DNA from: an uncultured Flavobacteriaceae bacterium
GTDB taxonomy: Bacteria > Bacteroidota > Bacteroidia > Flavobacteriales > Flavobacteriaceae
NCBI GenBank assembly: GCA_947494565.1
Contig: CANLVG010000003.1
Span: forward strand, 124,001 to 188,000
Direction of reading: 5' to 3'
Length of the DNA: 64,000 bases
Part shown: piece after piece, positions 1 to 64,000 of the stretch
How positions within the stretch are numbered: the first letter of the stretch is position 1
Layout of the letters: each line of letters starts with the position of its first letter
Translations under genes and position numbers: made by a program
Notes under the pieces: model-generated
Told to the model about the DNA's origin: nothing
The model's input: the letters and a program-made list of their open reading frames with translations, nothing else
Databases searched by the model: none

Positions 1-1131
1 ATGGTCGTTAAAAACTTTGAGATTATCCGACCTGCAAAAGCAAACGGAATATAAATTAATAAAATGCGTTGAATTCTTGAAACAATAATGGTATCCTCCG
101 AGGTGAACTCATTACGTTCTAAAGCAAAAGCGATAATCTCTGGAGTAAAAATATAAATCACGGTGCATATTAATAGCGCACTGATGAAACTGCCCTTTAT
201 TATTTTCAATAATTGCGCATAGGCTTTTTTAATATCTGTGTTCACCAATTTTGAAAAATGCGGGAGTAAAACTTTACCTACCGAGATTACAATAATCGCC
301 AAAGCAAAACTAGGGATTTTTGTACCGTAGTTTATGGCACCAATGGCACCAATGGCAAGTTGGGCTGCAAAATATTTGTCAACGAAGTTATTCCCCATTG
401 AAAAGAAGGCAGCGGCCAGTTTATGGGGTATTTGCTGTATCATAATTTTGGCACCTTCATTTATGACTGGCTTGCTGAGGAATAGGACATTCAACAATTT
501 GCTTTGAATCAGCAAGTAAGCGAAAGTTATGACAGTGCCGAGTAAAAATGCCCATGCCAGAACTAAATCCCCAAGTTGTTCTTGGGCGAAAAAGAGAAAT
601 AGAATAGTGGTCATAGGAAAAAAAATACCCCCTATATTGGCGATGAAGAATTTACCTTTTACTTCAATCAGCCCTACCATTACATTATTCAGTCCCATGA
701 ATATGAGGCTTGGCATTACAATGAAAATTTGTTGTTTTACCAACTGATAGTACTTATCAGGTTTATTCGGAAAGACCTCCTCAATAAAAACGTCTGTGCT
801 CAAATAAACAATCAAGGTGAAAAATAAGGAGATGCCTATTACCATTAAAAACATAACCGCTTGAAAAGATGCCAGATTACCACCGTTTGTTTTTTCAGTA
901 ATATAGTTAGGGATAAAAATATTGCTTAGAGATCCGATGAAGACATTTTTAATGAAGCCTGGGAGTAAAATGGCAATTAAAAAAGTATCTAGTGTCAGGG
1001 AAAGACCAAAGGTTGAAGCAACAAGCGTTTCTTTGTAAAACCCTAAAACTTTTAAACCTAACGAAATAATGCCAACAGTAGCGATACTTTGAAAAAGGCG
1101 ATTATTGAATACTTTACCTAAAAACTGCATG
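1..1131 (-). CDS. MurJ/MviN-like lipid-linked oligosaccharide flippase, 3' part cut by window start
   Basis: This is an open frame of 377 codons that runs off the left edge of the window. It starts at the ATG at 1129-1131. The product is a very hydrophobic polytopic membrane protein. Its N-terminus reads QFLGKVFNNRLFQSIATVGI and is followed by GLKVLGFYKETLVASTFG, the first-helix pattern of MurJ/MviN-type flippases, which move lipid-linked glycans to the periplasmic face. Full-length family members are about 430-520 residues, so the C-terminal helices lie outside the window. The start is 9 bp after the stop of the upstream GT4 gene, so the two are probably co-transcribed. Next to a glycosyltransferase and sulfotransferases, a role in exopolysaccharide unit export is more likely than peptidoglycan synthesis. 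A Wzx-type transporter of the same MOP superfamily is the alternative. Confidence 0.75.
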
Positions 1132-1140
1132 TCAGGTCTT

Positions 1141-2235
1141 TTATGCCAACGCTCTCCATAGTGGTGTGATAGCGTCTATATGATATTTCGACGTACTCAA
1201 ATGTGCTTTTTCGCCAAGGGATGCTCTTTTTTCTTCATGATTGACCAAAATGGATAGTTTTTGTTCAAGTTCGTTATCTGAATGCATGGGTATCAAAAAA
1301 CCGTTTTCACCTGAGGTAATCAATTCGCTTGGCCCTGTTGGGCAATCTGTGGAAACACAGGGCAAACCAAATGCCATAGCCTCTAACAAGGCGTTCGGAA
1401 AACCTTCATATAATGAGGTAAACGCAAATATTTTACTCTCTAAATAATGTTTTTCAATGGTGTCGCTTCTTCCTATCAACTTAACAGAATTATGCGCGTT
1501 CAATTTTTTAATAAGGGCTTCGAGATTTTTACGTTCCTTACCTTCACCTACAATATGCAATACCCAATCATTAAGTTTCATTTTAGCAAAAACTTCAATT
1601 AATTGTTTTTGATTTTTTTGCGCGTCCAAGCGACCTACATTTAAAATGATATTTTTCTTCTTGGTTTCCCTAAATTTAAAATCTGGGTTAATAGGGTTTG
1701 GAATGATTTTTATTCGCTCTTTCGGAACAAAATCTAGATAAAAGTCGGCTATCTTTTTAGTTTGAAGCACTACAAATTGGGCACGGGGGTAAATCCACTT
1801 CCTCAATTTCAACCAAATCGGTGCCAATACCTGATCTTTTTCCCAAGGATTGTTTCGATCACTTATGACAACTGGAATATTCAAATTGTTTCCGGCCAAG
1901 GTGGTTAAGATATTCGCCCGTGTTATAAAGGCTATCGCCGAATGGACTTCATATTGTTTTAAGTACTGTTTGATTTTTTTATAAAGTTTGAAATTGGTTT
2001 TAAGGGCATCGAAAATGCCAGTACTCGGTTTTATAATGTCAATACAATGCACTAGCTTAATGTCAGAGGATAACGGATAAAACGGCTCCGCTTTGCCAAA
2101 GGTGATGATGATTACGTTGTATTGTTTAACAAAATCATTGGCTAATAATGAAATGACCCTCTCAGCTCCGCCGGAAGACAGGCCTACGATTACAAAGGCA
2201 ATTGTTTGTTTATGTCTAAGAGTTGCTTTATTCAT
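1141..2235 (-). CDS. Glycosyltransferase family 4 (GT-B fold)
   Basis: A 364-residue cytoplasmic GT-B glycosyltransferase. The N-terminal Rossmann half carries the GGAERV motif (residues 22-27) typical of GT4 enzymes. The C-terminal half carries NVGRLDAQKNQ and the E-x7-E-type donor-binding region SLYEGFPNALLEAMAFG (about residues 273-290), followed by a TGPSELI loop. GT4 enzymes are retaining transferases that use nucleotide-activated sugars. Sugar and linkage cannot be read from sequence. The length is normal for the family. It lies directly upstream of the flippase-like gene, so it probably adds a sugar to the lipid-linked repeat unit of the polysaccharide locus. It is the only classical glycosyltransferase in this part of the window, so others needed to build a repeat unit must lie outside. 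Confidence 0.85.
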   Translation of the reverse strand: MNKATLRHKQTIAFVIVGLSSGGAERVISLLANDFVKQYNVIIITFGKAEPFYPLSSDIKLVHCIDIIKPSTGIFDALKTNFKLYKKIKQYLKQYEVHSAIAFITRANILTTLAGNNLNIPVVISDRNNPWEKDQVLAPIWLKLRKWIYPRAQFVVLQTKKIADFYLDFVPKERIKIIPNPINPDFKFRETKKKNIILNVGRLDAQKNQKQLIEVFAKMKLNDWVLHIVGEGKERKNLEALIKKLNAHNSVKLIGRSDTIEKHYLESKIFAFTSLYEGFPNALLEAMAFGLPCVSTDCPTGPSELITSGENGFLIPMHSDNELEQKLSILVNHEEKRASLGEKAHLSTSKYHIDAITPLWRALA

Positions 2236-2799
2236 TAAAGATTATAGAAAATAAAACTTATGGTCTTTTCAAAGAAGTAACGCACTAATTGAGATTGTAT
2301 TGCGATTTTCAATATTGAGTTTGGCGCAAATAGGTAAAACCGAAACAAAGGTATCGTTTATTATAGTATTTAAATACGATGCCCTTTAATTAATTCAAAA
2401 CTGCCCTGACCAATTTGTCAATCAAAACTTGAGTTAACTCTGCCAACTAAACTAAGAACAGTGGCCGACAAAATGCTCAATGATTTGTTGGGTTCATTTG
2501 GAAATGGTAGCGTATTCAATTTTTAAAATGAACAATTGTAGTTACTAAAATTTAGGGTGATATTCATAAAAGAGATTATTCTGCAAGTGGTATTGTCTTT
2601 CTCAAAACTAAATCAAGAATTTTCTGGTAAGGTTCTTGGGGGAAACCGTGGAACTGTTCTCTGAATATATGCGCCTATTTCTTTTTCTATTATATCTTTA
2701 CGTGAATTGTTTTGGTTTCGTCAGGTGTTCAAACCTTTAGATTGCGATCCATTATTTTAATAAAGCGCGAGTCACTTTAAATTAGAACTTAGATTAATT
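2236..2799. other. Intergenic region between divergent GT4 and beta-helix genes
   Basis: About 560 bp of AT-rich DNA between two divergently transcribed genes, so it must hold the promoters for both. I found no full TAnnTTTG -7 element of the Bacteroidota type, no RNA gene and no convincing hairpin. A short open stretch around 2408-2526 has no good start and no recognisable product. Confidence 0.5.
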
Positions 2800-4071
2800 A
2801 TGGTTTCAAAAAATCAAGTACATTTCCTTGTTTTGTTTTTTCTGCTGTGTACGGTTTCAATGAAGGCAGAACAAAAAAAACTATCTGAACTGGTGTCTTC
2901 AACGGCAACCAAAGCATTTCAAGACTTTATGAAATCTGATATAGATACGTTAGTTATTGATAAAAAAAAAACTCCGTGGATTTTTGGCCCAATAACCCTA
3001 AAGAGTGTTCACCATAAGGTTATTCTTTTTGAATTTGGTGTAGAGATAGTAGCTAAAAAGAATGCTTTTCCTAGAAAAACTGACGCGCTTTGGAAATTTC
3101 TTGATTGCAAAAATATCACAATAAAAGGCAATCATTCAATTCTAAGAATGAATAAAGATGAATACACCGATGGTGAATGGAGACATGTAATACGTTTGAG
3201 AGGGTGCGAAAACATAAGCATTTCTAATTTAACACTTAGAGATAGTGGGGGAGATGGCATTGCCATCGGGAGAAGTAAAAAAGTTTGGTTCAGTAAGAAT
3301 ATACACTTAGACAATTTACAGTGTATTAATAATAGGCGTCAAGGTATTTCGATTACTAGTGCTGAAGATGTATGGGTTAACAATAGTTGTTTTGCGGATA
3401 CTATTGGTACAGCGCCAGGAGCAGGGGTCGACATAGAGCCCAACGTTCCTGAAGAACGCATTGTTAATGTAAATTTCAACAACTGCATATTTAAAAACAA
3501 CTATAATGTCGGGATCAATGTTGGACTACCTAAACTATTGTCCTCATCAGAAAAAGTCAGTATTAAGTTTGAAAACTGTACACTTGAAAATAACTTTTCG
3601 GAAAAGAACACTAAAATACCTTCGGAGATAAGAATCCGATCGCATAAAACCGATCCTGTCAAAGGTACCGTCGTTTTCAAAGGGTGTACCATTAAAAATT
3701 CAAAATGGCGTATGCTTTATGCTCGGAAAAATGCTGAAGGGTTTAAGGTTTCTTTTGAGGATTTTAGAGCAGAAGCGGTATGTAGTAGTCCTGACAGCGG
3801 TGCAGTGATTTATTTAGAGGTGCCTCACTATAGCGAAGACTCAAACCTAGGCGGATATCATTTCTCAAATGTCACTATTGATTACACTACGGATAAGCCG
3901 ATATTCATGGTCAGGGGCTCAAAAAGAAATCCTTTAAACAGGTTAGAAAATCTTAGTGGAGAAATAGTCGTTACCAACCCCAACCCCGCTGTAAAGCCCG
4001 AAATACAATATATTGGATATGTTCCTTTAATGGATGAAAACGTCAGTCTCAAAATTGAAAAGAAGAATTAG
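2800..4071 (+). CDS. Secreted right-handed parallel beta-helix protein (pectate lyase / uronan epimerase-like fold)
   Basis: A 423-residue protein with an N-terminal signal peptide (hydrophobic VHFLVLFFLLCTVSMKA, cleavage about residue 23). The rest is a series of short beta-strand repeats with N/S/G turns, such as CENISISNLTLRDSGGDGIA, typical of right-handed parallel beta-helix folds found in polysaccharide lyases, glycosidases and C5-epimerases. The DSGGDGI motif (about residues 146-153) probably lies on the ligand face. The whole protein is homologous to the C-terminal 400 residues of the lipoprotein encoded at 4428-7472: both share a TxAFQ..I/M..S start, the MN(K/R)(D/N)EY segment and DSGGDGI. 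In a uronic-acid-rich polysaccharide locus it is plausibly periplasmic or extracellular and trims, epimerises or binds the polymer. Catalysis is not proven by any motif I can see. Confidence 0.75.
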   Translation: MVSKNQVHFLVLFFLLCTVSMKAEQKKLSELVSSTATKAFQDFMKSDIDTLVIDKKKTPWIFGPITLKSVHHKVILFEFGVEIVAKKNAFPRKTDALWKFLDCKNITIKGNHSILRMNKDEYTDGEWRHVIRLRGCENISISNLTLRDSGGDGIAIGRSKKVWFSKNIHLDNLQCINNRRQGISITSAEDVWVNNSCFADTIGTAPGAGVDIEPNVPEERIVNVNFNNCIFKNNYNVGINVGLPKLLSSSEKVSIKFENCTLENNFSEKNTKIPSEIRIRSHKTDPVKGTVVFKGCTIKNSKWRMLYARKNAEGFKVSFEDFRAEAVCSSPDSGAVIYLEVPHYSEDSNLGGYHFSNVTIDYTTDKPIFMVRGSKRNPLNRLENLSGEIVVTNPNPAVKPEIQYIGYVPLMDENVSLKIEKKN

Positions 4072-4427
4072 CTTAGAGAATTTTAGTTGGTGAAATCGAA
4101 CAATGTTTTGTAGTTGACCAATGCAATGATGCCTCTGGGCCCTAGACTATTGAACGACCATACCGATAGGTCGTTAAGCTCTTCATGTCTATACTGATTC
4201 AACTAGCTCATTAACAATTTTTGGAGCAAATGTCGCCGCTATTCGGTAATAGGTTCTAATGGTTAGTGATTGCATTTGTTGTTAATGGAAGAACAAAAGA
4301 TCTTCTATTTTGATATGGTGATTTATGCTTAGTAGGATCATGTAATCTTAGCAAAATGATAAAACGGATGCCTTGCGGTTTAATTTATCGTTAGTAAAAG
4401 TCCTTGAAAATGCGTGAATTCTTGTCA
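4072..4427. other. Intergenic region between convergent beta-helix genes
   Basis: About 356 bp between the 3' ends of two convergent genes. It holds one imperfect hairpin (arms at 4153-4159 and 4169-4175) without a T-tract. I see no ORF with a convincing start and no RNA gene. Confidence 0.5.
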
Positions 4428-7400
4428 TCAATTAATGTGGTTGTAATTAATATCCACATTTATCTGATTACTTGGACCGGCGGCCGTATTGTATTCCCAA
4501 GGGTGGTCATTAGGCTCTTTGATTATAAAATCCCCTTGAATATTCCTCACCTTTTTGTCTTGCGGAATTCTTATAAGCATGAAAGGCGTATTCTTATTGT
4601 ACTCTATTCGAAAATTCTGAAAACTAAATCCGCCTATATCAGCAAAGGAGATTCTACCTTCCAATAAAATTGGATGTTGATTACGGGTCGAGAGCAGATT
4701 TTTTGCAACAACATTCTTGAAAGAAACCGAATAGCCATTGCTGGGCTTAGGGCTATGGATAATACGACCCAAACTACTTTCAAAGGTAATATCCGTAAAT
4801 TCAACCGATCCTTTAACCACACTAGATCCCTCTTCAGTTGCGGCCAATCTAATTTCCGTTGTAAGTTGATTGTGATTGGCGTTTTTCGAATTGTTTTTAA
4901 AAGTACAATTACTCACTTTGATTGATAAGGGAGTTGAATTTCCGTTCATCTTTCCGGGCCCAACAACAACACCAGCAAAATTGTTATCCTTTATGATACA
5001 ATTAGTGATATTTATATTTTGCAATCTATCACTTTGAAAAGTTGGCTCTAAATCAATGCCAGCTTCGGGCGCTGTACCATTCGTGCCTGAGAATGTACTA
5101 TTCTTTATAAAAACGTTTTTCGCGGTTATAACTGAAATACCTTGTCTCATGTTGTTGTGGGATACGACATCTTCAACGGTAATATTGTCAGAAAACTGTC
5201 CGCTCCCTCTATTGATGTTGATTCCATCTCCGCCACTATCAATAATTCTAAGCCCCCTTACAGTAAGATCTGTACATCCACCTATACGGAAGGCATGTCG
5301 AAACTCGGAACTTCCATATTCGTTACGATTCATGCGAAAAGTAGCGCCATATCCCTCAACGAGTATATTTCTAGAATCATTGATGGTAAATAGCGATGCA
5401 GTCTTATGTCCATAGGCTCCGGACTTGGCTCGAAGCACAACACCGGACTCAAATATAATGGTTTTATTCGCTAATCCGACGAACTTCGAAGGCTCAATAA
5501 TCCAATCACTATTTTGTTTGTCTATTACAATGTAGTTGTTGTTTGATTTAATGGCCTCTTGAAATGCTTCGGTAGCATCATTCGCTTTAAAACCGAAAGA
5601 AGAAGCAAAAACAGCATTGGGCGGATAATCGCCTGAACCTCCCTGACCTCCATTGTCCGGAGCACTCACCGTAATTGTATCTATATCGCTATTCTTGGCG
5701 CCATCTGAGTCCGTTACGGTCAGTTCTACACGGTATGTACCGGGATTCTGGAACGTATGGGATGGATTGACATTATTGCTCGTAGCGCCATCCTTGAAAT
5801 TCCATGCGTAAGAAACAATTGCATCGTCATCTGTTGATTGATCCCCTTTAAAGTTTACTGTTAGGGGCGCTTCACCAGAAGTAACGCTAGGTACACCTTT
5901 GGCAACAGGTGCCTGATTCTGGTTTACTGGTTCGTTAACCGTGATTGTCGTGCTTTTCGTATCCGTAAGACCTTCTTTGTCACTGACCGTAAGTTTGACA
6001 ACGTAGGTTCCTGGATCGGAAAAGGTACGTTCGACTGTTTTATTGGTAGAAGGTTGGTTGATTCCGAAATTCCAAGAATAGCCCGTTACCTCTTTGTCAT
6101 CGGTCGAATTATTGGCAGTGAAGCGAACGGTCAACGGTGCTTCCCCTGAAGTTTTGCTTGTGCCCAATACCGCTTTCGGAGCTTGGTTTTCTGATTCAGA
6201 AACCGTAATGGTGAGATTGGCCTTATCCTCCAAACCATTTTCATCCTTAACGGTTAAGGTTACTGGGTAGGTACCTGCTTCGGTAAAAGTAAAAGTTGGA
6301 TTCACTTCATTGGAAACCTCCCCTTGAGCAAAACGCCATCTGAAACTAGCAATGTTCATGTCATCTTCGGACTTGTCTCCGGTAAACTTGACCTCAAGCG
6401 GAGCTTCCCCTGAAAGTGGGGTGGCCGAAGCTACTGCCGTAGGTTTCTGATTTTCTTCTTCGGTAACATTTATAGTAACAGTATCTACGTCGGTAAGGCC
6501 CTCCGCATCGGTTACGGTCAATTCAACTTCATAGACACCTACTTCTTCAAATGTATATGATGGATTGGCGTTGGTTCTGGTAACACCATTTTTTATTTTC
6601 CACGAATAACTTTGTATTTCTTTATCATCAGTCGAATTAACTCCGGTGAATTTCACCTCTAAGGGTACTTGACCCGATTTTGGGGTAGCATCGGCTATGG
6701 CTATAGGTGATTCATTTTCTGTGTTTTCCACCTGCTCTTCATCTTCAATAACGATTTCTTCAGCATCTGGCGGACTGTCGTAAGTTACCACTAATCTTGG
6801 CCCCTCCACAGTGGGGTGTTCTTTGGAGGCAAATGAAAGATCGTCCCCATTTTCATGACTTAAAATTAAGGTTTTTACCTCCTCATTCATTTCCTCAGCG
6901 TTCAAACCAATTGATTCAATAGACCCAATTTCATATTCTTTGGTAACACTACCCAACATTACCTCCGACTCTGGTATAGTGGAATCTGTTAAATTCGACT
7001 CGTTCCAATCATTTGAATCGCCCTTAAAGACATTTACGGCACCATTACCCTTATCACTAACAATAGTAAATTGCAACTCTACATCGGTAATGGTAGCTTT
7101 AATATCAGCGATGGGAGTTAAATCGAACATTAAATAGCTCGTTCGATTACCTTCTTCTAGACGCACAATTTGTTGATTAAAACCCTTACCACTCTGAGTA
7201 TGGGCATCTTGGGTTGTCGGGAACACGGTTGTCCGGCTTTCCAGCACTATTTCAGGTTCTATAATCTCTTCTTCTATTACCTCTTCCGTTTCGTCTACCA
7301 CTGGCTCTGGTTCGGCATCTTCTTCTAGCGTGACTACTTCCTCTGGATTGTCCTCCAAAACCGAGTCCAATAGCAAATCAGTATCCCGACTACAGGAGAA

Positions 7401-7472
7401 AAGAAAAAGAACAATGGAAAAGACAATAATACCAGCTTTGGGCAAAGAGAGTGAGGTGGGGTTAAAAGACAT
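4428..7472 (-). CDS. Large lipoprotein: CBM96/DNRLRE-like domain, four PKD domains, C-terminal beta-helix
   Basis: A 1014-residue protein. The N-terminus ends in a lipobox (LFSC, Cys27), so it should be lipidated and displayed on the envelope. An acidic linker (about 40-75) is followed by a domain with VFPTTQDAHTQSG and YLMFDLT, resembling the CBM96/DNRLRE family (about 78-235). Four PKD domains follow (about 255-610), each with the pattern A-P-L-x-V-x-F and (S/A)-W-x-F. A right-handed beta-helix region makes up about 617-1014 and is clearly paralogous to the secreted protein at 2800-4071. PKD arrays act as spacers or carbohydrate-binding modules. The gene converges on its paralogue and is transcribed with the rest of the minus-strand arm. 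I infer a cell-surface enzyme or binding protein acting on the exported polysaccharide. The catalytic type is not determinable here. Confidence 0.78.
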   Translation of the reverse strand: MSFNPTSLSLPKAGIIVFSIVLFLFSCSRDTDLLLDSVLEDNPEEVVTLEEDAEPEPVVDETEEVIEEEIIEPEIVLESRTTVFPTTQDAHTQSGKGFNQQIVRLEEGNRTSYLMFDLTPIADIKATITDVELQFTIVSDKGNGAVNVFKGDSNDWNESNLTDSTIPESEVMLGSVTKEYEIGSIESIGLNAEEMNEEVKTLILSHENGDDLSFASKEHPTVEGPRLVVTYDSPPDAEEIVIEDEEQVENTENESPIAIADATPKSGQVPLEVKFTGVNSTDDKEIQSYSWKIKNGVTRTNANPSYTFEEVGVYEVELTVTDAEGLTDVDTVTINVTEEENQKPTAVASATPLSGEAPLEVKFTGDKSEDDMNIASFRWRFAQGEVSNEVNPTFTFTEAGTYPVTLTVKDENGLEDKANLTITVSESENQAPKAVLGTSKTSGEAPLTVRFTANNSTDDKEVTGYSWNFGINQPSTNKTVERTFSDPGTYVVKLTVSDKEGLTDTKSTTITVNEPVNQNQAPVAKGVPSVTSGEAPLTVNFKGDQSTDDDAIVSYAWNFKDGATSNNVNPSHTFQNPGTYRVELTVTDSDGAKNSDIDTITVSAPDNGGQGGSGDYPPNAVFASSFGFKANDATEAFQEAIKSNNNYIVIDKQNSDWIIEPSKFVGLANKTIIFESGVVLRAKSGAYGHKTASLFTINDSRNILVEGYGATFRMNRNEYGSSEFRHAFRIGGCTDLTVRGLRIIDSGGDGININRGSGQFSDNITVEDVVSHNNMRQGISVITAKNVFIKNSTFSGTNGTAPEAGIDLEPTFQSDRLQNINITNCIIKDNNFAGVVVGPGKMNGNSTPLSIKVSNCTFKNNSKNANHNQLTTEIRLAATEEGSSVVKGSVEFTDITFESSLGRIIHSPKPSNGYSVSFKNVVAKNLLSTRNQHPILLEGRISFADIGGFSFQNFRIEYNKNTPFMLIRIPQDKKVRNIQGDFIIKEPNDHPWEYNTAAGPSNQINVDINYNHIN

Positions 7473-8034
7473 TTGGGAATTGCTGTTTTTTATATGTATA
7501 TCTAATACAATGCAGGTTTATAACTTACTTAGGGCTTTGAAAATTGTGTAGTTTAACTAAATTTTGGGAACTAATTCGATGATCTGCAAATAGTCCATTA
7601 AAAACAATCTCTCAAGAATACGAGCAATTTTAAAGCTTTGGATTTCATCCTTGACTTTATTAACACTTTATTAAGAGAAAATTCGATGAAATGCACCTTT
7701 TATCGTGTTTATTGTAACTTTAAACGATAAATTTACGAGTATGATCCTGATTCCGAAAAAATAGTTGTTCACCACTTGTTAACAGCGCCAAAGACAGATT
7801 CATCTTTAATTCTCAATAACCAAACTGTTGGTTTGTAGATCGTTCTATTTAAACATGTCTCTCTTGGATTTAAATAGTTTCCTGTGGAATTATAATTGAT
7901 TTGTGAATAAATTTTAGTTTGAAGGTGATTTTTTTTAATTACCAAAAATCTTTGTTTTGACGGACTACAGTTTGATGAAGTATACCAGTTTTATTTGATG
8001 CCCCTTCGTTTAATAAGCTTAGATACTACATATT
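7473..8034. other. Intergenic region upstream of the PKD/beta-helix lipoprotein gene
   Basis: About 560 bp between two minus-strand genes, the longest gap in this arm, so the lipoprotein gene probably has its own promoter here. It contains an 8-bp inverted repeat (7699-7706 with 7724-7731). No ORF, RNA gene or terminator with a T-tract was recognised. Confidence 0.45.
7699..7731. repeat. Inverted repeat in the lipoprotein gene's upstream region
   Basis: The arms TTTATCGT (7699-7706) and ACGATAAA (7724-7731) are perfect complements separated by 17 bp. There is no T-tract on either side, so it is not an intrinsic terminator. It lies about 230 bp before the start of the lipoprotein gene and could be an operator or an mRNA leader hairpin. 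An 8-bp arm can also arise by chance in AT-rich DNA. Confidence 0.3.
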
Positions 8035-8799
8035 TTAATCTACTAAATATCCAAACTCTGTTTTTCTCAAAGCTTCAGCTAAATCATCATAATTACTTAC
8101 TAACTCATTGAGACCTTCAGGATTTTGTCTCTTTAGAGGACTGTTAACTTTGATTTTTTTTACCTCAAGAAACTCTAATACCTTTGACATAGTACCTTGA
8201 ATATCTGTAGTAAGTTCTTCATAAGTCAATTCTAAATAGGGATGGTTTGGAAACATAGCGATACCAAACTCAGTTTCTACTTGCACACTATTTCTGAGAT
8301 TATCGATACAATCTTCAATATCTATCTCAACCTGCTTTTTGAAATCAACTCCTTTTTTCTCTTGAGAACTTCGCCATGCGCCCGTTTTTTCTGCGATCAA
8401 TTTTGAAACATAAGTGCGGAGTAAATCTTTTCTTTTTATATGGATAATACGAATGGTGGTGTCATTTTTAATAAAATCCCATACTTCACGGTCTTCACTA
8501 TCGTCAGGATGGTTATAGAATAACTTGAAACCCATATATTTTAGCCAAGGCAGTTTTTTTCCGAAATTCTCATTCCATACAGACCGACAACTATTTCCAT
8601 ACAATAGCCTGAATGCCTCACCTTTTAATTCTAAATGTGGATGTGATCTTAGTAAGGTTACTAAGAGACTTGAGCCCGTTCGTTGTTTGCCAAGTATTAC
8701 AACTTTTTCGTAGTTGAAATTACCGGTAAATTTAATGACAACTGCCTTAATGAAACGCTTTACTTTCATATAAGGAGAATTATTATGAATTACTTTCAT
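8035..8799 (-). CDS. Sulfotransferase family protein (PAPS-dependent)
   Basis: A 254-residue cytosolic-type sulfotransferase. The 5'-phosphosulfate-binding loop is at residues 37-44 (GKQRTGSS), preceded by a hydrophobic strand and followed by LLVTLLRSHPHLELKGE. The segment IRIIHIKRKDLLRTYVSKL matches the 3'-phosphate-binding strand and helix, with the conserved Arg and Ser. It is expected to transfer sulfate from PAPS to hydroxyls of a sugar. It differs from the tandem pair downstream and belongs to another subfamily. The start at 8799 gives a basic N-terminus; Met11 is a possible later start. It is one of four sulfotransferases in the polysaccharide locus. Confidence 0.82.
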   Translation of the reverse strand: MKVIHNNSPYMKVKRFIKAVVIKFTGNFNYEKVVILGKQRTGSSLLVTLLRSHPHLELKGEAFRLLYGNSCRSVWNENFGKKLPWLKYMGFKLFYNHPDDSEDREVWDFIKNDTTIRIIHIKRKDLLRTYVSKLIAEKTGAWRSSQEKKGVDFKKQVEIDIEDCIDNLRNSVQVETEFGIAMFPNHPYLELTYEELTTDIQGTMSKVLEFLEVKKIKVNSPLKRQNPEGLNELVSNYDDLAEALRKTEFGYLVD

Positions 8800-8879
8800 C
8801 TTTTAGTTAAGTTATTTTTTAGCCTATTGAATTGGAAATAGTTGATTTTACGGTTCGTATGGAGACGACTATAGGACAA

Positions 8880-9725
8880 CTAGATGTTCAACTTCGTTTT
8901 CTCAGTATAAACCGCGTTTATTTTGTTATAAAGCGATTCACATAAATGTTCTATTTCTGGGCTTAATTTTACATTTTTTCCTTTAGAAATTGAACCTGCA
9001 TGAATACCGGATATTATTTTTTCTGGAAGGTCGTGAACTGCTGAAAAGGAATAGATTTCTTTGACTATTGTTTTAGGGTGGGTAACCAAGTCTTCATATT
9101 TACATAGGAGAACCCTTTTGTTTGATTGAAGATCTTGTTCGAAAAATAGAATGTTTCGACAATACCAAAACAATGCAGCAGCATCTTCTTGTACCATGTC
9201 TTCTGAAAAAAATTGATTAACCACTGCTCTAGTTTTTTCCGAAACCTTATCAGATCGCCAATTGCCCGGTTTATTTTCTATTAAAGGGCGAAGATTGTTA
9301 ATACCGTTGTTGCGACCAAATTTTTTTAAGTTGGAAGCCGCAACATCCTTGTAATTTCGAAAGACCCAAATTGCCTTTGAGTTTTTAAAATAATCAAGGA
9401 GTTTTACCGTATTTTGACTTTCTACCAGGGGTTTGAGAGCCACTACCGGTGCATTCGTTCTATGCATTTTTTTAAGCACCTCGGGAAGCGGGTCTAGTCT
9501 CAATTTTTTCGGGTCATTTGATGATAAGATACTTTTTTCAGAAAAATTCTTGATTTTCCAATCTTTTTCAAAAATTCCAGAAAGCATGGTCGTCCCTGAT
9601 CTTTGACAACCCACGATCATAATGATGGTTTTGGCTTTTGAATTTTTTAAAAGAATATCCTGATACAAAAACTTAGATGCTTTTTGCACCTTTATTTCAA
9701 TTCTTTTTTTGATGTTTCCGAACAT
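8880..9725 (-). CDS. Sulfotransferase family protein, tandem copy A
   Basis: A 281-residue PAPS-dependent sulfotransferase. The PAPS loop is GCQRSGTT (residues 39-46). The segment KAIWVFRNYKDVAASNLKKF carries the 3'-phosphate-binding Arg and Ser, and CKYEDLVTHP is the usual C-terminal motif. It is closely similar over its whole length to the neighbouring gene at 9790-10623, including AAALFWYCRN and GSISKGKN, so the two arose by tandem duplication. The gap between the two genes is about 64 bp. I infer that they sulfate different positions or residues of the same polymer. Confidence 0.85.
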   Translation of the reverse strand: MFGNIKKRIEIKVQKASKFLYQDILLKNSKAKTIIMIVGCQRSGTTMLSGIFEKDWKIKNFSEKSILSSNDPKKLRLDPLPEVLKKMHRTNAPVVALKPLVESQNTVKLLDYFKNSKAIWVFRNYKDVAASNLKKFGRNNGINNLRPLIENKPGNWRSDKVSEKTRAVVNQFFSEDMVQEDAAALFWYCRNILFFEQDLQSNKRVLLCKYEDLVTHPKTIVKEIYSFSAVHDLPEKIISGIHAGSISKGKNVKLSPEIEHLCESLYNKINAVYTEKTKLNI

Positions 9726-9789
9726 GTATGAAGTATAGAGGTGATTATGTGTTAAATTTAAAGGCTAGTATATCCGCCTTATTCTAGTG

Positions 9790-10623
9790 CTAGTTTTTTG
9801 AATAAACCATGTTTAACTTATCTAGAAGGCTTTCACAAAGATGTTCAATTTCAGGTGATAAATTCAGATTTTTACCTTTTGAAATCGAACCTGGGTGAAT
9901 ACCCGCCAAAATATGCTTCATTGGGAGACCTATACCTAGAAAATTATAGACTTGTTTCATTATGTCTGTAGGATGTGTAACCAGTTTTTCGTACTTACAT
10001 AGGTACACTCGCTCATTATCTTCCAATTGTTGTTCAAAAAAAAGAACATTACGGCAATACCAAAACAATGCAGCGGCATCGGCATAGGACATGTTCTCTG
10101 AAAAATGGGTTTTGACGATTTGCTGGGTTTTTTCAGAAACGTTTTCAGCCCGCCAGTTATTTGATTCAAGATGGGCTATCGGTCGCAAGTCGTTAATACC
10201 ATTTTCAGCATTGAATTTTTTCAAATTTGAGGAAGCAACGTCTTTATAATTGCGAAAAGCCCATATCGCTTTAGAGTTTTCGAAATAATCAAGAAGGGCT
10301 ATCGTGTTCTGGCTCTCGACTAAAGGTTTCATTAGGAGTACGGGCGCGCCTCTTTTATATAGCAATTGTTTGACTTCGTCTAAAGGATTGAATTTTAAGT
10401 ATTCGGGCGCACTTTTTGAGGTCAATCGACTCTTTTCCGGATATACCCGAACATTCTTGTCTTTATCAAATATTTTCGACAACATTGTAGTACCTGAACG
10501 CTGGCAGCCCACAATAAAGATAATTTTTTTCTTCTTCGTTTCTTTGAAAAAGAAATCTTGCCTTAGATGTTTTATATCTCTAGCTAGTTTTAATTTAATT
10601 CTTTTAAAAGTAATCCTGGACAT
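9790..10623 (-). CDS. Sulfotransferase family protein, tandem copy B
   Basis: A 277-residue paralogue of the gene at 8880-9725. The PAPS loop GCQRSGTT is at residues 39-46, the 3'-phosphate site lies in AIWAFRNYKDVASSNLKKF, and it shares CKYEKLVTHP and LSPEIEHLCESL near the C-terminus. All sulfotransferase hallmarks are present and the length is normal, so both copies are probably active. It follows the SGNH/MBOAT acylation genes on the same strand. The polymer made by this locus is the likely acceptor. Confidence 0.85.
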   Translation of the reverse strand: MSRITFKRIKLKLARDIKHLRQDFFFKETKKKKIIFIVGCQRSGTTMLSKIFDKDKNVRVYPEKSRLTSKSAPEYLKFNPLDEVKQLLYKRGAPVLLMKPLVESQNTIALLDYFENSKAIWAFRNYKDVASSNLKKFNAENGINDLRPIAHLESNNWRAENVSEKTQQIVKTHFSENMSYADAAALFWYCRNVLFFEQQLEDNERVYLCKYEKLVTHPTDIMKQVYNFLGIGLPMKHILAGIHPGSISKGKNLNLSPEIEHLCESLLDKLNMVYSKN

Positions 10624-10724
10624 TTTGTGGTTTTGTTTTCTAAAACGTTGAAACTATAATTAATGCTGTTTTTAGGTTTCGTTTTGATTAGTGTAGGTAA
10701 ATGTCATTCATAGTCATTGTCAGG

Positions 10725-11744
10725 TTAGGGGATTTGAAGCTTTTTCATGACTAGTTCTGCACACTTTTCGGTAAACAAGTTTGCTCCTTTTAAATTTAAA
10801 TGACCGATATCAAAAGAGTTTTTGGTCTTATAAAAGGTTTTATTCTCTACATAGTTTGCCAACTCCAAACTATGTCCTTTAGGTAGTTCATTTAAAAGAG
10901 GGATAATTTCTTGATATTCATTGTCCTTAAGCCTAGGGGGTACTAGCAAGAATAGATGAATACCTTTTTGTTCAGATTTTGAAATCAAATATTTCAAATG
11001 ACTTAGGTGGACCTTATTTATGTCTTTTGAGTTGTAATACTGTGGTATGTTCCTAGCGGCTGTAATCCGTTCTTTCAATACTGTAGTATCCGCATGGAAA
11101 GTCTTATATCGCAAAGTAAATTCATTATTGCGCCTTTTACTTGAAAGCTCCTTATCCAAGGGAACAAAGCCAGTTTTGCTTCTCACCGACGGTTTGAGAA
11201 ATAGTCCTTTTAGGATATTGGTATCGACAAAGCTGTTAAGAAAACTATTTAGGTAGATTTTGGTCAAATTGAATTTTTCAATCTTATCATAATTGGAAGC
11301 GTTAATATAATTGAGGGCATAATACAAGGTAGAAGTTGTATTCCAATAGCTGCCCCTAGTTGTATTTGTATTTTCCCAATCGTAGAAATTAAGAGGTTTT
11401 AACTCTAAAAAAGCATACTTGATGGCATCCTTATCAAGTGTCTTTAAAAAGTGTTCGTAGAGGTAATATGACTCTGGATTGAATGTGCCGGCTGTGGCGA
11501 TGTTATAAGTCGAAAGATTGTAGTCGGTCATTAGGGAATCGAAAATGCTTGGATTGAATTGACGATAGGAGTGACTCGAACCAAATACAATCGTATTATA
11601 GTGTTGGCTAGTCTTTTGAAACGACTTGACTTTGGCCTTAAATGCACTATTGCCCAGATAGAAGGGTGTAACCATTTTTTTTATAGATAGTCCGATTAGC
11701 AGTATCAAACCAAACCAAAAGATGTTTCTTAAAAACTGTTTCAT
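10725..11744 (-). CDS. SGNH-fold O-acyltransferase/esterase partner of MBOAT (AlgJ/DltD-like)
   Basis: A 339-residue protein with one N-terminal membrane anchor (FWFGLILLIGLSI) and an extracytoplasmic SGNH-like domain. GSSHS (residues 55-59) holds the candidate nucleophile Ser in the block I position, and DIGHLNLKG near residue 315 supplies the Asp and His of block V. Its start lies 3 bp after the stop of the MBOAT gene, so it is translationally linked. In alginate and cellulose O-acetylation systems, an MBOAT carries acyl groups across the membrane and an AlgJ/AlgX/WssF-type SGNH protein transfers them to the polymer. I infer the same division of labour here. Confidence 0.75.
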   Translation of the reverse strand: MKQFLRNIFWFGLILLIGLSIKKMVTPFYLGNSAFKAKVKSFQKTSQHYNTIVFGSSHSYRQFNPSIFDSLMTDYNLSTYNIATAGTFNPESYYLYEHFLKTLDKDAIKYAFLELKPLNFYDWENTNTTRGSYWNTTSTLYYALNYINASNYDKIEKFNLTKIYLNSFLNSFVDTNILKGLFLKPSVRSKTGFVPLDKELSSKRRNNEFTLRYKTFHADTTVLKERITAARNIPQYYNSKDINKVHLSHLKYLISKSEQKGIHLFLLVPPRLKDNEYQEIIPLLNELPKGHSLELANYVENKTFYKTKNSFDIGHLNLKGANLFTEKCAELVMKKLQIP

Positions 11745-11747
11745 TAC

Positions 11748-13187
11748 TTAAAATTGAAAATAAATAAATTCCTGTTGAGAACCACCAAAAGTGAAAATAA
11801 TCAGAATGATACCGATATAAAACCCCCATCGTAAAGGTTTTTTTATCAAATGGTTACGCTCTAGATTCTCTAAAGCATGTTGTTGTTCCCTTTGAAGCCA
11901 TTCTACCACTACAAATAGTAAAATTAGTGAAATGATAACCATAGGGAATTCTTCTGGCACGGTAAACAAGGATGTTGAAAAAATCTCTTTTAGATAGGTC
12001 AACGCTTTGTCAATACTTGAAGCCCTAAAAAATACCCAAGCCAAAACAGTAAGTAGAAAGGTAGAGCTCATGTGGAATATTTCCCTGGGGTTGGGAAATA
12101 TTTTACCTTCCGCCACCATACCCAAATTTTGTCTGTTTTTACCCGACAGTAATAGGGGTAAAAAATACAATGCATTTAAGGCTCCCCATGCAATAAAAGT
12201 CCAATTTGCACCATGCCAAAATCCACTAACTAGAAAAATGATGAAGGTATTTCGAATCTTCATTGGCGTACCACCCTTACTACCGCCTAATGGGATATAT
12301 AGATAGTCTCTGAACCAAGTGGAAAGAGATATATGCCAACGTCGCCAAAATTCTGCAATATCCCTGGAAAAGTATGGGAAGGAAAAATTGCGCATAAGAT
12401 TAAACCCAAAGAGACGCGAAGTTCCTATCGCAATATCGGAGTAACCTGAAAAATCTCCATAAATTTGAAAAGTAAAAAAGAATGCTCCTAACAACAAAGT
12501 GCTGCCTGAATAGTTGTCAGCATTATTAAAAATTAGATTGGCATATTCAGCGCAGTTATCCGCTATTACTACTTTTTTAAATAGCCCCCAAAGAATTTGC
12601 CGTAGTCCATCAACTGCGAGTGAATAGTTAAAACTACGTTTTTTATAAAATTGAGGTAATAAGTTGGTAGCTCTCTCAATTGGGCCGGCAACTAACTGGG
12701 GAAAAAAACTGACAAAGGCTCCAAAGGCTATAAAATCGGTACAAGGTTCTAGTTTACCTTTGTAAACATCAATTGTGTAACTCAGTGTTTGAAAAGTATA
12801 AAAACTGATGCCGACCGGCAATACAATATTCAGCGAACTTGCACTGAGTTCCATACCGAAAATTGAAAAGGCACTGATAAAATTGTCGAGAAAAAAATTA
12901 TAGTACTTGAAAAACCCTAAAAAACCTAAATTAACTATAATACTAAGCCATAAAAAAAGCAATCTTCTTTTTTTCTTCTCCTCTTTCCTTAAAGCAATAC
13001 CTATTGAAAAATCTATAATAGTGCTAAACAAGATCAAGGATAAGAATCGCCAATCCCACCAGCCATAAAAAAAATAACTAGCCGCAAATATGAGTAGGTT
13101 TTGCAAACCGGTCTTTTTGAATACAAACCAGTATAAAATGAAAACCAGAGGTAGGAATATAGCAAAGTCTAAGGAATTGAATAACAT
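11748..13187 (-). CDS. MBOAT-family membrane O-acyltransferase (AlgI-like)
   Basis: A 479-residue polytopic membrane protein with the AlgI family hallmarks: LVAGPIERATNLLPQF, FWRRWHISLSTWFRDYLYIP (about residues 281-300), and the conserved histidine motif GFWHGANW (about 321-328). The length matches AlgI/DltB-type proteins. MBOATs of this type move acyl groups, usually acetyl, through the membrane for attachment to extracytoplasmic polysaccharides. The gene directly precedes its SGNH partner. The locus lacks algD and alg8/44, so alginate itself is not the product. An acetylated uronic-acid-containing exopolysaccharide fits the neighbours better. Confidence 0.88.
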   Translation of the reverse strand: MLFNSLDFAIFLPLVFILYWFVFKKTGLQNLLIFAASYFFYGWWDWRFLSLILFSTIIDFSIGIALRKEEKKKRRLLFLWLSIIVNLGFLGFFKYYNFFLDNFISAFSIFGMELSASSLNIVLPVGISFYTFQTLSYTIDVYKGKLEPCTDFIAFGAFVSFFPQLVAGPIERATNLLPQFYKKRSFNYSLAVDGLRQILWGLFKKVVIADNCAEYANLIFNNADNYSGSTLLLGAFFFTFQIYGDFSGYSDIAIGTSRLFGFNLMRNFSFPYFSRDIAEFWRRWHISLSTWFRDYLYIPLGGSKGGTPMKIRNTFIIFLVSGFWHGANWTFIAWGALNALYFLPLLLSGKNRQNLGMVAEGKIFPNPREIFHMSSTFLLTVLAWVFFRASSIDKALTYLKEIFSTSLFTVPEEFPMVIISLILLFVVVEWLQREQQHALENLERNHLIKKPLRWGFYIGIILIIFTFGGSQQEFIYFQF

Positions 13188-13330
13188 AAACTAGAAACCG
13201 AATTTGGTGGCAATTGAACTCGAATACTGAAATAATTGCGAATCTTTGATTAGTAAATAGAGTTTTGTTAAGGTTACAAACGTAATTTTTTAATTTTTGG
13301 TATTTCTTTGAAAGGCTTTCAAAGCTAGCT

Positions 13331-14362
13331 TTAATTATTTTCGAATAGCGCTTTGAATGCAAATTGTGTTAGCATTTCATGGCCTCCGTCGAAAATGCAC
13401 AATTGGACTTTTTTATACTTTTTTTTCAGGAGTACCCTTCGACCATCAATTTTCATTTGGGACACTGTTCCTTTTTTTTGTTTTAATAGGAGTAGTTCTT
13501 CTTTCTCCGAGACAAAACTTGCTGAATCTTTTGCCTCATAATCATGAAGTACTTTGTTGTAATAATCAATAGAATGACTTATCGGAACGCTGCCAGTGAT
13601 TCCATCGTAGATTCCTGCATATAATAATAATCGCGTGTTTTTTCGCTTTTCTAATGGCGTCGGCCAATTGATGGGTGACCTTTCATTAGCGATTTGAAGA
13701 TCCAAAACAGTGTTGTTCGAAGAGGTGCATTTCAAAATATCCATGGCGTACTCTTTTTGACGTATTGATACCTCGGTATGCCATTGGGCCAAATCTGTAA
13801 TAGGCACCCAAGCTGACACAGTATGAAGTTGATGTTTTGACTTCATGTAAGCGCCAATAGCAGCTAAACCTCCGCCGCTTTTTCCTATAACATGAATCTG
13901 GGAGGTGTTAACATTGCCTTTAGCAATTGCAAAATCAATCGCATCATCGATATCGGAAAGGGCCAATTGACTCAAACAAGCTTCTCGAGTTTTATTAGGT
14001 CCTCGAAAACTTGGATGTATATAGTTGACGTCTTTCTGTTTGCTTAAAATCGCTAGACTATCAAATGAGTCGTAGTCGCCGCTCCAAGTATGAAGACTAA
14101 CAACTAAGGGCTTAGGATACGCAGAGGTTGTCGGGTAGAAATATGCATTCTGTGTCTTTTTATCGACACTTGATATAATCGTTATTTTTTGATACCCGTT
14201 TTGCCATAGAGAATGAGCTGTATTGTTTGTTTTCAAAAGTGTTTTGACAACAGATTTTCTTTTCAAATCTAATATGGGCGTACTCCTAGCCAAAAAAAAT
14301 CCAATAAGAATACCGAATAAAATCAGCACTAGGCCAAACCAAGGCTTAGGAGAAGTTTTCAA
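13331..14362 (-). CDS. Membrane-anchored alpha/beta-hydrolase (esterase/prolyl oligopeptidase-like)
   Basis: A 343-residue protein with an N-terminal membrane anchor or signal (GLVLILFGILIGFFLA) and an alpha/beta-hydrolase domain. The catalytic triad is visible: Ser162 in GKSGG, Asp in YAGIYDGITG, and His near residue 331 in DGGHEM. The strand PLVVSLHTWSG probably supplies the oxyanion hole. This pattern is shared with acetyl-ester hydrolases and dipeptidyl-peptidase-like folds. Next to an O-acylation pair, an extracytoplasmic deacetylase that edits the polymer is plausible. A peptidase role cannot be excluded. Confidence 0.72.
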   Translation of the reverse strand: MKTSPKPWFGLVLILFGILIGFFLARSTPILDLKRKSVVKTLLKTNNTAHSLWQNGYQKITIISSVDKKTQNAYFYPTTSAYPKPLVVSLHTWSGDYDSFDSLAILSKQKDVNYIHPSFRGPNKTREACLSQLALSDIDDAIDFAIAKGNVNTSQIHVIGKSGGGLAAIGAYMKSKHQLHTVSAWVPITDLAQWHTEVSIRQKEYAMDILKCTSSNNTVLDLQIANERSPINWPTPLEKRKNTRLLLYAGIYDGITGSVPISHSIDYYNKVLHDYEAKDSASFVSEKEELLLLKQKKGTVSQMKIDGRRVLLKKKYKKVQLCIFDGGHEMLTQFAFKALFENN

Positions 14363-14477
14363 AATTGAATTTTTATTTTGATTATTCTACTGTCTTTCAT
14401 ATTTGATAAGAGAAGGCATCTTCATGAGCTAAGTCTTTAATAATAGATGACTCACTGAACATATTAAAGATAGAATA

Positions 14478-15503
14478 TTAATTGTAGTACTCCTTATACC
14501 AACTAACAAAAGCTTTCACCCCAGCTTGAATTGTTGTTTTTGGTCGGTATCCATAATCCTTAATTAACTCATCAACATTAGCCCAAGTACGTTCTACATC
14601 CCCTGGCTGAATCGGCATCATATTTTTTTGAGCCACTTGATCTAAATTCTTTTCTATTTCTGCAATAAAGTCCATCAACTTAACCGAATTATTGTTCCCA
14701 ATATTATACAACTTATAGAATTCCTCTGATGCTATTCTAGATGTTTTATCGGAAATCAACACACGAACAATTCCTTCAACGATGTCATCAACATAGGTGA
14801 AATCCCGTTCCATTTTGCCATAATTGAAGACCTTAATCGGTTTGTTATTGGTAATAGCTTCAGAAAATAGAATAGGAGCCATATCTGGTCTACCCCAAGG
14901 GCCATATACCGTGAAAAAACGCAATCCCGTAGTTGGTATCTTGAAAAGATGGCTGTATGTATGTGCCATCAGTTCATTACTCTTTTTTGTAGCTGCATAT
15001 AGACTAATCGGATGATCTACGTTATGTTCTACTTTAAACGGAATTTCTTTATTTGAACCATAAACACTTGAGCTACTTGCGTACACCAAATGTTTTATCT
15101 TGAAATTTCGACAGCACTCCAACACATTGAGAAAACCAACTACGTTACTATCGATATAGGCTTCAGGGTTTTCAAGGCTATAACGCACACCGGCTTGAGC
15201 AGCGAGATTACACACATGATCAAACTCTTCTTTTTTGAATAATTCAGGAAGCTTGGTGCGGTTTTCAAGATTCATTCTTACAAATGAAAACTTATTAGGA
15301 TGTCGTGTGCTATTGCAGATTAGGTTATATTCCTTGGCCTCTTGTCTATCTATGCCCAATTGTCTAAGACGATCAAGTTTTAAATTAGGGTCATAGTAGT
15401 CGTTCATATTATCTAGACCAACTACCACAATGTCATGTTTTAGTAAAGCTTCACATAAATGATAACCAATAAATCCGGCAGCACCGGTAACTAAGATTTT
15501 CAT
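14478..15503 (-). CDS. UDP-glucuronate 4-epimerase (extended SDR)
   Basis: A 341-residue extended short-chain dehydrogenase/reductase. The NAD-binding loop TGAAGFIGYH is at residues 6-15, and the segment GLDNMNDYYDPNLK directly after it is characteristic of UDP-glucuronate 4-epimerases. The catalytic Ser/Thr region SSSSVYG and the YAATK (YxxxK) dyad are intact, and FFTVYGPWGRPDMA is the typical substrate loop. It should interconvert UDP-glucuronate and UDP-galacturonate. UDP-glucuronate would come from the dehydrogenase at 17059-18456. Related CapI-type epimerases of capsule loci have the same architecture. Confidence 0.88.
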   Translation of the reverse strand: MKILVTGAAGFIGYHLCEALLKHDIVVVGLDNMNDYYDPNLKLDRLRQLGIDRQEAKEYNLICNSTRHPNKFSFVRMNLENRTKLPELFKKEEFDHVCNLAAQAGVRYSLENPEAYIDSNVVGFLNVLECCRNFKIKHLVYASSSSVYGSNKEIPFKVEHNVDHPISLYAATKKSNELMAHTYSHLFKIPTTGLRFFTVYGPWGRPDMAPILFSEAITNNKPIKVFNYGKMERDFTYVDDIVEGIVRVLISDKTSRIASEEFYKLYNIGNNNSVKLMDFIAEIEKNLDQVAQKNMMPIQPGDVERTWANVDELIKDYGYRPKTTIQAGVKAFVSWYKEYYN

Positions 15504-15593
15504 GAACTTTTTTTTTGAGTATTATTGGTGGTTTTAAATTGATGCTGAAACTATGGTGAATTTTACATTATAGTTGTAATGTGTTTTATTGTC

Positions 15594-16511
15594 TTAGACG
15601 CGCAAGGCATAACCATATTTTTTAAGCGTATTTCTGGCCATAATGCGAAAAGACTTTAATTGTTTTGGGTTCATTTTTTGTTGCCACTCGGTGTCTAGTT
15701 TCAATTTAATGGACTTGGATTTCCTTAAGATATTACCGGCCATGATATGCGATTCATCTTGGGCTAAATTCAATTCTGCCTTTTCCATAACCGTCTGAAG
15801 ATTTACATCAATGATATTTGAAATTTCATTCAAGGTTTCATTTGGCTGGGTTATTAAATCTTCATATCTGATCAAACCCGAGTTTTTGGTTTTCTTACAA
15901 ATGAAATTCGAGATTCTATTGATAACCACCCAATAAAGTGCAGCTCTCCAAAAAGGCTTTTGTTTGCGGTTTGATTTTTTCATTATCGAATAAGAAACAC
16001 CACGACCGTCTCTAACTAAATGAATTATCCTTAAATCTATATCAGGGTGTTTGGACAAAACGTAAGCTCTTAATGGGTTTTTCGAGATGTCGACAACTAT
16101 ATCCTTACCACTCTCTTCTTTAATGGCTTTGAAAAAATTATACTTTCCTTGTAGATAGTTTTCAAAGTATTGCGTTTGAAAAGGGTAATTGAAGATGATT
16201 TTGAACCAAGCGCGGGGTGATTTGAAATTTTCAATTTTTAGACCTTTTTCAATTGTACGGTTGACGCTTTCGTGCGTGTTCAGTTTTTCCCAGTTTTCCA
16301 TAATGGACGACCAGTAGGAACAAGTATGTACATTATTTCCACATGAACACGGTCTTTTTCCTCTCCTAAATCGCCCAACATTACTAATTTCACCAGGACT
16401 AACAACGTCGGAATGTAGGTTTAGTAGAATGCCAAGTAGTGTTGATCCAGATCTACCCGAACCCATACAGTAAACGACTTTAACTTTTTCTTGGTCACTA
16501 TTACTTTTCAT
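15594..16511 (-). CDS. Sulfotransferase family protein with Cys-rich N-terminal insert
   Basis: A 305-residue sulfotransferase. The PAPS loop is GSGRSGST (residues 17-24). The segment DLRIIHLVRDGRGVSYSIMK carries the 3'-phosphate-binding Arg and Ser, and IRYEDLITQP is the C-terminal motif. An insert after the first helix contains Cys55, Cys57 and Cys64 (PCSCG..HTC), which may bind a metal or form a structural cluster. This architecture is distinct from the other three sulfotransferases in the locus. The gene lies just upstream (in transcription order) of the UDP-glucuronate 4-epimerase. Confidence 0.85.
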   Translation of the reverse strand: MKSNSDQEKVKVVYCMGSGRSGSTLLGILLNLHSDVVSPGEISNVGRFRRGKRPCSCGNNVHTCSYWSSIMENWEKLNTHESVNRTIEKGLKIENFKSPRAWFKIIFNYPFQTQYFENYLQGKYNFFKAIKEESGKDIVVDISKNPLRAYVLSKHPDIDLRIIHLVRDGRGVSYSIMKKSNRKQKPFWRAALYWVVINRISNFICKKTKNSGLIRYEDLITQPNETLNEISNIIDVNLQTVMEKAELNLAQDESHIMAGNILRKSKSIKLKLDTEWQQKMNPKQLKSFRIMARNTLKKYGYALRV

Positions 16512-17058
16512 GTAATTTCTAAATATGTAGGTTTGATAAGCACAACGATAGTTGTTGATACTTCAATTTTCTAATTTTACGAGCATTTTCTGTAATCCTT
16601 AATTTCGGACATGATCAATTGATGTCATTTAAAAACCCTTTGTTCAAAGTATCTACGATCAAGATTGTAAACAAGTGCATTCAAACGTAAATATTTCTGC
16701 TTGATTTTATGGTTGCCTATGAAATTTTGGTTCGTATTACTACCAGCAGCATGTATCCGTCCTAAGATATTCCAAATTGTATTTTACCATATACTTCCAA
16801 CTCACATGTATTTCTGTCTAGACAATCCTTGTTATTTGAGGATAGTGGTCACTTAGCCTAAGCTTGTTAGCACTTACTCCTATTTTCGTCTAGTTCTCCT
16901 TCCTTAAAATCACAGTCCACGAGATTCTTCCTGATCAAAAACCTTTTTGTAGAACTAAAAAAACACTTGAACCGCAATTTTGATTACAAATGTTTGGAAT
17001 TCGATACTTACGAGTTCCGAGGACATAGAATTCGTTAGTTAACTAGTATAGTTCAATT
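16512..17058. other. Intergenic region between sulfotransferase and UDP-glucose dehydrogenase genes
   Basis: About 550 bp between two minus-strand genes. It is AT-rich. Only open frames of about 20 codons occur, none with support. No terminator, RNA gene or clear promoter motif was recognised. The gap suggests that the sugar-nucleotide genes and the modification genes are separate transcription units. Confidence 0.45.
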
Positions 17059-18456
17059 TTACGATTGTCCAATTTTATAAAAGTTGAAGCCCAAAGCATT
17101 CATCTTTTCATCGTCTAACAAACGCCTACCATCAAATAGAAAGGCCGGCTTTAACATATTTTTATGAATAGACTTCCAGTCATAGGTTTTGAATTCGTCC
17201 CATTCCGTGAGAATTGCGATTGCATGCGCTTCCTTGGCCGCTTCCATTGGGTCGTTGACTACTTTCAACAGGCGTCTGTTTTCTTGAGGTGTTCGAGTAT
17301 TCAAGTAATCTAAATCGGCATATACTTGATCCTCAGGAACCTTAGGGTCGTAAATCGTTATCTCCGCTTGTTCATCCAACAATGCATCTGCCACATATAT
17401 AGCAGCTGATTCTCGCGTGTCATTCGTATCTTTTTTAAATGCCCATCCATAGAAAACAATCTTCTTACCAGAAACGGTGTTATACAAAGAAGTGATGATA
17501 TTTTCAGCGAAACGCCTTTTTTGATAGTCGTTCATAATAATCACCTGTTCCCAATAATCCGCAACTTCTTGAAGACCATAACTACGTGCGATATAGACCA
17601 AGTTCAAAATATCTTTTTGGAAACATGATCCCCCGAAACCGACAGAAGAATTTAGAAACTTTGGACCTATACGACTATCGTAACCAATGGCTTTTGAAAC
17701 TTCGGATACGTTGGCGTCCGTCTTCTCACATAACGCTGATATTGAATTTATAGATGACACACGTTGGGCTAAAAAGGCGTTTGCTACTAATTTGGATAAT
17801 TCAGATGACCAAACATTAGTTTGAAGTATCCTTTCATTAGGAAGCCAATGTGCATAAATCGAACTAAGGGCGTCCTTCGCCAATTGGCCTTCCGGTGTTT
17901 CCGCACCACCGATTAAAACGCGGTCCGCATTCAATAAATCATCGATTGCTGTTCCTTCCGCTAAAAACTCAGGATTGGATAGTATTTCGAAAGCCACACC
18001 GTTGCCAGTATTGTCTAATATACTCTTAATGGCACTAGCTGTTCTCACTGGGAGCGTCGACTTTTCGACCACAATCTTATCGTCTTTGGCCACTTTAGCA
18101 ATGTTTCGGGCACAAAGTTCTATATATTTTAAATCCGCAGCTTGCCCTTTACCTTTACCATAGGTTTTAGTTGGGGTATTTACGGAAATAAATATCATTT
18201 GGGCCTCATCAATGGCTTTGTCGACATCGGTGGAAAAGAATAGGTTTTTGCCACGCGTTTTCTCTACCAATTCCTTCAATCCAGGTTCATAAACCGGTAG
18301 TTTGTTCAGGTCCTCATCGTTCCATTTATCAATTCGATCTTGATTAATATCGACAACCGTAACTTGTATTTCAGGACATTGACTGGCAATAACTGTCATG
18401 GTCGGTCCTCCCACATAGCCCGCACCAATGCAACAAATTTTTGTTATATTTTTCAT
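17059..18456 (-). CDS. ugd: UDP-glucose 6-dehydrogenase, long (eukaryote-like) type
   Basis: A 465-residue NAD-dependent dehydrogenase that oxidises UDP-glucose to UDP-glucuronate. The nucleotide-binding motif is GAGYVGG (residues 11-17), the catalytic nucleophile is Cys278 in [11 protein letters not shown], and [10 protein letters not shown] is the conserved substrate segment. The C-terminal domain has [16 protein letters not shown]. At about 465 residues it matches the longer UGDH group seen in animals and many Bacteroidota rather than the 390-residue enterobacterial Ugd. It supplies the UDP-glucuronate used directly or epimerised to UDP-galacturonate by the gene at 14478-15503. Confidence 0.92.
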
Positions 18457-18530
18457 TCTTTGGAGTAATTTTCAAATTGCAAAGATTAGTAATAACTTAA
18501 GAATTATTCACATATTGTCGTTCAAATGAT

Positions 18531-18740
18531 TTATTTTAAGATGAATAATATGAAAAACAATAAAGATGTTATAATAAGACTCCAAAACCAATTGAATAAC
18601 CGGTCTGGAGGTCCTTTTTTTATTTCCAAAATGGCTATATGTTTTTTTAGTTCCAATTCCAAGTTTCTTCTCAGACGTTTAAGGTGAAATACCTTACCTG
18701 TTTTTCCAATCTTTATTGGGTTTGGAAGAAACCAATATGT
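18531..18740 (-). other. Possible small membrane-protein ORF directly after the GalNAcA dehydrogenase gene
   Basis: Reading continues in the same frame right after the TAA of the upstream dehydrogenase gene (18741-18743) for 69 sense codons, to a TAA at 18531-18533. The translation looks protein-like. A basic, heptad-like stretch (LKRLRRNLELELKKHIAILE) is followed by one C-terminal hydrophobic segment (WFWSLIITSLLFFILFILK). There is no ATG or GTG; a TTG at 18660-18662 would give about 43 residues. It could be a tail-anchored small protein, a readthrough extension, or chance. I do not recognise it. Confidence 0.3.
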
Positions 18741-20024
18741 TTATAACCTACCATCGACCTTTTCCTTCAAAACACTTTTTATATCATAAAGAACTCCATT
18801 TTGGCTTAACATTTCACGCCAACTAATAGTTAAAAACTCCTTGTGGGCTACGGCTAAAACTATGGTGTCGAATTTTTCGTTTGGAATGGTATTCGTTACC
18901 TCCAAATCATATTCGGTCATAACTTCTTGTGGACTGACCCAAGGGTCATATATTGTTAATTTGGCTTTATAGCCCTTAAGATTATTAACAATATCAATAA
19001 CCTTGGTGTTTCTCACATCAGGACAATTCTCTTTGAAAGTGACCCCTAAAATCAAAATTTTAGAATCCTTTATTTTCAAATCATTGCGTAGCATGAGCTT
19101 TATGATTTCAGTGGATATGTACCTGCCCATGCCATCGTTCATTCTCCTACCTTCAAGGATAATGCCCGGGTGGTAACCAAACTCCTGTGCTTTTTGAGCC
19201 AAATAGTAAGGGTCTACACCAATACAATGTCCGCCAACGAGACCAGGTTTAAAAGGTAAAAAGTTCCATTTGGTTCCAGCTGCTTGAAGCACGTCATGGG
19301 TGTCAATGCCCATTAAATTGAATATTTTCGCTAGTTCATTGACAAAAGCAATGTTGATATCACGTTGCGAATTCTCAATAACCTTTGAAGCTTCCGCCAC
19401 CTTGATGGTCGGTGCAAGATGCGTGCCCGCTTTTATAACGGACGAATAAAGAGCATCCACCCTCTTGCCTATTTCCGGAGTAGACCCTGATGTCACCTTT
19501 AAAATATTATCGACTGTATGCACACGATCACCAGGATTAATGCGTTCAGGTGAATAGCCAGCGAAGAAATCTCGGTTGAATTTTAGTTTGCTTACTTTTT
19601 CCACAATGGGGAGGCACTCATCTTCCGTAACGCCCGGGTATACAGTAGACTCGTAAATAACAATATCTCCTTTATTCAAGACTTTTCCAACTGTTTCACT
19701 TGATTTGTATAAAGGAGTGAGGTCTGGCCTGTTGGTTCGATCGACTGGAGTCGGAACCGTAACTATATAGTGGTTGCAATTTGCAAGTATATCTAAGTCG
19801 TCAGTACAATAGAGGCCTGGTAAATCTCCAGGTGCGGTAGTCAACACCGCTTTTAATTCTTCCGAACCGACTTCGAGCGTATTGTCAATTCCGTTTTGTA
19901 ATTCTTCAATCCTTTTCGAATTGATATCAAAACCAATTACTGGGTATTTGGTAGCGAAAAGTCTGGCTAAGGGAAGGCCTACATAGCCCAAGCCAATAAC
20001 GCCTATTTTAATTTCTGCTTGCAT
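18741..20024 (-). CDS. Nucleotide-sugar dehydrogenase, UDP-HexNAc 6-dehydrogenase type (WbpA/TviB/WecC-like)
   Basis: A 427-residue UDP-sugar dehydrogenase of the WbpA/TviB/WecC group. The NAD-binding GLGYVGLPLA is at about residues 11-20, the catalytic Cys is in VGGHCIGVDPYYL, and YSPERINPGD is the conserved substrate loop. This group oxidises UDP-GlcNAc or UDP-GalNAc to the uronic acid. The sequence pattern is closest to the TviB-like UDP-GalNAcA dehydrogenases, but the exact substrate is not certain. It is divergent from the DegT aminotransferase gene across a 379-bp gap. With Ugd it makes the locus rich in acidic sugars. Confidence 0.87.
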   Translation of the reverse strand: MQAEIKIGVIGLGYVGLPLARLFATKYPVIGFDINSKRIEELQNGIDNTLEVGSEELKAVLTTAPGDLPGLYCTDDLDILANCNHYIVTVPTPVDRTNRPDLTPLYKSSETVGKVLNKGDIVIYESTVYPGVTEDECLPIVEKVSKLKFNRDFFAGYSPERINPGDRVHTVDNILKVTSGSTPEIGKRVDALYSSVIKAGTHLAPTIKVAEASKVIENSQRDINIAFVNELAKIFNLMGIDTHDVLQAAGTKWNFLPFKPGLVGGHCIGVDPYYLAQKAQEFGYHPGIILEGRRMNDGMGRYISTEIIKLMLRNDLKIKDSKILILGVTFKENCPDVRNTKVIDIVNNLKGYKAKLTIYDPWVSPQEVMTEYDLEVTNTIPNEKFDTIVLAVAHKEFLTISWREMLSQNGVLYDIKSVLKEKVDGRL

Positions 20025-20403
20025 AGTTAATGTAAAGAAATAAATTTCGAAATTACAGCTATTTATTTATTTCATCCCTAAATTCAAATTTTTGTAGTCT
20101 TAATTTATAACATGTTCGAAGCTCACAGGTTCCATTAAGAGAGTCTTAAAATCAGTCTTTAAATATGACCGTGCAATAGTAAAAGTGATTAATTCTTTGG
20201 TCCAGCGGTACACCTTACTATTGAAAACGACCTGTTTTAGGTTTTAATACGTATATTATATGGGTTGAGGAGATTTGTTGACGCGTAAGCTCTTTTGACC
20301 GATAATTTTCCTGATTTAAACGAAATTCCAATAAGATATTAACTTGAATGGAAAAGTATGAGTAATTTAGAACTCTTAAGAACTTAACTAAACCTATTTT
20401 ATA
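20025..20403. promoter_or_regulatory. Divergent intergenic region driving both arms of the polysaccharide locus
   Basis: About 379 bp between the divergent starts of the sugar dehydrogenase (minus) and the aminotransferase (plus). Promoters for both arms must lie here or upstream. I saw no exact TAnnTTTG -7 box, RNA gene or strong hairpin. The assignment rests on gene orientation alone. Confidence 0.45.
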
Positions 20404-21534
20404 GTGGAGACGCAAACTAAGATATGGCTTTCCTCTCCCCATATGGGAGGCCATGAGCAGAAATACGTCGAGGAAGCTTTCCGTACCAATTGGATAGCCC
20501 CCCTTGGTCCTAACGTTAATCTTTTCGAACAAGCTATTCAGGATTATATAAAGCAAGATGTACAGGTGGCGGCTTTAAGTACCGGAACTGCCGCAATACA
20601 TCTTGGTCTAGAGTTGCTAGGAGTTTCTAAGGGAGACGAGGTTTTGTGCCAAAGCTTTACTTTTTCTGCCTCGGCAAACCCAATAATGTATCTAGGAGCT
20701 ACGCCTGTTTTTGTGGATAGTGAGACATCAACCTGGAATATGTGCCCTATTTTACTCCGGGAGGCCATAGTTGATAGAATTTCCAAAGGTAAAAAGCCGA
20801 AGGCTATAGTTGCTGTGCATCTATATGGTATGCCGTATCAAGTGATGGAAATCAGGGAAGTTGCGGACGAGTTTGACATTCCGATTGTTGAAGATAGTGC
20901 CGAAGCCCTAGGTAGTACGTATCAAGGAATTAATTGCAGTAGTTTTGGTGATATAGGAATTTTATCCTTTAATGGCAATAAAATAATTACCACCTCGGGA
21001 GGAGGTGCTCTGGTTACCAAGAATGAAAATATTAAGCAAAAAGCGGTTTTTTTAGCAACTCAGGCAAGAGATAATGCTCCTCACTATCAACACTCCCATG
21101 TTGGATATAATTACAGGATGAGCAATGTTCTTGCAGGAATCGGTCGTGGCCAAATGGAAGTTTTGGATGAAAGAGTGGCCGCACGAAGAAGTAACTTTGA
21201 CTTTTATAAGTCTAGCCTAGATAATTTTGAGGAAATCGAATTTTTAAATGAACCCGCTGGTTTTTTCTCGAACAGATGGCTCAGTTGTATTTTGACGCCA
21301 ACATACGAAATTCGCGAAACCATCCGTTTAGCATTACTGGAAGAAGATATTGAGTCACGACCACTATGGAAACCGATGCATTGTCAACCTATATTCGAAA
21401 AATTCCCGAACTATGTGAATGGAATTTCGGAGGAACTATTCCAGCGTGGATTGTGTTTGCCCAGTGGTTCAAATTTGAATACCGCTGATTTGGAAAGAGT
21501 TGTGACAATAATAATAAAAGAACTTACCCGATGA
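20404..21534 (+). CDS. DegT/DnrJ/EryC1/StrS sugar aminotransferase (PglE-like)
   Basis: A 376-residue PLP-dependent aminotransferase. The N-terminus IWLSSPHMGGHEQKYVEEAF and TNWIAPLGPNV is diagnostic of PglE-type sugar aminotransferases. The PLP lysine is Lys193 in SFNGNKIITT, and EDSAEALGS holds the PLP-binding Asp. It should transfer an amino group to the 4-keto sugar made by the dehydratase encoded next, giving a UDP-4-amino-4,6-dideoxy-HexNAc. The start is a GTG (20404-20406): an in-frame TAA lies 15 bp upstream and there is no ATG between. The stop overlaps the next start (ATGA at 21531-21534). No PglD-type acetyltransferase follows, unlike in bacillosamine operons. Confidence 0.88.
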   Translation: METQTKIWLSSPHMGGHEQKYVEEAFRTNWIAPLGPNVNLFEQAIQDYIKQDVQVAALSTGTAAIHLGLELLGVSKGDEVLCQSFTFSASANPIMYLGATPVFVDSETSTWNMCPILLREAIVDRISKGKKPKAIVAVHLYGMPYQVMEIREVADEFDIPIVEDSAEALGSTYQGINCSSFGDIGILSFNGNKIITTSGGGALVTKNENIKQKAVFLATQARDNAPHYQHSHVGYNYRMSNVLAGIGRGQMEVLDERVAARRSNFDFYKSSLDNFEEIEFLNEPAGFFSNRWLSCILTPTYEIRETIRLALLEEDIESRPLWKPMHCQPIFEKFPNYVNGISEELFQRGLCLPSGSNLNTADLERVVTIIIKELTR

Positions 21535-23465
21535 TAAAAAACTACTTAGTAAATAATGCCCATCGGTATGCTTCGAAGTGGCTTGTTTTGGCCATTGATG
21601 TTTTTTTGATTTGTATATCGTTTGTACTGTCGTATTTCATACGATTCAATCTCTCGCTCACCTTTAAGGCGGAAGACCTTTTTACACAGCTGCCTATCGT
21701 CGCCACAATAGCGATCATATCGTTTCTTTTTACGGAATCCTATAAAGGTGTTGTGCGACATACTGGAGTGCGTGACGTCTATAAGATTTTCAATGCAATT
21801 TGTCTTTCAAGCATACTGACGATATTCTTTTTGATAGTCAACAAGCAGTTCGTAATGATGGAAGGCTTTAGTATTCCTCTTGGTATTATCATTATACACA
21901 GTTTGGTAGCTTTCATAGCACTTACCGCTTCTAGGTACGTATTTAAGACGATGTTCTTCAATTTGGTCAAGAAGTTCAAGGTTACCAAAAATGTACTGAT
22001 ATACGGGGCTGGCGAATCCGGTATCCTTACCTATAATGCCTTGACGAACCAAACAAGTAGCAATGCCCGTGTGATAGCCTATATTGATGATGACCCGAAG
22101 AAAAAAGGGAAAATTATCAACGGTGTTATGGTATTAGGCCGAGATGTTCTTTCTGATTTTTTCCTAAGTAATAAGGATATTTCGGAAATCATCGTATCGA
22201 TCAACAATGCCAGCAGTAATGAGCTGAGGGAACTAGTTGAGAGTTTGGTCGAGTTTCCGGTGCAGGTCAAGATAGTACCTCCTGTTGAGAGTTGGATAAA
22301 TGGAGAGCTTAAGGTATCCCAAATCAAACAAGTTCAGATAGAGGATTTGTTGGATAGGGTTCCAATCGACATCAAGAAATCGAAGGTAGAGGAACAGTTA
22401 AAAAATCAAGTGATTTTGGTTACTGGTGGTGCTGGCTCCATTGGTAGTGAAATCGTACGCCAAATAGCCAATTATGACTACAAGTCTTTAATTATTGTAG
22501 ATCAAGCTGAATCGGCTCTATACGATTTACAACAGGAATTGAAACAAAATGGATTTCACAATTTCATACCTATAGTAGGAGATATTCGCGACAAAAATAG
22601 GATGAACATGTTTTTCCAAGAGCACAAACCCACCATGGTTTTTCATGCCGCTGCTTACAAGCATGTTCCCTTAATGGAGTATAACTACTACGAAGCTGTT
22701 AAGATCAATATAGCTGGCACGAAGACTATTGTCGACCTCTCCTTGAACCACAAAGTAGATAAATTTGTGTTTGTTTCGACAGACAAAGCGGTTAACCCTA
22801 CGAATGTGATGGGGGCGACCAAAAGAATTGCCGAAATGTACATCAGCTGTTCGCAACAAGAAAACAAGACCAAATTCATTACGACAAGATTTGGGAACGT
22901 GTTGGGCTCCAATGGTTCGGTAATACCCTTGTTCAGAAAACAGATTGCGAAAGGCGGTCCTTTAACCGTTACCCACAAAGATATCACCCGATTTTTCATG
23001 ACAATTCCCGAAGCTTCCCAATTGGTTTTAGAAGCTGCGGTCATGGGTGAAGGAGGGGAGATATTTATTTTTGATATGGGCAAGTCGGTGAAGATATTCG
23101 ATTTGGCCAAAAATATGATCAAGCTCTCTGGGTTGCGCTATCCTGAAGATATAGATATAAAAATTACAGGGTTACGCCCGGGTGAAAAATTATATGAGGA
23201 ATTATTGGCCAATGGTGAAAATACTTTGCCGACCTACCATAAGAAAATTTTAATTGGCAGGGTGAAGGAGTTGGATTATACCTATGTGAAATCCAAAATA
23301 GATGAGTTATGTGTTTCTAATATGTTCTTCGATGGTAATACCATGAAAATCATGAAAGAAATCGTTCCGGAATACGTTTCCAATAATTCAGAATTCTGCA
23401 AATTGGACACCAAGGAGATCGCCGCACCTGAAAAAGAAGAGGATAAGCAAATCTTTCAATCCTAA
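21531..23465 (+). CDS. Membrane-anchored UDP-HexNAc 4,6-dehydratase (CapD/PglF/WbpM family)
   Basis: A 644-residue protein. Four N-terminal transmembrane helices (about 15-125) and a CoA-binding-like Rossmann domain (about 145-260) precede the catalytic SDR domain. That domain has TGGAGSIGSE (from Thr298) and the altered active-site motif Met427-x3-Lys431 (VMGATKR), where Met replaces the usual Tyr as in PglF and WbpM. RFGNVLGSNGSVIPLF and GLRPGEKLYEEL are typical. It converts UDP-GlcNAc to the 4-keto-6-deoxy sugar, the substrate of the aminotransferase encoded just before it with a 4-bp overlap. It sits in the inner membrane facing the cytoplasm. Confidence 0.9.
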   Translation: MIKNYLVNNAHRYASKWLVLAIDVFLICISFVLSYFIRFNLSLTFKAEDLFTQLPIVATIAIISFLFTESYKGVVRHTGVRDVYKIFNAICLSSILTIFFLIVNKQFVMMEGFSIPLGIIIIHSLVAFIALTASRYVFKTMFFNLVKKFKVTKNVLIYGAGESGILTYNALTNQTSSNARVIAYIDDDPKKKGKIINGVMVLGRDVLSDFFLSNKDISEIIVSINNASSNELRELVESLVEFPVQVKIVPPVESWINGELKVSQIKQVQIEDLLDRVPIDIKKSKVEEQLKNQVILVTGGAGSIGSEIVRQIANYDYKSLIIVDQAESALYDLQQELKQNGFHNFIPIVGDIRDKNRMNMFFQEHKPTMVFHAAAYKHVPLMEYNYYEAVKINIAGTKTIVDLSLNHKVDKFVFVSTDKAVNPTNVMGATKRIAEMYISCSQQENKTKFITTRFGNVLGSNGSVIPLFRKQIAKGGPLTVTHKDITRFFMTIPEASQLVLEAAVMGEGGEIFIFDMGKSVKIFDLAKNMIKLSGLRYPEDIDIKITGLRPGEKLYEELLANGENTLPTYHKKILIGRVKELDYTYVKSKIDELCVSNMFFDGNTMKIMKEIVPEYVSNNSEFCKLDTKEIAAPEKEEDKQIFQS

Positions 23466-23497
23466 TTTTCACTAATATTGTTGATAAAACCTCAAAT

Positions 23498-24277
23498 ATG
23501 ATCCGTAGAAACCTATATTCTCAACATTCATTTTTTTTAATTGTTTTAGTACTGATTCTGTTTTCATCTTGTGCCTCCAAGAAAGATGTGGTCTACTTTC
23601 AAAATACCGGCAGTTTTGAAACCATAGTGGACAAGAATAGCTTCACACCCAAGTTTAAGGTGGACGATTTGGTGAACATTCATGTTTCTACTTTAGATCC
23701 CGAAGCTAGTGCTCCGTTTAATTTGTTTCGAGGAGCTTCTGAAGGGGGTATACAACCGCAACAGGTAGACTATTTAATTGATAAGGATGGTGAAATCGAT
23801 TTTCCGGTTATTGGTAAAGTGAAAATTTCCGGACTCTCTGCCGAAGAGGTAAGGGTTCTTTTGCGAAGAAAACTTGAAGATTACCTAAAAGACCCTATCA
23901 TAAACATTAGACTGCAAAATTTTACCGTAACTATTCTTGGAGAAGTCAAACGTCCTGGTACCTACCCTGTAAATGGTGAACGAATTACGATTTTGGAGGC
24001 GTTGGGACTGGCCGGAGATTTAGGGGTGAAAGGTGTGAGGGAAAATGTAATGGTAATCCGTGATTTTGATGGTACCAAAGTATACACCAGAATTGATTTG
24101 ACCAAAAAAGAGGCGATGAGCTCTCCGGTCTATTACTTGACTCAAAACGACGTAGTTTACGTAGAGCCCAATCAATCTGCAATTACCTCGTCCAGCTTGG
24201 ATAATAGAGCGACTATTGCCATATCCATAGCCTCCACTCTACTTACGGCTACGGTAATATTGATTACGAGAAACTAG
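23498..24277 (+). CDS. Polysaccharide export lipoprotein, OPX (Wza-like) family
   Basis: A 259-residue export lipoprotein. The signal peptide ends in a lipobox (LFSSC). The poly_export domain follows (KFKVDDLVNIHVSTLDP, about 55-145), then a SLBB-type beta-grasp domain (FTVTILGEVKRPGTYPVNGE and ILEALGLAGDLG). A C-terminal hydrophobic helix (ATIAISIASTLLTATVILI) could span the outer membrane, as in short OPX proteins of Bacteroidota. It forms the outer part of the polysaccharide secretion channel with the Wzc protein encoded 28 bp downstream. Confidence 0.9.
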   Translation: MIRRNLYSQHSFFLIVLVLILFSSCASKKDVVYFQNTGSFETIVDKNSFTPKFKVDDLVNIHVSTLDPEASAPFNLFRGASEGGIQPQQVDYLIDKDGEIDFPVIGKVKISGLSAEEVRVLLRRKLEDYLKDPIINIRLQNFTVTILGEVKRPGTYPVNGERITILEALGLAGDLGVKGVRENVMVIRDFDGTKVYTRIDLTKKEAMSSPVYYLTQNDVVYVEPNQSAITSSSLDNRATIAISIASTLLTATVILITRN

Positions 24278-24305
24278 CGCTATATTTTTCATAAGATAGA
24301 GGATA

Positions 24306-26687
24306 ATGAATATGACCCCCAAGAACTTAACAGAGAATAATATCGATTTCAAAGAAATTATTTCAGGCTATACCAAGCATTGGAAATGGTTTGTCCTATC
24401 CGCTATTTTGGCTTTTCTTATGGCTACGATTTACTTGCGTTACGCGACGCCGGAGTATGCGGCTATGGCGAAAATACGTATTCTTGAAGATGACAAAGCG
24501 GGCTCGGGTCTAGACCTTTTTCAAGAGTTAAGCGTTTTTGGCTCAGTCAAAAACAAAGTTGCAGATGAAATTGAACTTATCGGCTCACGATCAAATTTCA
24601 TTGAAGTAGTTAAAGAGTTAAAACTGAATACCAAAATAAAGGTCTTAGGTAATGTAAAGAACACCGAACTATATAGAAACCCCCCAATTAATCTGAGCTT
24701 TATAGCAGAAGATTCGATTATTAACAATGCGGATTTCAAATTTTTTATCACTTTATCCTCATCAACCACCTTCGGATATAGTGAGGAAGAGGATAAACCG
24801 GTTAAAGTATATTCCTTTGGAAAAAACATTCAGACGCCCATAGGTGACATTGTTATCACCCCAAACGTAGGGAGTTTTAAGAATTACAAGGATAAGAAAT
24901 TGCAGATAGCTGTACTTCCCTTAGATTTGGTGGCCTTGGGCTATAAGGCAAAAACGGTTATTGCCAACACCGCGGAACTCTCGAATATCGTCGATATTCG
25001 GCTACAAGATCCAATCAAAGAGCGAGCAATACATATCGTTGACGCCTTGATTCGTACTTATAATAAGAACGCAGTTGATGACAAACAGGAAATCGCCGAT
25101 CGAACAGAAAGATTTATCAACGACCGAATTGCAGATATTGCCTCGAATCTTTCGAGTGTAGATCAATCAGCCGAAGATTTCAAAACGGAAAGGGGCGTCA
25201 CGGATATTGCTGCCGAGACCAGTGTCAATTTGAATGTGGGAGTGGTCAATCAACAAGAGTTAGCGGCGGCTCGAAACCAGTTGAACATGGCGGCTTCAAT
25301 GAAAAATATTCTTGACGAACAGCAGGGATATGAAGTCTTACCCACGAATATTGGTTTGAACGACCCTACCATAGCAAGTACTACCAATCGATATAATCAG
25401 CTGGTTCAAGAGCGTAAGCGCTTATTGAAAAGCTCAAATGAAAAGAACCCGGTCATTGTTAATCTTGATCAACAGATAAACGGGCTTAAGAGAAGTATGC
25501 AATCGAGTTTGACCAATTCAGTGGGTAATTTAGAATTGACCGTCAACTCTTTAAGTGGGCAACAGGCAAGATTCAACTCAAAAATTTATTCCTCACCAAA
25601 AAACGAAAGAGCTTTACGTGACATCACTAGAAAGCAACAGACTACTGAGGAGCTCTACCTCTATCTATTGACCAAAAGGGAAGAAGCCCAAATAGCCGTG
25701 GCCTCCACTTCGGCTAAGTCTCAAACTATAGATAATGCCTATAGTGTTAGTAAAATACCTGTTTCGCCGAAAAGAAATATAGTTTACTTGGCGTCCTTAA
25801 TTCTAGGTTTGCTGGTTCCGTTCTCTGCAATCTATGCCAATGATCTGTTAGATAACAAAGTGCATAATATGAATAGTTTGGAAAAGCTGACAACAGACAC
25901 CCCTGTATTAGGTGAGATACCCAAACTTTCAAGAAAAGAGGACAAATTGGTCATTAAGGAAGATCGTTCGGTATTGGCAGAATCACTTCGAATTATAAGA
26001 ACTAATCTAGACTATCTTATCAAGACAAAACAATCCCCAGGAGTTAAGAACAACATTATTTTTGTCACGTCAAGTGTCCCGGGTGAAGGAAAAACGTTTT
26101 TGTCTACCAATCTTTCAATGATTTTGGCCAGCACCAATAAAAAAGTACTATTGATTGGAGCTGATATCCGAAACCCAAAGATTTACTCCTTTTTTACAGG
26201 CACCAATGTCGACAAAATGTCCAAACCGAGCAGGAACAAAGATGCCGGTTTGACCGAATACTTATATGACAATACACTTATTAGCAAAGATATTATTAAT
26301 CCTATGCTCGTTCATCACAACACGATTGATGTTGTGTATTCAGGTAGAATACCTCCCAATCCAGCAGAGCTTTTGATGAGTTCAAGAATTAAAGAGCTTT
26401 TTGATGAAGTTTCTGCGAAGTATGATTACGTCATTGTCGATACGGCACCTTTGATGGTGGTCACCGATACGTTGTTAATTTCGGAATATGCGGATTATAT
26501 GATATATGTAACTCGCGCAGGAGTAACAGAGAGTAAGGCGATCGGTTATCCATTAAAATTACAGGAAGAAGGCAAAATCAAAGGACTGACTTTTGTCGTC
26601 AACGATGTCAAGAATTCTGACTTGGGCTATGGCGGACAATATGGTTATGGCTATGGTAAGAGTCAAAAGAAGTGGTGGAAATTTTGA
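24306..26687 (+). CDS. Wzc-like polysaccharide co-polymerase with BY-kinase domain
   Basis: A 793-residue inner-membrane protein. The Wzz domain has two flanking membrane helices (about 30-50 and near 500) with long coiled-coil regions between (about 255-470). A cytoplasmic bacterial tyrosine-kinase domain follows: Walker A SSVPGEGKT (about 590-598), Walker A' GADIRNP and Walker B VIVDTAPL. The C-terminus is a Tyr/Gly-rich tail (LGYGGQYGYGYG) that would carry the autophosphorylation sites. It controls chain length and export. The cognate PHP-type phosphatase is encoded about 9 kb away at 36030-36773. An intrinsic terminator directly follows the gene. Confidence 0.92.
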   Translation: MNMTPKNLTENNIDFKEIISGYTKHWKWFVLSAILAFLMATIYLRYATPEYAAMAKIRILEDDKAGSGLDLFQELSVFGSVKNKVADEIELIGSRSNFIEVVKELKLNTKIKVLGNVKNTELYRNPPINLSFIAEDSIINNADFKFFITLSSSTTFGYSEEEDKPVKVYSFGKNIQTPIGDIVITPNVGSFKNYKDKKLQIAVLPLDLVALGYKAKTVIANTAELSNIVDIRLQDPIKERAIHIVDALIRTYNKNAVDDKQEIADRTERFINDRIADIASNLSSVDQSAEDFKTERGVTDIAAETSVNLNVGVVNQQELAAARNQLNMAASMKNILDEQQGYEVLPTNIGLNDPTIASTTNRYNQLVQERKRLLKSSNEKNPVIVNLDQQINGLKRSMQSSLTNSVGNLELTVNSLSGQQARFNSKIYSSPKNERALRDITRKQQTTEELYLYLLTKREEAQIAVASTSAKSQTIDNAYSVSKIPVSPKRNIVYLASLILGLLVPFSAIYANDLLDNKVHNMNSLEKLTTDTPVLGEIPKLSRKEDKLVIKEDRSVLAESLRIIRTNLDYLIKTKQSPGVKNNIIFVTSSVPGEGKTFLSTNLSMILASTNKKVLLIGADIRNPKIYSFFTGTNVDKMSKPSRNKDAGLTEYLYDNTLISKDIINPMLVHHNTIDVVYSGRIPPNPAELLMSSRIKELFDEVSAKYDYVIVDTAPLMVVTDTLLISEYADYMIYVTRAGVTESKAIGYPLKLQEEGKIKGLTFVVNDVKNSDLGYGGQYGYGYGKSQKKWWKF

Positions 26688-26712
26688 TCACAAAACAAAA
26701 TTGGAGAATAGG

Positions 26713-26741
26713 GCCTTGAAATTTTTTCAAGGCTTTTTTTT
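26713..26741 (+). terminator. Rho-independent terminator after the Wzc gene
   Basis: A perfect 9-bp stem (GCCTTGAAA at 26713-26721 with TTTCAAGGC at 26725-26733) has a 3-nt loop and is followed by eight T residues. It ends the four-gene export operon. Confidence 0.88.
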
Positions 26742-26978
26742 ACTGAAAAACCCCACTTTGAATACAAAAACCTTGAATCACTGAACCATTTTATGAAATT
26801 GAACGTAACTAAATTGGGCATTCGAGAAATTGTTCACAGCGGGGTATAGGATTTGCCATTTGGTTGCTACATTTTAAAAGGGAACGGGCCAAATGGAAAC
26901 GTTTCGGCAGTATGTCGATAAAGCCCCATTTTTAGACGAAAACAATTAGGGTATTTACCGCTTTAGTTGTTATTACTT

Positions 26979-26986
26979 TATCTTTG
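26979..26986 (+). promoter_or_regulatory. Candidate -7 element (TAnnTTTG) upstream of the giant protein gene
   Basis: TATCTTTG at 26979-26986 fits the TAnnTTTG -7 consensus of Bacteroidota housekeeping promoters and lies about 58 bp before the ATG at 27045. I see no good TTTG at the expected -33 distance, so the call is tentative. Confidence 0.35.
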
Positions 26987-27044
26987 GCGAAAGAATAACG
27001 TGTTGATTCACATAGAGCCAGAAATTGCTATAAATTGAAGAATT

Positions 27045-30000
27045 ATGAGAAAATTCTACCTAAGGACTTTTAGAGTTTTTATATGGGCCTTTTTGTTGTT
27101 TGGCACTTTGGTATCTGAGCTTCAGGCCCAGATTAATTTCAATCAAAGTGATTTGGATTTAGATGGAACTACACTTTTAGCAGGTGTTACTGCACTGGAA
27201 TTCGGTCCTGATGGAAAATTATACACCGCCGACTACAAATCTGGTTTCATTAAGGTATTGACAATTCAAAAAAATGCCTCCAATAATTATGTGGTTACTG
27301 ATGCCCAGAATCTGAATGGAATCCGAACAATGGATGACCATAATGACGATGGTACTATTCATAACAGTGCGCAACGTCAGATAACAGGTTTGACTGTGGC
27401 GGGAACAGCGACAAACCCAATTATTTATGTAAGTTCTAGTGATATTCGAATTGGGGCTGGCGAAGGCGGTGGTAATGGTGATGTCGGATTGGATACCAAT
27501 TCGGGGGTTATCACGCGGTTTACATTTAATGGAAGCAATTGGGAGGTGGTCGATTTGGTAAGAGGCCTTCCAAGATCAGAAGAAAATCATTCTACGAACG
27601 GGCTACAACTGACTACCATAAATGGTGTTGACTATTTGCTAGTAGCTTCAGGAGGGTTTACCAATGCAGGTGGACCTTCTACTAATTTTGTATATATCTG
27701 TGAGTATGCGCTTTCCGGAGCTATTTTGTCGGTTGATTTGGATGCCTTGGATGTTTTGCCGGTTCTGTCCGATGGGGGAAGAAGTTATATCTATGATTTA
27801 CCTACATTAGACGACCCAACAAGGACAAATGTAAATGGAATTACAGATCCTGATGTAGTCGGGTATACCGGAGAAGACATCAACGATCCTTTTGGTGGAA
27901 ATGATGGTCTAAACCAGGCCATAATTGTTCCGGGCGGGCCAGTGCAGATTTTTTCACCAGGATATCGAAATGCTTATGATTTGGTAGTTACGGAGTCTGG
28001 AGCCTTATATGTTACTGACAATGGAGCAAATGGCTCATGGGGAGGGTTTCCTGTCAATGAAGGAACCTTAAATGTGACGAATGAATATGATCCCAGTGAA
28101 CCTGGTAGTAATTCACCCTCTGGCGGAGAACAAATTAATAACGAAGATCATCTTCAATTGGTAACCACCGATTTACAGACGTATGTTCCCGGGAGCTATT
28201 ATGGAGGACACCCTAATCCTACACGGGCTAACCCCGCTGGTGCTGGTTTATATGTGGCACCTAATGCGAATGGTAATACCGGTGCGGTTTGGAGAACACT
28301 GAAATATGACCCGGATACTTCTTCACCCGGTACTACGGACGATATTACACAGGCCTTACCAGCGGATTGGCCTCCACTGCCGGTTTTGGATGCGAATCCC
28401 GATGAGGGAGATTGGAGAGGTCCCGGCCTTCCAAATCCTGATGGTCCGGTAGATGGAGAAATCGCGATTTGGACTACGAATACAAATCCGATTGTGGAAT
28501 ACACTGCTTCGGACTTTGGAGGGGCCCTAAAAGGTAACCTCCTTGCGGGGCATGATGCCGGAAATATAAGGCGAGTCCAATTGAATGCCAACGGTACTTT
28601 GGCCGATTTAGACCAAACATTTTTATCGGGTGTCGGCGGTGGTGGATTTGTTTTAGGGTTAACTGCCAACGGTGATAGCCAAATTTTTCCAGGAACTATT
28701 TGGGCAGGGACAATTTCAGGTAGTATTGTAGTATTTGAACCAGATGTGGCTGTTAATTGTATTGACCCCGGGCAACCTGGATATGATGCCAATGCTGATT
28801 ATGATAATGACGGTTATACCAATCAAGATGAGGAAGATAACGGTACGGACCCCTGTAATGGTGGTTCTCAACCATTAGACTTTGATAAAAGTCAAGGAGC
28901 CCCATTTATTTCCGATTTAAATGACCCTGACGACGACTCGGATGGTATTCCAGATGCCCTTGACCCTTTTCAGTTAGGTGATCCCGATACTGCGGGCAGT
29001 GATGCTTTTTCTATTCCCATTAACAATGACCTATTCAATAGTCAGCAGGGATTAGGAGGTATTTTTGGTTTGGGTATGACAGGTCTTATGAATAACGGAG
29101 ATACGGGGGCCAACTGGAAAGACTGGCTCGATGTCGAAGGCGCCGGCCCCAACCCTGACGATGTTTTGGGTGGAGCACCCGGGTTAATGACTTCCCATAT
29201 GACTTCAGGAACAGCTTTAGCCGGAACAGATACCCAGGAAAAAGGGTATCAATACGGAGTACAGACCAGTACAGCAACTGGTGGGTTCACTGTTTTCGGT
29301 AATCTTATAGGTCTCGATGTACCTTTGGGTCTCTATGGTAATGCCTCAGCTCCAAATGGAGAACTCGGCCATTTCATAGGTGATGGAACGCAGGAAAATT
29401 ATATAAAGATGGTGTTGACTAAGGATGGTATCACTGCTCTGCAGGAAATCGGAAATGTGCCGCAGACACCTATCAATATTCCGATTTCTGTTGTAAATAG
29501 GCCGTCAAACGACATCGTCTTTTATTTTGTAGTAGACCCTTCAACCGGCCAAGTTGATTTAGAATACGCTATTGATGGGGGAGTTCGATCTTCTGTGGGA
29601 ACTATTATGGCCCAAGGTGCTATACTTACGGCCATACAACAGGCGAGTCAAGATTTGGCTGTTGGCTTTATAGGTACTTCAGGTGCGACGGGCGTGGAAT
29701 TAGAAGGTACTTGGGATTTTCTCAATGTTTTTGGAGAGGAGCCCGTTGTTAGCCAGCAACTACCGAACATCACTCGTTCGATTAATGCGGCTAATGAGAG
29801 TATCGATTTGAATGATTATTTTCTTGATGATAAGGGCACTGCTAATTTGACATATACTGTTTTTCAAAATAGTAATACTGCAATAGGAGCCACAGTTTCC
29901 GGTGATAACCTGAACCTGACTTTCCCAACGGCCCCTGCGGTTTCCAATATCACGATTCGAGCAACCGATACCGACTCGTTTTTTGTTGACAATAGCTTTA

Positions 30001-33000
30001 CGGTAACCGTCGTTGATGGTCCAATAGTGCTTTATCGAGTGAATTGCGGAGGGAATGAAATCAATGCTATCGATGGGGGGCTGAATTGGGAAGGAGATAC
30101 ACCTACCAATTCTTCGCAATACCTTTCGGTAGCTGGAACGAATCAAGTATTTTCTTCTACGAATATTCCTTTCGATGGCTCGATAGATCAATCTACCACG
30201 CCAGTGGAAATTTTTGCCTCTGAACGTTTTGATGCAAACACTGGTGCCCCCAATATGACGTACTCGTTTCCTGTGGCTCAAAATGGTAATTACGAGGTAC
30301 GTCTCTATATGGCGAACAGTTTTGCTGGGACGTCGCAGGCTGGAGATCGTATTTTTGATGCCGAGATAGAAGGGGTTGTATTGCCCTTATTGAACGATAT
30401 TGATTTATCAGGTACCTATGGTCATCAGACCGGAACGGTTATTACCCATACATTAAAAGTTACCGATGGATCAGTTGATGTGTCTTTCTTGCACGGAACA
30501 ATTGAAAACCCGTTGATCAATGCGATTGAAATTCTTGATGCCGATAATGATGACACCCCTATTTATTTAAATCCCGTTGCAAATCAGTTCAATAATCCTG
30601 GACAAGCTCTGGATGGAAGTTTAGGAGTGAATGCTTTTGGAGGAGATGGTAACCTTCAGTTTTCCGCCTCAGGGTTGCCCGCCGGAGTTACTATTGAACC
30701 CACTAATGGTCAGATTGGAGGAACAGTAGCTGCCAATGCAGATTTGAACAGCCCATACAGCGTAACGATAACTGTCGATGATAGCGACGCCGATTCAGGA
30801 GATATCGAAACATTGAATTTTGAATGGATTATTGGCGAAAATGTTTGGGTCGATAAAGATGAAGATGAGAACTATACAGCTAGACACGAGTGCTCCTTTG
30901 TACAGGCAGGGGATAAATTTTACTTGATGGGAGGTCGTGAGAATGCTACAGGCGTTGACGTCTATGATTACGAAAATGACTCTTGGATCAATTTAGCCAA
31001 CTCGGCTCCACAAGAGTTCAATCATTTTCAGGCTACTGAATACCAGGGCCTTATTTGGATAATAGGTGCTTTTAAGGATAACAATTTCCCGATTGAGGAA
31101 CCGGCTGATTTTATATGGATTTTCGATCCGGCAACGAATGATTGGATTCAAGGACCACCAATACCAAATGCTAGAAAACGTGGATCTACAGGGCTTGTCG
31201 TATATAATGATAAGTTTTACATTGTAGGGGGTAATACCGATGGTCATGACGGTGGTTATGTACCCTGGTTTGATGAATATGATCCTGCAACGGGAATCTG
31301 GACGCCTCTTGTTGATGCACCAAGGGCCAGAGATCATTTTAGCGCTGCGGTTATCGATGACAAGCTTTATCTTGCCGGAGGTCGACTTTCCGGGGGGGCA
31401 GGAGGTGTATTTGCGCCTACAATTGCAGAAGTAGATGTTTATGATTTTACTGTAGGAGCCTGGAGTTCACTACCTTCGGCACAGAACATACCTACGCCAA
31501 GAGGTGGAGCCTCTGCGGTTAACTTCAACGATAAGCTGGTCGTTATCGGAGGCGAAGTTGAAAACGAACTGGTATACGGGGTAAATCGTAACGATGCCCT
31601 GGAAATTACGGAAGAATATGACCCGGTTGCCCAAGCATGGTCGAGAATCGAAGATTTGAACCACAAACGCCATGGTACCCAGGCCATTACATCAGGTGGG
31701 GGTATATTTATCCTAGGGGGGTCACCGGTAAAAGCCGGTGGCAATCAAAAGAATATGGAGTTCTTTGGATTTGACACGCCTATGGGAACACCTAGTATAG
31801 CGAGTAGTCTGGCTGCAGCCACCAATGTTATCATCGCTGACGATACGACCGAGGATATTTTGTTGAACGTAACGAACGGAAATGAGGCAATATTTGTGAA
31901 ATCAATGCAGTTATCCGGACCAAATGCGGCTGATTTCAGTATTGAGAGTGGTGAATTGACCAATCAACTGTTGAATGCCAACTCATCACATACACTTCAA
32001 GTCAGCCTGTCCGGAACAGGAGCGAATCGAAGTGCGGTTTTGACCATTACATACGGTGATGATTCTATCATTACCATAAACCTAGCCAATTTCGATAACT
32101 CACTCAGCCTTGACACTATTGGTGATCAAAACAACAATGAAGGAGATGTGGTATCACTGCAAGTTATGGCAAATGCGGCCTCGAACTATAGTGCGACTAA
32201 TCTTCCTCCGACGTTGACGATCAATCCGACAACAGGCTTAATATCCGGGACCATTTCAGATGGCGGAGCTAATGTAGGTCCATTCGAAGAAGATAATGGG
32301 TTGGTCATTCTGGAGGCTGAATCGGGTACGCTTGAAACATCTTGGAGTACGACAACCGCAGGAGGTGCCACAGGTATCATTGCAGGTTCGAATCACTTCA
32401 ATAACCAAAACGGAGGTACCATTCCTTATGATATTACTATTACCACACCCGGGGTCTATCGTTTTAACTGGAGGAATTTTTATTCAGGTGCGACATCCAC
32501 TGATGAAAACGATAACTGGTTGAAATTCCCGAATACCAATGATGTCTGGTTTTTTGGATACAAGGGAGATCCTGGTGATGAAGCCACTTTGATAGCGAAT
32601 CTTCAGGCGAGCAATTTTACTAATATTGTCTTTCCGAAAGGGAGTAGTCGCGTGACTATGGATACAACACCGGAGGGTGCCGGAAGTAATGGGTTTTTCA
32701 AGATATTCAGAGTAGGAGGCAACTCGGAAGTGTATGATTGGCAGGCTTTTACAAGTGATTTCGATGAACATGATATTTATGTTTGGTTTGTAAACCCAGG
32801 AACCTACACCATGGAGGTTTCCGAGCGCTCCGCTGGACATGCCATTGACAAAATGGCGCTTTATAAATTGGATGGACCTGACTATACCGATGGACAGTTA
32901 ACTGCGGCCAATGAGTCACAACGCACAGCAGGTGATGGGGCTTCACTAAATAGCCCATATAATGTTTCGATTTCGGTCACTGATAATAGTACACCTCCAA

Positions 33001-35888
33001 CAACCGCCACGACCGATTTTATTTGGTATGTTGGTGCTGTTGGGGATCCTATACCGGTTATCACCGCAACACCGGATAATGGTTTCGCCCCATTAGAAGT
33101 AACTTTTACTGGAAGTTCTTCTACTGATGATGTTGGAATAAGTAATTACACATGGGATTTTATGGATGGGTCGTTGCCAGTAACCATTGCAGACCCGGTC
33201 CATACCTTCATAACTCCGGGTATTTATGAGGTACAATTAACCGTTGAAGACACCGATAATAATACCGCTATTGCAACGAAAGAAATTGTAGTTCGTGATC
33301 CGGCCACCGATGGAGACTTTAGAATCAATACCGGTGGACCATCATTGTCTTACAATGGTCAAACATGGCTAGCGGACGACTACTTTGTAGGGGGATCTGT
33401 TTTCAGTAATAATATACCTATATCGAACACAGGTAATGATCAATTGTACCAAAGTGAACGTTTCGCAGGGTCTGGTAATATTACGTATCAGATACCGGTA
33501 GCATCTGGTGATTACACGGTTAACCTGCATTTTGCAGAATTGTTCTTCGGGGTTTCGGGATCAGGTTCTGCTGGTGGTGTGGGGTCAAGAATCTTTAACA
33601 TCAATATTGAAGGTAACCAAGGTGTTATTAATAACTATGACATCGTTGCTGCTGCTGAAGGAAGTGGTAAAGCAGTAGTCGAGAATTTCCAAGATGTTAC
33701 TGTGAACGATGGTAATTTGACCATTGTTTTAACAGGGGTTTTAGAGAACCCGAAAATAAGTGGAATCGAAGTTTTACTGCCCGCGAATCTGTCTGACCCA
33801 ACGGTTTACGCTGGAGATGATGTTGCCTTATCTATTGATAACACTCCGCTTACCCTTGATGGTAGTGCTTATGACCCTGATGGTGGGGCAATAGCAATGT
33901 ATCAATGGACGCAGATCAGTGGTCCGAATACGGCAACTTTTAACGATGCCACCATTGAAGACCCTGAAATTAGTGGTTTGGTTGAAGGGGATTATGTATT
34001 TCGGCTATCAGCAACTGATGATGAGGCAGCAACAGCAACTGACGAGGTAACCATATCCGTGGTTGGGGAGCCTACGACCCTTTTTATCAATTCTGGAGGT
34101 CCGGCGTTTACCTTCGATGGTACAGATTGGATAGCTGATGACTATTTTAATTCGGGAAGTACTTTTCCGAATCCGATCCCGATTGCCAATACCGAGAATG
34201 ATCAATTGTATCAAACGGAACGTTTTAAAACAGGCAATAACTCTTTGATCTACGAGATTCCGGTCCAGTTTGCGGGAGAGTATAACGTCGATTTACACTT
34301 CGCCGAGCTATTTTACGGAGTAGCAGGTGGTGCACCTGGTGGCGTAGGTTCTAGGATCTTCAATGTAGATGTTGAAAATGGGCAGGGGCAGTTGACGAAT
34401 TACGATATTGTTGCCGCTGCTGGAGGTAGTGCTACTGCGATTATCGAAGACTTTAAATCGATAAACGTGACAGATGGTAGTCTTACCATAACCTTGACCT
34501 CTGTAGTCGAAAATCCAAAAATTTCGGGTATTGGCGTCTTTGAGACCCGAGTTCCGGTAGTTGATGCTGGAACTGACCAGACGATTGCATTACCCACGAA
34601 TAGCGTGACCATAAATGGAACGGCAACAGATCCGGATGGTGGAGCGATTATGTCTTATCAATGGACCCAAGTAAGTGGACCTAGCGTCGCTACCTTAACT
34701 GGTGATATGTCCGCAGACCTTGTGGCAAGTAATTTGATTGAGGGGGCATATATTTTCAGGTTAACAGCAACGGATGATGAGAACGCGACAGGTTTTGATG
34801 AAATTATGATCACTGTTCTTCCGGACAATGGAAATGTGGCGCCAACGGCTGTTGCTACGGCTACGCCACTTTCAGGTGATGCTCCGCTAGCGGTGACCTT
34901 TACCGGTAGTGATTCTACAGATGATGTGGGTGTCACAGGGTATTCATGGGATTTCAAGGATGGCAATACCTCCACGGATGCTGATCCAACCCATACGTTT
35001 ACCGCTGAGGGCACGTATGAGGTCGAATTAACGGTTACCGATGTAGATGGTCTTACCGATATGGCGACGGTGACGATAACCGTCGGACAGATGGGGAATC
35101 AAGCTCCTACCGCTCTTGCTGAAGCGACACCTACTGCTGGTGAAGCGCCATTGACCGTTTCTTTTACCGGAAGTAATTCTTCCGATGACGAGGCTATCGT
35201 GGGCTATGCGTGGGATTTCATGGATGGTTCAACCTCGACCGAGGCAGATCCGAGTCATATTTTTACGACGGAAGGAATCTACGATGTTGAATTGACCGTA
35301 ACAGATGGGGAAGGTTTGACCGGCACCGCAACTGTACAGATTTTAGTAGGTACAGGACCATTTGCCGTAGTGGAAGCAGACCCCTTGACAGGTGGAGCAC
35401 CGCTACTTGTTAATTTTACAGGAAGCGGGTCAACCGGTAGTGTTGCGATAACAGGTTATTCATGGGACTTTGGAGACGGAAATAGTTCAACGGAAGCAGA
35501 CCCACAGCATATTTACACCTTGCCTGGTACTTATAGCGCTAGTTTGACGGTCACAGATGCCGATGGAACGACCAATACCGCTTCAATTGATATAGTCGTA
35601 ACCGCAGGTTCTACAATGGACATAATTTTGGAAACAAACCCTGCAAACCCTGATGATGGGGGAGTAGTACGCATAGTTGTGGTAAATCTCCCTGAAAATG
35701 TGGACGTAATGAATATCACGGTACATGATATCGGTGGTCGCTATGTCGCCGGACATGTGGCGGAAAGTATCGAAGTCGGTGGTATGTATGAAGTTCCGAT
35801 TGCTGCGTTTAGAAATGGAGTATACCTGATAAGAGTGGTGATGAGCGATGGAGAATCTACATTACTCAAGCTCTTGGTGGCCAATTAA
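27045..35888 (+). CDS. Giant multidomain secreted protein (malectin, Kelch, PKD, T9SS-type C-terminus)
   Basis: A 2947-residue protein with a signal peptide (about 1-28, ending LQA-Q). Domains in order: a beta-propeller-like region (about 30-570; FGPDGKLYTADYKSG, GALYVTDNG); Asp-rich calcium-type repeats (about 580-655; DYDNDGYTNQDEEDNGTDP); a large unassigned domain (to about 900); malectin-like domain 1 (about 995-1165); a putative-Ig repeat; a Kelch propeller (about 1278-1572; FYLMGG, FYIVGG, LYLAGG); a CBM6-like domain (about 1755-1945); PKD 1 (2004-2084); malectin 2 (2091-2245); a K319/REJ-type domain (2249-2340); malectin 3 (2344-2500); a second K319-type domain (2504-2590); three PKD domains (2599-2855); and a C-terminal domain (about 2857-2947; DIGGRYVAG, NGVYLIRV) resembling a type A sorting domain of the type IX secretion system. 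I infer a surface or matrix glycan-binding adhesin. Enzyme activity is not evident. Confidence 0.82.
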   Translation: MRKFYLRTFRVFIWAFLLFGTLVSELQAQINFNQSDLDLDGTTLLAGVTALEFGPDGKLYTADYKSGFIKVLTIQKNASNNYVVTDAQNLNGIRTMDDHNDDGTIHNSAQRQITGLTVAGTATNPIIYVSSSDIRIGAGEGGGNGDVGLDTNSGVITRFTFNGSNWEVVDLVRGLPRSEENHSTNGLQLTTINGVDYLLVASGGFTNAGGPSTNFVYICEYALSGAILSVDLDALDVLPVLSDGGRSYIYDLPTLDDPTRTNVNGITDPDVVGYTGEDINDPFGGNDGLNQAIIVPGGPVQIFSPGYRNAYDLVVTESGALYVTDNGANGSWGGFPVNEGTLNVTNEYDPSEPGSNSPSGGEQINNEDHLQLVTTDLQTYVPGSYYGGHPNPTRANPAGAGLYVAPNANGNTGAVWRTLKYDPDTSSPGTTDDITQALPADWPPLPVLDANPDEGDWRGPGLPNPDGPVDGEIAIWTTNTNPIVEYTASDFGGALKGNLLAGHDAGNIRRVQLNANGTLADLDQTFLSGVGGGGFVLGLTANGDSQIFPGTIWAGTISGSIVVFEPDVAVNCIDPGQPGYDANADYDNDGYTNQDEEDNGTDPCNGGSQPLDFDKSQGAPFISDLNDPDDDSDGIPDALDPFQLGDPDTAGSDAFSIPINNDLFNSQQGLGGIFGLGMTGLMNNGDTGANWKDWLDVEGAGPNPDDVLGGAPGLMTSHMTSGTALAGTDTQEKGYQYGVQTSTATGGFTVFGNLIGLDVPLGLYGNASAPNGELGHFIGDGTQENYIKMVLTKDGITALQEIGNVPQTPINIPISVVNRPSNDIVFYFVVDPSTGQVDLEYAIDGGVRSSVGTIMAQGAILTAIQQASQDLAVGFIGTSGATGVELEGTWDFLNVFGEEPVVSQQLPNITRSINAANESIDLNDYFLDDKGTANLTYTVFQNSNTAIGATVSGDNLNLTFPTAPAVSNITIRATDTDSFFVDNSFTVTVVDGPIVLYRVNCGGNEINAIDGGLNWEGDTPTNSSQYLSVAGTNQVFSSTNIPFDGSIDQSTTPVEIFASERFDANTGAPNMTYSFPVAQNGNYEVRLYMANSFAGTSQAGDRIFDAEIEGVVLPLLNDIDLSGTYGHQTGTVITHTLKVTDGSVDVSFLHGTIENPLINAIEILDADNDDTPIYLNPVANQFNNPGQALDGSLGVNAFGGDGNLQFSASGLPAGVTIEPTNGQIGGTVAANADLNSPYSVTITVDDSDADSGDIETLNFEWIIGENVWVDKDEDENYTARHECSFVQAGDKFYLMGGRENATGVDVYDYENDSWINLANSAPQEFNHFQATEYQGLIWIIGAFKDNNFPIEEPADFIWIFDPATNDWIQGPPIPNARKRGSTGLVVYNDKFYIVGGNTDGHDGGYVPWFDEYDPATGIWTPLVDAPRARDHFSAAVIDDKLYLAGGRLSGGAGGVFAPTIAEVDVYDFTVGAWSSLPSAQNIPTPRGGASAVNFNDKLVVIGGEVENELVYGVNRNDALEITEEYDPVAQAWSRIEDLNHKRHGTQAITSGGGIFILGGSPVKAGGNQKNMEFFGFDTPMGTPSIASSLAAATNVIIADDTTEDILLNVTNGNEAIFVKSMQLSGPNAADFSIESGELTNQLLNANSSHTLQVSLSGTGANRSAVLTITYGDDSIITINLANFDNSLSLDTIGDQNNNEGDVVSLQVMANAASNYSATNLPPTLTINPTTGLISGTISDGGANVGPFEEDNGLVILEAESGTLETSWSTTTAGGATGIIAGSNHFNNQNGGTIPYDITITTPGVYRFNWRNFYSGATSTDENDNWLKFPNTNDVWFFGYKGDPGDEATLIANLQASNFTNIVFPKGSSRVTMDTTPEGAGSNGFFKIFRVGGNSEVYDWQAFTSDFDEHDIYVWFVNPGTYTMEVSERSAGHAIDKMALYKLDGPDYTDGQLTAANESQRTAGDGASLNSPYNVSISVTDNSTPPTTATTDFIWYVGAVGDPIPVITATPDNGFAPLEVTFTGSSSTDDVGISNYTWDFMDGSLPVTIADPVHTFITPGIYEVQLTVEDTDNNTAIATKEIVVRDPATDGDFRINTGGPSLSYNGQTWLADDYFVGGSVFSNNIPISNTGNDQLYQSERFAGSGNITYQIPVASGDYTVNLHFAELFFGVSGSGSAGGVGSRIFNINIEGNQGVINNYDIVAAAEGSGKAVVENFQDVTVNDGNLTIVLTGVLENPKISGIEVLLPANLSDPTVYAGDDVALSIDNTPLTLDGSAYDPDGGAIAMYQWTQISGPNTATFNDATIEDPEISGLVEGDYVFRLSATDDEAATATDEVTISVVGEPTTLFINSGGPAFTFDGTDWIADDYFNSGSTFPNPIPIANTENDQLYQTERFKTGNNSLIYEIPVQFAGEYNVDLHFAELFYGVAGGAPGGVGSRIFNVDVENGQGQLTNYDIVAAAGGSATAIIEDFKSINVTDGSLTITLTSVVENPKISGIGVFETRVPVVDAGTDQTIALPTNSVTINGTATDPDGGAIMSYQWTQVSGPSVATLTGDMSADLVASNLIEGAYIFRLTATDDENATGFDEIMITVLPDNGNVAPTAVATATPLSGDAPLAVTFTGSDSTDDVGVTGYSWDFKDGNTSTDADPTHTFTAEGTYEVELTVTDVDGLTDMATVTITVGQMGNQAPTALAEATPTAGEAPLTVSFTGSNSSDDEAIVGYAWDFMDGSTSTEADPSHIFTTEGIYDVELTVTDGEGLTGTATVQILVGTGPFAVVEADPLTGGAPLLVNFTGSGSTGSVAITGYSWDFGDGNSSTEADPQHIYTLPGTYSASLTVTDADGTTNTASIDIVVTAGSTMDIILETNPANPDDGGVVRIVVVNLPENVDVMNITVHDIGGRYVAGHVAESIEVGGMYEVPIAAFRNGVYLIRVVMSDGESTLLKLLVAN

Positions 35889-35911
35889 ATTTGAGCATAA
35901 AGATTTTATTG

Positions 35912-35941
35912 AAAAAGGCCAGCTTCAAAGCTGGCCTTTTT
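35912..35941. terminator. Bidirectional intrinsic terminator
   Basis: The arms AAAAAGGCCAGCTT (35912-35925) and AAGCTGGCCTTTTT (35928-35941) are perfect complements, with an A-tract before and a T-tract after. It sits between the giant gene (plus) and the phosphatase gene (minus) and can serve both. Confidence 0.9.
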
Positions 35942-36029
35942 GTTTACGATTTGTTCTTTTTATCGATTATTCGAAATGTTTCTAGCTGAAGGAAAGGCTT
36001 TTATTCAAACACAACGCGTTAAGGACACC

Positions 36030-36773
36030 TTAAATAGAGAAGAAGTAGGTCGTTCTATCGATGATCGCTTCGATCTGCTCAACCATTTTCTTTGATAGCG
36101 TTACTTTCTTCAGTGCATTGATATGTTCCATATTGTGAACGTCAGAGCCAATAAAGTCTATCATGCCTTCTTCTATGAGCTTGTTGGCCGTTTTAAATAC
36201 CTCTTTGCCATAATACTCTCCAAGAGAAAGCATGTTTACCTGAAATTGGATTCCCAGCTCTTTATACTCCATGAACCTACGTGTTCTATTATGAAGGAAA
36301 CTATAGCGTTCAGGATGGGCCAATATCGGAAAGAGTCGGTTGCGACCGATAGCTTCTATGGCCGAATCGAAATTTATTGGTGGTTGTAGATAACTCATTT
36401 CAATAAGTAGATAATCGCGGCCCAGGGGCAAAACCTGTTTTTTGGCAAGAATCGCTTCAAAATTGTCATCGATCATATGTTCGGCACTCGCGTCGATGGT
36501 GATGCCATTTAGACCATCCTGAATCAGTTCATTCTTGAGATAGGCTAGGGCGGTCTTTATCGTTACTGGGGTATTGTCATGGTAATTATGCATGATGTGG
36601 GGAGTGCATACCAGGCTTTGCACCCCAAATTCTGAAAAAGACTTTAGAAGTTGCTTAGACTCGGTAACAGTTTGAGCACCATCATCAATACCAGGAAGAA
36701 TATGGTTGTGGATATCCGTAAAGCCTTCGAGAAGGTCTACCAAATACGTTTTCTTGGTAAAGAAGCTAATCAT
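36030..36773 (-). CDS. CpsB/CapC-type PHP-domain protein tyrosine phosphatase
   Basis: A 247-residue metal-dependent phosphatase of the PHP family. The metal ligands are His22 and His24 (DIHNHILPGIDDGAQ). CTPHIMHNYH, LIEMSYLQPP, ILAHPERY and IGSDVHN supply the remaining conserved His, Glu and Asp positions. CpsB/Wzb-type enzymes dephosphorylate the Tyr-rich tail of Wzc-like kinases, so this is the likely counterpart of the kinase at 24306-26687. I choose the ATG at 36771-36773. The frame stays open upstream to 36866, but that extension overlaps a perfect terminator hairpin (36850-36880) and looks non-coding. It probably regulates chain length or export of the polysaccharide. Confidence 0.88.
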   Translation of the reverse strand: MISFFTKKTYLVDLLEGFTDIHNHILPGIDDGAQTVTESKQLLKSFSEFGVQSLVCTPHIMHNYHDNTPVTIKTALAYLKNELIQDGLNGITIDASAEHMIDDNFEAILAKKQVLPLGRDYLLIEMSYLQPPINFDSAIEAIGRNRLFPILAHPERYSFLHNRTRRFMEYKELGIQFQVNMLSLGEYYGKEVFKTANKLIEEGMIDFIGSDVHNMEHINALKKVTLSKKMVEQIEAIIDRTTYFFSI

Positions 36774-36849
36774 GCATATTGGTTTGGTGTGTAAAAATAC
36801 TACATTAAAGTAACACTGATTTTTTGACTTTAGTACATACGGAAAAATA

Positions 36850-36880
36850 AAAGGCCCAAAGTACATTACTTTGGGCCTTT
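36850..36880 (-). terminator. Intrinsic terminator after the TonB-dependent receptor gene
   Basis: The arms AAAGGCCCAAAGTA (36850-36863) and TACTTTGGGCCTTT (36867-36880) are perfect complements with a 3-nt loop. On the minus strand the hairpin runs into a T-rich stretch, placing it just after the receptor stop codon at 36902. Confidence 0.85.
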
Positions 36881-36901
36881 TACTTTGTAATGTATAGGTA
36901 T

Positions 36902-39133
36902 CTAAAAGGTAACACTGATTTTTCCTCTCAAATAAAATGGCGTTCCCGGTGTAAAGTGTATTTCTTCGAAAGAGGTGGGCTCATTCAACAATCTACTTTC
37001 CGTGGCGAACTGCGTTTCGTTCCATTCCTGATCAAAAAGATTTTCAACGATGACACCAAAAGTCCAATTATTCCAGTTGTAGTTCACGTTTAAATCGGTG
37101 ATGAAATATCCGAGTGCAACGATGGAATTATCCTCATTTGCAGGTCGATCTTTTATGTATCGATAACTGATTCCCCCAGTAAAATTTCCAATATCCGTAA
37201 ATGACAATCCGCCAGAGGAAGTCAAGTCTGGTGCAAGTGGGATAAAATCTTGCCCGTCGGGTTCTTCCGTACTTCTGGCCAAAGTATAGTTTACATCGGC
37301 ATTTGCGTACATCCAATCGGTCAATTGGTATCGAAAACCTAAGTCAACTCCTAACCTTCTTGTCTTCCCACTAGGTTCTACAATGGCAGCATCACCGACA
37401 TACACAAACTCCTGTTCCAAAAACAAGCTCCAAAGAGCAGCGTTTAGTACAAGTTTGTTCGTAGGCTTGAAAATAGCGCCCAAATCAGCAGAGTATGCAG
37501 CTGGTAAAATTTCTTCTCCACTATTGGCAACTACGACACGGGTGTCATTCGAATGAAAACCGATACCTGTTTTTCCGTACACCTGTAGTTTATCGGATGC
37601 ACCGTAAATCACATTGAATTTAGGACCAAAAAAGACCTTGCTTTCACTTTGGCTATCGTAAGTCTCTGTCAATAGGTTGACGTAGTCGAATTTGAAATAA
37701 TCCATACGAATTCCAGGATTGAGCGTCCAATTGTTCTTTTTGTAGGTTAGATCGAAAAAGCCATAACCATTCAATTCATCAATGTTTCCATACGCCAGAC
37801 GTTCTAAAAGTTCTTGTCGGTTCTTGGTTCTGGACAACTGCACGTCATTGACATCGTCATATCGGAAACCTACCCCGGTCTCATAACTTAGTTGTGAATC
37901 ATGATCACCGACATGCACAGAATGATTGTATTTGGTTTCCGCACCGATTATGGTTCTATCTTCCTTCTGTCTGATTTGATCCGCATTTACCGGATCATCT
38001 AAAAAGAAGGTGAAGTTCGAAAATAACTCAAAGTCATACTTAGAGATATATGCCTTTGATGTTACACTGGCATGCTCATCTAATTGCTTGGTGTGGTTCA
38101 CCAGGAAGTTAGACCTGCTGGTATTACCACCTTCCGTATCGTCGATGGCCCCAAACCTATTTATCAAACCTTGATCTACCGCTCTTTGCGGAATCTGTCC
38201 TGAAGCATCCCATTTACTTTGAAAGTGTGACAGGGTAATGGTAAGGTCTTGATCTTCCCGATTGTTGAAATTGTATCGGCCCATTAGATTGAGTCGATTG
38301 AAATTCTGTGGAGATTCAAATGCCCCATCGGTCAAAACCAGTTCAGAGGCCACATAGGCATTGCTCATATCACCTTCAGTGATCTTGAACATCCCCACGG
38401 AACGTATCGTATTGAACATACCGGCTTCGAGAGATAGTTGGTTGTTTTCGATTTTCTTTTTGGTCTTGAGATCAACGTAGCCGGCTGTGTTGAAATTACC
38501 TTTTTTTGCATAATAGGAACCTTTTCCAAAGTCAATGTTGTCAATAGTTTCGGGAATGATGAAGTGCATATCGGCATAGCCTTGTCCATGGGCATGCGAT
38601 ACCATGTTGACCGGAAGACCGTCTACATCAATGGTGATGTCGGTACCATGGTCGATATCGAATCCCCTGAGAAATATCTGTTCTGCCTTTCCCCCTCCGG
38701 CATGTTGTCCAATGATTAGACCTGGAACTTTACGGAGTATTTCCTGCGACGATTTCACAGGATTGGCCTTGACATCCACATTGACAAACTGACTCAGTGC
38801 ATTGACCTTTGAAACCAATACGACCTGATCGAGAGACACAACGGATTCGACCATAGTGATTTTGATAGTCGCATCCAACTCATTTTCGGTAATCGTGATT
38901 TCTTGGCTCTTAAAACCTAGGTTATTGAAGATAATCAAATCTCCGACTGAAATATCGTCCAGCTCAAAGTATCCGGAAACATTGGTATAGGTGTATCCAT
39001 TTGTAGTCTTATTGAAGACACCAACCCCTTCAATAGGTGAATTGTTCTCATCTACCACCGTTCCACTGAGCTCATGTGCACTCAAAGTATGAAGTAGACC
39101 GAAGTAAAAAAGATATAAAAGTAAATTTTTCAT
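36902..39133 (-). CDS. TonB-dependent outer-membrane receptor
   Basis: A 743-residue protein with a signal peptide (MKNLLLYLFYFGLLHTLSA). A carboxypeptidase-D-like regulatory domain follows (about 21-105; LSGTVVDENNSPIEGVGVF), then a plug domain (about 115-235; IFLRGFDIDHGTDITIDVDG) and a beta-barrel ending in the usual C-terminal Phe (GTPFYLRGKISVTF). The plug contains a His-containing stretch (NMVSHAHGQGYADMHFI), a feature also seen in some metal-responsive receptors. It has no SusD partner, which argues against a glycan-uptake pair. The gene follows the small His-rich protein gene at 39272-39739 and lies next to an NRPS locus, so uptake of a metal complex or of the peptide product is plausible. 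The substrate is not established. Confidence 0.87.
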   Translation of the reverse strand: MKNLLLYLFYFGLLHTLSAHELSGTVVDENNSPIEGVGVFNKTTNGYTYTNVSGYFELDDISVGDLIIFNNLGFKSQEITITENELDATIKITMVESVVSLDQVVLVSKVNALSQFVNVDVKANPVKSSQEILRKVPGLIIGQHAGGGKAEQIFLRGFDIDHGTDITIDVDGLPVNMVSHAHGQGYADMHFIIPETIDNIDFGKGSYYAKKGNFNTAGYVDLKTKKKIENNQLSLEAGMFNTIRSVGMFKITEGDMSNAYVASELVLTDGAFESPQNFNRLNLMGRYNFNNREDQDLTITLSHFQSKWDASGQIPQRAVDQGLINRFGAIDDTEGGNTSRSNFLVNHTKQLDEHASVTSKAYISKYDFELFSNFTFFLDDPVNADQIRQKEDRTIIGAETKYNHSVHVGDHDSQLSYETGVGFRYDDVNDVQLSRTKNRQELLERLAYGNIDELNGYGFFDLTYKKNNWTLNPGIRMDYFKFDYVNLLTETYDSQSESKVFFGPKFNVIYGASDKLQVYGKTGIGFHSNDTRVVVANSGEEILPAAYSADLGAIFKPTNKLVLNAALWSLFLEQEFVYVGDAAIVEPSGKTRRLGVDLGFRYQLTDWMYANADVNYTLARSTEEPDGQDFIPLAPDLTSSGGLSFTDIGNFTGGISYRYIKDRPANEDNSIVALGYFITDLNVNYNWNNWTFGVIVENLFDQEWNETQFATESRLLNEPTSFEEIHFTPGTPFYLRGKISVTF

Positions 39134-39271
39134 TGTATTTTTTTTTTAATTGTAAAACAGGGCATAGCCGGTATATCCGAGAGACGTTTCGGATAGATCG
39201 TGTACCTGATGTGTGTATTGAAAAATGGGAGTGAAACGCTCGAGAAATATCTTTAACGCTTTACCTAGGTG

Positions 39272-39739
39272 CTAACCTAAAAGGTATTGAGGAGGGTGGT
39301 CTAGGTCTTTAAACAGTCCTTGGGTTTGTAAGCCCTTTGGAGGTATAAAGCATTTGAGCATTGCTATTTCGAAATATGAGGGCAGTAGTAGTTCGTAGTA
39401 CGTAAGATGCTTGTCGAGCTTTGATTTTAAGAACAAGGGGTCTTCTGAACCCTGATCTTCATTCGATGCCTCGAATAGGGTATCAAGAAAATCGATCAGA
39501 TGGTGTGTATGATCCGTTATGCTCTTACCGTGCGAGTGATGACTATCAGCCATGAAAGTCATGTTGGTGGTATTCTCATGCGATAACACATGACTAGGTA
39601 GTTCTAGACCATGAGAAAGTTCATGAAGTACTATATTGATTTGTCGCTGCAATGGATTGGCCAAATAGCAAATACTCATCGTCATCGCCAATATTTTGAT
39701 CAGCTGTACTTTCGCTTTTTTCTTTGGGACTGGTTTCAT
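39272..39739 (-). CDS. Small His-rich membrane-associated protein, unknown function
   Basis: A 155-residue protein with a basic N-terminus and one hydrophobic segment (KILAMTMSICYLANPL). A histidine-rich central region follows: LHELSHGLELPSH, then ADSHHSHGKSITDHTHH (about 67-83). I do not recognise a named family. The His clusters suggest binding of Zn, Cu, Ni or Co in the periplasm. It lies 138 bp before the TonB-dependent receptor gene on the same strand and is probably co-transcribed, which suggests a joint role in metal handling. The HELSH string resembles the zinc-protease HExxH motif, but the protein is too small and lacks a protease-like context. Confidence 0.65.
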   Translation of the reverse strand: MKPVPKKKAKVQLIKILAMTMSICYLANPLQRQINIVLHELSHGLELPSHVLSHENTTNMTFMADSHHSHGKSITDHTHHLIDFLDTLFEASNEDQGSEDPLFLKSKLDKHLTYYELLLPSYFEIAMLKCFIPPKGLQTQGLFKDLDHPPQYLLG

Positions 39740-39922
39740 TCAGGGTTACTTCGCAAATCATCAGCTCATGGCAAACGATTATTAAGTCATGTTTATAGGA
39801 ACAAAAGAAAGAATTTAAACCGAGTTATTGAAAAATACTATGGCAAGGGTACATTTATTGGGTGAATGGTACTTATTTTCGTTGAAAATCCATTGAAAAA
39901 GAACCAGATTTAAGTACATACT

Positions 39923-39941
39923 GAAAATGCTCTGCATTTTC
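39923..39941. repeat. Short perfect inverted repeat in the NRPS 1 upstream region
   Basis: GAAAATGC and GCATTTTC are perfect 8-bp arms with a 3-nt spacer. No T-tract follows, so it is not a terminator. It may be an operator or a chance palindrome. Confidence 0.35.
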
Positions 39942-40058
39942 CATATAGAGGCGGCCTTGGAAAACAAGCTCGATTTTGACTTTTTCCTAAGAATTTGGAA
40001 TAAATTAAACGAATTGGATGAAGTGTGCGTTAGGTTTTCAGGGTATTCGTTTTTTTGA

Positions 40059-40082
40059 TATGTGAAAACGTATTTTCATATA
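40059..40082. promoter_or_regulatory. Near-palindrome, candidate operator upstream of NRPS 1
   Basis: The arms TATGTGAAAA (40059-40068) and TTTTCATATA (40073-40082) pair with one mismatch around a 4-nt centre. The site lies 50 bp before the ATG at 40132, where a regulator could act on the promoter. No regulator gene is in the window to pair it with. Confidence 0.4.
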
Positions 40083-40131
40083 GCCTAGAATAATTGAGCA
40101 ATGTCCCTGGTTTATTTAATAGAAGTTGATA

Positions 40132-43100
40132 ATGTCCCAAAGTACTAGCTTTACGAAAAGCCAAATGTTGATTTGGACCGGTCAGAAGATTTCCCCTGCC
40201 GACCCTTTGTACAACATGATTTTCTCATTTGAGATTGAAGGTAAGATAGTGACTGAAGCTTTTCAGGAGGCCTTTGCTAAGGTCGTAAACGAAAACGAGG
40301 TATTGCGATCATCTGTCAGCATTACGGAAGATATTCCCAGGCAAGTTTACCACTCTCGCGTCGAAAACCCATTAGTATTCTATGATTTTTCGAATTCGGT
40401 TCACGCTTACCAAGATTATCTTGATTGGGTAGCTGTCAATAAACGGAACGTATTTGAAATAGACGAGTTGCTATATCAAGCGGTACTTTTCAAACTACAT
40501 GATACCAAATTCATCTTCTATTTTAATCAACACCATTTGATTACCGATGCTTGGTCGACCCAAAAGTGTTATGATGCGCTAAATGGGCACTATCAAAACA
40601 TTTTGAAGACGCATCAAGAGCCCGGTAAAAGTACATATAGCTTTAAAGAATATGCTGCGGCCAATCCATTTAAATACCAAGAGCAGCCTACTCCATATTG
40701 GCAGAGCAAATCAGATCTTGCCCACGAACCTCTAGCGCTATACGGTCTTAGACCCAAGAGTAATAGCAGTAAAGCTACAAGAGTAAATTTCGACTTGGGG
40801 AAGGACAGAACTGAAAAACTGTATCAGCTTATCCTTGAGGACGGCATTAGGTCGTGGACCCCTGAATTGGCTTTGTCAAATCTTTTCTTAACGGCCTTAG
40901 CGACTTTGCTCTATAAAGTTGGTAACAAAGAAGAGTTCGCAATAGGTGTACCTTTTCATAATAGAACAACGAAGGCGGAGCGAAACATTGTCGGATTGCT
41001 CATGGAGTTGTTGCCTACCCATATTGAAATTGATGAGGAAGCCACCTTGTTCGGATTGTATCTATATATGAAGAACGAGTCGCTAGACGTCGTGAAGAAC
41101 GCGATGGTCGGTAAGCCGCCAATCGACTTATTGAGTTCATTCAATGTGGTGATGAATTTCACTCCAACCACTTTTAACGATTTTGCGGGACTGCCAACGG
41201 AATGTCATTGGCTATTATCTGACCATGTCGACGCTAATCACCATATCAGATTACAGATCCATGATTTTAATAAGACCGGAAGTTTTCAGTTGCTGTTTGA
41301 CTTTATCGATGCCGTTTTTCCCAAAAATCAAATGGATGATATAGGTCGGCATTACATTCAGGTTATCGATGCGTTGATTGAAAATAAAGATCAAAAAATC
41401 AAAGAGTTATCCATAATTACGGAAACAGAGGTCAAGCAGCTCAAGGAGTGGAACAACACCGAAGTTACTTATGGAACGAGCGAAACATTGCTTTCGAAAT
41501 TTGAGAAGCAGGTACAAGACACCCCAAATCGTATGGCAGTACGGTTCAAAAATCGACAATTGACATATGCCCAACTAGATGAAAAATCGAATCAGGTAGC
41601 TCATTTTTTGATTAAAAATAAGGTCCGAAAAAATGATATTGTGGCAGTCAGTCTAGAACGATCTATAGAAATGATGGTCTATACCTATGGCATTCTGAAG
41701 GCAGGTGCCGCCTACCTACCGATTGATGTACTGACGCCTACCACACGATTGAATTTTATTCTAGAAAATGCAAAAACCAAGATACTATTACTGAATCACG
41801 ACAAAATTCAGAAGCGTACTACAGGCATTACGATTTGTTATCATCAGAACACGATCGAGCAAGAGATTTCAGCAATGGATTCCACTCGGCCTGAAGTGAT
41901 GAATGCTCCTGAAGACCTTGCGTACGTCATCTATACATCGGGGAGTACCGGTACGCCCAAAGGTGTTAAATGCCATCATAGGGGTATTTGTAACCGTTTG
42001 AATTGGATGAACGATGCCTATCCGATTTCGGAGAATGACATGCTGATACAAAAAACACCCATTACCTTCGACGTTTCAGTCTGGGAGCTGTTTTGGCCCT
42101 TGCGGCAAGGTGCGGGCCTAGTGATATTGGAGCCGGATGAGCACAAAGATCCCGAGAGATTGATTCAAGCTGTTGTTGATCATGATATTTCGGTAATTCA
42201 TTTTGTTCCTTCAATGTTGAACATATTCAATGCCACCCAAGGTGTTGATAAATGTAGAAGTCTCAAAAGAATATTTTGTAGCGGGGAAGTACTTTCGGTC
42301 AGCACCGTGAAAAAGACACATCACCTTCTTGATGCCGAGGTATATAACCTCTATGGCCCTACTGAGGCTTCCGTCGATGTGAGCCATTGGCACTGTAAAA
42401 GAGGTGAGGTCGGTGAGCATATCCCGATTGGTTATCCCGTAGCGAACACGCAGCTTTATATTTTGGACAATGGTTTGAATAGGGTTCCAATAGGTGCGAT
42501 TGGTGAACTTTATATAACGGGATCACAGGTGGCACACGGATATTTGAACAACGAAGTACTGACAAAAGAACGTTTTGTTCAAGACGTTTTTTCTTTGGAT
42601 GAAAATGCCATTATGTACAGAACAGGTGATTTGGCTAGATATCGACATGATGGAGCTATTGATTATTTGGGAAGAATCGATACGCAAGTTAAACTAAGGG
42701 GTCAACGTATAGAGTTGGGTGAAATTGAAAAGACCATTGAAAGGCTTGAAGGCATTACGCAAGTTATAGTGCAGCTTGGAAAAACGAAAACGGGCGAAGC
42801 GTATTTGGTAGCACACTATACCGGTCAGGTTAGTAGCGATGAGGAGATAATCGCTGTATTGGAACGGTCACTTCCCAGTTATATGATTCCATCCTTTTTT
42901 GTTTATTTAGAAGAGTTTGAGCTGTTGTCCAATGGAAAGATAAACAGGAAAAAAATACCCGTTCATTCGATTGAAAAAGAAAAAGGGAGTGAAACATTTC
43001 AAGCTCCGACGAATGAATTTGAGGAAATTGTTGCCAATACCTGGATGGAAATTTTAAAATTGGATAGGGTAGGGGTCTATGAAAACTTTATTCGTTTGGG

Positions 43101-43251
43101 AGGCAATTCGTTGAATGCCATGACTATTACCTCTCGCTTAAAAAACGCTTTTGAGCTAGATCTTCCGATAACTTTGGTATTCGACTATCCGACCGTAAGG
43201 ACATATGCCGCATACGTCAAGAAAAAAATAATCGAATTATTATCTCAGTAG
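40132..43251 (+). CDS. Non-ribosomal peptide synthetase, C-A-T, serine-type adenylation domain
   Basis: A 1039-residue single-module NRPS. The condensation domain (about 1-430) has the catalytic HHLITDA at residues 134-140. The adenylation domain (about 445-945) has YTSGSTGTPKG, YRTGDLARY and NGKINRKKIP. Reading the Stachelhaus positions by eye gives D-V-W-H-F-S-L-V-D plus the C-terminal Lys. This is the classic serine code, the same as I recall for EntF. The carrier domain (about 960-1039) has the phosphopantetheine Ser993 in LGGNSLN. There is no thioesterase or epimerase domain, so the chain must pass to another protein. A leading C domain means it accepts an acyl or aminoacyl group made elsewhere, most simply from the carrier protein at 44434-44661. 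The start is ATG 40132; a TTG two codons upstream is less likely. Confidence 0.92.
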   Translation: MSQSTSFTKSQMLIWTGQKISPADPLYNMIFSFEIEGKIVTEAFQEAFAKVVNENEVLRSSVSITEDIPRQVYHSRVENPLVFYDFSNSVHAYQDYLDWVAVNKRNVFEIDELLYQAVLFKLHDTKFIFYFNQHHLITDAWSTQKCYDALNGHYQNILKTHQEPGKSTYSFKEYAAANPFKYQEQPTPYWQSKSDLAHEPLALYGLRPKSNSSKATRVNFDLGKDRTEKLYQLILEDGIRSWTPELALSNLFLTALATLLYKVGNKEEFAIGVPFHNRTTKAERNIVGLLMELLPTHIEIDEEATLFGLYLYMKNESLDVVKNAMVGKPPIDLLSSFNVVMNFTPTTFNDFAGLPTECHWLLSDHVDANHHIRLQIHDFNKTGSFQLLFDFIDAVFPKNQMDDIGRHYIQVIDALIENKDQKIKELSIITETEVKQLKEWNNTEVTYGTSETLLSKFEKQVQDTPNRMAVRFKNRQLTYAQLDEKSNQVAHFLIKNKVRKNDIVAVSLERSIEMMVYTYGILKAGAAYLPIDVLTPTTRLNFILENAKTKILLLNHDKIQKRTTGITICYHQNTIEQEISAMDSTRPEVMNAPEDLAYVIYTSGSTGTPKGVKCHHRGICNRLNWMNDAYPISENDMLIQKTPITFDVSVWELFWPLRQGAGLVILEPDEHKDPERLIQAVVDHDISVIHFVPSMLNIFNATQGVDKCRSLKRIFCSGEVLSVSTVKKTHHLLDAEVYNLYGPTEASVDVSHWHCKRGEVGEHIPIGYPVANTQLYILDNGLNRVPIGAIGELYITGSQVAHGYLNNEVLTKERFVQDVFSLDENAIMYRTGDLARYRHDGAIDYLGRIDTQVKLRGQRIELGEIEKTIERLEGITQVIVQLGKTKTGEAYLVAHYTGQVSSDEEIIAVLERSLPSYMIPSFFVYLEEFELLSNGKINRKKIPVHSIEKEKGSETFQAPTNEFEEIVANTWMEILKLDRVGVYENFIRLGGNSLNAMTITSRLKNAFELDLPITLVFDYPTVRTYAAYVKKKIIELLSQ

Positions 43252-43329
43252 TCCTCCATTTTTTGTGCAAAACAAGTTGTAGAGGTCTTGCATATAGAAT
43301 CGAGAAATATCCGTGAATTTACAATTGTT

Positions 43330-44406
43330 TTAGCGCAGGAAATACTTTTTTAAGATGCTACTAAAACGCAATTCGATATACTTGTAGGTGAGGTATGAGT
43401 ACATGACCGATATAGCCAAGGATACGCAAAAAACAGAAAATTGGTTGAATCCATTATTTTCCAGTTTTAAAAACTTAAAAAGTAGTTGCGGCACTACGAG
43501 AATGATTAAAAAATGATTCAGGTATAACGAATAGGAGATGTTACCTAAAAACTGAACCGGTCCGCTATTTAGAAGTTTAGAAAGAAAACCGTCAGCCTTT
43601 ACAATGATAAGAATGGCTAATCCAAAAACCACGGGAACCACGAATTCGAAAAGTAGACCGGTACCTTTTTCTTGGGTTATGGACAGGATATAAAGACATG
43701 CAACAATTAAAAATGGAATCGCATATTCGAGATAATTCTTCAATCTGAAGTTCTCAAGACTGATTTTCCAAACGAAATACCCTAGCAGAAAAGAAAAAAG
43801 ACCTCTGATAAATCCGTAGTCCCCTAACTTGAATAGTGTTCCAAGGTTGAACAAGATGATACCGGACACCAGTGTGAGCGCCAAGTAGATGCTATTTTTT
43901 ACTCTAAGATTGGAAATAAGCGCTATGATACCAAATACGAAGTAAGAGATCATTTCAGAAGAAATAGACCATGAAGGAAGGTTGAGGCCTGTGGTCGAAC
44001 CTAAAATTGGGGTCGAATTTGTGAAAAGCAGCGAATCCAAGGTCTTCATTACCAATCCCTCAATGTTCGTATTGGAATCTACAACAGATGGAAAAAAATA
44101 AATAGCGAATACCCGAAATGAAAAGTAAACAAGTACGGAGAAAAAGAGCATCGGATAGAGTCGAATAAACCGTTTTTTATAAAAGACCTTAAACTCTTGA
44201 AAAGATACGAGCGAACTGTAGTTATAGGCTATTACAAAGCCACTGAGTACAAAAAAGAAGTCTACGAAGGTATATGCCTTTCTTATAAAAAAGAGGTCGT
44301 AGAAGTCTTGGTGCAAGTATCTTCCAGGATAGTGGTACAATACGACCATTAAACTCGCTATACCCCTTAAGCCATCTAATTCGGTTAGTCTGGGACGCAT
44401 TTCCAA
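43330..44406 (-). CDS. Acyltransferase 3 family membrane protein (OafA/NodX-like)
   Basis: A 358-residue polytopic membrane protein. The N-terminus TELDGLRGIASLMVVLYHY carries the family's Arg and His motif, and VDFFFVLSGFVIAY the second conserved segment. About ten hydrophobic helices follow. These enzymes transfer acyl groups, usually acetyl, to sugars or other hydroxyls. The gene is the last of the five-gene minus-strand operon with the proline-carrier genes (27 bp after the carrier protein gene), so its acceptor is probably the non-ribosomal product or its sugar rather than the capsule. Whether it uses acetyl-CoA or the carrier-bound acyl group cannot be told. Confidence 0.83.
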   Translation of the reverse strand: MEMRPRLTELDGLRGIASLMVVLYHYPGRYLHQDFYDLFFIRKAYTFVDFFFVLSGFVIAYNYSSLVSFQEFKVFYKKRFIRLYPMLFFSVLVYFSFRVFAIYFFPSVVDSNTNIEGLVMKTLDSLLFTNSTPILGSTTGLNLPSWSISSEMISYFVFGIIALISNLRVKNSIYLALTLVSGIILFNLGTLFKLGDYGFIRGLFSFLLGYFVWKISLENFRLKNYLEYAIPFLIVACLYILSITQEKGTGLLFEFVVPVVFGLAILIIVKADGFLSKLLNSGPVQFLGNISYSLYLNHFLIILVVPQLLFKFLKLENNGFNQFSVFCVSLAISVMYSYLTYKYIELRFSSILKKYFLR

Positions 44407-44433
44407 TTTTCTTGAGGAACAGTTGAATAGAAA

Positions 44434-44661
44434 CTATTTCCTATTGGAAATATAGGTGGCCATATCATCTATGCTCATAAAGTTTTCGATGGTCATATCT
44501 TGGGGCGGAACTTTCAATTCGAACTCTGTTTCGATAAAGAGGATCAATTTCATCATTCCCAACGAATCTAAAATGCCTTCACCAAGCAAGTCGTCCTGGG
44601 CCTCGATGGGGTCATCGGCCTGAAATTGCTCATTTATGTACTTTAAAAGAATATCTTTCAT
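44434..44661 (-). CDS. Discrete acyl/peptidyl carrier protein
   Basis: A 75-residue free-standing carrier protein. The phosphopantetheine attachment site is Ser33 in GILDSLGMMKLI, and FELKVPPQDMTIENFMSID is the typical second half. It is acidic and of normal length. It lies 4 bp from the standalone adenylation gene and one gene from the acyl-CoA-dehydrogenase-like gene. This matches the PltL / PltF / PltE arrangement, in which proline is loaded on the carrier and oxidised to a pyrrole. It is the likely donor to the C domain of NRPS 1. The phosphopantetheinyl transferase at 55557-56288 should activate it. Confidence 0.9.
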   Translation of the reverse strand: MKDILLKYINEQFQADDPIEAQDDLLGEGILDSLGMMKLILFIETEFELKVPPQDMTIENFMSIDDMATYISNRK

Positions 44662-44665
44662 ATCA

Positions 44666-46231
44666 TTATCTCTGGATTAGACTCTTCACGATTTCCGAAC
44701 GTTTCACTTTCCCTGAACTGGTTCTCGGGAAGTCTTGAAGAAAATATATGTGATTGGGTATTGCATATGGTGGTAAATACGTTTTACTGAAAGCGATCAA
44801 ATGATCTGCTGATTGTTCTATCTCCTTTGTCCCGATAATAGCGGCAGCGATTTGTTTTTCGTTGTTTTCATTTTCTAAGATAAAAACGGCGGCTTCCTCA
44901 ACGCTGTCGTGCTTGCCTAAAACTGCCTCTACCTCGTCTAATTCAACCCGATATCCTCGTAGCTTCACCTGTCGATCGTTCCTTCCCAAAAATATGAGAT
45001 TACCCTGCTCATCCTCTTTTACCAGATCACCAGTTCTATAGAATACATGTTCGACTCCAGGAGCTATGTGCTCAGTGTATAACGCCTTTTTTGTGAGTAC
45101 ATTGTTATTCCAGTAGCCTTTCATCATGGTCGCGGAACGCACGAGAAGTTCTCCTGAGGTGCCTTTGGGTACTGGTGAGTTGTCCTCTCCAAGGATTTTA
45201 TAGGTCGTATTTTCCCAGATTTTTCCGATGGGAATTTGCTCATCTGTTTCAGGTGGAGTGTTTAGATGGTAATATGTGCATTGATTTACCTCTGCCGGGC
45301 CATAGACGTTACTGAATGTAGCACTAGGCCATAATCCCATGAGTTCTCGCATATATTTCGGAACAAAATTCTCACCTCCGTATAAGACCCAACGCAATGG
45401 TGATAAATCACGTTCATCAAGCACTCCGTTTAACAATAGCTGAACCAGGGCCAAGGGTACGGAATACCATATGGTGATTTTTTCCTGTTCCATCAAGGCG
45501 GAAAGACTCGCCGGAAGTTTTGTATGCGCATCGGGAATAATGACTGTGGTCGCCCCTGCCAGCGGTCCGGAGAAATAACCAAAAGTTGAAATGTCAAAAT
45601 GCAAAGGAGCATGGTTCGCTATTCGATCGGTAAGCGTTATGTTATAGACCTGAGCCGAAAGTTTGGCATAGCTGAGCCCACTATGATGGGTGTGCATGAT
45701 ACCTTTAGGGGCACCCGTAGAGCCTGACGTATACATGATATATGCCAAATCAGATTCGATAATTTTTACTGGTTGATAGGTGCTCAAATCTATTTTGAAA
45801 ATAGCATCCCAAGATACAGATGGAATAGTCAAATCCGCATCGATTCCAATAAGGGATTCAAGATTTGTTTCCGTTTCTAAAATAGCCTTTATTTTCCTGC
45901 GTTGTTTTGCCGTAGTTGTGACATGTTTGATACCACAATCGTCTAACAAAAATCGGGTTCTGGCGTGTGGTGCGCTAGGATCTAAAGGAACATAAACGGC
46001 TCCGGCCTTCATGATGCCATAAACGGCGAGTGCCGTTTCCAAACAGCGTTCCATGTAAACACCGATACGATCTCCTTTACGGACGCCTTTCATGATCAAG
46101 TGAGATGCCAGCTGATCCGTTTTTTTGTCAAGTTCCCCATAAGACATAGAATCTCTTCCACAACGGAAAGCATCTTGCTCTGGAAACGATCGGGCCGAGT
46201 TCTGAATGATATGTGGGAGCGTAAACAGCAT
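44666..46231 (-). CDS. Standalone adenylation enzyme, probable L-proline--carrier protein ligase (PltF-like)
   Basis: A 521-residue stand-alone adenylation protein with no fused carrier or condensation domain. Core motifs are intact: YTSGSTGAPKG, YRTGDLVKE, LGRNDRQVKLRGYRVEL and SGKVKRSEI. The specificity positions read by eye are D-I-F-Y-L-G-V-Q, close to the D-L-L-Y-L-A-L-V that I recall for proline ligases of pyrrole pathways (PltF, CloN4, RedM). The segments HFDISTFGYFSGPLAGAT and IWYSVPLALVQLL are also typical of that group. The adjacent carrier protein (4 bp) and dehydrogenase (12 bp) fit. A DltA-type D-alanine ligase was considered, but no dltB/dltD neighbours accompany it here. Confidence 0.83.
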   Translation of the reverse strand: MLFTLPHIIQNSARSFPEQDAFRCGRDSMSYGELDKKTDQLASHLIMKGVRKGDRIGVYMERCLETALAVYGIMKAGAVYVPLDPSAPHARTRFLLDDCGIKHVTTTAKQRRKIKAILETETNLESLIGIDADLTIPSVSWDAIFKIDLSTYQPVKIIESDLAYIMYTSGSTGAPKGIMHTHHSGLSYAKLSAQVYNITLTDRIANHAPLHFDISTFGYFSGPLAGATTVIIPDAHTKLPASLSALMEQEKITIWYSVPLALVQLLLNGVLDERDLSPLRWVLYGGENFVPKYMRELMGLWPSATFSNVYGPAEVNQCTYYHLNTPPETDEQIPIGKIWENTTYKILGEDNSPVPKGTSGELLVRSATMMKGYWNNNVLTKKALYTEHIAPGVEHVFYRTGDLVKEDEQGNLIFLGRNDRQVKLRGYRVELDEVEAVLGKHDSVEEAAVFILENENNEKQIAAAIIGTKEIEQSADHLIAFSKTYLPPYAIPNHIYFLQDFPRTSSGKVKRSEIVKSLIQR

Positions 46232-46243
46232 AAATACGAGTGG

Positions 46244-47395
46244 CTAAAGGCCTAAAAGTTTTGCGATGATGTTTCTCTGGATATCAGAAGTACCTGCATA
46301 AATGACCCCACCAACGGCATCACGGAGATTTCTCTCGATTTCATTTTCGGAAATATAGCCATCGCCCCCGTGATTTCGTATCGTGTCAAGACTCGATTCC
46401 ACAAAATTTTCACTGAGGTGCAATTTTAACAGGGCAGATTCCATCATTGACGACTTTCCTACACTATTGAGCCAAGCCACTTTATAGAGTAGCAATCTTG
46501 AGGTTTCCAGTCTTAATTTCATATTGGCGACCCTGTTGGAAACCGACTGGAATTGACTTATTTTTTTTCCGAATTGTTCCCTTTGTTTTACAAACGCTAT
46601 GGTTTCCTCAAGTTGATGTTCCATGGCACCCAATTGTCCGGCAAGTATGGTACAGCGGTCGTGTTCGAGCGAGCTATTGGTTATCGCCCAACCCGCACCG
46701 ATTGGTCCCAACAAATTCTCTTCGGGAACAAAGCAGTCTTCAAAAAACAAATCGCCAAAGGGTACCGTTCGCAATCCCATTTTTGGCCGGTTTGGTCCTG
46801 CGGTAAAGCCTTTCATGCCTTTTTCAACAATGAAAACGCTCATGCCCCACTTGCCTAATTTTGGATTGGTTTTTACAAAAACCAATATGACATCTGAGAC
46901 GGGTCCGAAAGTGATGTAGCGCTTGGTACCGTTTAAGAGATACCCTCCTTCAACTTTTTTGGCACTAGTTTCCATACTGAAAACATCGGATCCTGAACTG
47001 GGTTCGGTTAGTGCATGGCACCCGATCCACTGACCAGAAGCCAATTTAGGTAAGTACTTCTTCTTTTGGTCTTCAGTTCCGAAAGTTAAAATCGGATATT
47101 GCACGGTCCACATCTGGGCACTTAATCCAAAGGGTAGGCCATTATCCCGGCATCCATAACCGAAACCTTCCATTGCCAAGGTGGCAGTGAGAATACTAAC
47201 ATCATCAGTTGAGCCGCCATAGGCTTTGGTAGTGGCTAGGCCTTGAAGGCCGAAGTCGGCACATTTTTCCCAATCTGCTCTTGAGAATAGACAATCTTTG
47301 TCTTGCTTCACATAAGAACCCCCAAAATTGGCCGAAGCGAAGTCACTTACTTTGTTCTTATACTCCAATTGCTCTGAGGTCAGTGAAAAATTCAT
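46244..47395 (-). CDS. Acyl-CoA dehydrogenase-like flavoprotein, probable prolyl-carrier-protein dehydrogenase (PltE-like)
   Basis: A 383-residue FAD-dependent enzyme of the acyl-CoA dehydrogenase fold. HALTEPSSGSD is the FAD/substrate loop, and YAGTSDIQRNIIAKLLG the C-terminal signature. At the usual MCAD-type catalytic position (YEGT) there is Ala instead of Glu. A candidate base, Glu244, is present in SSLEHDRCT, the position used by the isovaleryl-CoA-dehydrogenase type and, as I recall, by the PltE/RedW prolyl-carrier dehydrogenases. It should oxidise carrier-bound proline to pyrrole-2-carboxyl thioester. The tight operon with the proline-type A domain and carrier protein supports this. 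Stopping at a dehydroproline stage is also possible. Confidence 0.85.
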   Translation of the reverse strand: MNFSLTSEQLEYKNKVSDFASANFGGSYVKQDKDCLFSRADWEKCADFGLQGLATTKAYGGSTDDVSILTATLAMEGFGYGCRDNGLPFGLSAQMWTVQYPILTFGTEDQKKKYLPKLASGQWIGCHALTEPSSGSDVFSMETSAKKVEGGYLLNGTKRYITFGPVSDVILVFVKTNPKLGKWGMSVFIVEKGMKGFTAGPNRPKMGLRTVPFGDLFFEDCFVPEENLLGPIGAGWAITNSSLEHDRCTILAGQLGAMEHQLEETIAFVKQREQFGKKISQFQSVSNRVANMKLRLETSRLLLYKVAWLNSVGKSSMMESALLKLHLSENFVESSLDTIRNHGGDGYISENEIERNLRDAVGGVIYAGTSDIQRNIIAKLLGL

Positions 47396-47506
47396 AGGTC
47401 CGATGGTGTTTGTTGTATTGTGGGTAGCGTTGAACTGAAATCATTTCGGCCGAAATTAAAGTAAAACGGGCGAAAAGTAAACGAATCAAAAAAACGGGAA
47501 ATCATC

Positions 47507-48577
47507 TTAGACTTCAACCGCTTTTGTCAAAAAGTGATACGGGTTTTTAGCGTCCTCAGAGACATTTTCGATAGCGACTTCTAAACCGATATCGAATTCA
47601 TCGGCCAAATCAAGAAAAAGGTCCATAACAACCTGATCCTCTAGAGCCCAGCCTGTGGAGTCAAAAATAGAGATTTGGTCCTTGACCTGAACATAGTCAT
47701 CAGCGTTCTGAAGTACCTCTACCCAATCAGGAGCAATTTCACTGTCCGAAAGTTGTTGGCATTCCCCTTCTATTTTAGCCTGTTCAAAAAAGTCAGGACA
47801 TACAAAACTTTGGAGAAGTAGTTCTTTAGGAAGTTCTGTTTTGCCAGGAAAGTCCGAGCCTACCGCATTGATATGTAAATGTGGTTTACTCTTGTGATAT
47901 TCAAAAAGTGGTCCGGTACCTACCTCAATAGACGTTTCGGTACAAACAATGTCCGAAGTCTCGATAATATCTTTTATCGATGCTGTCTTGATATCCAATT
48001 GGATATCGAGCATTTCAATACGGTCTCTTAAGGTGTCCATCGACTTTTGATCAATGTCGTAGATCAAAACCTCGGAAAACTGAAAAACCCTAGAAAGCGC
48101 ATGTAATTGAGTAACCGCCTGGGCTCCACATCCTATAAGACCGAGTACGGTACTTTTCGGTTTTGCCAATAACCTACTGGCAACGGCAGAAGCGGCCCCA
48201 GTTCGCAGGGCTGTTAAGAGTACGCCGTCCGCAATGCCATTGAGATGGCCTGTTTTGGTATCATAGCTAGAGATGGAGGATAGAATAGTGGGTAAATTGA
48301 AGTTGTTAGGGTTTTGAGGGTGGTATCCCACGACCTTGATGACTACTTCCTTTCCTTTCTTATGTACCGGCATCCACTCAATGAGACCAGGATTTTCCGT
48401 TTGGTAGTTGAAGCCAGAACGAATAGGTATATCTGTTTTGGATTTGTCGAAATCATGCACGGCGTTGGTTAGACGTTCGATCAAGGAATCCATCAGGCGA
48501 TCTATTCCGAACTTTTCGACAATACGAATCACGTCATCTCCTGAGAGAATGAGTGTTTTTTCTTTTTGTAAGGGCAT
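47507..48577 (-). CDS. Ornithine cyclodeaminase / mu-crystallin family protein
   Basis: A 356-residue NAD(P)-dependent enzyme of the ornithine cyclodeaminase fold. The Rossmann motif LGLIGCGAQA follows the conserved TALRTGAASAVAS segment. The family includes ornithine cyclodeaminase (ornithine to proline), the pipecolate-forming RapL/FkbL enzymes and SbnB. As first gene of the operon containing a proline ligase, carrier protein and prolyl dehydrogenase, it most simply supplies L-proline from ornithine. No SbnA-like partner is present, which argues against diaminopropionate synthesis. The gap to the next gene is 111 bp. Confidence 0.83.
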   Translation of the reverse strand: MPLQKEKTLILSGDDVIRIVEKFGIDRLMDSLIERLTNAVHDFDKSKTDIPIRSGFNYQTENPGLIEWMPVHKKGKEVVIKVVGYHPQNPNNFNLPTILSSISSYDTKTGHLNGIADGVLLTALRTGAASAVASRLLAKPKSTVLGLIGCGAQAVTQLHALSRVFQFSEVLIYDIDQKSMDTLRDRIEMLDIQLDIKTASIKDIIETSDIVCTETSIEVGTGPLFEYHKSKPHLHINAVGSDFPGKTELPKELLLQSFVCPDFFEQAKIEGECQQLSDSEIAPDWVEVLQNADDYVQVKDQISIFDSTGWALEDQVVMDLFLDLADEFDIGLEVAIENVSEDAKNPYHFLTKAVEV

Positions 48578-48903
48578 TTTCTTTCTTTAACACAGCTAAA
48601 CAAGTCAGCAGTTTACTCGCAATGTATGTAATTTACAAATTAAAAATCAACTATTTTGCCCTTGTTTCGATGAAAAGTCACATATTCTTGCCAGCACGCA
48701 ACCAAAATGGATTTTCACATCTTATTGCATTGCGGTACCTTTATAAGCCCCTGATAATAACCAAACTTTGTAGTAATATTGGACCTGACACCAAAAGTGA
48801 ACCGTTTATCGTTTATATTTAAAACTGTTAAACTTTTTTCCTTTATTGCGCAGCTTTCGCGTCAATTTTCAATGTCGCGTAACGTCTAAACCCGTATTCC
48901 GTT
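48578..48903. promoter_or_regulatory. Divergent promoter region between the pyrrole operon and the HupE-NRPS 2 operon
   Basis: About 326 bp between divergent starts, AT-rich near both genes. It holds the promoters of the two biosynthetic operons by position. TTTTCACA at 48712-48719 is the complement of the TGTGAAAA half-site seen in the palindrome upstream of NRPS 1. No exact -7 box, RNA gene or terminator was recognised. Confidence 0.45.
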
Positions 48904-50136
48904 ATGAAAAAGTTAATGTCCCTTTTTGTCCTATTGGCCCTATTTTTAGTACCCAATGCCTCCGAAGCGCATGAGGTAAATCAGAGTTATATCTTCTTGA
49001 GAATATACGAAAGTAAAGGTATAGAGGGGAGGTTTGAAATGAATGTCCGTGAGTTGAACAAGTTATTGGGTACCAACCTTCCGAAAGACCTGCAATTAAA
49101 GGATATCGAACCCTACATAGAACAAATCAAGGCGTATTTGTTGAAGAATACCTCCTTCTCCTCTCCTTTAGGAAATCATAATATCATATACACCGGTGAA
49201 GTGGACGTTCAGAAAGTAGCCTTGGGAAATTTTGTCAAAATCCATTTTGAATTGGATAATGATGAGGTATTACCAGATGAGATGACAACCGACTACAACT
49301 CGTTCTTTGAACTAGATGATTCGCATGCGGCCTTTTTGATTACTGAATACAATTGGAAAGCGGGCGTAATCAACGATGAAATGAATTTTTCTATGGATTT
49401 CGGACCTGGAGATACTTCCGAAACGATGTCGCTTACCGATGTATCGGTTTGGAAAGGCTTCTATGCTATGATCAAGCAAGGAGTATGGCACATTTGGATC
49501 GGTCTAGATCATATTTTATTTTTATTGGCACTGATTTTACCTTCAGTAATCCGAAGGAAAAAAGATGCTGCCGGGTTCAATCTATCCAATTGGGAACCTG
49601 TGCAAGAGTTTAAACCAGCCTTCTATTACATCCTTAAGGTGGTCACCTTTTTTACGATAGCACATACCATTACCTTGACCTTAGCCTCCCTGCAAATCGT
49701 AAATCTGCCCTCCCGAATCGTTGAATCGATTATAGCCTTTTCAATAGGCTTAGCCGCGTTTCATAACATACGACCTATTTTTAAAGGTAGGGACTGGGTT
49801 ATCGCCTTTATTTTTGGACTATTCCATGGATTTGGTTTTGCCAGCGTACTCGGTGATTTGGGGTTGACAAATGATTTTCTGACCGTTTCCCTCTTAGGAT
49901 TTAATATCGGAGTTGAAATAGGGCAATTGGTCATTATTGCCATGATTTTTCCGATTTTATTCTTGTTGCGAAATCGAAAAATCTACAATAAAATTCTACT
50001 TTATGGGTCTATAATCCTAATCATAATATCTTTATATTGGTTTTTAGAACGAGTCCTTGACATTAGATTCGGTGTATATCACATGGTGAAAAGGAGTATT
50101 CGTGAATTGGCCGTTGCGCTTGGGCTTTGGTCATAG
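48904..50136 (+). CDS. HupE/UreJ-family membrane protein
   Basis: A 410-residue protein with a signal peptide (ending SEA-HEV). It has an extracytoplasmic domain of about 170 residues and a C-terminal membrane domain of the HupE/UreJ_2 type from about residue 195 (GVWHIWIGLDHILFLLALIL), with further His-containing helices (FTIAHTITL, IFGLFHGFGFASVLGDLG). The His/Asp pattern resembles Ni/Co-permease-like families. HupE/UreJ proteins are linked to nickel or cobalt supply for hydrogenase and urease, but the role of the long Bacteroidota form is unclear. Its 3' end overlaps the NRPS 2 start by 10 bp, making it the first gene of that operon. This is unusual and suggests a role in transport or metal handling for the peptide product. 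Confidence 0.83.
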   Translation: MKKLMSLFVLLALFLVPNASEAHEVNQSYIFLRIYESKGIEGRFEMNVRELNKLLGTNLPKDLQLKDIEPYIEQIKAYLLKNTSFSSPLGNHNIIYTGEVDVQKVALGNFVKIHFELDNDEVLPDEMTTDYNSFFELDDSHAAFLITEYNWKAGVINDEMNFSMDFGPGDTSETMSLTDVSVWKGFYAMIKQGVWHIWIGLDHILFLLALILPSVIRRKKDAAGFNLSNWEPVQEFKPAFYYILKVVTFFTIAHTITLTLASLQIVNLPSRIVESIIAFSIGLAAFHNIRPIFKGRDWVIAFIFGLFHGFGFASVLGDLGLTNDFLTVSLLGFNIGVEIGQLVIIAMIFPILFLLRNRKIYNKILLYGSIILIIISLYWFLERVLDIRFGVYHMVKRSIRELAVALGLWS

Positions 50137-53100
50137 AAGTTGGTGAAGAAGAAAAAGATTTTAGGTTGAAAAGTGAACTGGTAAAAGACGATTTACTTTC
50201 GAAATGGAAGCGTAGGGATAAGAAGGGAGATTTGCCTGGCGAGATTCCTAAAGCTCCTTCAAATGTTGCCATACCGTTGTCTAATGGGCAGAAGGGATTG
50301 TGGTTCCTGCAAGATCTAAACAAAGAAAACTCCTTCTACAATTATGGCGAGCTCTATGATCTTAAAGGCGATTGGTCGATTTCCTATTTGAAAAGTAGTA
50401 TTCGCCAAATTTATGAGTCGCACGATATACTCAGGTCTAGTTGCATTGCTGGTAGTGATGGACTCGAACTGAAAATAGACTATGATTCGCCATTGACCAT
50501 TGAAGTGCATGAATTGGGTGCATTTCCCCTCGATGAAGCGCTTGCTACAGTACGACAAGTTGTTGCGGAAGATTTTACGACACCTTTTGAATTGAGCAGG
50601 TCACCATTACTCAGAGTGCGTGTTTTCTCAATTGATAAGGGCTATCATATACTGAGCGTGACCATGCACCATATCATCACTGATGAATGGTCCATGGATA
50701 TCTTCATGAAGCTTTTGGCGAAAAATTACAGGAAGTTGAAATCAGGTCAACAGCTTCCCAATGAAAAACCGGAATTGCAATTCAGTGATTTCGCTTATTG
50801 GGACGATACTCGAAAATGGCCGGAAAAAGAATTGACTTTTTGGAAAAAGGCTTTATCGAATCATACGCCCAACCTGGCGCTACAAACGGACTTTAAAAGA
50901 CCTGTATTGCCCTCGTATCGGGGATCTCATAAATCCTTGGAGTTTTCTCGAAAACTCTCCGAGGAGCTTCTGAATTTGGCAACGGAATCGGAAGTAACCC
51001 CTTTTGTCTTGTTACTCTCATTGTTTTACATCTTGCTGTATCGACATACGGATCAAAAAGACATTTTGGTCGGCTCACCCATTGCGAAAAGAAACCATAA
51101 AGGATTGGAAGATCTGTTGGGTTTTTTCCTGGATACCTTAGTACTTAGAAATGAGATTGATGGGGGCAATACCTACGCAGAGGTTTTGGCTAAGGTCAAG
51201 TCGAATACGCTGCAGGCATTCGCGCATAGAGACATTCCTTTTGATGTTCTCGTAAAGGAATTGAACCCTGAGCGGTCTGCCGGGAGTAATCCGTTTTTTC
51301 AGGTCATGTTTGTCTATAATACGGAATCAACAACACCGGACTTTGGTGAAGGTTTGATTCTTGAGAAAAACGACTTGGTGCGCTTAGAAAGTTCCAAATT
51401 CGATCTTACCCTATTTGTTTCCAAAAAGGACGGCGTGTTGACAGCGAGTTTCGAATATGCTACGGATTTATTTGAAGCCTCGACTATAGATCGGTTATTG
51501 GCCCATCTGCATCTCTTGGCCGAGGGTGTGGTGAAGAATCAAAGCGTGGTAATTTCCGAATTGCCGATGAGAACACCTGAAGAAACAGCGTTGTTCTCCG
51601 AAATTTCCTTACCGAACGCCGAACATACTGATTTTAACTATGCTGGCGGTATTCATAAATCGATAGAGGCATTTGCCTCTAGGACCCCTGATGCTATCGC
51701 GATCAGTTTCGGCAACCAGTCGATGACCTATAGTGAATTGAACACCAAGGCGACGACTATAGCTAGTAACTTGATCAGGTTTACCGGAGGTGAAAATACC
51801 TTTATAGGTCTGTGTATTGAGCGTTCCCTTGACATGATCGTAGGTCTTTTGGCAGTGTTAAAGTCGGGATCGGCCTATGTTCCACTAGATCCCGAATACC
51901 CCAAGGAACGACTTAAATATATCGTTCAAGATGCTAATGCTACATTGGTGCTGACGCAGGATGATTATGTAGCTGATTTTGAGGAATTAGGTGTTGACAG
52001 TATCTCTGTTTCTGCTCCGCAGATGACAAGCACTACTACAGGAACGATTTTGCCAGAGGTTGGCGGCAATGATTTGGCCTACGTGATTTATACATCCGGG
52101 AGTACCGGAAAACCTAAGGGAGTACCGATTTCACATCAAAATATTTTAGATTCTACGAAAGCTCGATTTTCTTTTTATGAAGAAAATCCAAGTGCGTTTT
52201 TGTTGTTGTCTTCCATTTCTTTTGACAGTTCTAAAGCAGGCATTTTCTGGACCTTATGTTCAGGAGGCAATCTCGTTATTGCAAAAAAGAGATTGGAGCA
52301 AGATATGGCTGCCATGCAAGAGCAAATCTTAACTCATAAGATTTCGCATGTATTGACGTTACCCACGCTGTATGGGTTGATGCTGGAACACATTTCAATC
52401 AATGCCTTAAGTCAACTGCGAACGGTCATTGTGGCGGGTGAAGCATGTCCTTCCCAACTACCGGAAAGACATTTCGACCTTTTACCTGAGTCGGTTGTTC
52501 TATACAACGAATACGGCCCGACCGAAGCTACTGTATGGTGTACCGCCCATCGAATTGAGCCTGATGATCGATACAAATCGATCCCTATAGGTCGAGCCAT
52601 TAAGGGGGCCAAGATCCATTTACTTGACGCTCGCTTACGCCATGTGCCCTTAGGGGCTATGGGAGAGATCTACATTTCAGGTAATGGCTTGTCTCAGGGG
52701 TATCTGGGAAAACCGGAGCTTACCAAAACCAAGTTTGTCGAAAATCCGTTTGCTGCCGATGGCGAAAAAAAGCTGATGTACAAGTCGGGTGATCTAGGCC
52801 GATTTCGAGCTGATGGCAACATCGCATTTTTAGGACGGGTAGATTCCCAGGTAAAACTGCGAGGTTTTAGGATAGAACTTGATGAAATCGAGGAAACCTT
52901 GCTGACCCATCGACAGGTCAAGGATGCGGCCGTTGTCATCAAACCTGCAGAACAAGGGAGTGCGAACGGTATTTTAGTCGCTTACCTTATCTTAAGGTCC
53001 AAAGTTGAATTGCAGGAAATCAAATCCTTCTTAAAACGCCTGCTTCCGAAACATATGGTGCCCGCACAAATTGTCGTTCAAGACACTTTTGTCAAACTGC

Positions 53101-54185
53101 CCAACGGCAAAGTGGACAAGAAGTATTTGGAGACCCTTCCCATGGAAAAGTTAGGAGACCCTATTGGGCCGTCAGAAGAGCTTACGGAAACAGAGGGTAC
53201 TTTAATTGCTATTTGGGAAAAAATATTGGGGTTCAACGGCTTGGCAGTGGATGATAACTTTTTTGAAATAGGGGGAAATTCGATAATGACGATTCAAGTA
53301 ATTTCCGAAGCACGCAAAATGGGTATGGTCATTTCGCCGAATCAATTATTCGATTATCAGACCATTCGTGAATTGGCTGCTTTTGTAGACCAAAATCAAC
53401 AGCAGGATGATCAGTGGGATTATATGGTACCCTTACGAAAAGAAGGTTCTAAAAAACCACTTTTTTGTATCCATGCCGGAGGCGGCCATGTGTTCTTTTA
53501 CAATAAGTTGACCGACTATTTGGAGAAGGATACCCCTATTTACGCGCTACAACCTTCAGGAGTATATGGCGATAAGGCAATGCATAGAAGCGTAAGTGAG
53601 ATGACCCGTGACTATCTTGAAGCTATAAAAAAGGTACAACCCCAAGGACCTTATAATATTCTGGTCTATTGTTTTAGTGCTGCCGTAGGTAACGAAATGG
53701 CCCTTCTATTAGCGGAAAAAGGTGAAAAAATCAACTTAATCGTTATGGACACTATGACGGCGCCGGCGGTACTCAATACGCCACGAAGACTGAGAATACG
53801 AATTCAGACCTTTCTCATGCGTTTTGTCAAGGCACCCTTTCGGTCCGTGCGCAATATGATTATTTCAAAATATGCATTGATCCGTTTAAAATGGAGAAGT
53901 AATTTTGAGGTCGACGAGGAATCTCGGGAACTGGAAAAACTTCGAGTCAATCTGATGGACTTGAGTCAAACCTATACATGGAAACCGTTTGACGGAGAAG
54001 TTTCATTGATATTGACCAAGAAAGACCATGAAGCCTTGAATAAGGAAACCGTGCGTTCTTGGCAAGAAGTCGTGAAAAGTGATGTAACTATTGTACGTAC
54101 CAGGGGCAGTCATCGCGAACTTTTTGACGAACCATATGTGAAGTACACGGCAAAAGCTATAGAAAAGTGTATGTTTGATCACTAA
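50127..54185 (+). CDS. Non-ribosomal peptide synthetase, C-A-T-TE, with Cys-type thioesterase
   Basis: A 1352-residue terminating module. The C domain (about 45-480) has HHIITDE from His181. The A domain (about 510-1000) has YTSGSTGKPKG, YKSGDLGRF and NGKVDKKYL. Specificity positions read by eye are D-S-A-T-I-A-E-V-W, which I cannot match to a known substrate; Asp at the first position implies an alpha-amino acid. The carrier Ser1052 is in IGGNSIM. In the TE domain (about 1105-1352) the nucleophile elbow reads VYCFSAA where GYSFGG is usual, placing Cys1182 at the nucleophile position, with Asp1208 and His1329 as partners. The start is a TTG at 50127 overlapping the HupE gene. No ATG lies before the C domain, so the start is uncertain; a second TTG at 50166 is possible. 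Confidence 0.9.
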   Translation: MVIEVGEEEKDFRLKSELVKDDLLSKWKRRDKKGDLPGEIPKAPSNVAIPLSNGQKGLWFLQDLNKENSFYNYGELYDLKGDWSISYLKSSIRQIYESHDILRSSCIAGSDGLELKIDYDSPLTIEVHELGAFPLDEALATVRQVVAEDFTTPFELSRSPLLRVRVFSIDKGYHILSVTMHHIITDEWSMDIFMKLLAKNYRKLKSGQQLPNEKPELQFSDFAYWDDTRKWPEKELTFWKKALSNHTPNLALQTDFKRPVLPSYRGSHKSLEFSRKLSEELLNLATESEVTPFVLLLSLFYILLYRHTDQKDILVGSPIAKRNHKGLEDLLGFFLDTLVLRNEIDGGNTYAEVLAKVKSNTLQAFAHRDIPFDVLVKELNPERSAGSNPFFQVMFVYNTESTTPDFGEGLILEKNDLVRLESSKFDLTLFVSKKDGVLTASFEYATDLFEASTIDRLLAHLHLLAEGVVKNQSVVISELPMRTPEETALFSEISLPNAEHTDFNYAGGIHKSIEAFASRTPDAIAISFGNQSMTYSELNTKATTIASNLIRFTGGENTFIGLCIERSLDMIVGLLAVLKSGSAYVPLDPEYPKERLKYIVQDANATLVLTQDDYVADFEELGVDSISVSAPQMTSTTTGTILPEVGGNDLAYVIYTSGSTGKPKGVPISHQNILDSTKARFSFYEENPSAFLLLSSISFDSSKAGIFWTLCSGGNLVIAKKRLEQDMAAMQEQILTHKISHVLTLPTLYGLMLEHISINALSQLRTVIVAGEACPSQLPERHFDLLPESVVLYNEYGPTEATVWCTAHRIEPDDRYKSIPIGRAIKGAKIHLLDARLRHVPLGAMGEIYISGNGLSQGYLGKPELTKTKFVENPFAADGEKKLMYKSGDLGRFRADGNIAFLGRVDSQVKLRGFRIELDEIEETLLTHRQVKDAAVVIKPAEQGSANGILVAYLILRSKVELQEIKSFLKRLLPKHMVPAQIVVQDTFVKLPNGKVDKKYLETLPMEKLGDPIGPSEELTETEGTLIAIWEKILGFNGLAVDDNFFEIGGNSIMTIQVISEARKMGMVISPNQLFDYQTIRELAAFVDQNQQQDDQWDYMVPLRKEGSKKPLFCIHAGGGHVFFYNKLTDYLEKDTPIYALQPSGVYGDKAMHRSVSEMTRDYLEAIKKVQPQGPYNILVYCFSAAVGNEMALLLAEKGEKINLIVMDTMTAPAVLNTPRRLRIRIQTFLMRFVKAPFRSVRNMIISKYALIRLKWRSNFEVDEESRELEKLRVNLMDLSQTYTWKPFDGEVSLILTKKDHEALNKETVRSWQEVVKSDVTIVRTRGSHRELFDEPYVKYTAKAIEKCMFDH

Positions 54186-54195
54186 TTCTTAAGAG

Positions 54196-55545
54196 ATGGC
54201 GCATATTGTACTTGTGACAGGCCTTTTAACCGGAAGGATCAATGCAAGTTTTGAATTGGCTTCAAGACTTCAGAAAGAAGGTCATGAGATTACGTACCTA
54301 TGTCAACCGAGTACCTTGGTAAAAATCCAGTCTTATGGATTCAATGCGTTAGCGGTTTCCAAAATCACATTTGATTATAAAGATCCAAGAAGAAGTGCTA
54401 TGGAATCGTCTTGGTTCAAAAAATTACGATTTCATTTGAAGTATTTAAAAAGTCATTATTCCGAAGGAATAAAGATTTTAAAATTAGAAGAGCACAAAGC
54501 GCTTTTTCGTCAGGTAAATCCTGATTTAGCCCTGATAGACGTTGAAATTCATGACATGATCTTTACCGCAATTGAATTGAAAATTCCGGTGAAGCTTACA
54601 ACAACCTGGTTTTCCGATAAGATCAGTCTTAAAAGTCCTTCAATTCGAACCGGGGTAATTCCGGGCCGTGGTGTTAGTGGCACCAAGGTCGGTATTTTGT
54701 TCTCCTGGTTGCTAATGCGAGCAAAGATAAATGCTCGGGTAGTATTGAACCGTCTGACTTTCACAAACTACCGAAGATGGATGTTTAAAAAATATGCCAA
54801 AAACATCGGTTTCGATACGAGTGGTCTCTTGGTCAATACACTACCGCCACTTTATAGTTTTACGAAATTGCCGATTGTTACAATGACCATGTCAGAACTT
54901 GAGTTCCCTCACAAATTAGCAAAAAATATGATTTATGTGGGTCCAATGATTCGCGAAAATCGGAACCTTCAGAAGGAAGACCCAGCAGTAGCTGACAGGC
55001 TAAAAACCATCTACAGGAAAAGGGACACGGAAAAGGGTCAATTGATTTATGGTTCCGTCGGTTCAATGGCGACGAGTGGAGTGGTTTTTTTAAAGAAAGT
55101 GATCAAGGCATGCACCGACCAAGAAGGATGGCAGCTAGTTCTTTCTTTGGGGCCTAATTTGAACATTGCCGATTTTGGAGAAGTTCCTTCGCAGATTCAT
55201 TTGTTCAATTGGGTGCCCCAACCCGAGGTGATTTCGCATGCTGATTGTGTGGTTACCCATGCGGGCAACAATACGATGAACGAGTGTTTACATTACACCG
55301 TTCCTATGGTGCTCTATTCAGGTAAGAAAACCGATCAAGATGGAAGTGCAGCCAGAATGGCGTATCACGGTCTAGGAGTTCTGGGTGATAAAGATCGTGA
55401 TGGTGCCGAACAGATCAGGTCGAATATTGACGAGGTCTTGACCAATAAGGCCTTTCGTGCTAAGATGATCGAATTCAATAATATATATCAAGACTATCGG
55501 GCCAGAGCTTTAAGCCCGCTCTTGTTCGAAGAAAAAGAATACTAA
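54196..55545 (+). CDS. Glycosyltransferase family 1 (UGT/MGT-like)
   Basis: A 449-residue GT-B enzyme of the family that glycosylates small molecules. The C-terminal donor-binding region has WVPQPEV, CVVTHAGNNTMNECLHYTVP (from about residue 350) and the terminal D-Q motif as KTDQDGSAAR. At the N-terminus, where most members have a GH-x-N/x-P motif with the catalytic His, the sequence reads TGRINASFELA, so Arg replaces His. Either another residue is the base or the enzyme is altered. The gene starts 10 bp after the NRPS 2 stop and precedes the phosphopantetheinyl transferase, so the non-ribosomal product is the likely acceptor. Confidence 0.83.
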   Translation: MAHIVLVTGLLTGRINASFELASRLQKEGHEITYLCQPSTLVKIQSYGFNALAVSKITFDYKDPRRSAMESSWFKKLRFHLKYLKSHYSEGIKILKLEEHKALFRQVNPDLALIDVEIHDMIFTAIELKIPVKLTTTWFSDKISLKSPSIRTGVIPGRGVSGTKVGILFSWLLMRAKINARVVLNRLTFTNYRRWMFKKYAKNIGFDTSGLLVNTLPPLYSFTKLPIVTMTMSELEFPHKLAKNMIYVGPMIRENRNLQKEDPAVADRLKTIYRKRDTEKGQLIYGSVGSMATSGVVFLKKVIKACTDQEGWQLVLSLGPNLNIADFGEVPSQIHLFNWVPQPEVISHADCVVTHAGNNTMNECLHYTVPMVLYSGKKTDQDGSAARMAYHGLGVLGDKDRDGAEQIRSNIDEVLTNKAFRAKMIEFNNIYQDYRARALSPLLFEEKEY

Positions 55546-55556
55546 AACCGAAGAAG

Positions 55557-56288
55557 GTGCTGAACAGAAAGCTCGACAGATCAAGGTTACATGAACTAGC
55601 ACAGGTTTGGTATTGTACTTTTTCAAAAAATGAATTCCTGCTTCCTACTTTTAGAAGCGTACTATCTGCGGATGAAGTGAGACGCGCAGGCCGTTTTAAG
55701 TTTCAGAAAGATAGGAATAGCTTTATAATTACCCGTGGAGTGCTGCGAACACTTCTTGGGGGTTACTTGGAACTACCTCCTTCGGAAATACTACTGGAAT
55801 ATACAACGTATGGAAAGCCTTACCTTCTTGACAGTACGTTAAAGTTCAATGTTTCACATTCGGGTGATATGGCGGTATTTGCCTTTGTTCTCGATACAGA
55901 GGTCGGCGTAGATATCGAACAGGTCAAAGACGATTTCGACCTAATGGAGTTGGCTCGAAATTTCTTCTCCGAACATGAAATAGCGGCAATGGAAAATATT
56001 CCAGAGACGGACTTAACGCGTGCGTTTTACCGCTGTTGGACACGTAAGGAGTCTTTCATCAAAGCGGAAGGAAGCGGACTCTCTTTCCCTTTAGATAAGT
56101 TTGCGGTATCATTGGACCATGACCACGAGGCGACCTTGATTCAAACGGGATGGGATCTTCAGGAAAAAGATAATTGGAGTTTATATTCATTCCTGCCAGA
56201 ACAGCAATATATTGGAGCGTTGGCAATCAGAGATAAATCAAAGGGTATTGAATTTGCTAATTTGGTCGACATTAGTACGCTCTCATAG
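55557..56288 (+). CDS. 4'-Phosphopantetheinyl transferase, Sfp-type
   Basis: A 243-residue transferase that attaches phosphopantetheine from CoA to carrier domains. The magnesium and CoA motifs are GVDIEQV (about 118-124) and CWTRKESFIKAEG (about 160-172). NVSHSGDMAVFA and KPYL are the usual upstream motifs. The length fits the Sfp group used for secondary metabolism. It is the last gene of the HupE-NRPS 2-GT operon (11-bp spacing) and should activate the two NRPS carrier domains and the free carrier protein at 44434-44661. The start is a GTG at 55557, since no ATG lies nearby. Confidence 0.9.
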   Translation: MLNRKLDRSRLHELAQVWYCTFSKNEFLLPTFRSVLSADEVRRAGRFKFQKDRNSFIITRGVLRTLLGGYLELPPSEILLEYTTYGKPYLLDSTLKFNVSHSGDMAVFAFVLDTEVGVDIEQVKDDFDLMELARNFFSEHEIAAMENIPETDLTRAFYRCWTRKESFIKAEGSGLSFPLDKFAVSLDHDHEATLIQTGWDLQEKDNWSLYSFLPEQQYIGALAIRDKSKGIEFANLVDISTLS

Positions 56289-56526
56289 ACCTATCCTAAA
56301 ATAATCGGTGATCATTTCAGCCCAATCTTTGGTCCTAAAAAATACGATTCCCTGACTTATGTGTTAAAGTTATCTTTAAATTTAAGATACACCCAATGTT
56401 CACTTTTCTCGAATTGACTCTTTTGACTATCTTGTGCTGATGCCGTTGAAAAGGTTGATGTGAATCGATTTATTTTAGCACGTCTACCCAAGGCATAAAG
56501 TTTAAATCAATCAAAACATACAGTAT

Positions 56527-58167
56527 ATGAAAAGAAGGGATTTTGTTCAAATGTCTGGCCTTGGAGCGGGTGCATTGCTCTTACCCACTACCATGATGGG
56601 CACAAGCATTTCCGCTGAGGCACTACTCGCACCGGGTATGGACGTGATAGTCAAAAAACGTATGGCGGATGTCGCGCTTAACACCGCGAAATCTATGGGA
56701 GCTACCTATGCGGATTCAAGAATTGGTAGATATTTGAACCAGTACGTGTTCACTCGTGAAGATAAGGTTCAAAACGTTGTCAATACCGAGTCTTTCGGAA
56801 TTGGAATTCGTGTCATCGTCAATGGTACCTGGGGTTTTGCCTCCACAAATGACGTTACCGAAGATGGTATCAAAAAAGCGACCGGTCAGGCCGTGGCCAT
56901 TGCCAAAGCAAATTCGAAATTTCAAAAAGAACCTGTAGTGCTGGCACCAGTTTCAGGGCAGGGAGAGGTTTCTTGGAAAACCCCTATTAAAAAGGACTTT
57001 AAGGATGTTCCGATTTCCGAAAAAGTAGATTTATTGTTAAGCGCCAATGCGGCAGCTCTCGAAAACGGCGCCAATTTTGTGAATTCTGCGTTGTTCATGG
57101 TGAATGAGCAAAAATATTTCGCTTCAACGGACGGCTCATATATCGATCAGGACGTTCATCGTATTTGGCCCACATTCGGAGTCACTGCGGTCGACCAGTC
57201 GGCCGGTAAATTCAAAACCAGGCAGGCCATGAGTGCACCAATGGGCATGGGCTATGAATATATGGACGGTCTGGCTTCAGAGAAGCTTGACGGGGCGGCA
57301 GGTCTCAAGCTATATCGCAATAGCTACGATATGGTCGAAGATGCTACTACAGCTGCAATTCAGGCCAAAGAAATGTTAAGCGCAAAATCGGTGGATCCCG
57401 GTAAGTATGATTTGGTCCTTGAACCCAACCATTTAGGTCTTACCATTCACGAATCGGTAGGACATCCTACGGAATTGGATCGTGTTTTGGGTTATGAAGC
57501 CAACTACGCAGGTACTAGTTTTGCAACCATAGACAAATGGAAGTCGAAAGATTTCAAATACGGCAGTGATATTGTCAACATATTTGCTGATAAAACCCAA
57601 CCAGGTTCGTTAGGTGCTGTAGGCTATGATGATGAGGGAGTGCCCTGCAAGCAATGGGATATCATTCGAAATGGTGTTTTGGTGAACTATCAAGCGATTC
57701 GCGATCAGGTGAAAATGATCGATCAGAATGAATCACACGGCTGCTGTTATGCGCAGAGTTGGAACGACGTACAGTTTCAACGAATGCCCAATATTTCCTT
57801 GGAAGCAGGAAAAGAGCCATATTCCGTGGCAGAGATGATCAAAGATGTTGAAAAAGGAATTTATATCGCAGGACGTGGTTCCTATTCCATTGATCAGCAG
57901 CGGTATAATTTCCAATTTGGAGGTACTGTCTTCTATGAAATCAAAAACGGTGAGATCGTGGGTATGTTGAATGATGTGGCATACCAATCGAATACGCAGG
58001 AGTTTTGGAACTCTTGTGCTAAGATTTGTGATAAGAATGACTACCGATTGTTCGGGTCTTTCTTCGATGGAAAAGGACAACCCCCGCAGGTAAGCGCGGT
58101 TTCCCATGGTAGTTCTACCACGAGATTTAATGACATCAATGTTATTAATACCGGTAGAACCGTTTAA
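56527..58167 (+). CDS. TldD/PmbA-family metalloprotease, catalytic subunit, Tat-exported
   Basis: A 546-residue protein of the TldD family. The metal-binding HExxxH motif is His308-Glu309-Ser-Val-Gly-His313 (TIHESVGHPTELDR), and ESHGCCYAQSW supplies the likely third ligand. The N-terminus MKRRDFVQMSGLGAGALLLP is a twin-arginine-type signal, so this version is probably exported, unlike the cytoplasmic E. coli TldD. In E. coli, TldD and TldE form a heterodimeric peptidase that degrades unfolded peptides and matures microcin B17. The partner gene is next (58197). A link with the NRPS locus upstream is not shown; this pair is common in Bacteroidota. Confidence 0.88.
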   Translation: MKRRDFVQMSGLGAGALLLPTTMMGTSISAEALLAPGMDVIVKKRMADVALNTAKSMGATYADSRIGRYLNQYVFTREDKVQNVVNTESFGIGIRVIVNGTWGFASTNDVTEDGIKKATGQAVAIAKANSKFQKEPVVLAPVSGQGEVSWKTPIKKDFKDVPISEKVDLLLSANAAALENGANFVNSALFMVNEQKYFASTDGSYIDQDVHRIWPTFGVTAVDQSAGKFKTRQAMSAPMGMGYEYMDGLASEKLDGAAGLKLYRNSYDMVEDATTAAIQAKEMLSAKSVDPGKYDLVLEPNHLGLTIHESVGHPTELDRVLGYEANYAGTSFATIDKWKSKDFKYGSDIVNIFADKTQPGSLGAVGYDDEGVPCKQWDIIRNGVLVNYQAIRDQVKMIDQNESHGCCYAQSWNDVQFQRMPNISLEAGKEPYSVAEMIKDVEKGIYIAGRGSYSIDQQRYNFQFGGTVFYEIKNGEIVGMLNDVAYQSNTQEFWNSCAKICDKNDYRLFGSFFDGKGQPPQVSAVSHGSSTTRFNDINVINTGRTV

Positions 58168-58196
58168 TCGGAGTTTCACGTTAAAAGGAAAAAACA

Positions 58197-59513
58197 ATGG
58201 CAATATATACAGAAGAAGAAGCAAAAAAAATAATGGAGAAAGCGATGAGCTTTTCCACGGCCGATGCTTGCGAAATAAATTTAGAGGGAAGCGAGAGCGG
58301 TAATATCAGATATGCAAGAAATTCCGTTTCCACGGCAGGTTACCGATCCAATCAGACGTTGGTGGTACAATCCAATTTCGGAAAAAAAATGGGTACCGCC
58401 ACGATAGACGAATTTGATGATGAATCATTGAAAAGGGTAGTAGCAAGGGCCGAGGAATTGGCAAAACTGTCACCTGAGAATCCCGAGTTTATGGAACCCT
58501 TAGGTCCTCAGAAATATGAAAAGGCGATCAACTATACGGAAGCAACAGCAAATATTACTCCCGAATTCAGGGCCGAGGTAGCCAATAGCAGTATTGCACC
58601 TGCAGCCGCAAAAGATGTGACAGCAGCGGGTTTTTTGGACGATTCCGCAGGCTTTAGCGCGATGATGAACTCGAACGGACTCTTTGCATATAACAAGGAG
58701 ACTACCTTAGAATTTACCGTAACCATGCGTACCAATGATGGAACCGGTTCGGGCTGGGTTACCCGGGATGTGAACGATGTGAGCAAGTTCGATGCCGCGG
58801 AAGCTTCAAAAGTAGCGATAGATAAAGCCGTATTATCGAGGGAGGCCAAGGCTATTGAACCGGGTAAATATACCGTTATCTTGGAGCCTTCAGCCGGCCT
58901 AGGTCTTTTGAACGGACTAGGACGATCGATTAATGCACGTCAAGCCGATGAAGGTCGTAGTTTTATGTCAAAAGAGGGTGGAGGAACCAAAATAGGAGAA
59001 AAAATCGTTGACGAACGTGTGAATCTCTGGTCCGACCCCGTGAATCCTGAAGTGCCCAGCGCTACTTGGAATGGGGCAGGACAACCCTTGAATAAAACCT
59101 CTTGGATTGAAAACGGAGTAGTGAAAAATCTGGCGTATAGCCGATATTGGGCCGAACAGAAAGGAGTGGAACCCGTGCCGTTTCCGAGTAATTTTATTAT
59201 GGGTGGCGGTGATGCCTCGCTTGATGAATTGATCAAGAGTACTAAAAAGGGAATTTTAGTGACCCGATTGTGGTACATCAGATCCGTTGATCCGCAAACC
59301 CTTCTTTATACGGGATTAACTCGTGACGGAACGTTCTATATTGAGAATGGGGCCATTAAATATCCTGTGAAGAATTTTAGATTTAACGAGAGTCCTATCA
59401 TCATGTTGAATAATCTGGAGACACTTGGAAAACAGGCTCGGGTTGACGGCAACTTGATTCCTTATATGAAAATCAGGGATTTCACTTTTACTAGTTTATC
59501 CGATGCCGTATAG
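58197..59513 (+). CDS. TldE/PmbA-family protein, non-catalytic partner of TldD
   Basis: A 438-residue homologue of TldD without the HExxxH motif. Shared elements are IRYARNSVSTAGYRSNQTLVV and GKYTVILEPSAGLGLL, where the His-Glu helix would be in TldD. It lacks a signal peptide, unlike the preceding TldD gene, which is odd if both act together outside the cytoplasm. The gene starts 29 bp after the tldD stop. By family knowledge it forms a heterodimer with TldD that recognises peptide substrates. An intrinsic terminator follows immediately. Confidence 0.85.
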   Translation: MAIYTEEEAKKIMEKAMSFSTADACEINLEGSESGNIRYARNSVSTAGYRSNQTLVVQSNFGKKMGTATIDEFDDESLKRVVARAEELAKLSPENPEFMEPLGPQKYEKAINYTEATANITPEFRAEVANSSIAPAAAKDVTAAGFLDDSAGFSAMMNSNGLFAYNKETTLEFTVTMRTNDGTGSGWVTRDVNDVSKFDAAEASKVAIDKAVLSREAKAIEPGKYTVILEPSAGLGLLNGLGRSINARQADEGRSFMSKEGGGTKIGEKIVDERVNLWSDPVNPEVPSATWNGAGQPLNKTSWIENGVVKNLAYSRYWAEQKGVEPVPFPSNFIMGGGDASLDELIKSTKKGILVTRLWYIRSVDPQTLLYTGLTRDGTFYIENGAIKYPVKNFRFNESPIIMLNNLETLGKQARVDGNLIPYMKIRDFTFTSLSDAV

Positions 59514-59532
59514 TCATATATAATTTGACATC

Positions 59533-59571
59533 AACTGGTTGTTTTGAGACATTCTTAGCAACCAGTTTTTG
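59533..59571 (+). terminator. Intrinsic terminator or attenuator between the TldE and DUF4159 genes
   Basis: The arms AACTGGTTG (59533-59541) and CAACCAGTT (59559-59567) are perfect complements with a 17-nt loop, followed by a run of T. It lies 20 bp before the likely start of the next gene, leaving no room for a promoter between them. Confidence 0.75.
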
Positions 59572-59590
59572 TTTAAAATGGGATATTCTC

Positions 59591-60211
59591 TTGAGCAATG
59601 CCTTTTTCTTTACAAGATTGCAATACGAATCAGGTGACTGGGATGTTGATCAGCGCATGCCCTCCAATTTATTAAATTCCCTAGTAGAGTATACCACCTT
59701 AGAAGTAGATACCCAAGAGAATATTGTCACTTTGGCTAGTGACGATATTTTCAAATGTCCTTTTTGCTATTTATCAGGCCATAAATTGGTTCAGTTTACC
59801 AAAAAGGAACGTGAAAACTTTGAAAAGTATGTGAACAACGGTGGTTTTGTATTCGTCGATGACTGTAATCATGATATTGATGGCTTATTTGCAAAATCTT
59901 TTGAAGGGCAAATGAGCGAAATTTTCGGTGAAACGGAACTGAAGAAAATACCGAATGACCACGAGATCTACAAGATATTCTTTGAATTTGAGGATGGACC
60001 TCCGACAACCTCACAAGAATTAAACGGATGGGGTGATGACCTTGTGCACGAGTACCTTAAAGCCATCGAGATCAATGGAAGAATAGCGGTTTTGTATAGT
60101 AACAAGGACTATGGTTGTGAATGGGATTACGATTTTAGGAATAAACGTTGGTATAAAATAGATAATACCCGATTTGGGGTGAATATCGTGATGTATGCAT
60201 TGACATCATAA
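59591..60211 (+). CDS. DUF4159-type protein
   Basis: A protein of about 206 residues. It opens SNAFFFTRLQYESGDWDVDQ, which I recognise as the start of DUF4159-domain proteins. FVNNGGFVFVDDCNHD-like strands suggest a Rossmann-like or glutamine-amidotransferase-like fold as in related domains. Function is unknown. In Bacteroidota it usually accompanies MoxR, DUF58 and BatA-type genes, as here (9-bp gap to MoxR). I place the start at the TTG 59591-59593, because the frame further upstream (to a TTG at 59525) would overlap the terminator hairpin at 59533-59571. The GWGDDLVHEYLKAI segment and CEWDYDFRNKRWY are also characteristic. Confidence 0.75.
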   Translation: MSNAFFFTRLQYESGDWDVDQRMPSNLLNSLVEYTTLEVDTQENIVTLASDDIFKCPFCYLSGHKLVQFTKKERENFEKYVNNGGFVFVDDCNHDIDGLFAKSFEGQMSEIFGETELKKIPNDHEIYKIFFEFEDGPPTTSQELNGWGDDLVHEYLKAIEINGRIAVLYSNKDYGCEWDYDFRNKRWYKIDNTRFGVNIVMYALTS

Positions 60212-60220
60212 AGAAAAGAT

Positions 60221-61210
60221 ATGGAAAAACATTTAGTGGAGATTGCACAAGAAGTTCAAACCTTGACCCAAAAACTTACTGATCTGAAGGCAGAAATCGG
60301 TAAAGTAATTGTAGGACAAGAAGAGACCATCGAGCATTTACTGATTACATTCTTGGCCGGCGGACACGCGTTGTTGGAAGGAGTACCAGGATTGGCAAAG
60401 ACCTTAATGATCCGAACCTTGGCCCAATCGATCGATCTGAACTTCAAGCGCATACAATTTACGCCAGATTTGATGCCCTCCGATATTATAGGTACTGAGA
60501 TTCTAGAAGAGGACCACACGACGGGCAAGAAGTTTTTCGAGTTCAATAAAGGACCGATCTTCGCCAACATTATTTTGGCCGATGAAATCAACCGGACCCC
60601 GCCTAAGACACAGGCAGCCCTTTTAGAGGCCATGCAAGAATTCGAGGTAACCTATTCCGGAAAAACCTATAAGTTGGATCGTCCGTTTTTTATTTTGGCT
60701 ACCCAGAACCCTATCGAACAGTCAGGCACCTTTCCCTTGCCCGAGGCGCAGCAAGATCGGTTTTTGTTGTACATCAAAATTGGATATCCCACGGCATCCG
60801 AAGAAAGCCATATCCTCAGGAATACGACCGGGTCTAAAAAAGAGAGCGTACAAAAAATACTCAACGGCGATGAGATCATTAGGCTTCAAGAATTGGTGCG
60901 AGAGGTACCGATAAGTGATGAGTTAATTGACTATGTTAGCACTATAGTACGTGCCACAAGACCTGAAACGACCACACTCGACTATGTCAAGGAGTGGGTA
61001 GGGTGGGGAGCGGGGCCAAGAGCAGGTCAAGCTATGATATTGACCGCCAAGGCACGAGCATTACAGCAGGGACGCCTATCGGTGACATTGGAAGACGTGA
61101 AACATATGGCATATCCCGTTTTGAGACATCGTATCCTCGTTAATTTTAAAGCTGAGGCAAATGCCATTAGTCCAGATGATGTCACCACCGAAATTCTGAA
61201 GAAACAGTAA
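60221..61210 (+). CDS. MoxR-family AAA+ ATPase
   Basis: A 329-residue MoxR-type AAA+ ATPase. Walker A is EGVPGLAKT (about 53-61), Walker B is IILADEINRTPPKTQAALLEAMQE, and sensor 1 is FFILATQNPIEQSGTFPLPEAQQDRFL. MoxR ATPases act as chaperones for maturation of protein complexes and are nearly always encoded next to DUF58 and VWA-domain proteins, as here. It is cytoplasmic. The next gene starts 21 bp downstream. Confidence 0.92.
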   Translation: MEKHLVEIAQEVQTLTQKLTDLKAEIGKVIVGQEETIEHLLITFLAGGHALLEGVPGLAKTLMIRTLAQSIDLNFKRIQFTPDLMPSDIIGTEILEEDHTTGKKFFEFNKGPIFANIILADEINRTPPKTQAALLEAMQEFEVTYSGKTYKLDRPFFILATQNPIEQSGTFPLPEAQQDRFLLYIKIGYPTASEESHILRNTTGSKKESVQKILNGDEIIRLQELVREVPISDELIDYVSTIVRATRPETTTLDYVKEWVGWGAGPRAGQAMILTAKARALQQGRLSVTLEDVKHMAYPVLRHRILVNFKAEANAISPDDVTTEILKKQ

Positions 61211-61231
61211 CCGTACCTAGAAAAAATACGC

Positions 61232-62128
61232 GTGAAACAAGACTATCGGCAACTGCTAGAACCTAAAATAATCAACAGTATCTCCGGGTTGTCCTTAATA
61301 GCCCGTGTCATTGTTGATGGCTACTTGTCTGGTCTTCATCAGAGTCGTCGCGTAGGAGTGGGACTTGAATTTAGTCAATACCGCGGTTATGAACCTGGAG
61401 ATGACATGCGACTATTGGATTGGAAAATGTTGGCCCGTTCAGGAAGGTATTACATCAAGCAATCTGAAATAGAGACCCATATTACGGTGAAATTCATTGT
61501 GGATGCGAGCAAGTCGATGGTGCATACCGAGAAATCCCTTTCAAAAATGGACTATGTAAAGGTGTTGACGGCCTCTTTGGCCCACTTGGCCCAAAGCCAG
61601 GGTGATGCTATAGGTCTCTATGCTTTGAACGATACCAAGATCAAGACCATTAGGCCAACGGTTCAAAAACAACAATACAAGCGATTTTTAAATGAGCTTA
61701 TTCAAATCGAGGGCCATGGCCAATGGCCCGAAAAAAGCGACTTTTTGCACCAGATGCCCAATAGTGGTCACAAAGAGCTCCTTTTCTTTATTACGGATAT
61801 GTATGAGTCAGATGGTGAGCTCACCCGAATGATCCAGAATTTGAAAACCAAGCGAAACGAATTGGTCGTACTTCATATCATGGGGGAAGATGAGCTGGAA
61901 TTCAACTATCAGGGTTATGTGATCTTTGAAGATCTCGAAACGGGTGCAAAAGTCAAAGTAGATACGAAAAAGGCGAAAGAACTGTACCTACGGTCACTTA
62001 CCAAGAAAATGAGCGCTATGAACAATGGATTCTTAAGTCAGGGCATTGGTTATCAATTGTTTCGCTTGAACGAACCTATTTCCGAAGTATTACAGTTGTT
62101 CCTAAAGCGTCGAAAATCATTATTGTAA
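61232..62128 (+). CDS. DUF58-domain protein (VWA-like)
   Basis: A 298-residue DUF58 protein with the diagnostic segment YRGYEPGDDMRLLDWKMLARSG (about 47-68). A VWA-like fold follows, with a MIDAS-like string VDASKSMVH (about 90-98). These proteins work with MoxR ATPases. The start is a GTG at 61232. The stop codon overlaps the start of the next gene (TAATG at 62126-62130), indicating translational coupling. Confidence 0.9.
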   Translation: MKQDYRQLLEPKIINSISGLSLIARVIVDGYLSGLHQSRRVGVGLEFSQYRGYEPGDDMRLLDWKMLARSGRYYIKQSEIETHITVKFIVDASKSMVHTEKSLSKMDYVKVLTASLAHLAQSQGDAIGLYALNDTKIKTIRPTVQKQQYKRFLNELIQIEGHGQWPEKSDFLHQMPNSGHKELLFFITDMYESDGELTRMIQNLKTKRNELVVLHIMGEDELEFNYQGYVIFEDLETGAKVKVDTKKAKELYLRSLTKKMSAMNNGFLSQGIGYQLFRLNEPISEVLQLFLKRRKSLL

Positions 62129-63408
62129 TGACTTTTTTGAACCCGACATATTTGTGGTTGTCCTTAGGAATTCTCATTCCCATAGCCATCCATTTATGGA
62201 GTAGACGAAAAGTAGTGACGGTTAAAGTCGGCAGTACCCAGTTATTGCAGGAATCAGAACCCAAACGTACCAGTACGGTTCGATTGAACGAATTATGGCT
62301 TTTGGTATTGAGGGTATTGACCGTACTGCTCATCACTTTATTACTTGCCTCACCAAGAACTACCGATACCAGTGCCCGAATGTCACTAGTATATCTCATA
62401 GAGCCCTCGCTTCTAAATAACGATCATGTAAAACGACTGTTGAACGAGACTCCAGCGGAAGAAGTCAAAGTGCTTATGGACGGTTTTCCGAATGCGGAAG
62501 GGTACAGTCCGGGAAAAAGGGAAAATGAGATTCCTGAATATTGGCAATTAGCACAGAAAATGAACGCCTTGCCTGCAGATAGCATTATTGTTATTACTGA
62601 AGGCTTTGTTTCAGGAATAAAAGGCAAGCGCCCTTATGGGGCCAATCATGTCAATTGGACCGTACTTCCGTCGGGTGATACGCAAAATCAACTCCTTGAA
62701 GTAGCGCTCGCAAGAGATACCTTGACCATATTGACCCTTGTGAGCGATGCTGATGGCCTATATGTCGAAAGCGAAGAACAGTCTAAAAATAGTATTGATG
62801 TAAAATCGAATAAGACCGCAGATAGTGTCTTTATAAATGGGGTTTTAATGCCCCTCCGGACCCCGGAACCTATCATGGTCTTGATGAGGTATCACGATAG
62901 TCTAATGCAAGAGCGACACTATCTTAGCGCAGCCCTCAAGGCGGTTGCAAAATTGATGAATCGTCCCCTAATCCTTGATGAAAATCCAGGACAGGATTCC
63001 GTCGATGCCACATATGATCTATCTATTTGGCTAGGCGATCCACCCGAACAGAACTTAAGCGTAAAACAGCTGATTTTTAATTCTTCGACCTTAGCCAATG
63101 GGCTCATTGAACCTACCATCGATAAGAATGTATATGTGCTGACCAGTCGCTTGAACAATGAGAACGTATTCTCGGAACATCTTGCGGAACAACTCTACAT
63201 CGTATTGAACTTGCGTAAGGATATGGAAGAAAAGATCCTTGATAACGATAAGCGCGTCGCAACTAAAGATGAGTTACGACCACACCGAACTGACCCACCG
63301 ATGGCTACTGACACAGCAGGACTTGTTGATCCGTTCACGTGGTTATGGGGACTACTTTTCTTGATGATCGCATTAGAACGTGTACTGGCTAAATATCGCA
63401 AACAATGA
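62128..63408 (+). CDS. BatA-domain membrane protein
   Basis: A 426-residue membrane protein with the N-terminal BatA (aerotolerance-regulator) region FLNPTYLWLSLGILIPIAIHLW and a second helix (LWLLVLRVLTVLLITLLLAS). A long soluble domain and a C-terminal membrane segment (FTWLWGLLFLMIALERVLA) follow. This double-helix N-terminus with a large extracytoplasmic domain is typical of proteins encoded after MoxR and DUF58 genes in Bacteroidota. Function is unknown; a role in envelope stress has been proposed for Bat proteins. Start and stop overlap both neighbours (1 bp and 4 bp). Confidence 0.85.
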   Translation: MTFLNPTYLWLSLGILIPIAIHLWSRRKVVTVKVGSTQLLQESEPKRTSTVRLNELWLLVLRVLTVLLITLLLASPRTTDTSARMSLVYLIEPSLLNNDHVKRLLNETPAEEVKVLMDGFPNAEGYSPGKRENEIPEYWQLAQKMNALPADSIIVITEGFVSGIKGKRPYGANHVNWTVLPSGDTQNQLLEVALARDTLTILTLVSDADGLYVESEEQSKNSIDVKSNKTADSVFINGVLMPLRTPEPIMVLMRYHDSLMQERHYLSAALKAVAKLMNRPLILDENPGQDSVDATYDLSIWLGDPPEQNLSVKQLIFNSSTLANGLIEPTIDKNVYVLTSRLNNENVFSEHLAEQLYIVLNLRKDMEEKILDNDKRVATKDELRPHRTDPPMATDTAGLVDPFTWLWGLLFLMIALERVLAKYRKQ

Positions 63409-64000
63409 GCTCAGGGAAACAACTACTTTTAAGGTTCAAGAAACGATGGTCGATAATGCAGGCCATTGTGATAGTGCTTTATGCCCTTGGGCCGGCCATG
63501 CTCATTTACTTTTTGACCAAAGACATCATATGGGCTGTATTTACCTTTATGGGTGTTGGGCTTCTTGCACTGCTGTTTCGAAAACCATGGCAGCTGACCT
63601 TAGAGAAAGTTGGGCAATATCTTGACCATGAATTGGAAACTACTGAATACAGTACCGGACTCTTATTGGTGTCCAGCGGAGAGTTGTCAAGTTTAGCGCG
63701 ACTTCAGCAACACAAGGTAAGAAAGGTATTGGAGAGGAGCATCCATAAGGTTCGCCCAAACGTCCATATGAAAAGTGCGTTTATAGTTCTGGGCGCATGT
63801 GGACTGCTATCCCTTTTGGCAAATCAGTATGGTACCTCATTACGATCTACCGATTCCGTTCCCGCACAAGGTGACCGGCAAATCTTGTTCACACCCTTGG
63901 ATTCGTCTGAATTGAAGTATACACCCCCAAACATAGTGTTTCAAGAACTTGTCATTCAATATCCTGCATATACGAATAGTGCTCCTGTGACAACAAGCAA
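63405..64000 (+). CDS. Membrane protein of the MoxR-DUF58-BatA operon, 5' part cut by window end
   Basis: An open frame from the ATG at 63405-63407, overlapping the previous stop by 4 bp (ATGA), and still open at the window end (198 codons visible). Two N-terminal transmembrane segments (about 17-60; AIVIVLYALGPAMLIYFL and a following helix) and another near 125-140 are seen, with basic loops between. It resembles the DUF4175-type proteins found at this place in Bacteroidota operons, but the visible part is too short to be sure. Confidence 0.7.
   Translation, partial: MSSGKQLLLRFKKRWSIMQAIVIVLYALGPAMLIYFLTKDIIWAVFTFMGVGLLALLFRKPWQLTLEKVGQYLDHELETTEYSTGLLLVSSGELSSLARLQQHKVRKVLERSIHKVRPNVHMKSAFIVLGACGLLSLLANQYGTSLRSTDSVPAQGDRQILFTPLDSSELKYTPPNIVFQELVIQYPAYTNSAPVTTS

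Follow-up and report, generated by a model that had tools for sequence, protein, structure and literature searches.

Described systems closest to the locus

To our knowledge, NRPS-made peptides serving copper uptake are few. ATCUN/NTS peptides (Xaa-Xaa-His) prefer Cu(II), then Ni(II), and the product predicted here would share with them a His at the third position and two preceding amides. Its N-terminal donor, however, would be a ring nitrogen (imine or pyrrole), perhaps with no free amine, and it would be made nonribosomally. According to PMC10849742, chalkophomycin is a Cu(II)-binding compound whose starter (chmGHIJ) likewise relies on a discrete adenylation (A) enzyme, a carrier protein (ACP) and an ACAD-fold enzyme to turn proline into an N-heterocyclic ligand. 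Chalkophomycin uses two ACAD-fold enzymes and contains N-hydroxypyrrole and graminine, whereas the locus analysed here has one ACAD, a predicted Ser and His, and genes for a receptor and a HupE permease inside the cluster. Permeases of the anglerase-HupE/UreJ-2 type, in the sections of PMC12537917 used here, resemble the HupE of this locus in having a signal peptide, an N-terminal His and a beta-sandwich fused to HupE_UreJ_2. They stem from Pseudomonadota (Ang-1) and Actinomycetota (Ang-2), and those sections name no NRPS genes among their neighbours, whereas the permease described here is tied to NRPS genes. The antiSMASH-detected NRP metallophore clusters of PMC12971057 also combine NRPS genes with a TonB receptor and leave receptor-only remnants, but the present cluster is without a known chelator gene; the main text of that paper gave no hits for HupE, copper or Bacteroid. 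Lusichelins were set aside, as the accessible text gave no hits for pyrrol and histidine, and the Bordetella pertussis copper receptor CrtA was considered as a known system and set aside too. A described cluster with NRPS, ACAD and HupE genes, or a known product, was absent among the matches listed in open-licence PubMed Central.

Gene content and conservation

The window, a stretch of 64,000 nucleotides from an uncultured Flavobacteriaceae bacterium, contains the locus at 36902-56288, with the following genes:

36902..39133, minus strand: TonB-dependent outer-membrane receptor, 743 aa; candidate importer of the product once it has bound metal
39272..39739, minus strand: small His-rich protein, 155 aa, hydrophobic near its N-terminus; putative partner of the receptor
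40126..43251, plus strand: NRPS1, C-A-T, code DVWHFSLVD (predicted Ser); likely ATG start at 40132
43330..44406, minus strand: Acyl_transf_3 (acyltransferase 3 family) membrane protein, accessory
44434..44661, minus strand: discrete carrier protein (ACP), 75 aa, DSL motif
44666..46231, minus strand: discrete adenylation enzyme, code DIFYLGVQC; proposed substrate Pro or pipecolate, both cyclic imino acids
46244..47395, minus strand: ACAD-fold oxidase of the prolyl-ACP dehydrogenase family; Asp246 in the catalytic-base column, Glu244 adjacent
47507..48577, minus strand: ornithine/lysine cyclodeaminase-family enzyme (OCD), proposed supplier of the cyclic imino acid
48904..50136, plus strand: HupE_UreJ_2 permease with signal peptide and periplasmic anglerase-like domain (about 48970-49458)
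50127..54185, plus strand: NRPS2, C-A-T-TE, code DSALIAEVW (predicted His); TTG start overlaps hupE
54196..55545, plus strand: GT1 (UDPGT-like) glycosyltransferase, accessory
55557..56288, plus strand: Sfp/HetI-type phosphopantetheinyl transferase (PPTase)

Every gene that an earlier note had assigned to an NRPS locus was found in place. The left edge proposed there, 39272, lay too far right, since all 12 same-family relatives, whose outer flanks differ, have the TonB receptor gene next to the cluster, and it is hence counted as part of it; and instead of three transcription units there are four strand blocks (36902-39739, minus; 40126-43251, plus; 43330-48577, minus; 48904-56288, plus). In the whole genome, a search at E values up to 0.001 found only the two condensation domains of NRPS1 and NRPS2.

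A scan based on the ACAD yielded 126 relatives, the best 80 of which, together with the window and nine further loci, make up a set of 90 loci; nine other loci were excluded because their contigs were identical to ones already included. The relatives belong to Bacteroidota, Cyanobacteriota, Acidobacteriota, Planctomycetota, Pseudomonadota and Actinomycetota, and several are metagenome bins. No Bacteroidota cluster with such genes had been known to the author of the earlier note, yet dozens of relatives exist and the set is not unique. HupE lies near the gene set in 74 of the 90 loci (12 of the 16 loci without it are on stretches shorter than 13 kb), and this recurrence, with the 126 relatives, shows that the gene set is no chance juxtaposition. 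Homologues of GT1 occur in 23 of the 90 loci and those of the acyltransferase in 2, the window being one of these two. All 12 same-family relatives found via the ACAD have kept the receptor, HupE, NRPS1, NRPS2 and the PPTase, and all 12 have the ACP gene; the small His-rich protein, which matches no Pfam family above cut-off, has a BLAST homologue adjoining the receptor in 11. Six same-family clusters lacking the ACAD retain the receptor, HupE and both NRPSs. Two genomes, G001 and G110, have kept the receptor and only a remnant of NRPS1, G001 also with the small protein, a pattern resembling the receptor-only 'cheater' of PMC12971057. At one locus (L087) with a receptor and no NRPS genes, the neighbours, read by eye, look like housekeeping genes and are uninformative on the metal.

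Starter cassette and NRPS modules

The PltF-like A enzyme, the PltL-like carrier and the ACAD form a discrete starter cassette belonging to the prolyl-ACP dehydrogenase family, as had been proposed, and both the A enzyme and the ACAD fall within the proline/pyrrole families. The result by which the earlier note would have been refuted, a placement of these two proteins elsewhere, thus did not occur. The best PDB matches of the ACAD are AnaB, Bmp3 and PigA, which we take to be entries 4irn, 6cxt and 5zw0. AnaB, a two-electron oxidase yielding pyrroline, is the closest. NCBIfam scores were 387.8 bits for PigA (cut-off 500) and 336.6 bits for RedW (cut-off 650), and a quick tree, with long branches, put 18 cluster ACADs in a group with Bmp3 and PigA that excludes six other ACADs encoded in the same genome. 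Among 83 ACAD relatives (370-450 aa, >50% identity), the catalytic-base column holds Asp in 70, as in the window, and Glu in 13, a difference that did not track the OCD in kin-corrected pairs. The A-domain core has as its two best PDB matches 6o6e and 7thn (presumably PigI and PltF), both entitled L-proline--[L-prolyl-carrier protein] ligase; for the whole A protein, two-domain LgrA chains outrank both by summed score. Read by hand, the pocket codes are DIFYLGVQC in the window, DLLYLALVC in 6o6e and DLFYIAWVC in 7thn; the window differs from both at Gly301 and Gln330 (presumably GrsA numbering), position 301 being Ala in both references. The window's ACAD and starter A enzyme are thus closest to members of the AnaB, PigA, RedW, PltE and Bmp3 systems, but are set apart from them by a base column that is mostly Asp among relatives, by the Gly301/Gln330 pocket, by the added OCD gene and by a metallophore-like context. 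The pyrrole starter of the earlier note is hence only partly supported: the families of the A enzyme, ACP and ACAD agree with it, whereas AnaB as the closest match, the affinity of the OCD to lysine cyclodeaminase and the Gly301 pocket make pyrrole itself only one of the candidate rings. AnaB is listed with Bmp3 under pyrrole formation in PMC10849742.

Ornithine as the precursor fared similarly, the cyclodeaminase family being confirmed, while the OCD scored 291 bits with lysine cyclodeaminase and 122 bits with the ornithine enzyme 1u7h; against the NCBIfam ornithine cyclodeaminase it reached 189.6 bits (cut-off 350). Of the 48 loci that have an OCD match, 47 carry Gly at residue 301 of the A pocket; among the ACAD-bearing loci without OCD this residue is Ala in 12, Ser in 6 and Gly in 12. 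OCD presence was counted as a BLAST hit of any length, with fragments only in L107, L160 and L142 (96, 74 and 61 aa), and L107 is the one OCD locus with Ala301. Since Gly301 (A301G) tracks the OCD and the OCD is nearer lysine cyclodeaminase, pipecolate may replace proline, so that a dehydropipecolyl or picolinyl cap made from lysine would take the place of a proline-derived pyrrole or pyrroline; we give this slightly less than an even chance, and it is a sub-question compatible with the metallophore explanation below. Across 69 of 83 rows (left out were 8 that lack OCD and lie on stretches <13 kb, and 6 whose starter code could not be read), the association was 46:1 versus 5:17 (Fisher p 7e-11, kinship uncorrected), but after correction for kinship it lost significance, as a mean of 3.5 independent pairs agreed, 0 opposed and 2.5 tied (median p 0.125). 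Gly301 also occurs without OCD on five stretches of about 21 kb (L149, L159, L169, L175, L176), the A core is still nearest to proline ligases, lysine cyclodeaminases accept ornithine too, and aromatisation of a six-membered ring would take six electrons. A codes for comparison are DVQLIAHVV for Pro and DFQLLGVAV for Pip.

The NRPS codes, which are predictions of substrate, were interpreted by taking DVWHFSLVD to mean Ser and DLTKIGEVG to mean Asn. NRPS1 reads exactly D-V-W-H-F-S-L-V-D, upholding the serine module of the earlier note, and shows no DNA-level match to four relatives whose DNA matches on both sides of it. In raw counts, 3 of 41 OCD-bearing loci and 10 of 20 OCD-free ones have a Ser-like module 1 code; Ser versus Asn did not track the OCD in kin-corrected pairs. 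The second residue, which had been left open, reads as His: among the 63 readable NRPS2-type A domains of the 90 loci, 61 have a His-like code and two (L163, L165) an Asn-like one. In PMC12283262, DSALIAEVWK is grouped with His signatures and DLTKIGEVG is found in the Asp/Asn/Glu/Gln section. The TE of NRPS2 has the nucleophile motif CFSAA in place of GxSxG, and its position suggests the order starter, NRPS1 residue, NRPS2 His.

Proposed metal binding and uptake, and competing explanations

The HupE protein matches PF13795 (160.6 bits) and had no PDB match by sequence at the threshold of the profile search; two further HupE-type proteins are encoded in the same genome. In all 72 aligned HupEs of at least 350 aa, the first residue behind the signal peptide, as judged by eye, is His; in the window its codon is 48970-48972. 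With the predicted model of the outer domain (pLDDT 86.8), Foldseek gave four PDB hits under E 0.001, namely the Cu-bound anglerase 9gce (E 2.9e-5, 11% identity, and at 0.60 the highest TM) and three chains of the zinc protein ZrgA at ranks 1, 3 and 4. The outer domain is accordingly predicted to fold like the beta-sandwich of copper-binding 9gce and zinc-binding ZrgA. For Ang-1, PMC12537917 gives a Kd of 74 nM for Cu2+ and 220 nM for Ni2+. The receptor likewise has His as its likely mature N-terminus (..SA^HELSG) and a SHAHGQGYAD motif; A19 and H20 are aligned in 13 of 13, an insertion parting them in L019 and L022. Its predicted structure reached a pLDDT of only 53, and a profile search at 1e-10 found no PDB relative. 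Counts of 8-mers and dyads in 19 regions upstream of hupE and 19 upstream of the receptor revealed no metal-responsive promoter motif; the top words were mostly A/T-rich, with no dyad in common.

NRPS genes with a co-located TonB receptor, the combination that marks metallophore clusters, occur in 12 of 12 relatives. None of the cluster's ORFs has the annotation of a known chelator gene (for the NRPS and A proteins, among the matches listed), so that the locus would work like a metallophore system while belonging to no known class of chelators. Known chelator biosynthesis genes are needed for the antiSMASH metallophore rule, not for function. HupE does not seem a bystander, and together with the TonB receptor it makes the locus look like a metallophore system. 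On balance we favour a locus for making and taking up a nonribosomal metallophore, N-heteroacyl-Ser-His, with its own receptor and permease. In favour of it are the conservation of the receptor, HupE, both NRPSs and the PPTase, the His-like NRPS2 codes, the His behind the HupE signal peptide, the fold match to 9gce, the scarcity of nickel enzymes described below and the receptor-keeping genomes G001 and G110; against it are the negative promoter search, the ZrgA chains among the fold hits, the receptor and HupE having no PDB match by sequence, the two Asn-like NRPS2 codes, the absence of annotated chelator genes from the cluster and the two other HupE-type proteins of the genome. The OCD would provide either proline or, starting from lysine, pipecolate. 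The A enzyme would load this cyclic imino acid onto the ACP, and the ACAD would oxidise its ring to a heteroacyl group with a donor nitrogen, either pyrroline/pyrrole or dehydropipecolyl/picolinyl. NRPS1 would add Ser and NRPS2 His, the TE would release heteroacyl-Ser-His, and GT1 and the acyltransferase could decorate it. The ring nitrogen, two backbone amides and the imidazole could then form a four-nitrogen square-planar site like that of Xaa-Xaa-His peptides, for which copper is probably the best-fitting metal. The TonB receptor would bring the complex into the periplasm, where the N-terminal His domain of HupE may take the metal and pass it across the inner membrane.

A metallophore whose metal is zinc, nickel or cobalt is the less probable variant, and carries some weight. 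ZrgA ranks first by E-value among the fold hits, but Zn(II) seldom deprotonates backbone amides. HupE/UreJ-2 domains are known nickel permeases (PMC12537917), and yet nickel enzymes are scarce in the 19 cluster genomes (NiFe hydrogenase in three, urease in one), with neither in the window's genome. The search for Ni-SOD, with 0 of 19, matched no control genome either and provides no evidence.

An unusual kind of iron siderophore system appears very improbable: the receptor does match a siderophore-receptor profile, at 87.3 bits under a cut-off of 223.5, but none of the cluster's ORFs has the annotation of a known iron-chelator gene, and an N4 site built on His would suit Fe(III) poorly. The earlier note had instead envisaged a secreted, antibiotic-like pyrrole-2-carboxyl-Ser-X, to which HupE and the receptor would be incidental. 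The prolyl/pyrrole families of the A enzyme, ACP and ACAD agree with it, as do the macrolide-glycosyltransferase relatives of GT1, which score below curated cut-offs; we nevertheless hold it improbable, as HupE (74 of 90 loci) far outnumbers GT1 (23) and the acyltransferase (2), and as the receptor, HupE and both NRPSs persist where the ACAD is gone.

Returning to the copper metallophore, it could be speculated, tentatively and as one joint proposal, that the loci represent a phylum-spanning class of nonribosomal chalkophores, N-heteroacyl-(Ser/Asn)-His, which imitate the copper-binding site of ATCUN peptides. Their first N donor would be an oxidised cyclic imino acid, for the window perhaps a picolinyl-like one made from pipecolate, and they would be delivered to HupE, where the N-terminal His of the permease itself would receive the copper. 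Mining based on chelator genes would probably miss the window's cluster. If the metallophore reading is true, relatives across six phyla would share an unrecognised route of metal acquisition, receptor-only genomes would be likely pirates, and HupE permeases with an N-terminal His would gain a concrete candidate ligand.

Gene content and distribution

The earlier note proposed an NRPS assembly line with a proline/pyrrole starter pathway and a serine module, and all the genes it listed were found in the window. The two Condensation domains found in the 5.39 Mb host genome (E up to 0.001) both lie in this cluster, which is placed as follows:

1141-26687: capsule-type polysaccharide set with sulfotransferases, MBOAT, UDP-sugar dehydrogenase and a Wzz/tyrosine-kinase-like protein
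27045-35888: 2947-aa ORF separating the capsule set from the NRPS cluster
Left cluster flank: CpsB/CapC gene
36902-56288: NRPS cluster
Right cluster flank: TldD/PmbA pair and Bat-type operon

The capsule set was recognised from ten ORFs, scanned in the window's left part, which mostly belong to capsule or surface-polysaccharide types.

The prolyl-ACP dehydrogenase-type oxidase (ACAD) was detected in 13 of 299 same-family genomes, the window counted (E up to 1e-80). A common order recurs in the 12 relatives: TonB receptor, small His-rich protein, NRPS1, carrier (ACP), starter adenylation enzyme (A), ACAD, sometimes a cyclodeaminase-family enzyme (OCD), HupE permease, NRPS2 and, further on, PPTase; the place and strand of OCD differ. 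Receptor, HupE, NRPS1, NRPS2, A, ACP and PPTase are each present in 12/12, a BLAST homologue of the His-rich protein in 11/12 (G150 has a similar-sized ORF at that place), OCD in 8/12, the glycosyltransferase GT1 in 5/12 and the acyltransferase in 0/12. Because genes beyond the recurring set vary between relatives, the receptor and HupE are regarded as cluster members.

A wider genome scan gave 126 ACAD relatives, of which the best 80 were analysed; many are from Flavobacteriaceae and Saprospiraceae/Lewinellaceae, and hosts outside Bacteroidota include Leptolyngbya, Adonisia, Crocosphaera, Acidobacteria, Planctomycetota, Pseudomonadota and Acidimicrobiia, several of the relatives' genomes being metagenome bins whose taxonomic assignment may be wrong. 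With the window and nine further loci, these form a 90-locus set in which HupE occurs in 74 loci (12 of the 16 without it are on stretches <13 kb) and a receptor homologue in 64, the latter being absent from cyanobacterial and several other non-Bacteroidota loci. An ABC exporter, a candidate product exporter, adjoins HupE in the Saprospiraceae/Lewinellaceae loci L127 (5727-7433, by eye) and L130 (6809-8629, Pfam); no ABC exporter gene was found in the window cluster. In a Saprospiraceae cluster, a sulfotransferase-like gene (L154, 11195-12064, by eye) separates ACAD from A.

Among the matches listed in open-licence papers, none describes this family of clusters combining NRPS, ACAD and HupE. 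PMC12971057 reports mining of metallophore clusters through known chelator genes, and its main text gave no match for HupE, copper or Bacteroid. No known chelator gene is annotated among the window cluster ORFs.

Starter and peptide

Against the PDB, the ACAD scored 370.7 bits with 4irn, which we take to be AnaB, and 273.5 and 272.6 bits with the entries presumed to be Bmp3 and PigA, general ACADs following from 238; a 13-sequence profile gave 482.3 (AnaB), 358.5 (PigA), 355 (Bmp3) and 300.2 bits for the next entry. A quick tree placed 18 cluster ACADs with Bmp3 and PigA in one clade and six other ACADs of the genome outside, a grouping read cautiously because of long branches. Asp246 of the window ACAD aligns with the position where 6af6 carries Ala in place of Glu; among 83 relatives this column holds Asp in 70 and Glu in 13, counts biased towards Asp because most of the relatives came from a scan in which LE[YH]DRC was one of two patterns.

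The closest PDB entries to the A core are 6o6e and 7thn. The OCD protein scored 291 bits with lysine cyclodeaminases (5gzi/5yu0) versus 122 with ornithine cyclodeaminase (1u7h), and its NCBIfam ornithine-cyclodeaminase score of 189.6 is below the model cut-off of 350. Of 48 loci with an OCD match, 47 have Gly at A-pocket residue 301; ACAD-bearing loci without OCD have Ala (12), Ser (6) or Gly (12) there. Over 69 tree-test rows, the association is 46:1 against 5:17 (Fisher p 7e-11, kinship ignored); kin-corrected pairs were on average 3.5 for, 0 against and 2.5 tied, below significance because differing pairs are too few, though all point in the same direction. In L107, the sole Ala301 locus among those with an OCD match, that match is a 96-aa fragment; the matches in L160 and L142 are also fragments, yet residue 301 is Gly. 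These sequences hint that in OCD-bearing clusters, the window's included, the starter ring is larger than that of proline, for instance pipecolate; proline may still be the starter.

Substrate codes were obtained by transferring what we take to be the GrsA position numbering to the window A domains by alignment. NRPS1 carries DVWHFSLVD, presumably a Ser code; DLTKIGEVG is presumably one for Asn. NRPS2 carries DSALIAEVW, and PMC12283262 groups DSALIAEVWK with His signatures. In the 90-locus set, 61/63 readable NRPS2-type A domains are within two letters of a His code; L163 and L165 have Asn-like codes, possibly as first modules located on short contigs. NRPS1-type A domains are Asn-like (DLTKIGEVG) in 48/70, Ser-like in 12 and other in 10. 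Since the thioesterase (TE) sits on NRPS2, we infer the order starter-Ser-His for the window peptide. Both in the window (53600-53750) and in the relatives compared, the nucleophile motif of this TE is CFSxA in place of GxSxG.

In four close relatives (L102, L104, L105, L107), DNA matches the window on either side of 39146-44460, and the segment itself has no blastn match to them (E 1e-10). The relatives carry an Asn-type NRPS1 collinear with ACP at this place, and the window an inverted Ser-type NRPS1 with the acyltransferase; judged from these alignments, the segment is a module swap relative to the four.

The Asn-type NRPS1 of L027 (3513-7655, residues about 810-1230) and L018 (3508-7623) has a ~340-aa insert at the A core/A_C junction, which in these two scanned genes weakly matches QueC/PAPS-reductase/ThiI (PP-loop ATPase). 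An NRPS1 length of at least 1272 aa, used as a proxy, marks possible inserts in 43/48 Asn-like versus 0/12 Ser-like cases, and the insert might modify the Asn side chain. A SAM methyltransferase-like protein of 261-262 aa (by eye) is encoded at L027:16241-17026 and L123:698-1483; in several relatives such an ORF splits the A domain of the His module into two halves, and Pfam gave no match for the L027 protein.

Metal and proposed mechanism

HupE comprises a signal peptide, a His, a soluble domain and a HupE_UreJ_2 domain, the His following the signal peptide in 13/13 flavobacterial sequences and in all 72 HupEs of 350 aa or longer that were aligned across the whole set. Modelled with AlphaFold2 (pLDDT 86.8), the outer domain gave four PDB chain hits with E under 0.001, namely ZrgA three times (ranks 1, 3 and 4) and the Cu-bound Ang-1 domain 9gce (rank 2), which gave the highest TM-score (0.60). 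According to PMC12537917, Ang-1 binds Cu2+ (Kd 74 nM) and Ni2+ (220 nM) by way of its N-terminal His. The likely signal-peptide junction of the window receptor also reads Ala-His; among 59 receptors, the His position is occupied by His in 39, by Gln in 19 and by Lys in one.

Copper is our choice of metal, based on the His1 site, Xaa-Xaa-His logic and few nickel enzymes. Zinc, nickel or cobalt in its place seems less likely; the ZrgA fold match speaks for zinc. Urease (1/19) and NiFe hydrogenase (3/19) are rare across the cluster genomes and neither was found in the window's genome, which suggests no obvious need for nickel. Among the systems compared, chalkophomycin (PMC10849742) comes closest in having a proline-derived ring bind copper.

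Beyond gene content, code readings, conservation and the fold match, we infer the following steps. The starter would be loaded on ACP, oxidised there and condensed with Ser, then His; the TE would free the peptide, with glycosylation and acylation optional. Once exported, the product could bind the metal through the ring N, two amide N and the imidazole N, and the TonB receptor would import the complex for transfer to HupE.

Core and variable parts

The receptor family was found in 50/120 same-family genomes, six of these 50 being ACAD clusters, and 20 receptor loci without ACAD were inspected from the receptor-positive genomes. Six retain receptor, HupE, NRPS1, ACP, NRPS2 and PPTase and lack both ACAD and OCD, the A enzyme being absent too in G006 and G103. 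Two others, G001 (L073/L096) and G110 (L072/L097), retain the receptor with NRPS1 reduced to a short remnant; G066 is a short stretch, and NRPS genes were not seen in the remaining 11. G001 and G110 are possibly receptor-only cheaters. Because NRPS clusters without ACAD and OCD exist, the oxidised starter is a variable part, and the core of the cluster is the receptor, HupE and both NRPSs.
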